A DNA stretch of 41,067 nt, taken from the NCBI RefSeq assembly GCF_001544355.1, contig NZ_BCQI01000026.1, forward strand, positions 1 through 41,067, read 5' to 3'. Each line of letters opens with the position of its first letter. The stretch's first letter is position 1. The translations under genes were made by a program, and so were the position numbers. The notes beneath the pieces were generated by a model. That model saw only the letters and a program-made list of their open reading frames with translations. It had not been told where the DNA came from and did no database searches. The DNA comes from Alicyclobacillus acidiphilus NBRC 100859 (GTDB lineage: Bacteria > Bacillota > Bacilli > Alicyclobacillales > Alicyclobacillaceae). Below, piece by piece: positions 1 to 41,067 of the stretch.

Positions 1-100
1 GGCTCGGGCGGCTCGGGCGGCTCGGGCGGCTCGCGGCGGGTTGCGGCGGGTTGCGGCGGGTTGCGGCGGGTTGCGGCGGGTTGCGGCGGGTTGCGGCTCG
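1..100. repeat. GC-rich short tandem repeats at the left edge
   Basis: Three copies of a 9-base unit (GGCTCGGGC) occupy 1-27. They are followed by five exact copies of a 10-base unit (TTGCGGCGGG) at 41-90, with near copies at 31-40 and 91-100. The open frames across this stretch are translated repeat, not genes. It lies directly beside the four-palindrome element that starts at 109 and may be part of its left flank. Confidence 0.9.
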
Positions 101-108
101 CGGCGGCG

Positions 109-298
109 AATAAGCGTCCCGTGGCGGCTTATTTGTGTCGAATTTTCGTTGCCGGGCGAAATAAGCGTCTCTCAGCCGCTTATTGGGCCTGGAAGAGGCG
201 GATCGAGGGGGCACAGAGGCAGATAAGCGGCCTGAGGCACCTTATTTTCGGCCCAATGGTCGTCTTTCAGCGACTTAAGCGGCCCTGGACCGCTTATT
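109..298. repeat. Compound element of four AATAAGC-type palindromes, copy 1
   Basis: Four imperfect palindromes with AATAAGC / GCTTATT arms lie at 109-133, 160-184, 223-245 and 275-298. Their centres are about 51, 62 and 52 bases apart. The element at 23891-24081 has the same order, the same arm sequence and almost the same spacing, and part of the first inter-palindrome spacer matches too (TGTGTCGAAT). The element is therefore a repeated unit, not four chance palindromes. Each palindrome would fold into a hairpin in RNA from either strand. It resembles REP/BIME-type or MITE-like intergenic repeats, but I cannot assign a family. Confidence 0.75.
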
Positions 299-368
299 TG
301 CCCGCCCCGGCTCCGCGCCGCCAGCCGATCCGCTGCCCGCCCCGGCCCCGCGTCGTCAGCCGATCCGC
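299..368. repeat. 35-bp imperfect tandem duplication
   Basis: The segment 299-333 is repeated at 334-368 with about three mismatches. Both copies begin TGCCCGCCCCGG and end CAGCCGATCCGC. A C-rich tail also follows the second four-palindrome element, at 24082 onwards, so this may belong to the same mobile or repeated unit. Confidence 0.8.
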
Positions 369-687
369 CCTGTGCGTCACCACCTGGCCCAGCCCGAGCG
401 ACTACTCCCTTCCGCACCCTCTATTCTTCCGCCAACGAGGGTCTTGCCCACGCACTTCCACGCCTGCTTCCCACGTTCGATCTCTGCGCAAGCCTGCCCA
501 AGTTGAACTAGAAAAGGTATTATATTTTTGGATGGTATATTCCTTCTTTCACACTTAATAAAGTGGTATTATTCTCCTATAAGCACCACCCAGACGCACC
601 ACCGGAGGCACCACCAGACACAACGAATGTTCAGCAATTTCATTCTAGTCGAGAAACGCGGACAAATGAACATGGAGGGGTACAGAC
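369..687 (+). promoter_or_regulatory. Control region upstream of the sulfatase operon
   Basis: No gene is evident here. Base composition falls sharply to AT-rich at about 505-580, as expected for a promoter, but I see no convincing -35/-10 pair. A GGTATATTCC motif at 534-543 resembles GGGATATTCC at 16072-16081 in the nanE promoter, so both could be sites for the RpiR regulator encoded at 14285. Three imperfect 12-13-base repeats beginning GCACCACC lie at 583-595, 596-607 and 608-619. A GGAGGGG ribosome binding site follows at 674-680. Confidence 0.4.
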
Positions 688-2136
688 GTGAGAATCGTCT
701 ACATCGACATCGACTCGCTGCGGCCTGATCACATGGGATGCTATGGATACACGCGGCAGACGACACCGAACATCGACGCGATCGCGGCGCAAGGGGTGCG
801 ATTCAACCGTGCCTATTGCGAGGCATCTCCCTGCGTTCCATCGAGAGCAAGCTTCATTTCCGGGAAATTTGCGATGAATCACGGCGCGCTGACGCACTTT
901 GGGCCGGGGGGCCAGTTTTATCACCCTGGCCAGGAACGGTGGAGCACGCGCTATCCTTTCTTCACGCGCTACCTTCGGCAAGCGGGCTACAAGACGGTCA
1001 CCATCTCCAGCTTCGGCGATCGACACCAGGCGTGGTGGTTCTTCGCAGGGTGGAACGAGATTCACTCGCACACGCTGAAATGCGGCAACGAAGATGCGAA
1101 TGAGGTGAATGAGCACGTCATTCCGTGGATCATGGAACATGGCGCGGAGGACAATTATCTGTTGCACGTTCAGTACTGGGATCCGCACGGCTTCTACACG
1201 GCGCCTGACGAATTCGCGGAGCGATTCGCGAACGAACCGGCCCCGGCGTTCCCAAGTGAAGAGGTTATCGCGGAACACCAGAAGATGTACCATCCGCGAT
1301 CGGCCCGCACGTTTCACTGGGCAATCACACCCAACATCCCGCGCAAGATGCCGCATTATATCCGCAACCGATCCGACTTCGAACAGCTGATCAACGGCTA
1401 CGACGCAGGCATCGCCTTCATGGATCTGCATGTTGGGCAGATTGTCGAAGCGTACCGGAAGCTGGGTATCGAAGACGAAATCTGCTTCATTATCAGCGCC
1501 GATCACGGCGAATCATTCGGCGAACAGGGCATTTACATGGAGCACGGGATGGCGACCGAATCGGTGCACCACATCCCACTGATTGTGCGAATCCCCGGCA
1601 TGGCTGGTGCGGGCGGCGAGATCGACCGCTTCGTGTACAACGTCGACGTGGTTGCGACCATCACGGAACTCGCCGGTCTTCCGATTCCAATCGGCTGGGA
1701 CGGACAGTCGCTGCTTCCGCTCCTTCAGAGCCAAGACGCAGCGTGGAGCCGCGATTATTTGATCCTGGAGCACGCTTTGTACGCCTGCCAGCGGGCTGTG
1801 CGGGACTCCAGATGGCATTACATTCGGACGTACGATCCCGGATTCTACGAGTTCGATCGCGTCGTCCTCTACGACATGGAGAGAGATCCGAACCAATTGG
1901 TCAACGTCGCCGAGAAGCACCCGGACGTGGTGGCTCTCATGGATCGCCGGATCGCCGATTGGGTACAGTCGAACCGCGATCGCCATGGAGAGATCATGGA
2001 CCCGATGGAGCAGGTGATTGCGACTGGGCCGTATCGTTACATCAGCCGCGAAGCGTGGATCCAGCGGCTGCGGGAGCTTGGCCTGTCGAGCGAAGCGGAC
2101 GCTTTGGCGGCGCGCGTGCACAGCGAGTACGAGTAA
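688..2136 (+). CDS. Cytoplasmic sulfatase, formylglycine (type I) family
   Basis: A 482-aa member of the alkaline-phosphatase/sulfatase superfamily that hydrolyses sulfate esters. The N-terminal YIDIDSLRPDH carries metal-binding aspartates. CVPSR at residues 49-53 is the sulfatase signature, whose Cys49 would be oxidised to formylglycine by a maturase not encoded here. SADHGESFG near residue 270 supplies the distal Asp-His metal ligands. There is no signal peptide or membrane segment, so it should act inside the cell on an imported sulfated sugar. The GTG start at 688 is chosen because GGAGGGG lies 7 bases upstream. It opens a run of sugar-catabolic genes. The exact substrate is unknown; a related phosphonate- or phosphate-ester hydrolase is less likely given the CxPSR motif. 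Confidence 0.85.
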   Translation: MRIVYIDIDSLRPDHMGCYGYTRQTTPNIDAIAAQGVRFNRAYCEASPCVPSRASFISGKFAMNHGALTHFGPGGQFYHPGQERWSTRYPFFTRYLRQAGYKTVTISSFGDRHQAWWFFAGWNEIHSHTLKCGNEDANEVNEHVIPWIMEHGAEDNYLLHVQYWDPHGFYTAPDEFAERFANEPAPAFPSEEVIAEHQKMYHPRSARTFHWAITPNIPRKMPHYIRNRSDFEQLINGYDAGIAFMDLHVGQIVEAYRKLGIEDEICFIISADHGESFGEQGIYMEHGMATESVHHIPLIVRIPGMAGAGGEIDRFVYNVDVVATITELAGLPIPIGWDGQSLLPLLQSQDAAWSRDYLILEHALYACQRAVRDSRWHYIRTYDPGFYEFDRVVLYDMERDPNQLVNVAEKHPDVVALMDRRIADWVQSNRDRHGEIMDPMEQVIATGPYRYISREAWIQRLRELGLSSEADALAARVHSEYE

Positions 2137-2163
2137 CGTCTGTCGGGAGTGGAGGCGACGATT

Positions 2164-3306
2164 GTGCGATGCATGGGATTGACCATCTATGAAACGGCTC
2201 TGCCGCTTCGCCAGCCATTTCAAATTTCGGGCGGCGTGGTGGCGAACCCGAGTCTCGGGGCGCCTCACATCTACGTTCGCATCGAGTCGGACGAGGGAGT
2301 CGTTGGATGGGGTGAAGCCAGGCCGAGCCACCGCTGGAGTTACGAGACTGCGGAATCCGTCTTCACGACCTTGCGGGATTATCTGGCACCCGTCATCGTG
2401 GGCGCCGAGATCGACGACGCCGAGCTTGTGCGCAAGTCGATGGAGCGTGTGATTGCCAAGGGGATCACGACGGGACAACCCATCGCGAAGGCGGCAGTCG
2501 ATACCGCCATTCACGACTTGCTGGCGCGCAGCGTCGGCCGCCCGATGTCGTTTCTGTGGGGGCGCAGGCCGCCGTCCAACATCTCGCTGTCGTATTTGAT
2601 CACGACCGAGGATCCGGCCGAATTGGAACGCAAGGTGGCGTCCGCAAGGGCGGAAGGCTTTCACGGTGTCGACGTCAAGCTGGGATTTGGTCTGTCGACC
2701 GATTTGGCGTTGATCGAAGCGCTCGAACCGCACGTGGCTGGACTGTTCGTCCGGGTCGACGCCAATCAGGGCTACAGCTTGTCGGAGGCGCGCACGATTG
2801 GGCGCAGATTGGCAAGACTTGGTGCGAACGTGTTTGAACAGCCTTTGCAGGCCGACGATTTGCACGGACATGCGCAATTGCGCCGGCTGGTGGATGTTCC
2901 CATCGCGCTCGACGAATCGATTTGGACAGCCGCCGGGGTTGCCGAGGCTTCGCGGCGCGAGGCGTGCGACGCGGTGGTCGTCAAGCTCACGAAAATGGGC
3001 GGACCTTCGGGCGCGAAACTGGCTGGCGACGTGGCTCGAGCCTGCGGGTTGGACGTGTTGGGCGGGGGCCTCACAGAGTCGACCATCGGCTTGGCCGCCA
3101 GCGCCATGGTGTTCGATGCCATTGGCATCCAAAGGCCGGTGGATTTGAATGGACCGTTTTTCCTCGCCGACGATCCTGTGACGCCCAAGGGGCGGATCGC
3201 CGATGGGGTGTACCATTTGCCAGCCGGGGAGGGACTTGGCTGCGTGATCGACGAGGAACGCATCGCGCCATGGACCCGACAGACCTACCGCCTGAGCGGA
3301 AATTGA
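2164..3306 (+). CDS. Enolase-superfamily enzyme (mandelate racemase/muconate lactonizing type)
   Basis: About 380 aa, with the capping domain followed by a (beta/alpha)7 barrel. Metal ligands are visible in order: RVDANQGYS (Asp), FEQPL (Glu) and IALDES (Asp). The barrel lysine of VVVKLTKMGG is present, with GGGLTEST near the C-terminus. Where the MLE subgroup usually has Lys-x-Lys, this protein reads Asp-Val-Lys, so one base is kept and the partner lysine is lost. The preferred start is GTG 2164, with GGAGG at 2151-2155 just upstream; GTG 2149 is possible but lacks that spacing. It lies 27 bases after the sulfatase. The reaction could be dehydration, epimerisation or cycloisomerisation of an acid sugar or related compound, and I cannot choose among them. 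Confidence 0.8.
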   Translation: MRCMGLTIYETALPLRQPFQISGGVVANPSLGAPHIYVRIESDEGVVGWGEARPSHRWSYETAESVFTTLRDYLAPVIVGAEIDDAELVRKSMERVIAKGITTGQPIAKAAVDTAIHDLLARSVGRPMSFLWGRRPPSNISLSYLITTEDPAELERKVASARAEGFHGVDVKLGFGLSTDLALIEALEPHVAGLFVRVDANQGYSLSEARTIGRRLARLGANVFEQPLQADDLHGHAQLRRLVDVPIALDESIWTAAGVAEASRREACDAVVVKLTKMGGPSGAKLAGDVARACGLDVLGGGLTESTIGLAASAMVFDAIGIQRPVDLNGPFFLADDPVTPKGRIADGVYHLPAGEGLGCVIDEERIAPWTRQTYRLSGN

Positions 3307-3335
3307 CAGACTGACCACAGATTGGGGGATATACG

Positions 3336-4355
3336 ATGCCGCGAAACAAAGTGAGATTTGGGATTGTCGGCTGTGGCGTGATCTCGCCGCTGCACGCGAA
3401 GGGGATTGCCGCCTGCTCGGACGCGGAACTGGTGGCCGTGGCGGATGTCGATCCGGAGCGCCGTCAGGCGTTCGCGGCGGAATACGGGGCCGCGCGCACG
3501 TTCGCGGATTACGAGGAGATGATGCGCGAGGCGGAGATCGACGCTGTCAGCATTTGCGTGCCGAGCGGGATGCACGCGGACGTCACGTTAGCCGCGGCAA
3601 AGTACGGTAAACACGTGTTGTGTGAAAAGCCGCTGGACATCAGGCCGGATCGGATGACGGAGATGATTTCGGCGTGCCGGGCGGCGGACGTGCGGCTCGG
3701 TGCGGTGTATCAGCGCCGCGTGTCTCCTGTCGCGATCGCGCTGAAACGTGCGCTGGAAGCTGGCGCGTTTGGCCGGCTGGTTCTGTGCGACGCGTATCTC
3801 AAGTACCACCGCAGCCAGGCCTACTACGACAGTGCTGGCTGGCGCGGCACGTGGGCCGTCGATGGCGGCGGCGCCTTGATGAACCAAGGCGTGCACGGCG
3901 TCGACATGGTGCAGTGGCTCGGCGACGGCATCCGCCGCGTGTTTGGACGGACCGCGGCCTTGGTACGCAACATCGAGGTGGAGGATACGGCGGTGGCCGT
4001 TGTCGAATATATGAACGGGGCGTTCGGCGTGATCGAGGGCGCCACCAGCGTCTACCCGGAACGGCCGAGCCACTTCGAAATCCATGGCGAACGCGGAACG
4101 GTTGTGTTCGACGACAACGGCGTGATCGAGTGGACGTTTGCGGATGATGCGGCACAGGGGCTGAAACCGGAAAGCGGCGCGGCAGCGGCGAACGGGCACC
4201 AGCTGTTTGTGGCGGACATGGTCGAGGCGATTCTGGACCACCGCGATCCGCTCGTCTCCGGCGAAGAGGCGCGTAAAGCGGTCGATATCATTCTCGCCAT
4301 TTATGAATCTCAACGCACCGGTCGCGAGATTGTGTTGGGCAGTGCGGGCGCTTGA
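3336..4355 (+). CDS. Gfo/Idh/MocA-family NAD(P)-dependent oxidoreductase (1)
   Basis: 339 aa, the usual family length. An N-terminal Rossmann fold begins FGIVGCGVISPLHAKG (GxGxxx dinucleotide loop). CEKPLDI provides the family EKP motif, and GGGALMNQGVHGVDMV carries the conserved histidine and aspartate of the substrate site. The family oxidises or reduces sugars, inositols and keto-sugars. ATG 3336 is preceded by a G-rich ribosome binding site. The gene overlaps the next oxidoreductase by four bases, which indicates translational coupling. Its substrate is presumably an intermediate of this locus. Confidence 0.88.
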   Translation: MPRNKVRFGIVGCGVISPLHAKGIAACSDAELVAVADVDPERRQAFAAEYGAARTFADYEEMMREAEIDAVSICVPSGMHADVTLAAAKYGKHVLCEKPLDIRPDRMTEMISACRAADVRLGAVYQRRVSPVAIALKRALEAGAFGRLVLCDAYLKYHRSQAYYDSAGWRGTWAVDGGGALMNQGVHGVDMVQWLGDGIRRVFGRTAALVRNIEVEDTAVAVVEYMNGAFGVIEGATSVYPERPSHFEIHGERGTVVFDDNGVIEWTFADDAAQGLKPESGAAAANGHQLFVADMVEAILDHRDPLVSGEEARKAVDIILAIYESQRTGREIVLGSAGA

Positions 4356-5299
4356 GGAAGATTGCCTTGTGCGGACTGGCGTTGAGCCATCCGTGGACGT
4401 TTGCCGATATCATGCTGGAAACCGCCGAAGTGGAATTGCACGTGTGGGATTCGTCGATCGATCGCGTCCGCGCCTTTGTCGACGGCCATCCCGGTGCAGT
4501 GGTGCACGAAGATTTCGACTCGCTGCTGCGGGTCCGACCCGATGGCGCGATGGTCTGCACGGAAAGCAGCCTTCATCACACCTACGCCATCGCGTGTCTG
4601 GAAGCGGCGGTGCCGACGTTTATCGATAAATGCATGGTCGTCAGTCGTTCCGCGCTCGCCGAGCTGGTCGATGCCGAGGAGCGGACGCGGACACCCGTCT
4701 TCAGTTCTTCGATCCTGCGCTACAGTCCGGATTTTGCGGCCCAGGCGAAGAGAACCCATGCGTTGCCCCGCCATGAACGGCTGTTGGCGCAGGCGACCGT
4801 CTACCACTCTATCGAGGGTTACCTGAAGCCTGGAAACGAGTGGCAGGACATTCCTGAGATAGGCGGTGGAACCCTGGTGAACATGGGGGTGCATGGGCTC
4901 GAACTGCTGTTGCTGAACGCAGGGCCGGGTGTCAAGCGCGTGTTTGCCGCTGCCGATCGCCGCTATTTCACCGCGTCCCAATCGGAAGACGTCGCCGTGA
5001 TTCAAGCGCAGTACGCCGACGGCATGATTGGAACCGTTCGGGTGGTTGGTTCGACCATCTTGCATGGCTATCAGATGGAGGTTGTTTCGCGGGCGGGCCT
5101 GGATTCTGTGTTTATACCAAACGACCAATCGAGAGATTTGCTGGAGCAGTATGGGTATCGGGGGTGTGTCCAGAATTTTCTAGGTATGGTCGAAGGTGCA
5201 TCGACATCCGCGTCGTTTGCGGACGCGGTCCACATTTGCAGCGTCCTGTTGGCGGCTCGAGACAGCGTCCGCACCGGATCGTGGGCCGAGGTTCCGTGA
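4352..5299 (+). CDS. Divergent Gfo/Idh/MocA-like oxidoreductase (2)
   Basis: 315 aa, starting at TTG 4352 inside the stop codon of the preceding gene. The fold-level pattern of the family is recognisable: a Rossmann-like N-terminus, then GGGTLVNMGVHGLELL. Key motifs have drifted. The N-terminus reads IALCGLALSHPWTF with no GxGxxG loop, the EKP motif is replaced by IDKCMVV, and the aspartate after the conserved histidine is Glu. It may bind the cofactor differently, act as a partner of the adjacent canonical enzyme, or have lost redox activity. No terminator with a U-run is visible before the promoter at 5352. Confidence 0.75.
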   Translation: MRKIALCGLALSHPWTFADIMLETAEVELHVWDSSIDRVRAFVDGHPGAVVHEDFDSLLRVRPDGAMVCTESSLHHTYAIACLEAAVPTFIDKCMVVSRSALAELVDAEERTRTPVFSSSILRYSPDFAAQAKRTHALPRHERLLAQATVYHSIEGYLKPGNEWQDIPEIGGGTLVNMGVHGLELLLLNAGPGVKRVFAAADRRYFTASQSEDVAVIQAQYADGMIGTVRVVGSTILHGYQMEVVSRAGLDSVFIPNDQSRDLLEQYGYRGCVQNFLGMVEGASTSASFADAVHICSVLLAARDSVRTGSWAEVP

Positions 5300-5351
5300 T
5301 TGGATCCGTTTTGTCGCGCGAGTCAGGCAAGTGAGACTCTTGCAAAAAGCG

Positions 5352-5380
5352 TTGACAAAAAATCTCCATATTGATAGCAT
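5352..5380 (+). promoter_or_regulatory. Sigma-A promoter of the ABC importer operon
   Basis: TTGACA at 5352-5357 and TAGCAT at 5375-5380 are separated by 17 bases. This is the best sigma-A match in region I. Transcription would start near 5387, leaving a leader of about 270 nt before the binding-protein gene. Confidence 0.75.
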
Positions 5381-5425
5381 TTGAAGGAGAAAACCACCAT
5401 AAATAAAAATATAGAAAAAAGTTTC

Positions 5426-5459
5426 GATTGCTGTCGGAACGGTGCGATTGTTGTCGGAT
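5426..5459 (+). repeat. 14-bp direct repeat with 20-bp period in the importer leader
   Basis: CGATTGCTGTCGGA at 5426-5439 recurs as CGATTGTTGTCGGA at 5446-5459, with one mismatch. A 20-bp period puts both copies on the same face of the helix, about two turns apart, as is common for activator or repressor half-sites. It lies 40-75 bases downstream of the predicted start of transcription. I did not find the motif elsewhere in the window. Confidence 0.6.
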
Positions 5460-5527
5460 GATCCACTTGTCCATCTGCGGTTGTTTGTAGCCAGATTCGC
5501 TTATCTGCCTGTCATCGCAACTGTGGT

Positions 5528-5545
5528 CCCAGCTTTTGTGCTGGG
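5528..5545 (+). other. Small hairpin in the importer leader
   Basis: CCCAGC and GCTGGG pair around a 6-nt loop. No U-run follows, so it is not an intrinsic terminator. The 5460-5650 leader shows nothing I recognise as a known riboswitch class. Confidence 0.4.
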
Positions 5546-5656
5546 TTCCCTGTATCCGCCGCATGGCGAACTGGCTTCAACGATATAGGTTTCGCCTGGG
5601 ATGGCGAGAACGGCCATGCTGGGAAACCCTTACCACATTTCTCAGGGGGTAGCTGT

Positions 5657-7459
5657 ATGCGAAAGTACAAGGCGGTGCTGGCGACTGGTGTTACCGGAGT
5701 GCTCGCCCTTGCGGCCATTGGTTACGGTGTCGCGGGAAACACAGGCGCGAACACTGGGAGTACGTCGACTGGCGAAGCAAGTGTAAGCAGCAATAGTGGC
5801 AGCTTCTCGATGTTCTTCAACTTAGGTGACGGGCATGGGTTCGATCCCGACGCATCATCCTGGGAAGCCTATCTGGACGATGAGGGAATTTTCGAAGGGT
5901 TGGTCATCCCTGGCCCCAACGCGGCGACCAAGCCGATCCCAGGTATTGCTACGTCGTGGAGCGTCAGTAAGGATGGAAAAGTCTATACGTTCAACCTGCG
6001 TAAAAACGCGAAATTCTCGAATGGAGATCCGGTGACGGCGCAGGACTTCGTGTTCAGTATGCAGCGCGCGGTCAATCCGCAGACCTCCGTCGCGGATGGG
6101 CAAGGCCCGGTTACGGTCAACAACCTGCCTATCGTGAACGCTTCGAACATCATCAACGGCGTGAGTGGTTACAAACCGACAGACCTGGGTGTCAAGGCTG
6201 TCAACAACTACACCTTGCAGATTACGCTTTCTCGCAAAGATCCGACGTTCCTGAGAGATTTGACCTTGCCGACGTCGAGCTGGGTGGTTCCTTTGGATCC
6301 GAAGGTCGTCAACGCGATGAAGCCTTCCGACTGGTCCGATCCGACGAAAATCGTCTCTGACGGACCTTATGAATTGACGTCTTACAAACTCAAAACCTCG
6401 GCGACGTTGAAGCCGAATCCGCATTACTATGCGAAAACGACATTGAAGTCCATCACGGTCTATTACAACAGCACGGCTACCAATGATACGAGCCTCTCCT
6501 CGTTCAAGAGCGGACAAATGCAAGAAGTGCAGCTACAACCGCAGGATTTGGCCGCAGTCAAATCAGATCCTACGCTGAAGAAAGACCTGAAAATGTACCC
6601 GTCGTCGGCGCAGTACACATTCACCATTTTGCCGTCGAAGAACACCGCTTTGCAAAACCAAAAAGTCCGTGAAGCGTTTGCGCTTGCCATCAACCGCAAC
6701 GTCATTACGCAGTCTGTTTTGCAAGGTGCCGGAGCACCTGCCTACAACTACTATTTGCCAACATGGCTCAATCCGTGGGTAAGCAAATATGCGCAAGCGT
6801 ACAATCCGAAGAAGGCGCAGCAATTGTTGGCGCAAGCGGGTTATCCGGGCGGCAAGGGCTTCCCGACCGTGGATATCGTCGTTGGCAGCACGACGGATCC
6901 GGTAGCTGCCGCTGTCCAACAGATGTGGGAACAAACGCTCGGCGTCAAGGTCAACTTTGAGGGTCTTGAATGGGGCCAGTACGTCAACGCGTTGACGACG
7001 CAGCTCCCGGCAGATCAGGTCGGTTTTGCAAACGTCTCGACGAACGCGATATACGCCAATCTCCAACTTCCGCAGTCGCTTTTGAGCTGGATCTTCCCAA
7101 GCGGCATCAACCTCGTGAATGGTTACCTGTCGCCGTCGAATTTCCAAGCGTGGTCGACAATCAACAATAACTCCAATTTGTCCGCTGCTCAGAAGAAGGC
7201 CGAAGAGTTCGTGATTTACCAGAAGGGTCTGCCGAACAGCGTCTTGAGCAACCTGAAACTGGGTATCCAAGCATTTGCGACGAACAATCAAGCCAAGATG
7301 GAACAGTACTATGGGCAACAGATTCAAAACGCGTTCTTCATCAGCATCTACACCCCGATTGTGCCGGAATTGTTGAGCCCGCAGGTCAAGGGCTATCAAC
7401 CGGACCAGTTGCTCTTGATTGCCCCGCCTTACTGGCTGAACAACATCACCGTGAGCTGA
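5657..7459 (+). CDS. Extracellular solute-binding protein, family 5 (OppA/DppA type), without lipobox
   Basis: 600 aa. It captures an oligosaccharide or peptide outside the membrane and delivers it to the permeases encoded just downstream. An N-terminal export signal (basic MRKYK, hydrophobic core to about residue 28) is followed by a Ser/Thr/Gly linker. The mature part shows family-5 patterns such as the IATSWSVSKDGKVYTFNLR region and FSNGDPVTAQDFVFSMQRA. There is no cysteine in the whole protein, so it cannot be lipid-anchored like typical Gram-positive binding proteins; it is presumably cleaved by signal peptidase I or kept as an uncleaved N-terminal anchor. ATG 5657 follows AGGGGGT. Family-5 proteins bind oligosaccharides as well as peptides, and the neighbours favour a sugar ligand. 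Confidence 0.88.
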   Translation: MRKYKAVLATGVTGVLALAAIGYGVAGNTGANTGSTSTGEASVSSNSGSFSMFFNLGDGHGFDPDASSWEAYLDDEGIFEGLVIPGPNAATKPIPGIATSWSVSKDGKVYTFNLRKNAKFSNGDPVTAQDFVFSMQRAVNPQTSVADGQGPVTVNNLPIVNASNIINGVSGYKPTDLGVKAVNNYTLQITLSRKDPTFLRDLTLPTSSWVVPLDPKVVNAMKPSDWSDPTKIVSDGPYELTSYKLKTSATLKPNPHYYAKTTLKSITVYYNSTATNDTSLSSFKSGQMQEVQLQPQDLAAVKSDPTLKKDLKMYPSSAQYTFTILPSKNTALQNQKVREAFALAINRNVITQSVLQGAGAPAYNYYLPTWLNPWVSKYAQAYNPKKAQQLLAQAGYPGGKGFPTVDIVVGSTTDPVAAAVQQMWEQTLGVKVNFEGLEWGQYVNALTTQLPADQVGFANVSTNAIYANLQLPQSLLSWIFPSGINLVNGYLSPSNFQAWSTINNNSNLSAAQKKAEEFVIYQKGLPNSVLSNLKLGIQAFATNNQAKMEQYYGQQIQNAFFISIYTPIVPELLSPQVKGYQPDQLLLIAPPYWLNNITVS

Positions 7460-7478
7460 TAATGGGCGTCCCGCTCAT

Positions 7479-7512
7479 GTCGCATCGAGGTCCGTGGGGA
7501 CCTCGGTGCGAC
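7479..7512 (+). other. Stable intercistronic stem-loop between binding protein and permease genes
   Basis: A 15-bp stem (7479-7493 with 7498-7512, one G-T wobble) closes a 4-base loop. No U-run follows. Such hairpins after binding-protein genes commonly protect the upstream message and reduce downstream expression, so that binding protein is made in excess over the permeases. That role is inferred here. Confidence 0.75.
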
Positions 7513-7534
7513 GTCTTCTATAGGGGGTGAAAGT

Positions 7535-8509
7535 TTGCTGTTATACGTCCTACGCCGGATTGGCTACATGATTATCGCGTTGGTTGCTGTCAGTTTTGTA
7601 ACCTTTCTGTTGATGCGGGCCGCGCCGGGCAGCTTCCTGGAAATGGGCAGCGGCGGGGTCGTCGGCGTCGATCTCGGTCTCGGCAGCGTCGGCGTCCACG
7701 ATCCTCAGGCGGTTCAGGAATTTATCCATGTCTTTCATCTGGACAAACCGTGGTACGAGCAGTATTGGGGTTACCTCTGGGGCTTCTTCACCCTGCATAT
7801 GGGCACGTCGTTCGAATACCCGGCCACACCGACATTGCAACTGATTGGCCAGACCTTTCCGCTGACCATCATGATTGCCATTCTAGCCATCGCCTTAGCC
7901 GTGGTTCTATCTATCATTCTTGGCACGTTGGCCGCGCTCAGGGCGAATTCCTGGGCGGATCGAGGGACCGTGTTGGTCGCGTCGCTGGCAGCGTCCATTC
8001 CGCACTACGTCGTCGCGGTCTTTCTGATGCTGATCTTCGGCGTCTGGTTTCATCTTTTGCCGGTCGTGGGCCAAGCTGGCCCGAAGTATTTCATTCTTCC
8101 CGTCGTCGCCATGGCTTTGCCGATGTGCGGCTCGATGTCGCGCTACATGCGCAACAGCCTTGTCGAGACGATGAATTCGGAGTACATGGTCACGGTGTAC
8201 GCGAAAGGCGGCGGACTGCGGGCCGCGTTGTTCGGTCACGGGATGCGCAACTCCCTGTTGCCGTTCATTACCGTCGTTGGACCTCAACTTGCGTCCTTGA
8301 TGATGGGCACTGTCTATATCGAGCAGATGTTTGGCATTCTCGGACTCGGAAAAGTGTTTACCAGTGCGTCGTCGACGCGCGATTACCCTTTGATTATGGA
8401 TTCCACGATGATCTACGCGGTGTTGATTATGGTCATGAACTCATTGGTGGATATTTGTTACGGCGCTCTTGATCCGAGGATTCGCAAAGCGCAGGCAAAA
8501 GGCAGGTGA
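7535..8509 (+). CDS. ABC transporter permease, DppB/OppB type
   Basis: 324 aa with about six membrane segments, beginning LLYVLRRIGYMIIALVAVSF. This is the classic start of DppB/OppB proteins. The cytoplasmic EAA-like loop that contacts the ATPase is visible around YMVTVYAKGGGLRAALFGH. TTG 7535 is chosen because AGGGGGTGA lies just upstream. It forms half of the membrane channel with the next gene, which it overlaps by four bases. Confidence 0.9.
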   Translation: MLLYVLRRIGYMIIALVAVSFVTFLLMRAAPGSFLEMGSGGVVGVDLGLGSVGVHDPQAVQEFIHVFHLDKPWYEQYWGYLWGFFTLHMGTSFEYPATPTLQLIGQTFPLTIMIAILAIALAVVLSIILGTLAALRANSWADRGTVLVASLAASIPHYVVAVFLMLIFGVWFHLLPVVGQAGPKYFILPVVAMALPMCGSMSRYMRNSLVETMNSEYMVTVYAKGGGLRAALFGHGMRNSLLPFITVVGPQLASLMMGTVYIEQMFGILGLGKVFTSASSTRDYPLIMDSTMIYAVLIMVMNSLVDICYGALDPRIRKAQAKGR

Positions 8510-9414
8510 ATCGGATGTCCATCTCAGTAGCAGAGCCCGGTGGATCACGCGCCCTCGGCCGAACAGATACAGCGTTTCAACGATTTTGGAGGCGATTCTC
8601 CAAGCGCCGGCTGTCCGTGATCGCGCTTGGTTTACTGATCGTTCTTGTCCTATGTGCGGCTTTTGCAAGTTGGATCTCTCCATACAATCCGACCCAAAGC
8701 GATTTTCTTCACGTTTATCAGCCGCCGAGCTGGAGGCATTGGTTTGGCACTGATTCGCTGGGGCGCGATATGCTGAGCCGGGTGTTGGGCGGTTTGCGCA
8801 GCGCGTGCGCAGTCGGCTTTGGCGCCGAAGTGGTCGAACTGACCGTTGGCATCCTCGTTGGAGCGATTGCAGGGTACGTCGGTGGAACCATCGACAACAT
8901 CCTGATGCGTATTGTCGATATTGTTTACGCGTTTCCGAGCTTTTTGTTTTCCATCATTCTGGTGGTGCTGCTCGGTCACAACCTCGGGGCTATTTTGCTC
9001 GCGGTCTCGGCCACCAGTTGGGTGGGAATGGCGCGAATCGCCCGAAGTCAGGTGATTCGGGTTCGAGAGTCGGGCTTCGTTGAAGCGAGCATGGGGATGG
9101 GGGCGTCTTGGTGGCGAATCATCGTTCGCTATATCATTCCGAATTCGATGGGTCCCATCCTCGTGGCCATTACCTTTGGCATTCCCGCCAACATGATGGC
9201 TGAGGCTGGACTGAGCGTGATTGGGCTTGGCATCGAACCGCCGACGCCAGATCTCGGCGAACTGATCAACGAAGGACAGTCGGCGCTCTTCTCGTATCCC
9301 TATCTGCTGTTCTGCCCCGTGATTGTTTTCGCGGTCACGCTGATCTGCTTTGCGCTTGTCGGTGACGGATTGCGCGACGTGTTTGACTCAAAAAGTTCTC
9401 GACGGGGACGCTGA
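8506..9414 (+). CDS. ABC transporter permease, DppC/OppC type
   Basis: 302 aa. A cytoplasmic N-terminal stretch is followed by a first membrane helix, then WRHWFGTDSLGRDMLSRVL, a hallmark of DppC/OppC, and further membrane helices. The EAA-like loop is at RESGFVEASMGMGASWWRII. GTG 8506 overlaps the preceding stop; ATG 8515 is an in-frame alternative. It pairs with the 7535 permease to form the channel. Confidence 0.9.
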   Translation: MNRMSISVAEPGGSRALGRTDTAFQRFWRRFSKRRLSVIALGLLIVLVLCAAFASWISPYNPTQSDFLHVYQPPSWRHWFGTDSLGRDMLSRVLGGLRSACAVGFGAEVVELTVGILVGAIAGYVGGTIDNILMRIVDIVYAFPSFLFSIILVVLLGHNLGAILLAVSATSWVGMARIARSQVIRVRESGFVEASMGMGASWWRIIVRYIIPNSMGPILVAITFGIPANMMAEAGLSVIGLGIEPPTPDLGELINEGQSALFSYPYLLFCPVIVFAVTLICFALVGDGLRDVFDSKSSRRGR

Positions 9415-9438
9415 ATGTCTCGCGATGGGGGAAGAACA

Positions 9439-10413
9439 ATGACTCCGCTCTTGCAGATCAAAGATTTATCCATTCAATTTCGCACAGATGAAGCGACTGT
9501 CAACGCCATCAACGGCGTCAATCTGACCGTTCCCGCCGGCGGCGCCGTCGCGATTGTCGGAGAGAGCGGCAGCGGCAAAAGCACGGTCATGATGGCCGCG
9601 CCCCGCTTGCTGCCGGGGAATGCCGTCGTCCACGGCGAAATTTGGTTTGACGGCCGCGATCTGATGACGCTGAACGAAAAGCAAATGCGTTCGCTGCGTG
9701 GCCGGGAGATTGGGGTCATCTTTCAGAACCCGACGGCCTACCTCAATCCGACCAAAACGATTGGCCAGCAGATTGTCGAACCGTTGCTGTACCATCACAT
9801 CGCATCGGCCAAACGGGCCAAGGAAGAGGCCATCGACCTGCTGGACCAAGTCGGCATCGGCGATCCACGCGGACGATTCGACATGTATCCGTTCGAGTTC
9901 AGCGGAGGCATGCTGCAGCGCGTCATGATCGCCATGGCTCTGATTGCGTCGCCCAAGCTTCTCATTGCCGACGAACCGACGACAGCGCTTGACGTGACCG
10001 TACAGGCGGAGATTCTGATGCTCCTGAAGAAGTTGCAGCGAGAGCGGGGTATGGCGCTTGTCTTCGTGACGCACGACCTAGCCGTCGCCGCGCAGCTTTG
10101 CGACGAGGTGTACGTGATGTACGGCGGCATGGTGATGGAGCACCTGCCCGTGCCGCAGTTGGTGCGGGCGTCCAAGCATCCGTATCTTCGCGGACTCATC
10201 CAATCGATCCCGCCGCTCGACGGTCCCGTTGAGCCGCTTCCGTACATCCCAGGCAACCCGATATCGACGACTCGACCGCTGCCAGCCGGGTGTATCTTCG
10301 CGGAACGATGCGCGGCGAAGATGTCCGTGTGCGAGAAGCGGCCGCCGCTGATCGATTTCGACCAACAGCATCAGGTCGCCTGTTGGCTTGCGGAAAAGGG
10401 AGGGATCGCGTGA
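9439..10413 (+). CDS. ABC transporter ATP-binding protein, DppD/OppD type
   Basis: 324 aa. Walker A GESGSGKST is at residues 41-49, the ABC signature reads FSGGMLQRV, and Walker B with its glutamate reads LLIADEPTTALD. The C-terminal oligopeptide-transporter extension contains the cysteine-bearing GCIFAERCAAKMSVC segment typical of the subfamily. I prefer ATG 9439 over ATG 9415 because GGGGGA at 9427-9432 sits at the right distance. It powers uptake together with the following ATPase. Confidence 0.9.
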   Translation: MTPLLQIKDLSIQFRTDEATVNAINGVNLTVPAGGAVAIVGESGSGKSTVMMAAPRLLPGNAVVHGEIWFDGRDLMTLNEKQMRSLRGREIGVIFQNPTAYLNPTKTIGQQIVEPLLYHHIASAKRAKEEAIDLLDQVGIGDPRGRFDMYPFEFSGGMLQRVMIAMALIASPKLLIADEPTTALDVTVQAEILMLLKKLQRERGMALVFVTHDLAVAAQLCDEVYVMYGGMVMEHLPVPQLVRASKHPYLRGLIQSIPPLDGPVEPLPYIPGNPISTTRPLPAGCIFAERCAAKMSVCEKRPPLIDFDQQHQVACWLAEKGGIA

Positions 10414-11411
10414 TGCCGGAGGCTGTTTTGTCCGTATCGCGGCAGGCATTGGTCGAACTGCGCGGCGTCAAAAAGACGTTCTCGACATCGCGCGGGGAAT
10501 TGATCGCCTGCGAGAATATCAACATGACCATCGAGAAGGGGCGCAGCTTTGGGCTGGTTGGCGAGAGCGGCAGCGGCAAATCGACGGTTATGCGGGTTTT
10601 GCAACTGCTGTTGCCGGCAACCGAAGGGCAAATCTGGATGAACGGCGTCAACGTCAGCGGGCTGCCGCCGCGCAAGTTGAAGAGCTATCGCCGAAATGTC
10701 CAATTTGTCGCGCAGGATCCATTCGGTTCGTTGTTTCCGCACTTTTCTGTGGGGAAAAACATTGCCGAGCCACTCAAAATTCACAAGGTTGGCGGCAAGG
10801 CGGAACAGTTGGAACGGACGCTGGATTTGATGGAATCTGTGGGACTGGCGCCTGACCTGTACTCGAAGTTTCCACACGAGTTGTCTGGCGGCCAACAGCA
10901 GCGGGTTGCCATCGCCCGCGCACTTGCGCTGTCTCCGCAACTGCTTGTGCTCGACGAAGCGGTGGCGAGTTTGGATGTCTCCATCCAGGCGCAAATTCTC
11001 AATCTCCTTCAGGAGATGAAGACGCGAATGGGGCTTACCTACGCCTTTGTTTCGCACAACCTCGCCGCTGTGCGGCTCTTGTGCGAAGATATCGCGGTCA
11101 TGTACCTCGGTAGGATCGTCGAGGCCGGCCCGTCTTCGGAGATTTTTAAGAATCCGTCTCATCCCTACACAAAAGCGTTGTTCCAGGCGATTCCTGCCTT
11201 TATTGGCGACGAGGTCAAACCATTGCCGACGACGCCGATTGCCCGGCGGGATCGTCCTTCGGCCATCAATCGGCCGTCAGGCTGCGCCTTTCACACCAGA
11301 TGTCCATTGGCGACCGACGTATGTAAATCCGTGGCGCCGGAGTGGACAGAGCTGACGCCTGGCCACCACGTGGCCTGTCACCACGCGGACGAAGCTCAAA
11401 GACACTTATGA
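10413..11411 (+). CDS. ABC transporter ATP-binding protein, DppF/OppF type
   Basis: 332 aa from ATG 10413, which overlaps the preceding TGA (TGATG) and follows GGGAGGG. Walker A is GESGSGKST at about 50-58, the signature is LSGGQQQRV, and Walker B reads LLVLDEAVASLD, with Ala where the Pro of DEP is usual. The C-terminal cysteine-containing extension (GCAFHTRCPLATDVC) is present. It completes a five-gene importer. The cassette carries its own two ATPases, so it does not need a shared MsmX-type ATPase. Confidence 0.9.
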   Translation: MPEAVLSVSRQALVELRGVKKTFSTSRGELIACENINMTIEKGRSFGLVGESGSGKSTVMRVLQLLLPATEGQIWMNGVNVSGLPPRKLKSYRRNVQFVAQDPFGSLFPHFSVGKNIAEPLKIHKVGGKAEQLERTLDLMESVGLAPDLYSKFPHELSGGQQQRVAIARALALSPQLLVLDEAVASLDVSIQAQILNLLQEMKTRMGLTYAFVSHNLAAVRLLCEDIAVMYLGRIVEAGPSSEIFKNPSHPYTKALFQAIPAFIGDEVKPLPTTPIARRDRPSAINRPSGCAFHTRCPLATDVCKSVAPEWTELTPGHHVACHHADEAQRHL

Positions 11412-11462
11412 TGACAATTGCCCTTGGGCCATGTCCGAGTGGGCGTAGGGGAGGGACGTCAA

Positions 11463-13442
11463 GTGCCGCAAGTCGATACCGCACATCATCAGGGTTTCGT
11501 GCAAAATCCTGATTTTGACCGCGAGGGAACGGATGCGCGCGTCGCGAAACATTGGTCCATCAATCCTGAGACCGAGTGCGACGACTACGCCGTGATCGAG
11601 GCGCAGGGGCCCGATGGTGAAGCAGGCCGCATGCAAATTGTCCGCGGCCGGGGCAGAAGCGCGGAATACGTCTGGCAGCGGTTCGATGTGCGGGAAGCCG
11701 AGAACCTGGTCGTCCGCGGGATGTTAAAGACCGTTGGCGATACGACCGCGCAGCTTCGGCTGTTTTTCGAGGATGCCGAGGGAAAGCTCCTGAAGCGCGC
11801 GATGTCGAGCCATATCCTCTCCAACACGGATTGGACCAGTCTGGAACTTCGTACGGCTGTGCCAACCGGAACCGTGCGAGCCACCCTTTACGCGATTTCC
11901 TTCACCTCTGGTGGAACGGGTGAAGCCTGGTGGTGGAACGTCGACGTGTTTGAGACGACGGCTGCGGATGTGTCCGAGGCCAAGGAAGAGTCCATCGGTG
12001 ACTCGACCGGACATCCAACCGGACATCCCGTGAACAGGGTGTTGCCGACGCCGAAAGAGGTCGAGTTGGGAACGGGTGCGTTTCGTCTCTCCAGAGACAC
12101 CGTGCTGTGGGCGTCCGGGCATTCGCGAGTGCGGGCGATCAGAGCCGCGAGCCAACTGCAGTCTGAGCTGGTCGAGCGCTTAGGGGTGCCGCTGGACGTT
12201 GGCGCAAGCTTGCCCGGCGCGACGAGATCGGCGGTCATTTTGGCGTTCGTCGACGATCTCGTCGCTCTTCGCGATCAACTTGGTATTCAACTCCCGGATG
12301 TTCCGCAACACGACGAAGGCTACGTCGTTCATGTCGCTGAATATGTCTGCGTTTGCGCGGCTCGCACGGAGCGAGGCTTGTTCTATGCGACCCAGACCGT
12401 GATTCAGATGTTGCCGGACGAGGGCGAACTGACGATAGGCGGTTGTACGATTCGCGACTGGCCCGCTTTGTCGCAGCGGTGTGTCCACATCTTCATGGAC
12501 TTTTTGTCGCTGGACCATATGCGGGAACTTGTGAATCATATGATTGCGCGCCTGAAGTTCAACACCGTCGTGTTGGAATGTTCGATGGTTCGATGGCGCT
12601 CGCATCCGGAGATTTGGCAGCCTGAGGCAGGCACGCGGGCGGAACTTCGGGCAGTCCAACAAATCCTCGCGGACGCGTATCTGGACGTCGTGCCGCTGGT
12701 TCAGTCGCTTGGGCACTGCGCATGGCTGTTTTACCACGGCAGGAACCTCGACATCTGTGAGGACGACACGGTTCCCTACGCCTACAATCCGCTTGCGCCG
12801 CGCACGTACGATGTGCTGTTCGACATCTACCAAGAAGTGATTGACCTGCTGCAGCCGACGGCGTTTCACATCGGCCACGACGAAGTTCGGATGATTGGGA
12901 CATTTCCGAAATCCAACCAGGGAAAGGCCATGGGTTTCTCGAAGCTGTTTGTCGAGGACGTGAACCGGCTGGCGGAGTTTCTGCTGCAACAGGGAATTCG
13001 CCCGTGGATGTGGGCGGATGTCGTGTTGGGCGAGGATCTTGCTGCGCACATCGATCGTTTGTCGCGCGACATCGTCATGGTGGACTGGCAGTATGTTCCG
13101 TTTCGCAAGTACGCCTCGACCGAATTCCTGAAGGCAAGCGGATTCGATGTGCTGGGCGCGACGTGGTGGAATCCGAAGAACATTCAGACGTTTGCCGAGT
13201 ACGTGGAGCGCGCAGGGGCGATGGGCATGTTGCAAACGACTTGGCTCGGCCATTTCTCCAGCGCAAAATGGACGTCCGAAGCCCGGCAATACGAAGCGCA
13301 CGTGCATGCGGCTGAACACTTCTGGGCTGGTGCCGGCGTGAGCAGAGGCGATTACGTCGAGCGGATCGCGGGAGCATTCGTGCGCAACGCCTTGCCGACT
13401 CGACTCGACGCGGCGACGCCGGATTGGGGGGATCGATGGTGA
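11463..13442 (+). CDS. GH20-like beta-N-acetylhexosaminidase with an N-terminal beta-sandwich-like region
   Basis: About 659 aa with no signal peptide, hence cytoplasmic. Residues 1-170 look like a carbohydrate-binding or jelly-roll module. After a linker, VLPTPKEVELGTGAFRLS is the typical beginning of the GH20 accessory domain. The catalytic barrel follows, with FHIGHDEV placing the Asp-Glu pair at about 473-474. GH20 usually has His-x-Gly-Gly/Ala-Asp-Glu, so the second Gly is replaced by His. Later tryptophans (WMWADVV, DWQY, ATWWNP) match the substrate pocket. GTG 11463 is preferred because GGGGAGGG lies 7 bases upstream. It probably removes a terminal N-acetylhexosamine from imported oligosaccharide. 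A GH20-related family of different specificity is possible. Confidence 0.75.
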   Translation: MPQVDTAHHQGFVQNPDFDREGTDARVAKHWSINPETECDDYAVIEAQGPDGEAGRMQIVRGRGRSAEYVWQRFDVREAENLVVRGMLKTVGDTTAQLRLFFEDAEGKLLKRAMSSHILSNTDWTSLELRTAVPTGTVRATLYAISFTSGGTGEAWWWNVDVFETTAADVSEAKEESIGDSTGHPTGHPVNRVLPTPKEVELGTGAFRLSRDTVLWASGHSRVRAIRAASQLQSELVERLGVPLDVGASLPGATRSAVILAFVDDLVALRDQLGIQLPDVPQHDEGYVVHVAEYVCVCAARTERGLFYATQTVIQMLPDEGELTIGGCTIRDWPALSQRCVHIFMDFLSLDHMRELVNHMIARLKFNTVVLECSMVRWRSHPEIWQPEAGTRAELRAVQQILADAYLDVVPLVQSLGHCAWLFYHGRNLDICEDDTVPYAYNPLAPRTYDVLFDIYQEVIDLLQPTAFHIGHDEVRMIGTFPKSNQGKAMGFSKLFVEDVNRLAEFLLQQGIRPWMWADVVLGEDLAAHIDRLSRDIVMVDWQYVPFRKYASTEFLKASGFDVLGATWWNPKNIQTFAEYVERAGAMGMLQTTWLGHFSSAKWTSEARQYEAHVHAAEHFWAGAGVSRGDYVERIAGAFVRNALPTRLDAATPDWGDRW

Positions 13443-14266
13443 AAAGCGCGTTGAATATGTGGTGTTTCCCGGCATCGTGGAGCTTCGAAGAAGCGTGCCG
13501 AGCGGCTGCCGAACATGGGGTCCGGGCCATTGAAGTGAACCTGTCGGACGACGGGCCGTTCACGCTGTCCGGGGATTCTCGTTCCTGGCAACAAGCGCGA
13601 TCGTTTGCGAACGACCTTGGCATTGTGCTGCCAAGTGTGTCAACGGATTTGCTGTGGAAGTATCCATTGACCGATTCGAGTCCGGTGGTTCAACGGCAAG
13701 CCAAAGACGTCGTGCTTCGGATGGTTGAAATGGCGGCAGGGATAGGCGCGGACACGGTGCTGGTTGTGCCGGGATTGGTCACGGAGGCGGTCGGCTACGA
13801 AGAAGCGTACCAGCGCGCGCAGGAGGCGATGGTGGAGTTGGCTGAGGCAGCGGCTGCGGCGGGTGTGACGATCGCGATCGAAAACGTGTGGAACCGCTTC
13901 TTGCTGAGCCCGCTGGAGTTCAGAAGATGGATCGACGAAGTGAATCACCCGCATGTGCAGGCCTACTTGGACATTGGGAACGTGCTGCCGAACGGCTATC
14001 CGGATCAGTGGGTTCGCATCCTTGGACATCGAGTTCGGCGCGTCCACGTGAAAGACTTCCGGACCGACGTGGGGAACATTCGGGGATTCACGACGTTGTT
14101 TGCGGGAGACGTGCCCTGGCGCGAGGTGCTTTCTGCCTTAAAGGAAATCGGATACGATGAGTATCTGACAGCGGAGATTCCGTCGGGATCGACGTACGCT
14201 TCGTACAATGTCGCGGAAACCTGCAGGGGGCTGCGCGCGCTGTGCGAGATGTACGAGAAAAATTGA
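13436..14266 (+). CDS. TIM-barrel sugar phosphate isomerase/epimerase (AP endonuclease 2 superfamily) (1)
   Basis: 276 aa, typical for the family. Metal-site residues occur in order: IENVWN (Glu), YLDIGN (Asp), RVHVKDF (His) and TAEIPSG (Glu). The family includes ketose 3-epimerases, hydroxypyruvate isomerase, IolE/IolI-type enzymes and eliminases of 3-keto-sugars. ATG 13436 follows GGGGGG and lies inside the last codons of the GH20-like gene, so the two are coupled. It may act with one of the Gfo/Idh enzymes of this locus. Confidence 0.82.
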   Translation: MVKSALNMWCFPASWSFEEACRAAAEHGVRAIEVNLSDDGPFTLSGDSRSWQQARSFANDLGIVLPSVSTDLLWKYPLTDSSPVVQRQAKDVVLRMVEMAAGIGADTVLVVPGLVTEAVGYEEAYQRAQEAMVELAEAAAAAGVTIAIENVWNRFLLSPLEFRRWIDEVNHPHVQAYLDIGNVLPNGYPDQWVRILGHRVRRVHVKDFRTDVGNIRGFTTLFAGDVPWREVLSALKEIGYDEYLTAEIPSGSTYASYNVAETCRGLRALCEMYEKN

Positions 14267-14284
14267 GGAGAAAGGGGTAGATGG

Positions 14285-15166
14285 GTGAGCGTGAAACGAG
14301 ATATGGAGAAGGTTGTGCAGGCCGGGGCCAATTCCATCGCAATGATTCACAGCATTTTGCCATCCTTGTCAAACGCGGAACAAAAGGTGGCTCAGGCGGT
14401 TCTGGATAATCCAAGCAACACGGTGTACTCTTCGGTCACCGATCTCGCTGAAACCGCTGAAGTCGGCGAGACGACGGTCATTCGATTCTGTCGAAAGCTT
14501 GGGTATCGCGGATTTCAAGAATTTAAACTTGCCGTCGCTCAGGATCTCGTCAGTCCGAGTCAACAGGTGTATGGAAAAATCGAAGAAGACGATCCGATTG
14601 ACGTCATCTGCAAAAAGATGACCGCGTTCAGCACGCAGGCGGTCGAGGACACACTGAGTCTACTCCAAGAATCGCAGCTTCAGAAAGCGACTGACGCGTT
14701 GATTGCAGCAAGGCGTCAATTCTTTTTTGGCGTGGGATCGTCCGGCATCACCGCTCAAGACGCGCAGTATCATTTCATGCGACTGGGTTTTGACGCCCAC
14801 GCCGCGTCGGACGCGCACATCATCGCCATGAATTGCTCGATGATGACACCGGCGGATGTCGTTCTGGGCATTTCGACTTCGGGCAGCACGAAGGACTTGG
14901 TCGACGCGATGAAGCTGGCGAAAGAGAACGGGGCTTATGTGATTTGTTTGACCAGCCATGCGAGATCGCCCATCACGTCGTACGCTGACGCCGTCTTGAT
15001 TGCGGCCTCGAAGGAAACGCCCCTCCAAGGGGGGGCATTTGCGTCAAAGCTCGCACAGATTCACGTGCTGGACATTCTGTCTACCATCGTGTCGCTCAAA
15101 CAGCGAGCGTCGACGTTTGAAGCGTTGAGCAAAAGCGCAAAGTCTGTCGTGGACAAGATGTACTGA
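14285..15166 (+). CDS. RpiR/MurR-family transcriptional regulator
   Basis: 293 aa. The N-terminal RpiR helix-turn-helix contains SDLAETAEVGETTVIRFCRK. The C-terminal SIS (sugar isomerase) domain begins around FFFGVGSSGITAQDAQYHF and would bind a phosphosugar effector. RpiR proteins commonly control N-acetylmuramate, N-acetylmannosamine or sialate genes, which fits NanE and the ROK kinase downstream. GTG 14285 follows AAAGGGG. Candidate operators are the ATATTCC-type motifs at 534-543 and 16072-16081. It is the last gene of its operon and converges with the phosphoesterase gene. Confidence 0.88.
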   Translation: MSVKRDMEKVVQAGANSIAMIHSILPSLSNAEQKVAQAVLDNPSNTVYSSVTDLAETAEVGETTVIRFCRKLGYRGFQEFKLAVAQDLVSPSQQVYGKIEEDDPIDVICKKMTAFSTQAVEDTLSLLQESQLQKATDALIAARRQFFFGVGSSGITAQDAQYHFMRLGFDAHAASDAHIIAMNCSMMTPADVVLGISTSGSTKDLVDAMKLAKENGAYVICLTSHARSPITSYADAVLIAASKETPLQGGAFASKLAQIHVLDILSTIVSLKQRASTFEALSKSAKSVVDKMY

Positions 15167-15174
15167 AGGACACC

Positions 15175-15993
15175 TCAGCCTTTGTCGCTTGTCGTCACTG
15201 TTTCGTTTGCGACGGGCACGGTGAAGCGGTAGTCGTTGTCCAGCCAGCGCAGCGACTTGTGATCGCGAATGCGAAACGTCGTCGTCGATTCGGTCAACTC
15301 GACGAAGCGGCTTTGCGGGTGGGCGTTCAGCGTGCATCCTCCGCCTACGTAATAAACGCCGTCGCGGCATAGAAATTGCGCCGGCTGGTCCATCCGTTGA
15401 TGCGTGTGGCCGCTGATGACGAACGTGTTGGGGCGATGGGCGAGGATGGCCTGGAGCTCTTCGCTCTGGAAGCACGTCATCTCGGAATTGGCGACGGTGC
15501 CGTTGACAGGCTGATGGAGAAAGACGAGAAGTCTCCCGCGCCACTGGCTTACGGTGGATTCGAACCAACGCAACTGGGCAGGTGACAGCCATGCAGCGTC
15601 GTGCCAATCGGGGTGATAACCTTCTGGAGAGAGAAGCACGAGCCGCACGTCGCCGAAATCCAGAGATTTGTAGATGGCGTCCTGTCCCGTGTACGACAGA
15701 AAGCGCTGCTGCGCCATCGACCATGAATACATTTCGTCTTCGTAGTAGCCATAGTATTCGTGGTTGCCCATTGTGAAGAGGATCGGCGCATCGAGGTAGT
15801 GGCGCACCGCGCGCATCGCCAACTCATAGTCTCGGACCTTGCCGTTCGTAAGGTCGCCGTTCATCACCACGAGGTCCGGGTTTTGTTCGGCGATGTCGTG
15901 CAAAGCGTGGTAGAGACCAGGCACGGAGTCGACTGGTTCAAGCGTGTCGGCCCAGGCCATGAAGTGCAAATCGGAAGTCACAGCAATATTCAT
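15175..15993 (-). CDS. Calcineurin-like metallophosphoesterase
   Basis: 272 aa with all five metallophosphoesterase motifs: SDLHF, MNGDLT, MGNHEYYG, FLHQPV and ISGHTHQ. It binds two metal ions and hydrolyses a phosphomonoester or phosphodiester. There is no signal peptide, so it is cytoplasmic. AAGGAGG lies upstream of the ATG at 15993. It is transcribed divergently from nanE across a short shared promoter region and ends 8 bases from the end of the RpiR gene. Its placement suggests it handles a phosphorylated intermediate of this locus, but the substrate is not visible from sequence. Confidence 0.85.
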   Translation of the reverse strand: MNIAVTSDLHFMAWADTLEPVDSVPGLYHALHDIAEQNPDLVVMNGDLTNGKVRDYELAMRAVRHYLDAPILFTMGNHEYYGYYEDEMYSWSMAQQRFLSYTGQDAIYKSLDFGDVRLVLLSPEGYHPDWHDAAWLSPAQLRWFESTVSQWRGRLLVFLHQPVNGTVANSEMTCFQSEELQAILAHRPNTFVISGHTHQRMDQPAQFLCRDGVYYVGGGCTLNAHPQSRFVELTESTTTFRIRDHKSLRWLDNDYRFTVPVANETVTTSDKG

Positions 15994-16032
15994 AGGAAAG
16001 ACGCCTCCTTATGCAAACGCTATCTTCATTCT

Positions 16033-16096
16033 ATTATAAAAGAATACTCCACTTCGACTACTAATTTTGAAGGGATATTCCGCTTGTATGTAGAAT
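16033..16096. promoter_or_regulatory. Divergent promoter region with candidate RpiR operators
   Basis: On the plus strand TTGAAG (16067-16072) and TAGAAT (16091-16096) are 18 bases apart and would drive nanE. GGGATATTCC (16072-16081) lies in the spacer, where a bound repressor would block polymerase. On the minus strand a TATAAT (16033-16038 as ATTATA on plus) would serve the phosphoesterase. Just upstream of it, 16041-16050 reads GGAGTATTCT on the minus strand, a second match to the same motif. Assignment to the RpiR protein is inference. Confidence 0.55.
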
Positions 16097-16151
16097 ATGT
16101 CTCCAATAGGCAACATCTACAACACCGGAGAGCAGGGTGTGGTGATGGAAT

Positions 16152-16871
16152 ATGAAGTTGGAAACGTTAATTAATCAAATTCGCGGCGGCTTAATCGTCT
16201 CGTGCCAAGCGCTCGACGACGAACCGTTGCACGGCGCGAACGTCATGCCTCGCATGGCTGTTGCGGCTGCCGAAGGTGGCGCTGTCGGAATTCGGGCCAA
16301 CGGTGCGAACGATATTCGCGAGATTAAGAAGGAAGTCAATCTCCCGGTCGTCGGTATCGTGAAGCGAACGTACGAAGGCAGTCCCATCTACATCACGCCG
16401 ACCATGCGTGAAGTGGAGGAAGTCGCCTTGGCCGGGGCGGAAGTCGTGTCGTTGGACGCGACGTTTCGACCGCGTCCCAATGGGATTGAACTTTCCGATC
16501 TCCTTGAACAGATTCACCGCACATTTCCTGAGCTTCTCGTCATGGCGGATATCTCGACGCTCGAAGAAGGGATCGGCGCCGCCGATTTGGGTTTCGATCT
16601 CGTCGCCTCCACGATGTCGGGCTACACGCCCTACACCGAGCACGACCCGAATCCAAATTTCGACCTCATTGAGCAGCTCGTTCAAAGTGTCGATATCCCA
16701 GTGATTGCCGAAGGACATATCCGAACGCCCGAAGACGCGGCGCGCTGCATCGAACTTGGATGCACCAGCGTGGTCGTGGGTTCGGCCATCACCAGACCGC
16801 AGGAAATTACGAAACATTTTGTCGAACGGCTGAAGATGGTTCGACCAACCGCAAAACCGTCGGCTCGATGA
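16152..16871 (+). CDS. nanE: N-acetylmannosamine-6-phosphate 2-epimerase
   Basis: 239 aa matching the NanE family along its length: GGLIVSCQALDDEPLHG at the N-terminus, GAVGIRANGANDIREIK, PVVGIVKRTY, VVSLDATFRPRP and the phosphate-binding end (PVIAEGHIRTPEDA, VVVGSAITRP). It is a cytoplasmic TIM barrel that converts ManNAc-6-phosphate to GlcNAc-6-phosphate. The neighbouring ROK kinase would supply the phosphorylated substrate. No sialate lyase (NanA) is in the window, so the ManNAc need not come from sialic acid. ATG 16152 follows a GGTGATGG segment. Confidence 0.92.
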   Translation: MKLETLINQIRGGLIVSCQALDDEPLHGANVMPRMAVAAAEGGAVGIRANGANDIREIKKEVNLPVVGIVKRTYEGSPIYITPTMREVEEVALAGAEVVSLDATFRPRPNGIELSDLLEQIHRTFPELLVMADISTLEEGIGAADLGFDLVASTMSGYTPYTEHDPNPNFDLIEQLVQSVDIPVIAEGHIRTPEDAARCIELGCTSVVVGSAITRPQEITKHFVERLKMVRPTAKPSAR

Positions 16872-16895
16872 GACCGACGAAGGTGAGTGGAACTT

Positions 16896-17846
16896 GTGCG
16901 CTGCAGCATTGGCATTGACGTAGGCGGAACGAAAACCCTCGGGGCCGTCGTGTGCGAAGATGGGCGAATCATCCATCAAGTAAGGTGTGCGACTCCAGCG
17001 AGTGATCGCGATGGAGTCGTTCAGACCGTTGTCGAACTGGCGGCAACACTCGCCGCGTACGCGGCTTCGGAGTCGCACGAAGTGGTTGGCGTCGGTGTCG
17101 GGACCGCCGGTCAGGTGAACTTCGAAGCGGGTACGGTCGTCTCCGGGACGCCCAACATCCGCGACTGGATGAATGTGGATTTGCGATCCGCCCTTGAGCC
17201 GATTGGATTCCCGGTCTGGGTGGACAACGACGTGAACGTCCACCTGCTCGCGGAGACGCGGTTTGGCGTCGCTGCAGGCCGCCAGCATGTCCTGATGTTG
17301 GCCCTTGGCACCGGAGTCGGCGGGGCGGCATGGGAAGACGGCCGGCTGGTGCGGGGCGATTGGGGAGCGGCGTGCGAGTTCGGCCACGTTTGTGTGGATT
17401 ATCGCGGGCCTGACTGCAATTGCGGCAGTCGCGGCTGCCTTGAGCTTTACGCGTCTGGCACAGGTATCGCGCGGATGATGCGGGAACGTCTTGCGCAGAC
17501 AGGTGGATCGACTCCATCGCCGACACTCGACGCTCGGGCTGTATTGCAACAGGCGCAAGCTGGCGATCCTGTCGCCGCCGCCGTGGTCCACGACATGCTG
17601 GACGCCCTGTCGATGGCGTGCGTCAGCCTGATCCACGCGTTCAATCCGCAGATGATTGTGCTTGGAGGCGGCGTGATGGAGAGTGGCGAGTGGTTGCTCA
17701 CGGGTGTGCGGGAGCGCGTCAAAACGCTCGGCATGTCCTCCCTTGTGCGGCCCGTCGCCATCGCGGCCGCGCAATTTGGCGCTGAAGCAGGCGTCGTTGG
17801 CGCGGCCCTGCAATCGTTTCTATATGAACAGACTCTTGAGGAGTGA
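16896..17846 (+). CDS. ROK-family sugar kinase, possible N-acetylmannosamine kinase
   Basis: About 316 aa. IGIDVGGTKTLGAVV is the phosphate loop, and ACEFGHVCVDYRGPDC followed by NCGSRGCLE is the ROK zinc site (one His and Cys-x-Cys-x(4)-Cys). The family phosphorylates glucose, GlcNAc or ManNAc. Directly following nanE, ManNAc kinase is the most economical assignment, but GlcNAc or glucose kinase is not excluded. GTG 16896 is preferred to GTG 16887 because AAGGTGAG ends at 16887, leaving an 8-base spacer. Confidence 0.82.
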   Translation: MRCSIGIDVGGTKTLGAVVCEDGRIIHQVRCATPASDRDGVVQTVVELAATLAAYAASESHEVVGVGVGTAGQVNFEAGTVVSGTPNIRDWMNVDLRSALEPIGFPVWVDNDVNVHLLAETRFGVAAGRQHVLMLALGTGVGGAAWEDGRLVRGDWGAACEFGHVCVDYRGPDCNCGSRGCLELYASGTGIARMMRERLAQTGGSTPSPTLDARAVLQQAQAGDPVAAAVVHDMLDALSMACVSLIHAFNPQMIVLGGGVMESGEWLLTGVRERVKTLGMSSLVRPVAIAAAQFGAEAGVVGAALQSFLYEQTLEE

Positions 17847-17851
17847 TGAAG

Positions 17852-18916
17852 ATGCCCATACGTGTAGGCGTGATTGGTGTTGGATCCATTGCTGAGATTG
17901 CCCACCTTCCGAACTACCGCAAGAATGACCAGGTGGTTCTTGCCGCGGTCGCGGATTTCAACGAGCAGCGCGCTCAATCGGTGGCCAACAAGTTCGGCGT
18001 TGCGGCGGCGTATACCGACGTTGAACAAATGCTTGCGAACGAAAACATCGACGCGGTCAGTATCTGTACCCCGAATACCAGCCACGTTCCGTTGGCGCTG
18101 ACCGCGATTCGGCATGGTGTCGACGTCTTGTTGGAAAAGCCCTTATCGACGGATTACAGCGAGGCCAAGGCACTCGTCGCGGAAGCGGAGAAGGCAAACC
18201 GCATTTGCATGATTGGTATGCCGCACCGGTTCCGCAACCAGGCGCGGGCTTTGAAGCATTTGGTCGATGCGGGAGAGCTCGGCGACATCTATTACGTCAA
18301 GGCGAAAATTCTCCGCAGGCGCGGAACGCCGACGGGGTGGTTCACGGATCGTTCGAAGTCAGGCGGCGGATCGTTGATGGACATCGGCGTTCACGCGCTC
18401 GATCTCGCCTGGTGGATCACAGGCATGCAAAAGCCCGCCAAGATCTCTGGCCAGTTGGTCCAGGGGATTGGCAAGTACAATACGCTCATGACCGGGCGTT
18501 GGAAGTCGGCCGATGCCGCAAACCAGGACAACTCCGTGTTCGACGTGGAGGACTTCTCGACCGCGTACATTCGCTTTGAGAATGGCATGGTCCTCAGCCT
18601 GGAAGTGAGCTGGGCCTTGAACGGTCCGCAGGACGATGCCGTCAAAGTGGACGCGTATGGGACAAAAGGCGGAATTTCGCTGGAACCGCTTTGCTACTAC
18701 GGCGAACACAATCAAGTGTTTGGCGAGGCAAAACTCGATGTGGTTTCCAACGATTTTTATGAAGAGGAGATCAACCATTTCGTCGATTGCGTCGTTCGCC
18801 GCAGCACGCCGTTGATTCCGCCGTCGCAAGGGGCGGCAGTGGTGCAGATGCTCAGCGGTATTCGTCAATCGTCCGAATTGCGCAGAGAAGTGGATGTCGA
18901 AGAAATCGAAGTATGA
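17852..18916 (+). CDS. Gfo/Idh/MocA-family oxidoreductase (3)
   Basis: 354 aa. The dinucleotide loop is VGVIGVGSIAEIAHLP, the EKP motif is LLEKPLST, and the substrate-site segment is GGGSLMDIGVHALDLAWW. ATG 17852 has GAGGAG at an 8-base distance; the in-frame GTG 17843 and ATG 17846 are too close to it. It overlaps no gene but starts 5 bases after the ROK stop. It is followed immediately by a TIM-barrel isomerase, the usual Gfo/Idh plus AP-endonuclease-2 pairing of keto-sugar pathways. Confidence 0.88.
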   Translation: MPIRVGVIGVGSIAEIAHLPNYRKNDQVVLAAVADFNEQRAQSVANKFGVAAAYTDVEQMLANENIDAVSICTPNTSHVPLALTAIRHGVDVLLEKPLSTDYSEAKALVAEAEKANRICMIGMPHRFRNQARALKHLVDAGELGDIYYVKAKILRRRGTPTGWFTDRSKSGGGSLMDIGVHALDLAWWITGMQKPAKISGQLVQGIGKYNTLMTGRWKSADAANQDNSVFDVEDFSTAYIRFENGMVLSLEVSWALNGPQDDAVKVDAYGTKGGISLEPLCYYGEHNQVFGEAKLDVVSNDFYEEEINHFVDCVVRRSTPLIPPSQGAAVVQMLSGIRQSSELRREVDVEEIEV

Positions 18917-18951
18917 TGACCGGTGAGCCGAGGATAGAGGAGGACATGGCG

Positions 18952-19788
18952 ATGGATTTGTGTGTGAGCATGTGGAGCGTCCACAGAAAGTTTTACAACG
19001 ACGGTTGGAGCGTGATCGACTTTCTTCAGTTTTGCCATGAAGCGGGCGTTCAACATGTGGAATTGCTGGATTTGTTCTGGCGCGACGCCGATACCGAGGT
19101 CCCGGCGGTTCTCGAATATCTCCGCAGCCACGACATGAAGGTTGCGGCGTACGCCGTGACAAACGACTTTGTCCACACCGACGTCGCGAACCGGGAATCG
19201 GCTTTGCAGGCTGTACAAAACGGCATCTCGTTCGCCAAAAAACTAGGAAGCCCGGTTGTCCGCGTATTCTCTGGCGATTTAAAAGAAGGTTACGACTTTG
19301 AATCTGCCTTCGGTTATATCGTGGAAGGGCTGAAGGCCGCCGCTGCCGAAGCGGGGGACGACGTCATTCTTGCGTTGGAGAATCACGGAAAACTGGCTGG
19401 ACGCGGCGATCAGGTCAAACGCGTGATTCTGGAAGTTGGTTCAAACGCGCTGAAATCGACATTCGACGTCGGCAATTTCTACCTGGTTGGCCAGCAGCCG
19501 ATGGAGGCGTTGGCTCAACTGTCCGGCTATCTCGGTCACGTTCACGTGAAAGACTTTGTGCCGAGTGACAAGGGCCTGCTTGCGACGACGGGTGAATATT
19601 TCGCTGGCGCGGCATGCGGCCAAGGGATTGTGCCGTTCAAGGACATCTTTTCGATGCTCGACACGATCGGCTATACAGGGGCCCTGTCGGTGGAGTACGA
19701 AGGCGAAGGAGACGAGCTCGAGGGCGTTCACGCCAGCCTGTCATTTTTGCGGAGCCTGAGGAGTACGTCCGCCCAAGGCGTCAATTGA
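18952..19788 (+). CDS. TIM-barrel sugar phosphate isomerase/epimerase (AP endonuclease 2 superfamily) (2)
   Basis: 278 aa. Metal ligands appear as LENHG (Glu), TFDVGNF (Asp), HVHVKDF (His) and VEYEGEG (Glu). ATG 18952 is preferred over ATG 18946 because AGAGGAGGA at 18936-18944 leaves a 7-base spacer only for the later codon. It sits between two Gfo/Idh genes. The three together could oxidise a sugar at C3, act on the keto-sugar, and reduce the product, as in levoglucosan and C-glycoside catabolism. That is inference from family and order. Confidence 0.83.
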   Translation: MDLCVSMWSVHRKFYNDGWSVIDFLQFCHEAGVQHVELLDLFWRDADTEVPAVLEYLRSHDMKVAAYAVTNDFVHTDVANRESALQAVQNGISFAKKLGSPVVRVFSGDLKEGYDFESAFGYIVEGLKAAAAEAGDDVILALENHGKLAGRGDQVKRVILEVGSNALKSTFDVGNFYLVGQQPMEALAQLSGYLGHVHVKDFVPSDKGLLATTGEYFAGAACGQGIVPFKDIFSMLDTIGYTGALSVEYEGEGDELEGVHASLSFLRSLRSTSAQGVN

Positions 19789-19802
19789 GAGGTGTATGAG
19801 CT

Positions 19803-20801
19803 ATGTTCCGAGTAGGACTTGTCGGCTGCGGCACGATTGGCAGTGTTCACGCCCAAGGGTACACCCGTATGGAGGATGTCGAACTTGCGGGCATCGTTGA
19901 GGTTCGCGAGGATCACGGCCGTGCGATGGCGCAGTTGTTTCACACGACGTGGTACCCGACCATCGAGGCGCTGTTCGAGGAGGCAGAGGTCGACGTGATC
20001 GACATCTGCGTTCCGACGTACCTCCATCGCGGCTACGTGGAGACAGCGGCCCGAGCGGGCAAACACGTCATTTGCGAGAAGCCGATGGCGCGGACTTTGG
20101 CTGACGCGCAGGCGATGATCGACGTCTGCGAGGAAAACGGCGTGCGATTGTTCATCGCGCAAGTGTTGCGCTTCTTTCCGCAATATCGGAAGGCGTACGA
20201 GTTGTTGCAGGCTGGCGCGGTTGGCCAGGTAGGCACGGTGCGGACAACCCGCGGCGGCGTCTTTCCGACATCGTGGAACGACTGGTATGCGAGCGCGGAG
20301 AACAGCGGCACGTTGATTGTCGACATGATCATCCACGACTTTGACTTCTTGCGGTGGTGTTTTGGCGACGTCCGGCGGGTTTATGCGAAGAGTCTGCGCG
20401 GGCGCGATTTGAATCGGCTCGATCACGCCTTCGTCAGCCTTCGCTTCGAAAACGGCGTGATCGCCCACGTCGAAGGCACTTGGGCCTATCCGTCCGGTTT
20501 CCAGACCCGGCTTGAGATTGCGGGGACGGGCGGCGTGTTGGAACACGTCGGCGATGAGGAAATGCCGATTCACCTCTCGCTGCGCGAACGGATCGGCCGA
20601 TCCGAAGGGGTCGCCGTACCTGAAAGTCCGCTGGCGAAAGATCCGTATCAGTTGGAGCTGGAACACTTTTTGGCGTGCATCCAGTCTGGAGCAGAGCCGA
20701 TTGTCACCGCAAGGGACGCTTACGAGGCCTTGCGGATCAGTCTCGCGGCCCTGGAATCGGCTGCGACCGGCCGTCCAATCGAGCTGGAGGTGAGATCATG
20801 A
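19803..20801 (+). CDS. Gfo/Idh/MocA-family oxidoreductase (4)
   Basis: 332 aa. FRVGLVGCGTIGSVHAQGY is the Rossmann loop and CEKPMAR the EKP motif. The segment SGTLIVDMIIHDFDFLRW holds the conserved histidine and aspartate. Its MIIHDFD form resembles the inositol-dehydrogenase-like branch more than the GVHxxD form of the other paralogues, so its substrate probably differs. AGAGGTG precedes ATG 19803. Its stop overlaps the start of the next Gfo/Idh gene. Confidence 0.88.
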   Translation: MFRVGLVGCGTIGSVHAQGYTRMEDVELAGIVEVREDHGRAMAQLFHTTWYPTIEALFEEAEVDVIDICVPTYLHRGYVETAARAGKHVICEKPMARTLADAQAMIDVCEENGVRLFIAQVLRFFPQYRKAYELLQAGAVGQVGTVRTTRGGVFPTSWNDWYASAENSGTLIVDMIIHDFDFLRWCFGDVRRVYAKSLRGRDLNRLDHAFVSLRFENGVIAHVEGTWAYPSGFQTRLEIAGTGGVLEHVGDEEMPIHLSLRERIGRSEGVAVPESPLAKDPYQLELEHFLACIQSGAEPIVTARDAYEALRISLAALESAATGRPIELEVRS

Positions 20802-21781
20802 AAGTCGGAATCGTCAGCTTCGCGCACATGCATGCCCATTCGTACGCAAACGCCCTGCAATCCATCAAAGGTGTCGAGTTCGCGGCCATTGCGGATGATC
20901 TTCCAGAGCGGGGACAGGCTGCCGCAGATCAATACGGCGTTCGGTACGTCGGCGACTATCCGGCGTTGCTGGCTGAGGACATCGATGCACTGATTGTCTG
21001 CACGGAGAACGCAAGGCATGCCGAAGTCGTGATCGCCGCAGCCAAGGCGAACAAGCACATCCTGTGCGAGAAACCGATCGCGACCACGCTGGCTGACGCG
21101 CAAGCGATGATCGTCGCCTGTCGGGAATCCGGCGTGCTGTTGCAAACCGCTTTCCCGGTGCGCTTCCATCCTGCGGTTCAGCGGGTCAAGCGGCTCTTGG
21201 AGCAAGGGCGCGTCGGACGGATTTTGGCGATGCGGGGCACCAACCGCGGGCAGAACCCGGGGGGATGGTTCGTCGATCCGGCTCTGTCCGGCGGCGGCGC
21301 AGTCCTGGATCACACCGTCCACGTCGTCGATCTGATGCGCTGGTTCACCGGCAGTGAGGTCCGCGAAGTGTACGCCGAGATCGACACACGCTTTCACGAC
21401 TCGCTCGCGGTGGACGATTGCGGGCTGCTGACGCTGGAATTCGCAAACGGCGTGATCGCGTCGCACGATCCGAGTTGGTCGCGATGCGCCTCCTATCCGA
21501 CGTGGGGCGACGTGACGGTGGAAATCATCGGCACGGAAGGAACGCTCTCGCTGGATGTCTTTCGTCAACATATGCTGCTCCACAGCGATCTCAGCGGACA
21601 CACCACACACGAAAATTGGGGAGACGACATGGACTCGTTGCTCGTCGCGGACTTTATCCGAAGCGTAGCTGAACGAAAGGCTTCGCCGTCCGTAACGGGC
21701 GAGGACGGTCTGCGCGCGCTCGAAGTGGCCCTCGCGGCCTATGAGTCAGCGACATCGGGTCAACCAGTGCGGATTGGATAA
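20798..21781 (+). CDS. Gfo/Idh/MocA-family oxidoreductase (5)
   Basis: 327 aa from ATG 20798, which overlaps the preceding stop (ATGA) and has GGAGGTGAG at ideal distance. The N-terminus reads KVGIVSFAHMHAHSYA, a variant of the Rossmann loop without GxGxxG. CEKPIAT and GGGAVLDHTVHVVDLMRW are canonical. This is the last gene of region I. A 9-bp inverted repeat (21781-21789 with 21811-21819) follows the stop. Confidence 0.86.
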   Translation: MKVGIVSFAHMHAHSYANALQSIKGVEFAAIADDLPERGQAAADQYGVRYVGDYPALLAEDIDALIVCTENARHAEVVIAAAKANKHILCEKPIATTLADAQAMIVACRESGVLLQTAFPVRFHPAVQRVKRLLEQGRVGRILAMRGTNRGQNPGGWFVDPALSGGGAVLDHTVHVVDLMRWFTGSEVREVYAEIDTRFHDSLAVDDCGLLTLEFANGVIASHDPSWSRCASYPTWGDVTVEIIGTEGTLSLDVFRQHMLLHSDLSGHTTHENWGDDMDSLLVADFIRSVAERKASPSVTGEDGLRALEVALAAYESATSGQPVRIG

Positions 21782-21819
21782 TCCGCCTGGTTGGTCCTTC
21801 CCTGCTGCTTCAGGCGGAT
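21781..21819 (+). other. Inverted repeat at the end of the region I operon
   Basis: ATCCGCCTG at 21781-21789 and its exact complement at 21811-21819 flank a 21-base loop. It starts at the stop codon and could mark the 3' end of the message. No U-run follows, so intrinsic termination is unlikely. Confidence 0.4.
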
Positions 21820-21934
21820 CGACATCGCGCGAAGGGGCATGTGAGGGTCTCACGGCCGTAAGGGTCTCCCGCCGCGTTTCGATCCCGCCCATGGATAACA
21901 CCACCAAAATAGCCCGATCCTCCCTTGTCCGAAT

Positions 21935-21963
21935 TTCGACAAATGCAAACAAAGTGATACAAT
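21935..21963 (+). promoter_or_regulatory. Sigma-A promoter of the riboswitch-permease unit
   Basis: TTCGAC (21935-21940) and TACAAT (21958-21963) are 17 bases apart. Transcription would start near 21970, about 65 bases before the riboswitch aptamer. Confidence 0.65.
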
Positions 21964-22036
21964 TTGCCTCATTTGCGTAGGAATACTATTGCTTCTTTGG
22001 CTGTTCGGCCAGTAGACTAGGTGTGAACTTATTAGA

Positions 22037-22105
22037 CCTCGTATAATGCCGAGAATATGGCTCGGCAGTCTCTACCAAGTGACCGTCAATCACTTGCCTA
22101 CGAGG
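22037..22105 (+). ncRNA. Purine riboswitch aptamer, guanine type, with an atypical J3/1
   Basis: All three helices are visible: P1 22037-22042 with 22100-22105, P2 22047-22053 with 22061-22067, and P3 22076-22082 with 22090-22096. J1/2 reads UAUAAU, L2 AAUAUGG, J2/3 GUCUCUACC and L3 CCGUCAA. These match the xpt-type consensus, including the equivalents of U22, U47, U51 and A52. The specificity base equivalent to C74 (22098) is C, which predicts guanine/hypoxanthine recognition, not adenine. The preceding base, A73 in xpt, is C here (22097). It lies upstream of an NCS1 nucleobase permease. Confidence 0.9.
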
Positions 22106-22219
22106 ACGTTGTGAATGGTGGCGTGCGGATCCTTGCGCGGCTCCCGCTCTGGGTACCTGATGGTGGTTCCGGCGTGAGTGCCTGCGTCTCGGCATTGCCT
22201 GAAATACTTTCTCGCGACG

Positions 22220-22270
22220 CCCTCTACTGGTGAAGTTGACTGACGAGTCCTCACTGGCAGGGGTCTTTTT
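22220..22270 (+). terminator. Expression-platform terminator of the purine riboswitch
   Basis: An imperfect hairpin spanning about 22220-22263, or a compact form at 22245-22265, runs into TCTTTTT (22264-22270). GTCCTC at 22247-22252 within it is exactly complementary to GAGGAC at 22102-22107, the 3' strand of aptamer helix P1. Without ligand, P1 opening would let these pair and prevent the terminator. With purine bound, the terminator would form and switch the permease off. The 115 bases between aptamer and terminator are unusually long and contain no recognised element. Confidence 0.65.
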
Positions 22271-22293
22271 CATTTCTAGGGGGAGTCGAGGAG

Positions 22294-23766
22294 ATGGCTA
22301 CAAAGATATCGCAAGCGTCGATGTCGAACGCTGCGCAGACCGATGCCGCATTCCATCTGGAAACCGAGGGTAACGGCATCATCTCGCAGGATAAGAGACA
22401 CGGCATGCCGCGAGAGCTGTTTTTCGTGTGGTTCGCCGCAGTATTGACCTACACGGGTGTCATCACAGGGCAATTGTTCACTTCGCTCGGCTTGAATGTG
22501 TGGGAGAGCTTGCTCGCCGCGCTGTTTTGTTCCTTGTCGTTCGCAGTGCTCGGGTTTGCTTGCGCCGCCGGTCCCAAAGCCGGCACTGTCACGCTGACCA
22601 TTTCCAGGGCGGCGTTTGGCGTCCATGGCAACAAGGTTCCGGCATTCTTCAGCTGGTTGACCGCCGTCGGCTGGGAAAGTGTCACCATGGTTCTGACCGT
22701 GTGGGCAATTTTGAGCCTGGCTCAATATGTTGGACTTCCTTCAAGCGGTGTTGGCCCGACGGTCGTTTCGCTGATCATCACCTTGATCTTGACCTATACC
22801 GTGCCCATCCTGGGTCATGCGACGTTGGTCACGATGCAGCGGATTCTCGCATTCGTCTTGGGCATCTGCGCAGTGATTGTGGTCTTCGCCGTGCTGCCGT
22901 CCGTGCACTGGGGATTTTCGACGCCAGTCAAGGATATGGCCGCGCATGGCTCCTTTCCGACATTTTTGCTCGCGCTCTCCATTGGCCTGGCTAGTACGTT
23001 CTACGGATGGGTCAACTTCGCGGCGGATTATTCGCGCTATCTTCCGACGGAAACGCCGACCCGCCGCATCGTGGGCGTGACGTTTTTGGGCGGCGGTATC
23101 GCCAGCTTCGTGATGATGGGCCTCGGCATTTTGTTGGGGACGTTCGTCAATCCCACCGCTTTTGAAAGCAATCCTGTCCTCGCGATCGCGAAGGCGATTC
23201 CCGCATGGGCGGCCATTCCGTTCCTGATTGCCGTCGTGATCGGCGATATCTGCGCAAACTACTTGAACGCCTACAGCTCGGGCATGAGTTTCTTGTCGAT
23301 GGGCGTTCGTCTCAAGCGGTATTGGGCGGTGGCGATTGACGGAGCCATCTGTACCATCATCGGCATTTACGCGCTCTTTTTCTCCAATAATTTCGTAACG
23401 TTCTTTCAGAACTTCCTCGACATGATGATTATGGCCATCGGGCCATGGGCGACGATTTTCCTCGTCCATCACTTCATCCATCGCGGCAAATACGATTCAG
23501 ACGCGTTGGTCGATACGGCGCCGGGATCGACCTATTGGTTTACCGGCGGCGTCAACTGGCGGGCGATGATTGCGTTTATCATCGGTATCGCAGCAACCTT
23601 CTTCACCGCAAACAGCGCGTTGTGGGTGAGCCCGCTGTCGAACGCCTGGTTCGGCGGTGCCGATTTGACCGCGTTTGCCGCCCCGATCGTCACTGGGCTG
23701 GTGTACTTCATCATCGCGGACAGGAAAAGCAAAATCGGCCGCGAATTGAAGGCGGTCGCTTCCTAA
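22294..23766 (+). CDS. NCS1-family purine/cytosine permease
   Basis: 490 aa with about twelve membrane helices. It is a nucleobase:cation symporter of the NCS1 (CodB/cytosine-purine) family. The first helix region HGMPRELFFVWFAAVLTYTG and the later VNFAADYSRYLP segment are family features. It is preceded by a guanine-type riboswitch, so a purine nucleobase such as guanine, hypoxanthine or xanthine is the likely cargo. ATG 22294 follows AGGGGGAG at an 8-base distance. It stands as a single-gene unit. Confidence 0.88.
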   Translation: MATKISQASMSNAAQTDAAFHLETEGNGIISQDKRHGMPRELFFVWFAAVLTYTGVITGQLFTSLGLNVWESLLAALFCSLSFAVLGFACAAGPKAGTVTLTISRAAFGVHGNKVPAFFSWLTAVGWESVTMVLTVWAILSLAQYVGLPSSGVGPTVVSLIITLILTYTVPILGHATLVTMQRILAFVLGICAVIVVFAVLPSVHWGFSTPVKDMAAHGSFPTFLLALSIGLASTFYGWVNFAADYSRYLPTETPTRRIVGVTFLGGGIASFVMMGLGILLGTFVNPTAFESNPVLAIAKAIPAWAAIPFLIAVVIGDICANYLNAYSSGMSFLSMGVRLKRYWAVAIDGAICTIIGIYALFFSNNFVTFFQNFLDMMIMAIGPWATIFLVHHFIHRGKYDSDALVDTAPGSTYWFTGGVNWRAMIAFIIGIAATFFTANSALWVSPLSNAWFGGADLTAFAAPIVTGLVYFIIADRKSKIGRELKAVAS

Positions 23767-23890
23767 GCCTTCGTGAGCTTGGTCGAGGCATCGACGAGGG
23801 TCATGGCTCGGCATCGCGATCGCGCCTCCGCGGCGCTCGCCTCGGGCTTCCGGTCACACTCGCGGGCCACGCTAGCGGGCTGCGAAGGCA
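23767..23890. other. Intergenic stretch after the permease gene
   Basis: No gene or clear terminator is visible. GCCTTCG at 23767-23773 has its complement CGAAGGC at 23883-23889, which may be chance or may bound the repeated element that begins at 23891. Confidence 0.3.
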
Positions 23891-24081
23891 AATAAGCCGT
23901 CTCAGGCCGCTTAAGTGTGTCGAATCGGCGAATCTGTGCGGAATAAGGGGGGGCCAGGCGGCTTAATCGGCTGAAATCGCGCCATTCCGGGATAAATGAA
24001 GACAAATAAGCGGCGTGGGGCCGCTTATTTGTCTTCGATCCGGCGGATTCGCCGGAATAAGCGGCTGAGCGCCGCTTATTC
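23891..24081. repeat. Compound element of four AATAAGC-type palindromes, copy 2
   Basis: Palindromes lie at 23891-23915, 23942-23967, 23998-24036 and 24055-24081. Their centres are about 51, 63 and 51 bases apart, which matches copy 1 at 109-298. The third is a near-perfect 17-bp stem with a 5-base loop. The fourth is an 11-bp perfect stem. A C-rich tail at 24082-24147 parallels the one after copy 1. It separates the permease gene from the convergent AraC gene and could act as a bidirectional terminator or message stabiliser. Confidence 0.8.
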
Positions 24082-24147
24082 GCCCGCCCGGCGCTCCCCT
24101 GGTGCCTCCGCCCTTGCCGCCTCCGCCCCCCAACCCGCCTGGATTGC

Positions 24148-25056
24148 TCATGGATTTGCGCGGACATCTGCCTGCATCAAACGTTTGCGATAGTCGAGCG
24201 GCGTGCAGTGATTGAAAGAACGGAACACGCGGATGAAGTAGCTGACGTCTTGAAAACCGAGATCGAGGGCGATGGACGTGATGCTCCGATCCGGATCCTC
24301 CAGCATGCGCGTCGCGTGTTGCACCCGTCTTTCGTTGATGTAGCGCATGGGTTTCTGCTGCGTCATTTCTCGAAAGAAGCGGCAGAAGTGGCCTTCGCTC
24401 ATGTGCGCTTCGGCCGCGAGTTCGTCCAGGCGGAGGCGGTCGCTGAGATGTTCGTCGATGTAGGTGAGGACGTGCTTGAGGCGATCGAATTTATCCTCCT
24501 GAAATTTGTTTGTTTTTCGATCACCGTCGTACGCGTTGTGCTGGTACAACTCGGCCAAGATGGAATAGAGATGCGATTTGATGCGCATTTCAAACGCGAT
24601 CGGCCGCGTCAGAGACAGATCGCAGATGCGCGACAAGTCGTGCAAGACGGCGTCGGACCAAACGGAGCCTGGACGTACGAGCCGAGGGAAGCGGTAGCGT
24701 TTTTCGACGAATGGCTGGATGTACTGGTGCTGGATCAAATCGTACCGGGCGCTGTCGAGCAAACTTAGGTCGAACACGATGGCATTGCACTCGCTCGGCA
24801 AATCATCTGGAGCGATCATACTGTGGAGTTCTTCGCCGTTGATCATGACTGCCGAACCTTTCTCGATGTCCACCCAGTCGGTGCCCACTCGAATTCGCAC
24901 CGTGCCCTCTGTCACGAGAACAAACTCGGTTTCCGCGTGCCAATGAAGATTGACAGGCTGCTGCTTCGGTCCCCGAGTCAGGACGACCTCATAGACTTGC
25001 AAATGGAACATGGTTGACCCATGTTCACGGATTTCCAGCAAATCTCGCGATTCCAT
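24148..25056 (-). CDS. AraC-family regulator with N-terminal cupin sensor
   Basis: 302 aa. The N-terminal cupin region (LHWHAETEFVLVTEG followed by EELHSMI) would bind a sugar. The C-terminal pair of helix-turn-helix motifs includes LDELAAEAHMSEGHFCRFF and ends with DVSYFIRVFRSFNHCTPLDY, the AraC signature. It is divergent from the alpha-xylosidase gene and presumably activates it. ATG 25056 is preferred, with AAGGAAGG upstream; GTG 25068 lies too close to that site. A TTGAAC/TACAAT promoter for it is at 25102-25131 on the minus strand. Confidence 0.87.
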   Translation of the reverse strand: MESRDLLEIREHGSTMFHLQVYEVVLTRGPKQQPVNLHWHAETEFVLVTEGTVRIRVGTDWVDIEKGSAVMINGEELHSMIAPDDLPSECNAIVFDLSLLDSARYDLIQHQYIQPFVEKRYRFPRLVRPGSVWSDAVLHDLSRICDLSLTRPIAFEMRIKSHLYSILAELYQHNAYDGDRKTNKFQEDKFDRLKHVLTYIDEHLSDRLRLDELAAEAHMSEGHFCRFFREMTQQKPMRYINERRVQHATRMLEDPDRSITSIALDLGFQDVSYFIRVFRSFNHCTPLDYRKRLMQADVRANP

Positions 25057-25101
25057 AAGGGCCAGCACCTTCCTTCGAGCGACGGCTGTTCAGATGCTAA
25101 A

Positions 25102-25131
25102 ATTGTACCGGTTTTCATCAGGAAAGTTCAA
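25102..25131 (-). promoter_or_regulatory. Promoter of the AraC regulator gene
   Basis: On the minus strand TTGAAC (plus 25126-25131) and TACAAT (plus 25102-25107) are 18 bases apart. On the opposite strand a TATAAT at 25153-25158 lacks a good -35 box. That is the pattern expected of an activator-dependent promoter for the xylosidase operon. Confidence 0.6.
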
Positions 25132-25209
25132 TTTATCCTCATGAGATGTAAGTATAATGCGAATCATCGACGCTGGGGGCGTTCTCTCCAAGTGACTTTT
25201 CACCAATCA

Positions 25210-25223
25210 TGTGAGCGCTTTCA
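25210..25223 (+). promoter_or_regulatory. Catabolite-responsive element (cre-like) site
   Basis: TGTGAGCGCTTTCA matches the CcpA consensus TGWAARCGYTWNCW at 13 of 14 positions. It lies about 50 bases downstream of the TATAAT at 25153 and 54 bases before the alpha-xylosidase start, a position suited to roadblock repression by CcpA. A LacI-family protein could use the same site. Confidence 0.5.
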
Positions 25224-25276
25224 ATCATTTCATCCATCTTCCTTATACCAATTTCGCAACGTCAGGTGGTCAGCTT

Positions 25277-27595
25277 ATGAAATTTACAGACGGAAACTGG
25301 CTCACGCGCGAGGGCGTGTCGATTCACGCGTGTGCAGAAGCTTACGAAATCACGAGGAGCGCGGCATCGTTGGACGTGTTCGCGCCATGCCAGCCCATTC
25401 GCCATCGCGGCGCGACGCTTGCGGGGCCGGCCTTGACCTTGCGCCTTTCCTCGCCTATGCCTGACGTCATTCGAGTGCAGGTTTACCACTTCAAGGGTCA
25501 GCGAAGGCCCGGTCCAAAGTTTTCGATCTCGACCAGTGACTGCGCGGTCTTGACTGCGGAAACCGAATCCGATGTCGCGCTGACGTCCGGGAATTTGACC
25601 GTCCGCGTCCGAAAGGGCGGCGACTGGGGCATCGAGTATTTCGGACACGGGGATCGCCTGACAGGAAGCGGGCGCAAAGGGCTGGCGTATGTGCGCGATC
25701 GCGGCGAGCCGTACATTCGCGAATTGCTCGATCTCGGCGTGGGCGAACAGATTTACGGCTTCGGCGAACGGTTTACGCCGTTTGTCAAAAACGGACAGAC
25801 CGTCGATACGTGGAATCGGGACGGCGGCACGAGCACAGATCAGGCGTACAAAACGATCCCGTTTTACTTGAGCAGCCGCGGCTATGGTGTGCTCGTGAAC
25901 CATCCGGAAAATGTGGAGTTTGAAGTGGGATCGGAGCACGTCTCGAAAGTGCAGTTCAGCGTGGCGGGCGAAGATCTCGACTATTTCATCATCTATGGGC
26001 CGACGCCGAAAGAAGTCATCGCGAAGTACACGGCCCTCACAGGGCGTCCGGCCTTGCCCCCTGCTTGGTCGTTTGGCCTTTGGCTGACGACGTCCTTCAC
26101 GACGAATTACGACGAAACGACTGTCATGCATTTTATCGATGGGATGGCAAAGCGCGGCATTCCTCTGCGCGTGTTCCACTTCGATTGTTTTTGGATGCGG
26201 GCGTTCGAATGGTGCAGCTTTGAATGGGATCGGGATGGGTTCCCGGATCCGGTCGGCATGTTGCGCAGAATCAAAGACAAAGGGCATAAAATCTGCGTGT
26301 GGCTCAACCCGTACATTGCCCAGAAGTCCCAGTTGTTCGATGAGTGCGTGGAGAAGGGCTACCTGCTCAAACGGCCAAACGGCGACGTGTGGCAATGGGA
26401 TTTGTGGCAGCCGGGCATGGGCATCGTCGATTTCACGAATCCAGACGCCCGCAAATGGTACAGCGATCACCTTGCAAGGCTGATCGACATGGGCGTCGAC
26501 GCGTTCAAGTCCGATTTCGGCGAACGCATCCCGGTGGACGTCGTTTACCACGACGGATCGGACCCAGTGAAAATGCACAACTACTACAGCTATCTCTACA
26601 ACCAAGTGGTCTTTGAGACGCTGCGCGACAAACTTGGCGAACAGGAAGCGGTCGTGTTTGCGAGATCAGCCACGGTGGGCGGACAAAAGTTCCCTGTCCA
26701 CTGGGGCGGAGATTGTTCCGCGTCGTACGCTTCGATGGCGGAGAGCCTGCGCGGCGGCTTGTCGCTCGGCATCTGCGGCTTCGGATTTTGGAGCCACGAT
26801 ATCAGTGGATTCGAAGATTCCGCGACGCCGGACCTGTACAAGCGCTGGGTCGCGTTTGGCATGCTGTCGAGCCATAGCCGACTGCACGGGAACTCGTCCT
26901 ACCGCGTGCCGTGGCTGTTCGACGAGGAAGCGGTGGACGTCCTCCGCCATTTTGCGAATCTGAAGAATCGCTTGATGCCGTACCTGTTCGCGAAAGCCGT
27001 GGAGGCGAAAGACACAGGCGTACCCATGATGCGCGCGATGTTGCTCGAATTTCCGGACGATCCGGCGTGCGAGCATTTGGATCGGCAGTACATGCTCGGC
27101 GACGCGCTGCTCGTCGCGCCGATTTTCCGAGAAGACGGCAAGGTCACGTACTATCTGCCTGCGGGAACTTGGACACATCTGTTGAACGGCGAGCGCGTGA
27201 GAGGTGGAACGTGGCGGACGGAGAAATACGATTACATGAGTCTGCCGCTGTTTGTGAGGCCGAACACCCTGCTCGCGGCGGCGGAGAGTGCGGCGCAGGC
27301 CGATTACGACTATACGGATGGCGTGGAATTGCATCTGTTTGCGCTGGACGACGGCGCCGCGGCGAATGCGAATGTGTTCACCAAGGAAGGCGAACTTGGG
27401 TTGGCGGCAAGGGCGACCCGTAACGAGCGGACCATTACCGTGCAGGTTCGCGGCGACAAAGCGACCCATTGGACCGTTCGTCTGCATGGCATCGACGGCG
27501 TTCGCACGGTCCTTGGCGGCCGTGTGGAGCAGACGGAGGAAGGCGTCAAATTGATTCCGGACGAGGGGCGGACGGAACTGGTCGTTGAATTGTGA
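25277..27595 (+). CDS. yicI: Alpha-xylosidase, glycoside hydrolase family 31, YicI-like
   Basis: 772 aa from ATG 25277, the same length as Escherichia coli YicI and similar throughout. It releases alpha-linked xylose from isoprimeverose and xyloglucan oligosaccharides by a retaining mechanism. The nucleophile is Asp413 in FKSDFGERIP and the acid/base is Asp479 in VHWGGDC. The long conserved stretches around FARSATVGGQKFPVHWGGDC and GGLSLGICGFGFWSHDI distinguish it from alpha-glucosidases of the family. There is no signal peptide, so it acts on imported oligosaccharide. AGGTGG precedes the start. It is the first gene of an operon with beta-galactosidase and alpha-fucosidase. Confidence 0.93.
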   Translation: MKFTDGNWLTREGVSIHACAEAYEITRSAASLDVFAPCQPIRHRGATLAGPALTLRLSSPMPDVIRVQVYHFKGQRRPGPKFSISTSDCAVLTAETESDVALTSGNLTVRVRKGGDWGIEYFGHGDRLTGSGRKGLAYVRDRGEPYIRELLDLGVGEQIYGFGERFTPFVKNGQTVDTWNRDGGTSTDQAYKTIPFYLSSRGYGVLVNHPENVEFEVGSEHVSKVQFSVAGEDLDYFIIYGPTPKEVIAKYTALTGRPALPPAWSFGLWLTTSFTTNYDETTVMHFIDGMAKRGIPLRVFHFDCFWMRAFEWCSFEWDRDGFPDPVGMLRRIKDKGHKICVWLNPYIAQKSQLFDECVEKGYLLKRPNGDVWQWDLWQPGMGIVDFTNPDARKWYSDHLARLIDMGVDAFKSDFGERIPVDVVYHDGSDPVKMHNYYSYLYNQVVFETLRDKLGEQEAVVFARSATVGGQKFPVHWGGDCSASYASMAESLRGGLSLGICGFGFWSHDISGFEDSATPDLYKRWVAFGMLSSHSRLHGNSSYRVPWLFDEEAVDVLRHFANLKNRLMPYLFAKAVEAKDTGVPMMRAMLLEFPDDPACEHLDRQYMLGDALLVAPIFREDGKVTYYLPAGTWTHLLNGERVRGGTWRTEKYDYMSLPLFVRPNTLLAAAESAAQADYDYTDGVELHLFALDDGAAANANVFTKEGELGLAARATRNERTITVQVRGDKATHWTVRLHGIDGVRTVLGGRVEQTEEGVKLIPDEGRTELVVEL

Positions 27596-27639
27596 CGGAC
27601 AGCGCCCTGACGGCTTCCGAATGAGAATGGAGGATATCG

Positions 27640-29664
27640 ATGATCAACGCGAAACTCCCCAAGATCTTCTACGGCGGCGATTACAACCCAGAGCAGTTCT
27701 ATCTTGAGACACTCGAGGAAGACATCGAGATGCTGAAACAGGCTGGCATCGACATTGCGACGCTCGGCGTCTTCTCCTGGGCCTTGATGCAGCCAGGGGA
27801 AGACACGTTTGATTTCGCGTGGCTGGATACCGTAATCGACCGTTTGTACGAGAATGGCATCTACGTCTGTTTGGCGACGCCAACGGCTGTGCCGCCTGCC
27901 TGGATGGTGAAAAAGTATCCGGACATTTTGCGCGTCGATTTCGAAGGCAGGCAGCACAAGTTCGGCGGCCGCGCCAACGCTTGTCCACACAGCCCCAGCT
28001 ATCGGCGGCAATCGGCCCAAATCGCGACAAAGCTGGCAGAGCGCTACTGCCATCACCCGGCCGTGCTGGTTTGGCACATCAGCAACGAATACAGCGGAGC
28101 CTGTTACTGCGACAAGTGCGAGCGCGCCTTCAGGGTGTGGCTGAAAGATCGATATGGATCGTTGGACGAACTGAATCGGGCTTGGAACACCCGTTTCTGG
28201 GGACACACGTTTTACGATTGGGATGAAATTGTCGTTCCGAACGTCCTGAGTGAACAATGGGGTGATCGGGCGACAGCGTTCCAAGGCATTTCGCTGGATT
28301 ACATGCGGTTCATGTCCGACTCCTTGTTGGCGTGCTACCGCCTGGAACGCGACGCCATCCGCCGCCATTCGCACGATATCCCCATCACGACGAACCTCAT
28401 GGGCACGTACAAACCACTCGACTACGTTCGGTGGGCGAGGGAGATGGACATCGTCTCCTGGGACAATTACCCCGCCTACGATACGCCCGTCAGCGTCACC
28501 GCGCTGCGCCACGATCTGATGCGCGGATTGAAGGACGGCCAGCCATTCATGCTGATGGAACAGACGCCGAGCCAGCAAAATTGGCAGCCGTACAACGCTT
28601 TGAAGCGCCCGGGCGTCATGCGCCTGTGGAGTTACCAGGCGGTGGCGCGCGGGGCGGACACCGTGATGTTCTTTCAGTTGCGCAGATCGATCGGCGCCTG
28701 TGAAAAATACCACGGTGCTGTGATTGCGCACGCGGGCCGCACGAACACGCGCGTCTTTCGGGAAGTGGCCGCGCTGGGGGAGGAACTGCAGAGACTGGGG
28801 GACGCACTGCTCGATTCCCGCGTCGAGAGCCGAGTCGGCATCCTGTTCGACTGGGACAACTGGTGGGCTGTCGAGTTCTCCAGCGGACCGAGCCGCGATT
28901 TGCAGTATCTTCGCGAAGTGCAGAAGTACTACGACGCATTTTACCGACACCATGTGTCTGTCGATATGATCCACGTCGACAGCGATTTTTCCCAGTATGA
29001 CGTCGTCGTGGCGCCGGTTCTGTACATGGTGAAACCGGGTGTCGCGCGACGGTTGGAAGATTTCGTGAGCGCAGGCGGAACGTTCGTCACGACGTTCTTC
29101 AGCGGACTCGTCAATCAGAACGATCTCGTCATTCAAGGCGGTTATCCCGGCGAGTTGCGAAAGCTGCTCGGGATTTGGGTCGAGGAGATCGACGCGTTGT
29201 TGCCCGACATGCACAATCGCTTTGTCGTTTCGTCTCCCGCGGGGGCGGTTGAGGGCGAGTATCGCTGCGGTATGCTCTGCGATCTCCTGCACAGCGAAGG
29301 CGCCGACATCGTCGCCGTGTACGGACACGATTTCTACAAGGGTATGCCGGCGGTCACGCGCAACCCATTCGGCAAGGGGCACGCTTGGTACGTCGCATCC
29401 AGCCCGGAACCGAGTTTCCTGGACGATCTCGCCGCGACGATTCTTCAACGGCACGACATCCGTCCGCCTGTCGCCGCACCTGCCGACGTGGAGGTCACGG
29501 TCCGGCGGAAAGGCGCTTCATCGTACACATTCCTGTTGAATCACGGGGACGTGGTTCATACGGTCGATCTCGGCGATGGGACATACAAGGATCTGCTGGG
29601 CGGGGGAACCGTCACGGGCCAGGTGCGCGTCAATCCGAAGGACGTCTGGGTGCTTGAATCATGA
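27640..29664 (+). CDS. Beta-galactosidase, glycoside hydrolase family 42
   Basis: 674 aa. GGDYNPEQF opens the barrel as in other GH42 enzymes. Glu150 in WHISNEYSG is the acid/base and Glu307 in FMLMEQTPSQQNW the nucleophile. Cys115, Cys155, Cys157 and Cys160 form the family's zinc site. The trimerisation and C-terminal beta domains follow. It is intracellular, with no signal peptide. It would remove beta-galactose, for example from xyloglucan side chains, after or before the other two hydrolases. GGAGG lies 6 bases before ATG 27640. Its stop overlaps the start of the fucosidase gene. Confidence 0.92.
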   Translation: MINAKLPKIFYGGDYNPEQFYLETLEEDIEMLKQAGIDIATLGVFSWALMQPGEDTFDFAWLDTVIDRLYENGIYVCLATPTAVPPAWMVKKYPDILRVDFEGRQHKFGGRANACPHSPSYRRQSAQIATKLAERYCHHPAVLVWHISNEYSGACYCDKCERAFRVWLKDRYGSLDELNRAWNTRFWGHTFYDWDEIVVPNVLSEQWGDRATAFQGISLDYMRFMSDSLLACYRLERDAIRRHSHDIPITTNLMGTYKPLDYVRWAREMDIVSWDNYPAYDTPVSVTALRHDLMRGLKDGQPFMLMEQTPSQQNWQPYNALKRPGVMRLWSYQAVARGADTVMFFQLRRSIGACEKYHGAVIAHAGRTNTRVFREVAALGEELQRLGDALLDSRVESRVGILFDWDNWWAVEFSSGPSRDLQYLREVQKYYDAFYRHHVSVDMIHVDSDFSQYDVVVAPVLYMVKPGVARRLEDFVSAGGTFVTTFFSGLVNQNDLVIQGGYPGELRKLLGIWVEEIDALLPDMHNRFVVSSPAGAVEGEYRCGMLCDLLHSEGADIVAVYGHDFYKGMPAVTRNPFGKGHAWYVASSPEPSFLDDLAATILQRHDIRPPVAAPADVEVTVRRKGASSYTFLLNHGDVVHTVDLGDGTYKDLLGGGTVTGQVRVNPKDVWVLES

Positions 29665-32096
29665 GCGATGCCCCGAGCGCACCGGACAGTCTGAGGTTGT
29701 GGTACACATCTCCGGCTCGGGAGTGGACGGACGCCCTGCCGCTCGGCAACGGCAGGATTGGCGCCATGGTCTTTGGCGGCGTGGAGCGGGAGCGGATCGA
29801 TTTGAACGAAGACACGCTGTGGTCAGGGTATCCGCACCGCCAGCCGATGCCGCACGCGAAAGCGACCTTGGCGGAGATTCGTTCGCTCGTCGTGGCCGGT
29901 CGCTACCAGGAAGCGCACGAGTTGAGCCGGCGAGTCTCCGGGCCATATGGCGAATCGTACCTGCCGCTTGGCAGCCTGCTCCTTTCGTTTGAGCACGGAG
30001 ATCTCGCGGCGGATTACGAACGGAGTCTCGATTTGGCGGCCGGGATCGCGAGAACCCAGTACGCCATTGGGGCGACGCGGTTTCAGAGGGAAGTTTTCGT
30101 GTCGCACCCGCACCAGGTCATGGTGGTCCACCTCTCGTCAAATGGCCCGTTGCGTCTGAACTTTACCGTGAGGTTCGACGGCAAATTGCGGTATTCCGTT
30201 CGCCAGGAAGCGGGAGATCTCGCCATCGACGGCGTGACCCCGGTCCATGTCGCGGCCAGTTATCAGGAATCGGACAATCCCTTGCAGTACGCCGATTCAC
30301 CGACGGACGAGCGGCAGATGCGATTTCACGCGCGGACGACGGTGACCAGCTGCGACGGGCGGCTCGAGTGGTCCGGCGACGGGCTGCGCGTCGTGGATGC
30401 CCGCGACGTGACACTGCTGTTTGCGGCCGCGACGAGTTTTGCGGGTTTCCATCGGATGCCCGGTCGAGCCCCCGGAGCCGATGGCGGCGTCGACGAGATC
30501 TGCCGCGTCGAAGCGCAGCTCGAAACCGCGAGGGTGCACGACTATGCGGCTTTGAAAGCTGCGCACGGCCAAGATCATCAGTCGTTGTTTGGCCGGACCG
30601 AATTGCGGCTAGGGCTGGAGGACGGCGGCGGGGACGCCCATCTGCCCACGGACGAACGGATCATTCGGCATGGGGCGAACGATGCCAAGTTGATCGAACT
30701 GTTGTTTCAGTATGGGCGCTATCTGTTGATCGCGAGCTCGCGGCCGGGATCGCAGCCAGCCAATCTGCAAGGTGTTTGGAACAGCGAGACGCGACCGCCG
30801 TGGTGCAGCAATCTGACGCTCAATATCAACACGCAAATGAACTACTGGCTCGCCGAAACCTGCAATCTCGCCGAGTGTCACGAACCTTTGTTCCGCATGA
30901 TCCGCGAACTTGCCGAGAATGGGCAGCGGACGGCCGCAGATTACGGCTGTCGCGGTTGGGTCGCGCATCACAACACGGATTTGTGGCGGATGACGGACGC
31001 CGCCGGCGGTTGCGGCGAAGGCAATCCATCGTGGTCGATGTGGCCCATGGCCGGTCCATGGCTGTGTGCGCACTTGTGGGACCATTACCGCTTCTCCGGG
31101 GACGATGTCTTCTTGCGGGAGACGGCCTATCCATTGATGCGCGGCGCGGCCTTGTTTGCGCTCGATTGGCTGGCTGCGGATCCGTCAGGGAAGCGGCAGT
31201 CGATTCCGTCGACTTCGCCAGAGCACGGTTTCATCACGGAAGATGGGCAGTCGAGCGCCGTTTCGGCGAGTTCCACGATGGACGTCATGCTCCTCAAGGA
31301 ACTGTTCACGCACGCGATTCAAGCAGCGGAATTGCTCAATCTCGACGAATCCCTGCACTCACAGTGGCAGCGCGCAGTCGACGCCCTGCGTCCGCTCGCC
31401 GTCGGAAAACACGGCCAGTTGCAGGAGTGGTCTTGCGACTGGGAGGATTGGGAAGAGCATCATCGCCACGTCTCCCATTTGTACGGCGTATTCCCGGGTT
31501 ATCAACTCACCTTGCCAGGGAACACGCATTACCTCGACGCCGTGAAGCGCAGTTTGGAGCGGCGCGGAGACGAAGGCACCGGTTGGAGCCTGGCCTGGAA
31601 GGCGTGCCTGTGGGCTCGGCTCCGCGACGGTGATCGGGCGTGGAAACTGCTGGACCGGATGCTGACCATCGTGGGGGAAGCGAATCTGGGCTATCGCGGC
31701 GGCGGCGTGTACCGCAACCTGTTTGACGCCCATCCTCCGTTTCAAATTGACGGGAACTTCGGGATTGCGGCGGGTATCGTCGAAATGCTGGTGCAGTCTC
31801 ATCGCGGCGTGATCGAACTGCTGCCCGCGCTGCCGTCGGCGTGGAAGCGAGGCGCGCTTCGCGGGATACGGTGCCGCGGCGGCTGCGAGATTGATCTCGA
31901 CTGGGCCGAAGGCGTCTGGACCAAGGTCGTCGTCCGGGCCACGCGCGACGGCGTTTGTCGGATGGAAACTGACGGCGAACCTGGAATTGCCGTCCGTCAG
32001 AATGGCGCACAGGTGTATTATGAAATGGAACAATCCGTGCTGGCGTTCCCTGTCATCCAGGGCGGTACGTATGTCATCACACGATCCGCGACATAA
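29661..32096 (+). CDS. Alpha-L-fucosidase, glycoside hydrolase family 95
   Basis: 811 aa, a full-length GH95 protein. The N-terminal beta domain starts RLWYTSPAREWTDALPLGNG and contains DLNEDTLWSG. The (alpha/alpha)6 catalytic domain shows NINTQMNYW (the two Asn of the active site), STSPEHGF (general acid Glu) and QIDGNFG (Asp). The family cleaves alpha-1,2-linked L-fucose, or L-galactose, by inversion. With GH31 and GH42 it covers the three side-chain sugars of fucosylated xyloglucan. It is cytoplasmic and overlaps the upstream gene by four bases. Confidence 0.92.
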   Translation: MSDAPSAPDSLRLWYTSPAREWTDALPLGNGRIGAMVFGGVERERIDLNEDTLWSGYPHRQPMPHAKATLAEIRSLVVAGRYQEAHELSRRVSGPYGESYLPLGSLLLSFEHGDLAADYERSLDLAAGIARTQYAIGATRFQREVFVSHPHQVMVVHLSSNGPLRLNFTVRFDGKLRYSVRQEAGDLAIDGVTPVHVAASYQESDNPLQYADSPTDERQMRFHARTTVTSCDGRLEWSGDGLRVVDARDVTLLFAAATSFAGFHRMPGRAPGADGGVDEICRVEAQLETARVHDYAALKAAHGQDHQSLFGRTELRLGLEDGGGDAHLPTDERIIRHGANDAKLIELLFQYGRYLLIASSRPGSQPANLQGVWNSETRPPWCSNLTLNINTQMNYWLAETCNLAECHEPLFRMIRELAENGQRTAADYGCRGWVAHHNTDLWRMTDAAGGCGEGNPSWSMWPMAGPWLCAHLWDHYRFSGDDVFLRETAYPLMRGAALFALDWLAADPSGKRQSIPSTSPEHGFITEDGQSSAVSASSTMDVMLLKELFTHAIQAAELLNLDESLHSQWQRAVDALRPLAVGKHGQLQEWSCDWEDWEEHHRHVSHLYGVFPGYQLTLPGNTHYLDAVKRSLERRGDEGTGWSLAWKACLWARLRDGDRAWKLLDRMLTIVGEANLGYRGGGVYRNLFDAHPPFQIDGNFGIAAGIVEMLVQSHRGVIELLPALPSAWKRGALRGIRCRGGCEIDLDWAEGVWTKVVVRATRDGVCRMETDGEPGIAVRQNGAQVYYEMEQSVLAFPVIQGGTYVITRSAT

Positions 32097-32109
32097 AGGA
32101 GGCATTCCT

Positions 32110-32937
32110 ATGCCGTATCTATCACTCACGTCCTGGAGTCTGCACCGCAGCTTGGGACCGCTTCGAATGACCCAATGGGACGAAGGTGCTCAAACCCATA
32201 TCATGGAAGAGGTCCCGCAGCCTGATCTCATTCAACTGCTTGATCTCCCACGTCTCGCCAAAGCGCGAGGGATTCAGGCGTTGGACATCTGCCATTTTCA
32301 CTTTCCCAGCACTTCGTCCGAATATCTGGCGTCCCTGCGACAGGCTTTTGTCGATCACGGCGTCGAGTTCTACACGTTGCTCGTCGACTACGGGGACATC
32401 TCGACCGCGAACGCGGTTCGTCATCAGGCCGACATCGGCTTTATCGAACGCTGGATTGACATCGCTTCGCAAGTCGGCGCGAAGACGGTTCGAGTGGTCG
32501 CTGGCGAGGCCCATCCAGCGGATCGCGACGGCTTGCAGCGAGCCGCCGTCAGCCTGCAGCAGCTCTCGAAGCATGCCAAGAATCGAGGCGTCACCGTGGT
32601 GACTGAGAACTTCCGATCCTTGACGTCGACAGCGGCCAATTGCGTTTATCTGCACGACGCGTGCGGCGGTGAGCTTGGTTTTGTGTGCGACTTTGGCAAC
32701 TTCAAAGGTTCAGACAAGTACGACGCCATCGCGGCACTCCTGCCATTTGCCGTCTCGGTCCACGGCAAGGCGCAATACGACGATCACGGCATGCCAGACG
32801 AAGCAGAATATCGTCGCTGCTTGGACCTCGTCCGTGAAGCCGGATTTGCGGGCCCCATCACGCTCGTGTACGATGCGCCGGGAGACGAGTGGGAAGGCAT
32901 TGCGCGGATCCAGCGGATCGTCGAAGATTACTTGTGA
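32110..32937 (+). CDS. TIM-barrel sugar phosphate isomerase/epimerase (AP endonuclease 2 superfamily) (3)
   Basis: 275 aa from ATG 32110, directly after AAAGGAGG. The metal site is readable: VVTENFRS (Glu), FVCDFGNFKG (Asp) and VSVHGKAQ (His). The last ligand position reads LVYDAPG, with Asp where Glu is usual. It starts 13 bases after the fucosidase and so probably handles a product of xyloglucan-oligosaccharide breakdown or the keto form of a sugar. The exact reaction is unknown. Confidence 0.8.
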   Translation: MPYLSLTSWSLHRSLGPLRMTQWDEGAQTHIMEEVPQPDLIQLLDLPRLAKARGIQALDICHFHFPSTSSEYLASLRQAFVDHGVEFYTLLVDYGDISTANAVRHQADIGFIERWIDIASQVGAKTVRVVAGEAHPADRDGLQRAAVSLQQLSKHAKNRGVTVVTENFRSLTSTAANCVYLHDACGGELGFVCDFGNFKGSDKYDAIAALLPFAVSVHGKAQYDDHGMPDEAEYRRCLDLVREAGFAGPITLVYDAPGDEWEGIARIQRIVEDYL

Positions 32938-33023
32938 CGTCGGCGGCCTGTGACGGCGCGAATGGTCATTGGAACGGTGAACGCGCATCGCGATCAAACG
33001 CCAACCATCGGAGGGATATCGGA

Positions 33024-33272
33024 GTGCGACTAAAAGTGATTGCGAGAAACGGCGGGCAAACCGCGACATATGAATGCGAATCCGATGTCGTTCCGCGGGT
33101 TGGCGAGAAGCTTTGGCTGGGCGATCACCAATTTGAGGTCGCCGATGTCGCGTACTACATCGGCGGCGTTTCGTCGGCCTTGGAACACATCGTCATTCAC
33201 GCGAAATACAAAGCAAGTCCTCAAGGAACCTTCGAGACGTTCAAGCATTGGGCGAAACGGCTCGACGGCTGA
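33024..33272 (+). CDS. Small protein of unknown function (82 aa)
   Basis: GTG 33024 is preceded by CGGAGGG at an 8-base distance. The protein has no signal peptide, membrane segment or motif I recognise. The pattern VVPRVGEKLWLGDHQFEVADV suggests a small all-beta fold. It follows the TIM-barrel gene by 86 bases and is the last gene before a long inverted repeat, so it probably belongs to the same operon. Some TIM-barrel deglycosidases have small beta-rich partner subunits, but I see no sequence match to those. Confidence 0.65.
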   Translation: MRLKVIARNGGQTATYECESDVVPRVGEKLWLGDHQFEVADVAYYIGGVSSALEHIVIHAKYKASPQGTFETFKHWAKRLDG

Positions 33273-33285
33273 CATGAACCCCTGA

Positions 33286-33324
33286 ACGAGGGGGTGAGCC
33301 TGGGTTCAGCCGTTCCCCCCTCGT
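33286..33324 (+). other. Strong inverted repeat closing the hydrolase operon
   Basis: ACGAGGGGG (33286-33294) and CCCCCTCGT (33316-33324) form a 9-bp perfect stem. A smaller CTGAAC/GTTCAG pairing (33282-33287 with 33304-33309) competes with it. No U-run follows. It probably marks or protects the 3' end of the hydrolase message. Confidence 0.5.
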
Positions 33325-33377
33325 CCGCTGCGCCGCATTCACCACCTCATCCATATGTATCCATTTAAAAATTTTGC

Positions 33378-33406
33378 TTGAACATCGAAAGCCATCTCGG
33401 TATATT
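33378..33406 (+). promoter_or_regulatory. Promoter of the sugar-acid transporter and gluconokinase operon
   Basis: TTGAAC (33378-33383) and TATATT (33401-33406) are 17 bases apart. LacI-type palindromes begin 9 bases downstream, over the expected transcription start. The rest of 33447-33597 shows no gene or structure I recognise. Confidence 0.7.
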
Positions 33407-33414
33407 AAGTACAT

Positions 33415-33446
33415 CGTTTTAGTAAAACGTTTTCGTATATCGTTTT
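33415..33446 (+). promoter_or_regulatory. LacI-family operator cluster
   Basis: A perfect 15-base palindrome CGTTTTAGTAAAACG (33415-33429) overlaps a perfect 10-base palindrome AAAACGTTTT (33424-33433). A further CGTTTT half-site is at 33441-33446. CG-centred palindromes of this type are typical LacI-family operators. The regulator encoded at 36400-37431 is the obvious candidate. Confidence 0.6.
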
Positions 33447-33611
33447 CATCAAAATTTTCATGGAATGGTCATAGCCATTACATAGGATGCTTCTGGTACA
33501 CGGTCCGTGAACGACACGAGTTTGGGATATCCGGCTTGGGTCTTGCGCCGAAGTAAATCATAAAGAGGCATTCGGTAATGGCGTACGACACGAATCAGGG
33601 AGGGGCACGTT

Positions 33612-34907
33612 ATGAAACGTTGGGGCATCGGATTGCTCATTGGGTTGGGTGTTCTGATCAACTACTTTGATCGGACAAACCTGTCGGTCGCCCAACAACC
33701 GTTATCCAATCTTTATCATTTGAATTCAGCCCAAATGGGTGTTGTTTTGTCGGCGTTTGGCTGGTCGTACGCCGCGTTTCAAATTCCGGTCGGCCTGCTG
33801 CTGGATCGAATCGGGGTGAAATGGCTTTCGCGACTCGGTTCCGTGTTATGGTCAATCGCGACTTTTCTGACCGCGATGGTGAGTGGTATGGGTCTCATCA
33901 TTCTCGCCCGTGTGTTGCTCGGCGTCGCGGAAGCGCCGGCGTTCCCTGCCGCGTCCAAGGCCACTGGGTATTGGTTCCCCGTTCGCGAACGTGGGTTGGC
34001 GACATCGATCTTCGACGCGTCGGCGAAGTTTTCGAATGTGATCGGCACGCCGCTCATCGCGTGGGCGGTGACCGTTTGGGGATGGAAAGGCGGATTTTGG
34101 TTTACGGGTGTCTTGAGTGTCGCGTATCTCATTCTGTACTGGTCATTTTATCGCGATCCAAAGGACTCCAAGCTTTCTCCGGAAGAGGCGGAATTACTGC
34201 GCGAAGGTGGAGCGCAACAGACAGGTGTCGCGCCTGGCGGCGTGGCAAGAAATATGGGGTATTTGCTGAGCCGCCGAAAGATCTGGGGACTGACGCTCGG
34301 TTTCGCGGCGTACGGCTATTCGTTTTATCTGTTTCTGACTTGGCTGCCAGGCTATTTGGAAAAACAGATGCACATGACCATTTTAAAGTCCGGTTGGTAC
34401 ACTGCTGGTCCATGGCTGGTCGCGACCATCACCGACCTGGTGATTGGTGGATGGTTGGTTGATAAACTGATCAGCCGGGGTTACGATGGGACACGTGTTC
34501 GACGAACCGTCTTGATTGTGGGCATGATCCTTGGGCTCGCTGTCATCCCGGCAGCGTACACCTCGAATCCCAATATCGCCGTCATCTGGATTGCCGTCGC
34601 CCTCGGCGGTCTCGCGTTCTCGGCGCCTGTTGGCTGGAGCATTCCGTCTCTGATCGCGCCGAAGGGAACGGTCGGAATCGTGGGCAGTATCATGAATTTC
34701 GTCAACAACTTGATGAGCATTGCGGCGCCCATCGTGACAGGGGTTGTGGTAAACGCCACGGGATCGTTTCAATCCGCGTTTGTCATCGCGGGCTTGGTGT
34801 TGATTTTGGGGATTTTGTGTTACGTCTTTATGCTTGGGCGAATCGAAACGATCCCATCCGCCTTTGCAGAATCGGACGACCGCAGCTCGGAACCTTTGTC
34901 AAGGTAG
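33612..34907 (+). CDS. MFS transporter, anion:cation symporter family, probable sugar-acid importer
   Basis: 431 aa with about twelve membrane helices. LINYFDRTNLSVAQQPL after the first helix, GLLLDRIGVKWLSRLGSVLW in the loop 2-3 region, and EAPAFPAASKATGYWFP match the ACS family that carries hexuronates, galactonate, glucarate or gluconate. It is followed 7 bases later by a gluconokinase, which makes an aldonate the most likely cargo. GGGAGGGG precedes ATG 33612. Confidence 0.87.
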   Translation: MKRWGIGLLIGLGVLINYFDRTNLSVAQQPLSNLYHLNSAQMGVVLSAFGWSYAAFQIPVGLLLDRIGVKWLSRLGSVLWSIATFLTAMVSGMGLIILARVLLGVAEAPAFPAASKATGYWFPVRERGLATSIFDASAKFSNVIGTPLIAWAVTVWGWKGGFWFTGVLSVAYLILYWSFYRDPKDSKLSPEEAELLREGGAQQTGVAPGGVARNMGYLLSRRKIWGLTLGFAAYGYSFYLFLTWLPGYLEKQMHMTILKSGWYTAGPWLVATITDLVIGGWLVDKLISRGYDGTRVRRTVLIVGMILGLAVIPAAYTSNPNIAVIWIAVALGGLAFSAPVGWSIPSLIAPKGTVGIVGSIMNFVNNLMSIAAPIVTGVVVNATGSFQSAFVIAGLVLILGILCYVFMLGRIETIPSAFAESDDRSSEPLSR

Positions 34908-34914
34908 TGGTGAA

Positions 34915-36390
34915 ATGAACAAGCAGGTTTGTATCGTCGGTCTGGATCTGGGAACAACATCGTTAAAAGCGGTGGCGTACGCCTTGGATGGCGGCGAGAT
35001 CGGGAGCCATTCGGTTTTGGTGGAGACGTCGCGAGATGAGCATGGAAAAGCGGTCCAGCAGCCGGAATCCATTTTTCAGGCCGCGACGGATTCGCTGCGG
35101 CAGTTGGCTTCCTCGCTGCGGGAGCAGGGCGTGCAGGTCGCGAGCCTCGGTTTCAGCGCCGCGATGCACTCGTTGATCCCGATGGACCATCAGCATCAGC
35201 CGTTGTTTCCGGCCATGACCTGGATGGACGCCCGGCCGGGCGAAGAAGCGCAGAACCTGTGGGCTGCGGACATTGGCAAAGACATCTATCGGCGTACCGG
35301 GACGCCCATTCATGCAATGGCGCCTATCGCGAAGATCGGCTGGTTGCGCTCGCATCACCCGGATATCTTTGCGAAGGCGAGCAGATTTGTTTCCATTAAG
35401 GAATATGTGTGGCACCGCTGGTTTGGCCGCTGGGAAGTGGACTACGCCATGGCTTCCGCGACCGGCCTGTTCGACGCGGACACGTTGACATGGTATCCGC
35501 CCGCGCTTGAGTGGGCGGGCATCGAAGAGAGGAATTTGGCGACGCCTGTGCCGCTGTCTTACGCGCGATTGGCCGAGGAACTGCTGGTCGATCTCGATCT
35601 GCCCTTCGCCCCCGACGCGAAAATCTGCATCGGCGGTTCGGACGGGGTACTGGCGACACTCGCCGCGGGCGTCATGGACGGAAAATCGATGATTTTGACG
35701 CTGGGGACCAGTCTGGCCTTGCGCATGGGGCTGCATCGACCGCACACGGACGTGGTCAGCCGCACGTTCTGCTATATTCTCGACGAATCTCATTACGTGC
35801 TGGGCGGTCCGAGCAACAGTGGCGGGGTCGTGCTCGACTGGCTGTATCGGAATGTGTTCACCGTCGATGGCGAAGAGTTCGACAAACGGTTTCCGGTGTT
35901 ATGTGAAGAAGCGGGAGACGTCGAACCGGGCGATCTGTTTTGCCTTCCGTATCTCTCTGGAGAACGCGCGCCCCTGTGGGATGAATCGGCGTTCGGGACG
36001 TTTGTTGGACTCAAAATTCACCATCGCCAGGTTCATCTGATGCGCGCCGCCATCGAGGGGATGCTGTTCAACGCGTATTGGATTGCCCAGACGTTCACCA
36101 ACGCCTTGGGCAAGCCCGACAAGCTGATTGTCTCCGGCAAGTTGTTTCAGCAGGGGTGGGTCCGCCAGTGGATCGCCGATCTATTTCAACTGGCCGTCGA
36201 GACCCAGGCTGAAATCGATGGAGCGACGTATGGCGCTGCCCTGGTGGCGGCGAAGGTGGCGGAGCTTGATTTGGCGCCGCCCGCTCTGCGCCAGGGCGAC
36301 GTCGTGCAACCGCGCGAAGAACACGGTCCTCTGCTCCATGCCCGCTTCAACCAATATCGCGCCTGGTGCGAACGCCTCGGACTGATCTGA
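34915..36390 (+). CDS. Gluconokinase, FGGY carbohydrate kinase family
   Basis: 491 aa. The N-terminal VGLDLGTTSLKAVAY is the FGGY phosphate loop. TGTPIHAMAPIAKIGWL, RFVSIKEYVWHRWFG and VDYAMASATGLFD follow the gluconokinase (Bacillus GntK) pattern more than xylulokinase. LPYLSGERAPLWDESAFG is the C-terminal FGGY signature. It phosphorylates gluconate or a related aldonate for the pentose phosphate or Entner-Doudoroff route. ATG 34915 is chosen because homology begins just after it. The transporter upstream and the convergent LacI regulator form its functional unit. Confidence 0.85.
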   Translation: MNKQVCIVGLDLGTTSLKAVAYALDGGEIGSHSVLVETSRDEHGKAVQQPESIFQAATDSLRQLASSLREQGVQVASLGFSAAMHSLIPMDHQHQPLFPAMTWMDARPGEEAQNLWAADIGKDIYRRTGTPIHAMAPIAKIGWLRSHHPDIFAKASRFVSIKEYVWHRWFGRWEVDYAMASATGLFDADTLTWYPPALEWAGIEERNLATPVPLSYARLAEELLVDLDLPFAPDAKICIGGSDGVLATLAAGVMDGKSMILTLGTSLALRMGLHRPHTDVVSRTFCYILDESHYVLGGPSNSGGVVLDWLYRNVFTVDGEEFDKRFPVLCEEAGDVEPGDLFCLPYLSGERAPLWDESAFGTFVGLKIHHRQVHLMRAAIEGMLFNAYWIAQTFTNALGKPDKLIVSGKLFQQGWVRQWIADLFQLAVETQAEIDGATYGAALVAAKVAELDLAPPALRQGDVVQPREEHGPLLHARFNQYRAWCERLGLI

Positions 36391-36399
36391 GACCTGCCG

Positions 36400-37431
36400 T
36401 CACAGCGTGGAACCGCCCGGCACCAAGGTGGACGGGATGATATGGGTCTCGCCGCGAGGGGAATCTTCATCCAATGGATCCGAAGTTTCGATTTCGCCCT
36501 TGATTCGCTCCAAGACGACATTGGCGGCCAATGTTCCCATCTCCTCAACCGGCTGGCGGATGCAGGTGAGCGTCGGCTCCACCAAGCTTGCCCAGTCCGG
36601 TTGATCGAACGTGGCGAGCCCCATTTCGCGCGGAACACCGAAGGCCAGTTTGCGCAGCGGTTTATACAATTCAATCATAATGAGGCCATTGGCTGTGTAC
36701 ACGGCGAATGGCCTTTCGTTTGCCATCGACTGGATCGCGTTCGTGACATGGAGCATGGACTCCGAGTTTTCCCGATCAACATGGAATACCATAGGTGGCA
36801 CGCCATAGGATGAGCACGCTTCGGTGTACCCGCGGAGTCGATCCACGCGCGTAGGGACAGCCGCTTCAGGCTCCGTCACGTAGATGACCTGGCGATAGCC
36901 TTGTCCCAGCAGGTGGCTCGTCATCTCGAAGGAAGCTTCGGCGTTGTTCGTGATGAGGTTGGTGACGCCATCGATCTCGAACGCCCTGTCCACCAGCACG
37001 ACGGGCACCTGGGCCGCGATGGTCGCGAGCAAATCGTTGTTGTCCCCAGTTGATTGCAGCACCATCGCGTCCACGCGCTGTGAAAACATCGATTGGATGA
37101 CGTCCCGCTCGACCTCCGCAGCGCCTCCCGTCTCGGCGACAAACAGGTGATATCCGTGGACCGACAGCACGCGGCTCAGGGAGCGCAGAAAGCCCACGCA
37201 AAACGGGTAGCTCATGTTGACCACGATGGCGGCAACCGATTTGGTCTGGCTCGCTTTGAGCCCTCGTGCGAGCGCGTTGGGCCGATAGCCCAACTGATGA
37301 ATCACGTCTGCGATTTTCTGTTTCGTCGCGGCGCTCATCGAATCGAATCGGCCGTTGAGGAAGCGGGATACCGTTGTAATCGACACACCTGCTTCGCGCG
37401 CGATATCCTGAATCGTCGCCCGTTTGTTCAC
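36400..37431 (-). CDS. LacI-family transcriptional regulator
   Basis: About 343 aa. The N-terminal headpiece reads TIQDIAREAGVSITTVSRFL, followed by the hinge around LGYRPNALARGLK. The periplasmic-binding-protein-like effector domain starts near VAAIVVNMSYPF. GTG 37431 is chosen because AAGGAGG lies 8 bases upstream; an upstream in-frame ATG near 37470 has no such site. It ends 9 bases from the end of the gluconokinase gene. It probably represses the transporter-kinase operon through the palindromes at 33415-33433. Confidence 0.9.
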   Translation of the reverse strand: MNKRATIQDIAREAGVSITTVSRFLNGRFDSMSAATKQKIADVIHQLGYRPNALARGLKASQTKSVAAIVVNMSYPFCVGFLRSLSRVLSVHGYHLFVAETGGAAEVERDVIQSMFSQRVDAMVLQSTGDNNDLLATIAAQVPVVLVDRAFEIDGVTNLITNNAEASFEMTSHLLGQGYRQVIYVTEPEAAVPTRVDRLRGYTEACSSYGVPPMVFHVDRENSESMLHVTNAIQSMANERPFAVYTANGLIMIELYKPLRKLAFGVPREMGLATFDQPDWASLVEPTLTCIRQPVEEMGTLAANVVLERIKGEIETSDPLDEDSPRGETHIIPSTLVPGGSTL

Positions 37432-37563
37432 GATGGTTGCCTCCTTGCCGTGTTGGCTTGTCATATCCATTCGAGGAACTCCAGCCGATTGCCGAATGGA
37501 TCAGTTACATAGATTCGGTCCGCCCATATCCCGATGCCGTCATCGAGGCTTGCTATGCAGTCC

Positions 37564-38496
37564 TCATTTTTCCACAGCCACCATCGTCACGGTGACAAGC
37601 ACACAGAGCGCGCCAATCATCGCCGCAAAGCCCATATGCACATGCAGCGAGACCATCGCGATGATGGAAGCGGACAGCGGCTCGCCGCACGACAGGACGC
37701 TTGCCTCCCCTGGGGAAATGTAGCGCAGACTGGCGATATATACGTAGAATGCGACAAACGTCCCGAATAGGACGACGAAGGCGGTGAGCCCCCAGGTCGT
37801 GATCGATCCGGCACCGACGAAGGCCCACGGAGGCGATACGAACGATATGCCGATCCCGCCAATCAGCATCCCCCATCCCACAGTCGCCGCAGGGCCGTAT
37901 TGCTCGAGCAGCCGTTGCGGGTACAGCGAGTAGAACGCCACCGCGATCGCGGAAATCAGTCCCCAGACGACGGCCATCGGCGAAATGGAGAAGCGGTGGA
38001 AGTTGCCGTCCGTGACGAGCAACGCCGCGCCGACGAGGGCCAGGCAGACGGAGGCAGTTTGCGATGCTCGGGGCAAACGCCGCTGCCGCAACGATAGGAA
38101 GACCGTGATGAACACGGGGCCGAGATACTGAAGAATGGTGGCCGTGGCCGCGTTGCCGTAGCGGATTGACGCGAAATAGGCGTATTGGACCCCGAGCAGC
38201 CCGACGATTCCAAACAGCACAAGCCGCAGGGCATCTCCGCGCTGAGTCCAAACTCGCAGGACCGATCTTGGCCCGGAGCGGAAGGCCACACACAGCAGCA
38301 AGAGGATGCCAGCGGCGCTCATTCTGGTTGCGACCAGCCAATCGGGGCGCACGCCTGCTCGTTGAAACAGCACTTGTGCGGCTGTTCCTGAAATGCCCCA
38401 CAGAACTGCCCCCAACAGGACCATCGCAAGTCCTTTCAGGTGTTGGAGCCGTTCGCGGTTGAAGGGCAAGTTCAAGGATCCCTCTGGCTGATTCAA
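37564..38496 (-). CDS. EamA-family (drug/metabolite superfamily) transporter
   Basis: 310 aa with about ten membrane helices in two EamA repeats. The first begins GLAMVLLGAVLWGISGTAAQ and the second at about MAVVWGLISAIAVAFYSLYP. RYGNAATATILQYLGPVF and RYISPGEASVLSCGEPL are the paired conserved segments. The substrate is unknown, and family members export amino acids or metabolites. The start is TTG 38496 with AGGAGG 7 bases upstream. It lies 33 bases downstream of the UMP kinase gene on the same strand. Confidence 0.87.
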   Translation of the reverse strand: MNQPEGSLNLPFNRERLQHLKGLAMVLLGAVLWGISGTAAQVLFQRAGVRPDWLVATRMSAAGILLLLCVAFRSGPRSVLRVWTQRGDALRLVLFGIVGLLGVQYAYFASIRYGNAATATILQYLGPVFITVFLSLRQRRLPRASQTASVCLALVGAALLVTDGNFHRFSISPMAVVWGLISAIAVAFYSLYPQRLLEQYGPAATVGWGMLIGGIGISFVSPPWAFVGAGSITTWGLTAFVVLFGTFVAFYVYIASLRYISPGEASVLSCGEPLSASIIAMVSLHVHMGFAAMIGALCVLVTVTMVAVEK

Positions 38497-38529
38497 TGGT
38501 GAACCTCCTGTCGAGCTGCTCGATTCACG

Positions 38530-39264
38530 TTATCGAAGCAGCGATTCGCCCTCGTGCACGAGTGTGCCGAGATCGTCGCCTTCGCAGATGCGCCGCATCG
38601 AGCCGACGGATTCAAAGTTGAAGATGTGCATGGGAAGGCCGTGATCGCGCGCCAGTAGAATTGCGGACTGGTCCATGACCTGAATATCGCGGGAAATCAC
38701 GTCCCTGTAACTGAGCTTAGCATATTCCCTGGCGTCCGGATGCTTCTTTGGATCCGACTCGTACACGCCGTTCACGCCATGCTTAGCCACCAATATCGCG
38801 TCGCAGCGCGTCTCAATCGCGCGCTGGACGGATGGATAGTCTGTCGTGACGTACGGTTGACCGTTGCCGCCAGCGAAAATCACGATGTAGCCTTTCTCCA
38901 GGTGATGGATGGCGCGCAGCCGGATGTACGGCTCGGCCACAGCGTTGATAGGCACCGAAGTCATCACTCGAACCTCTCGTTCCGTCTTTGAACTCAGCAC
39001 GCCGCGAAGCATGAGGCTGTTGACGACTGTCGCAAGCGTGCCGATGTTGTCCGCTTCCGCTCGCTCAATGCCCCACAAATCGGCCATATTGCCGCGGAAG
39101 ATGTTCCCGCCGCCCACGACGACGCAGACTTCGACGCCAAGGTCGGCCACCGCAAGCAGCTCCGACGCGATGTGATTGAGTCGATCCGGCGCAAACCCGA
39201 ACGACGTTTCTCCTGCCAAAGCTCCGCCGCTGAGTTTGAGCAAAACGCGTTTGTACCTGGGCAT
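38530..39264 (-). CDS. UMP kinase (PyrH) paralogue outside its normal operon
   Basis: 244 aa of the amino-acid-kinase fold. YKRVLLKLSGGALAGE, CVVVGGGNIFRG, DNIGTLATVVNSLMLRG, YVTTDYPSVQRAIE and KVMD-like QVMDQSAILLARDHGLP follow bacterial UMP kinase. It would phosphorylate UMP to UDP as a hexamer. Two departures stand out. LSGEAL is LSGGAL, and the loop before the TTD motif reads GGNGQPYVTTD instead of the usual GTGNPFFTTD. The gene is not beside rpsB, tsf or frr, so it is probably a second copy. GAGGAGG precedes the ATG at 39264. Confidence 0.85.
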   Translation of the reverse strand: MPRYKRVLLKLSGGALAGETSFGFAPDRLNHIASELLAVADLGVEVCVVVGGGNIFRGNMADLWGIERAEADNIGTLATVVNSLMLRGVLSSKTEREVRVMTSVPINAVAEPYIRLRAIHHLEKGYIVIFAGGNGQPYVTTDYPSVQRAIETRCDAILVAKHGVNGVYESDPKKHPDAREYAKLSYRDVISRDIQVMDQSAILLARDHGLPMHIFNFESVGSMRRICEGDDLGTLVHEGESLLR

Positions 39265-39291
39265 GACACATTTCCTCCTCGGTTTGAACGT

Positions 39292-39780
39292 TTAGTCATC
39301 TCGGAATAACTCGTGCAGCATCTTCTCAGGGGCATGCAGAAATTGCTTCGATATGATGTAGTGTGACGTGTCATGATAGTCGATGGGCTCGATCCTTTCG
39401 CCGTCAAAGCTGAGCAACGTCGCCCCAGGATAGCCTAACAGGATGGGCGAATGCGGGTCGGCGATTGGACAGCCGTCTGTGAAACAAGTTGAGGAACGAT
39501 TCACCGTGGGATTGTTCGTGCAACGATCGACCGGCGTACGCTGCATACGGATCGACCCTGGCTTCCTTGACGGTGTCGTCCAGGTAGCTGGCGAAATTGA
39601 AGAGACTCTCGCGCGGAAGAAGAACCCATCTGTCGCGTTGGGCAACCAACTCAGCCGCAGGTATTCGGACGACGGTGCTTCCGTCGCCACCGTGGAAAAT
39701 TGATTCCCTCTCGATCCGCCCTCGGCATTGAATCCAGCCTCCACCGCGATCGCTTCCAGCAGCAATTTGGATTGGATCAT
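39292..39780 (-). pseudogene. Decayed AAA-type ATPase of the COG3910 (predicted ATPase) family
   Basis: Pieces of one protein lie in two reading frames on the minus strand. From 39780 to about 39610 one frame gives AVEAGFNAEGGSRGNQFST and then DGFFFRA. The match then jumps to another frame for ESLFNFASYLDDTVKEA and AYAGRSLHEQSHGESFL. It returns to the first frame near 39455 for HSPILLGYPGATLLSFDGE up to the stop. In intact relatives the RSLHEQSHGE segment is followed by a DEPEAALSP Walker B region, which is missing here, as is the N-terminal Walker A. So there are at least one frameshift, an internal deletion and an N-terminal truncation. The family name comes from memory of its motifs. Confidence 0.7.
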
Positions 39781-39866
39781 GAACTTGGGTTGCCCGCATG
39801 GATTGTCAATCTTCCATCATTATACTGAATCCTGAAACCTTCAATCGTAATTTTAATTTTCTCTAG

Positions 39867-39872
39867 TACAAT
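39867..39872 (+). promoter_or_regulatory. Likely -10 box of the MBL-fold hydrolase gene
   Basis: TACAAT at 39867-39872 sits in AT-rich DNA without a clear -35 box. It predicts transcription from about 39879, which would make ATG 39882 nearly leaderless and favours ATG 39906 as the start. Confidence 0.4.
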
Positions 39873-39905
39873 GGAGATGAAATGTCGGAGGAGGGTTTGT
39901 ATACG

Positions 39906-40592
39906 ATGAAACAAGTCGCCCAAGGTATTGCTATGCTAGATCAGATTGTACAATTTGGCGAACATCAGATGGAACTGCACCCAACCTTGTTGTGGGATGA
40001 CGATCACGCCATTTTGGTCGATACCGGAATGCCTGGCCTATTCCCGTCGCTCCGCAAGGAAATCCAACAGGCCGGTGTCTTGTTCAACCATCTTTCCAAA
40101 GTGATTCTGACGCACCAGGATGTCGATCACATTGGAGGCGTCTCAGAACTGCTGGCTGCTTCGGAACATCCTGTCGAGGTTGTGGCCCATCCGGTGGACA
40201 AGCCGTACATCGAGGGAGAGAAGCCGCTCATCAAGCACGATCCCTCTCGTGGCCCCGCACCAAGCTCGAAGGTGGATGTCACCGTCGAGGACGGCGATGT
40301 CTTGCCGTACTGCGGCGGCATCACGGTGATCTTTACGCCAGGTCATACGCCGGGTCACATCAGCCTCTATCATCAGGCGAGCAAAACGCTGATCACCGGC
40401 GACGCGATCATCTCCAACCAAGGTCAGCTGATTGGCCCCAATGAAAACTTCACGCCTGATTTGGATCTGGCGTGGAAGTCGATCTCCAAGTTTACGAACT
40501 ACGATATCGAGACTGTCATCTGCTACCACGGCGGCCTCTGCACAGACAACGTCAACGAACAGTTCCGCAAGTTGGCGGAAGCGCACGCCTAA
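39906..40592 (+). CDS. Metallo-beta-lactamase-fold hydrolase
   Basis: 228 aa. The metal-binding motif reads THQDVDHIGG, which is His-x-Asp-x-Asp-His: the second histidine of the usual HxHxDH is Asp, a variant seen in several hydrolase branches. FTPGHTPGHISLY supplies the next histidine, LITGDAI the bridging Asp, and VICYHGG the final histidine. It is cytoplasmic, and its substrate (thioester, lactone or similar) is unknown. ATG 39906 has GGAGGAGGG about 10 bases upstream; ATG 39882 is a possible longer form. An intrinsic terminator follows at 40652. Confidence 0.85.
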   Translation: MKQVAQGIAMLDQIVQFGEHQMELHPTLLWDDDHAILVDTGMPGLFPSLRKEIQQAGVLFNHLSKVILTHQDVDHIGGVSELLAASEHPVEVVAHPVDKPYIEGEKPLIKHDPSRGPAPSSKVDVTVEDGDVLPYCGGITVIFTPGHTPGHISLYHQASKTLITGDAIISNQGQLIGPNENFTPDLDLAWKSISKFTNYDIETVICYHGGLCTDNVNEQFRKLAEAHA

Positions 40593-40651
40593 ACCGCGTC
40601 ATCGGAGCGGGATCGCCATTCACCGCGCATATGACCCGCATATGTAAATAC

Positions 40652-40694
40652 AGCGTCACCTGGACCAGTGTAGAGACGGTCGGGTGACGCTTTT
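40652..40694 (+). terminator. Intrinsic terminator after the MBL-fold hydrolase gene
   Basis: AGCGTCACC (40652-40660) pairs with GGTGACGCT (40683-40691). An inner GACC/GGTC pairing extends the stem. TTTT at 40691-40694 and further T-rich sequence follow. Confidence 0.8.
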
Positions 40695-40821
40695 GTCGTT
40701 ATCTTCTCATTATACAAGGTGAGAACAGCAGGAAGAGGAAGGGTTTGGTTGCAGTGAACTGCTGCAAATCATATTCCAAGTACGTTTAATACAGTGTAGG
40801 CAGTGAGGTGGAGAAGACAAG

Positions 40822-41021
40822 TTGAACAACGCACTGAGCGCTCAGGAATCCGTTCTTTCACTCTATGAGTTGAATTCAACGACATCTATCGGTACGCAAG
40901 GCTCACGCTCGGAGATCCAAATGACGTATATGACGTGGTTCAAGAAGTGTTCGTAAGTGCCCTCCGTCACTGGGGGAGTTACGGAGAAACTTCAAGTCCC
41001 AAAACGGCTTCGGCGAAGTGG
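40822..41021 (+). pseudogene. Frameshifted, truncated ECF-type sigma-70 factor remnant
   Basis: TTG 40822 has GGTGGAG 8 bases upstream and begins MNNALSAQESVLSLYE. The frame then shifts near 40870. From 40872 the other frame reads EFNDIYRYARLTLGDPNDVY and then DVVQEVFVSALRHW, which is sigma region 2 of an extracytoplasmic-function sigma factor. That frame ends at a TGA at about 41019-41021, before region 2 is complete, and region 4 is missing. Without a frameshift, the first frame stops at 40954-40956. The gene therefore looks dead, probably cut by the repeat element that follows. Confidence 0.65.
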
Positions 41022-41049
41022 CTGTGAGACGCGGCCGCTCTAATTCGCG

Positions 41050-41067
41050 GTCGAAATAAGCGTTCGA
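41050..41067. repeat. Probable start of a third AATAAGC palindrome element
   Basis: AATAAGCG at 41055-41062, preceded by GGTCGA, matches the left arm of the palindromes in the elements at 109-298 and 23891-24081. The window ends before the right arm. Confidence 0.5.

Follow-up and report, generated by a model that had tools for sequence, protein, structure and literature searches.

The locus at positions 688–21781 of a 41-kb window (the whole stretch of 41,067 nucleotides analyzed from Alicyclobacillus acidiphilus NBRC 100859) appears, with somewhat better than even likelihood, to encode a system that imports a glycan containing ManNAc and degrades it inside the cell, using C3 oxidation alongside hydrolases. 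The locus has 19 genes, among which the initial annotation had recognized five Gfo/Idh enzymes, a pair of TIM barrels, a sulfatase, an enolase-superfamily member, a GH20-like enzyme, NanE and an Opp importer; all of these are confirmed by Pfam or NCBIfam, and Pfam places each of the named genes at or close to its originally assigned position. The genome (3.86 Mb) contains 23 Gfo/Idh matches, five of them inside the window compared with about 0.24 expected from an even spread, a comparison tempered by the tendency of genes of one pathway to cluster. All genes lie on the plus strand except that of a metallophosphoesterase (15175–15993, minus strand; Pfam), which divides the others into the segments 688–15166 and 16152–21781, so that the locus is not a single operon. 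The listed starts of the second TIM barrel, TIM2 (18787), and of OppF (10290) are probably too early because homologue matches open at residues 52 and 44, respectively, and so is that of Gfo5 (20675), the homologous reading frames being 328 and 327 amino acids long.

The distinction between core genes and local additions comes from the ten best NanE loci, drawn from ten same-family genomes with NanE above the Pfam cut-off in a 398-genome sample of the class. RpiR and the metallophosphoesterase each occur near NanE in 9 of the 10 loci, and ROK, Gfo3, TIM2, Gfo4, Gfo5 and Opp in 8 each, compared with 3 for the enolase, 2 for the GH20-like enzyme and 1 for the sulfatase. This comparison shows a conserved core of RpiR, the metallophosphoesterase, NanE, ROK, Gfo3, one or more metal-site TIM barrels, Gfo4, Gfo5 and an Opp-type importer; the sulfatase, GH20-like and enolase genes are optional. 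The sister genome G001 keeps most of the cluster in the same gene order at 51–80% identity, and the metal-site residues of the metallophosphoesterase do not vary across 8 loci from 7 genomes. Two loci speak against a ManNAc glycan as the substrate: ROK, RpiR and TIM2 are missing from the stretch read in G032, and ROK and TIM2 from G018. Searched more widely, Gfo5 has matches at E ≤ 1e-60 in 30 of 319 class genomes (its own included), with NanE within 20 kb in 8 of the 30. The enolase (E ≤ 1e-70) is found in 15 class genomes; in 3 of these, every one a member of this family, NanE lies no more than 20 kb away. For 44 of the 62 enolase loci, often on short contigs, no NanE lies within reach. Parts of the cluster therefore also occur without NanE, and Gfo5 and the enolase serve other substrates too; these counts leave the likelihood of a ManNAc glycan unchanged because it rests on the family core.

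The amino-sugar catabolism suggested initially is borne out by NanE and ROK here and, in relatives, by NagA and NagB genes adjoining the shared core. NanE (16152–16871), the ManNAc-6-P 2-epimerase, passes its curated NCBIfam cut-off (NF002231, 311 bits vs 189). The ROK sugar kinase (16887–17846; Pfam), a proposed ManNAc/GlcNAc kinase, has PDB matches to glucokinase (2e-47) and to the human ManNAc kinase (8e-46), and this equal closeness to glucokinases counts against a ManNAc glycan. Within the cluster itself, G040 has NagA (317.6 bits, cut-off 225.65) and G052 has NagB (290.5 bits, cut-off 236.9), while in the present genome NagA is above cut-off (345.8 bits) outside the cluster. The amino sugar indicated would be ManNAc, not a glycosaminoglycan or mucin sugar, although NanE and ROK are no proof that ManNAc enters the cell as such. 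The RpiR-family regulator (14285–15166; Pfam) is NanR-like: its best PDB match is Vibrio vulnificus NanR with ManNAc-6-P (4ivn, E 9e-39), with which it shares an identical GGAFASK segment, and RccR, whose effector is another sugar phosphate, follows slightly behind (8ju9, 3e-36). A search of 17 intergenic stretches for a conserved RpiR operator found a palindrome-like site in 4, the window's included, and no 10-mer common to more than 3, chiefly those of three congeners.

NanE, ROK, a NanR-like RpiR and a NagA/NagB lower pathway also recall the nan operons (NanE, NanK, RpiR-type NanR), and the locus could be thought to degrade sialic acid or 2,7-anhydro-sialic acid, a Gfo/Idh enzyme opening the anhydro form. 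RgNanOx and YjhC are indeed Gfo/Idh proteins linked to sialic acid clusters with nanE and nanK, according to the portion of the source consulted (PMC7535918). We nevertheless think this explanation quite improbable. NanA has a cut-off of 382 bits and its best match in this genome scores 138.7, which weakens sialic acid as the substrate, and no DHDPS-family protein was found among the window proteins scanned. Moreover, RgNanOx is described in that portion as having His at the triad Asp position (PMC7535918), whereas Gfo3, Gfo4 and Gfo5 have Asp there and Gfo1 and Gfo2 Asn.

The redox kit postulated at the outset gains support from Gfo3 and from the two barrels. Gfo3 (17843–18916) matches DgpA over almost its full length (PDB 9m3d, E 2e-53; 7xr9, 8e-50), and its residues K99, D180 and H184 are conserved without exception in 8 loci from 7 genomes. 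TIM1 (13424–14266; Pfam AP_endonuc_2, E 3e-43) keeps E153, D183, H208 and E251 in 7 homologues, and TIM2 (18949–19788; Pfam AP_endonuc_2) keeps E198, D227, H253 and E303, numbered from the reading-frame start at 18787, in 14 loci; we take this E/D/H/E set to be metal ligands. TIM2 matches 8z1i (4e-19) and 4ovx (2e-13) in the PDB; its best match is named Art22, a name for which a literature search returned only unrelated papers. DgpA is an oxidoreductase acting at C3 of glycosides, as stated in the part of the source seen (PMC11239390), and homology suggests that Gfo3 is of the same type, although it scores under the cut-off of each NCBIfam model matched, which counts against a ManNAc glycan.

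Several characterized systems share parts of this kit. The puerarin C-glycoside system (DgpA/DgpB-DgpC) is the nearest to Gfo3 and, from partial information, 4OVX is a fold neighbour of the Dgp sugar-isomerase-like subunit as well as a TIM2 match, but the context here is amino sugar rather than flavonoid. Levoglucosan catabolism by LgdA/LgdB1/LgdB2/LgdC of Bacillus smithii similarly combines a Gfo/Idh reductase, oxidation at C3, a pair of "sugar phosphate isomerase" proteins and a final reduction, the paired barrels performing elimination and hydration after C3 oxidation, but the available part of the source mentions no amino-sugar genes, importer or RpiR (PMC7676230); when scored with the model for levoglucosan dehydrogenase, which has a cut-off of 650 bits, Gfo1, Gfo3, Gfo4 and Gfo5 reach 115, 109, 90 and 121 bits. 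The 3-keto-disaccharide routes involving DUF1080 (Caulobacter lactose, BT2157) likewise cleave disaccharides after C3 oxidation, with epimerases and a reductase nearby, as far as the accessible text describes them (PMC9007349). However, no DUF1080 occurs among the window proteins scanned, and the Gfo proteins stay far under the NCBIfam cut-offs of BT_2158 and BT_2159 (highest scores 56 bits for a cut-off of 750 and 53 bits for one of 650).

These similarities make redox cleavage of a linkage plausible, but the Gfo/TIM enzymes could instead epimerize a rare sugar. Gfo enzymes would then oxidize C3, a TIM barrel would epimerize the 3-keto intermediate and reduction would follow, so that a rare amino sugar would be converted to the ManNAc or GlcNAc used by ROK and NanE while ordinary hydrolases did all the cleavage. 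Among curated families TIM1 comes closest to ketose-phosphate 3-epimerases, and Gfo4 (19803–20801; Pfam, 11 homologues) and Gfo5 (20798–21781; Pfam) match inositol dehydrogenase and UDP-GlcNAc 3-dehydrogenase models, all under cut-off; in addition, the relative G052 has dedicated GH20-like and GH38 hydrolases in or beside its cluster. We consider this course possible but doubtful: Gfo3 is nearest to a glycoside-acting enzyme, and such barrels are lyases or hydratases in the published systems, as far as our sources describe them.

The importer consists of a family 5 binding protein whose N-terminus carries a hydrophobic segment (5657–7459; Pfam PF00496, E 5e-74), OppB- and OppC-type permeases (7535–8509 and 8506–9414), and OppD- and OppF-type ATPases (9415–10413 and 10290–11411, the latter with its true start probably near 10416), all found by Pfam. 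Import of carbohydrate, as proposed initially, is favored by the Alicyclobacillus pomorum locus, where a CUT1-type sugar ABC importer takes the place of Opp, none of which appears in the stretch read. The GH20-like hexosaminidase (11418–13442), in which we recognize by eye no signal peptide, shares with beta-N-acetylhexosaminidases domain 2 (E 9e-18) and the catalytic Asp-Glu pair (D488-E489, in an HIGHDE motif), which is also kept in G052. It differs from them in its weak catalytic-domain match (PF00728, 2e-7, over cut-off) and in having a single relative (E ≤ 1e-25, 37–39% identity, in G052) in the 398 class genomes. Two further proteins come from the related loci. DUF4855 occurs near NanE in 7 of the 10 family loci, against a rough even-spread estimate of 1.7% per locus, and looks secreted; its fold matches, ambiguous between CBM32-like modules and several TIM-barrel hydrolases and based on a poor model (mean pLDDT 65), suggest a carbohydrate enzyme. 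The conserved alpha/alpha-barrel enzyme c13, present in 11 loci and well modeled (pLDDT 86), has cellobiose 2-epimerases as its top fold matches, followed by unsaturated glucuronyl hydrolases, and because its matches are split between two enzyme classes we read no substrate from it.

The sulfated substrate proposed at the outset did not survive comparison. The S1-type sulfatase (688–2136; Pfam PF00884, E 9e-39) has a Cys-type motif (CVPSR) and lies 12 bp upstream of the enolase gene, and an FGE maturase is encoded in the genome (C13:62330), while the radical-SAM sulfatase maturase scores under cut-off (20.8 bits). Together with the GH20-like enzyme in the cluster, these features would fit a sulfated amino-sugar oligosaccharide from glycosaminoglycan, mucin or algae as the core substrate. 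The sulfatase is not, however, conserved along with the cluster: it is near NanE in the single family locus counted above and is present in none of the 62 enolase loci, although many of these are short, and its two closest orthologues lie 1.4 Mb away from the cluster in G001 (78% identity) and on another contig in G023 (68%). We therefore reject sulfation as a core trait and regard such a core substrate as improbable. The sulfatase, whose Pfam match opens at residue 3 and leaves, by eye, no room for a signal peptide, looks like a local addition rather than the heart of the system.

The neighboring enolase-superfamily protein (2149–3306; Pfam MR_MLE, E 4e-41), of the muconate-lactonizing/racemase subgroup, belongs to a similarly optional module and is under the cut-off of all NCBIfam models. 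Gfo1 (3336–4355; Pfam) accompanies it in 12 of 62 enolase loci and in all 3 family loci carrying the enolase, and has K-N-H in place of K-D-H in the alignment. Gfo2 (4352–5299; Pfam E 8e-8), also present in G001, has a degenerate dinucleotide loop. Inspection of the alignment by eye shows an ordinary dinucleotide loop in Gfo1, Gfo3 and Gfo4 but not in Gfo2 or Gfo5; the five Gfo genes may therefore not represent five dehydrogenases. A plasmid search with the enolase returned 1177 records, every one below 60% identity.

The enolase also raises the question of cell-wall peptide recycling, in which Opp would take in muropeptides, the enolase would be a dipeptide epimerase and RpiR would be MurR-like. 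The enolase does belong to the dipeptide-epimerase/racemase subgroup, an M55 D-aminopeptidase family occurs in 10 of 64 enolase loci (and near NanE in G023), and a MurQ-like SIS family in 5. Yet on strand 2 it has D-x-K where the K-x-K of dipeptide epimerases and N-acylamino acid racemases is expected, as do 50 of 65 enolase-family sequences (K-x-K 9, N-x-K 6). This residue pattern and the CUT1-type sugar importers of many related loci weaken the case for a muropeptide substrate, none of the cluster proteins is a peptidase by Pfam, and RpiR scores higher with NanR than with MurR, although the MurR entries are single domains. Muropeptide recycling is accordingly a very unlikely role for the locus.

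For the ManNAc-containing glycan that we favor, the following scheme can be envisaged. In relatives, the DUF4855 protein would cut the polymer outside the cell, and the oligosaccharides would enter via Opp. Inside, hydrolases such as the GH20-like enzyme would trim ordinary HexNAc; Gfo3 would oxidize C3 of a glycoside, a TIM barrel would eliminate or rehydrate across C1–C2, or epimerize, and Gfo4 or Gfo5 would reduce the product. ROK would phosphorylate ManNAc, NanE would convert ManNAc-6-P to GlcNAc-6-P for NagA and then NagB, and RpiR would sense ManNAc-6-P. The sulfatase and the trio of enolase, Gfo1 and Gfo2 may be additions that deal with further decorations, respectively a sulfate ester and what is probably a carboxylated sugar.

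ManNAc occurs in cell-wall polymers of Gram-positive bacteria, according to the part of the source available (PMC6030368). We speculate, with little confidence, about a complete and so far undescribed system for using ManNAc polymers (for example secondary cell wall polymers or a poly-ManNAc exopolysaccharide), in which DUF4855 would be a new family of secreted glycosidases that depolymerizes them, Gfo3 and the TIM barrels would break beta-ManNAc linkages inside the cell, and the D-x-K enolase would perform a new reaction on a carboxylated or N-acylated sugar acid from the same glycan. C3 oxidation and elimination would be used there because hydrolysis assisted by the 2-acetamido group, as in GH20, fails on the manno configuration. 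Among the papers searched, none contained the word N-acetylmannosaminidase, and a single one named DUF4855, which, judged by its title, does not concern glycans. If the ManNAc reading is right, the locus would provide a route for bacterial digestion of ManNAc-containing cell-wall polymers, DUF4855 would gain a likely role, 3-keto-glycoside chemistry would be extended to amino sugars, and a conserved enolase subfamily without an assigned reaction would receive a defined context.

The window is one entire contig (C26) of a 3.86 Mb genome in 165 contigs, and Pfam matches confirmed every gene named in the initial annotation. It carries, in order, the sulfatase, an enolase-superfamily (MR_MLE) protein, here called the enolase, Gfo1, Gfo2, SBP5, OppB, OppC, OppD, OppF, a GH20-like gene, TIM1 and RpiR, followed by a metallophosphoesterase (MPP) on the minus strand and then by NanE, ROK, Gfo3, TIM2, Gfo4 and Gfo5. 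Gfo1–Gfo5 are the window's five Gfo/Idh matches, compared with 23 genome-wide, and TIM1 and TIM2 are AP_endonuc_2 barrels. Because MPP lies on the opposite strand, we infer at least two plus-strand transcription units. An open frame at the contig start (window 1–558) translates into a low-complexity GGS/RRVAAGCGGL repeat and is probably not a gene. A separate downstream carbohydrate cluster (window 24148–37470), with an alpha-xylosidase of GH31 (1277 bits, NF007940), GH42, GH95, a TIM barrel, an MFS transporter and an FGGY kinase between flanking AraC and LacI regulators, looks like a system for xyloglucan oligosaccharide use.

NanE exceeds the Pfam cut-off in 132 of 398 genomes sampled from the class, and 10 of those belong to the family of the window, of which the sample may not contain every genome. 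G032, a member of this family, encodes a protein identical to one of Alicyclobacillus pomorum DSM 14955, and the window's genome thus probably shares its family with A. pomorum. From each of these ten genomes the best NanE locus was taken, in a stretch of 20–40 kb that in some cases stops at a contig end, and scored by tblastn in a single run, the window's own genome being counted at 100% to itself. RpiR (9/10), MPP (9/10) and ROK (8/10), which the initial annotation had not named, turn out to be core genes. The same annotation had joined sulfatase, enolase, Gfo/Idh and Opp genes in one system, and conserved synteny bears this out for Gfo3 (8/10, at 54% identity or more, G018 at 37% being left uncounted), Gfo4 (8/10, at 39% in G040), Gfo5 (8/10, G032 at 38% being left uncounted) and the Opp binding protein (8/10); it is rarer for the enolase (3/10) and the sulfatase (1/10). 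TIM2 was found in 8/10 loci, a DUF4855 protein in 7/10, TIM1 in 6/10 (the corresponding place in G017 lies outside the stretch covered), Gfo1 in 3/10, and Gfo2 and the GH20-like gene in 2/10 each. The sister genome G001 keeps the same order from enolase to Gfo5 at 51–80% identity; neither the sulfatase nor the GH20-like gene is part of its cluster, and a DUF4855 protein lies upstream of the enolase.

Outside the family but within the same order, three NanE loci were covered: G023 has Opp, ROK, Gfo4, Gfo5 and RpiR, G024 has RpiR, ROK and DUF4855, and G027 has ROK and DUF4855. G135, from a different family, combines RpiR, ROK and DUF4855 with Gfo3-, TIM2-, Gfo4- and Gfo5-like genes. Across the class, neither the enolase nor Gfo5 is bound to NanE, since NanE lies within 20 kb of the enolase in 3 of 15 genomes with an enolase at E ≤ 1e-70 (G000, the window's genome, G001 and G032; about 28 kb away in G388) and within 20 kb of Gfo5 on the same contig in 8 of the 30 genomes, out of 319, with Gfo5 at E ≤ 1e-60 (G000, G017, G018, G035, G036, G040, G052 and G135).

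Scanning named genomes with a three-member enolase alignment gave 62 loci, mostly from Bacilli according to record titles; several come from near-identical strains and so do not count as separate events, and many of the contigs involved are short. Within about 10 kb of the enolase we found NanE in 18 loci (rough even-spread expectation 0.24% per locus, using a rounded copy number and a rounded genome size), ROK in 19, RpiR in 16, Gfo1 in 12, Gfo3-like genes in 12, TIM2-like genes in 6 and MPP in 1. At the thresholds used, the window-type Opp binding protein, Gfo4, Gfo5, GH20-like protein and Gfo2 were found in none of the 62. Neighbours were clustered over 64 loci (the 62 plus L016 and L019), each recurring cluster being named from the Pfam match of a single member: sugar ABC permease (29/64), zinc ADH (19/64), M55 D-aminopeptidase (10/64), GH20C hexosaminidase (10/64), DegT aminotransferase (9/64, with a similar second cluster in 8), DUF4855 (9/64, plus L033 placed in a different cluster) and a MurQ-like SIS protein (5/64). 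A protein without a Pfam match, regulator-like by eye, recurs in 18/64. Several Thermoactinomycete- and Fictibacillus-type loci, such as L032:11133–21080, carry the same enolase with a weak Gfo-like gene, a GH20C hexosaminidase, a DegT aminotransferase and a similar second one, and by eye a sugar-binding lipoprotein; they have a catabolic look, with sugar aminotransferases. Another conserved protein without a Pfam match, at L031:6201–7298 and in 10 more loci, is modelled as an alpha/alpha barrel (pLDDT 86) nearest to cellobiose 2-epimerases and unsaturated glucuronyl hydrolases, and a relative adjoins the GH20-like gene in G052.

As a rule, proton abstraction in the enolase superfamily occurs adjacent to a carboxylate. 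Lysines K177 (65/65 sequences) and K279 (64/65) are kept, as are R58 (60/65) and R62 (61/65), and the first Lys position of the K-x-K motif holds Asp in 50/65, Lys in 9/65 and Asn in 6/65. Every curated model matched by the enolase stays below its cut-off.

The two best relatives of the sulfatase, in G001 (78% identical) and G023 (68%), sit outside the clusters, and at 200 bits or more it was found at none of the 62 enolase loci. It is of the Cys type (motif CVPSR) and the same genome encodes a formylglycine-generating enzyme (C13:62330, adjoining another sulfatase at C13:64035), so the window's sulfatase can be active. It ends 12 bp before the enolase, and the two are therefore likely to be co-transcribed.

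The best solved relatives of Gfo3 are DgpA proteins (best alignment over residues 6–351 of 357), an enzyme type which oxidizes C- and O-glycosides at C3 (PMC11239390). Gfo3 Lys99, Asp180 and His184 are kept in 8 loci of 7 genomes, since two of the loci, L033 and L106, come from a single one. In the rows that align (80% of them or more), TIM2 E198, D227, H253 and E303 are kept in 14 loci and TIM1 E153, D183, H208 and E251 in 7; from the AP_endonuc_2 fold we take both sets to be metal sites. Gfo2 and Gfo5 lack the ordinary dinucleotide loop. In Bacillus smithii (PMC7676230), two "sugar phosphate isomerase" proteins catalyse the elimination and hydration steps that lie between the action of a C3 dehydrogenase and that of a Gfo/Idh reductase; the homology extends to the components of the window's kit and does not establish its reaction.

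At the amino-sugar end, NanE scores far over the cut-off. NagB-like and NagA genes precede the core in G040, NagB sits between NanE and ROK in G052, and NagA is on a different contig in the window's genome. Near a further NanE copy in G052, tblastn gave matches to NagA and NagB and to none of the redox genes. The best solved relative of RpiR is Vibrio vulnificus NanR (4ivn, E 9e-39), followed by RccR (3e-36) and MurR (2e-20, single-domain entries). The window's RpiR has His and Lys at the positions of NanR His163 and Lys240, presumably the ligand-binding residues, the Lys falling within GGAFASK, identical in both; RccR retains the His and has Arg at the second position. The 4IVN entry is a NanR complex with ManNAc-6-P, according to a preprint (PMC12713135).

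DUF4855 genes lie near NanE in 7/10 family loci against an even-spread expectation of about 1.7% (from 66 matches in 41 genomes, with mean genome size estimated), and the DUF4855 protein is on this ground likely to be the outside enzyme of the system. By eye, these proteins have hydrophobic N-termini. The window's genome has two such genes, on contigs C84 and C23, and the window contig itself ends 687 bp before the sulfatase. In G035 a glycerophosphodiester phosphodiesterase (GDPD; L118:17334–18170) follows the core cluster, and resembling ORFs of 278 and 284 aa (by N-termini) occupy the same place in G036 and G017; together with the conserved MPP, this is a hint that the substrate contains a phosphodiester. 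G052 (L107:7870–8922) and G018 (L116:11283–12593) encode ADP-ribosylglycohydrolase-family proteins within the core cluster or next to it.

ManNAc, the candidate substrate sugar, is found in Paenibacillus secondary cell wall polymers (PMC6030368) and is a putative component of an Escherichia coli exopolysaccharide (PMC8669469). The chemistry of the redox kit has precedents; for its pairing with a ManNAc pathway, MPP, Opp and DUF4855, the open-licence PMC papers searched gave no example. By established carbohydrate chemistry, the manno configuration keeps a 2-acetamido group from assisting hydrolysis in the manner of GH20 enzymes, which would explain a redox bypass.
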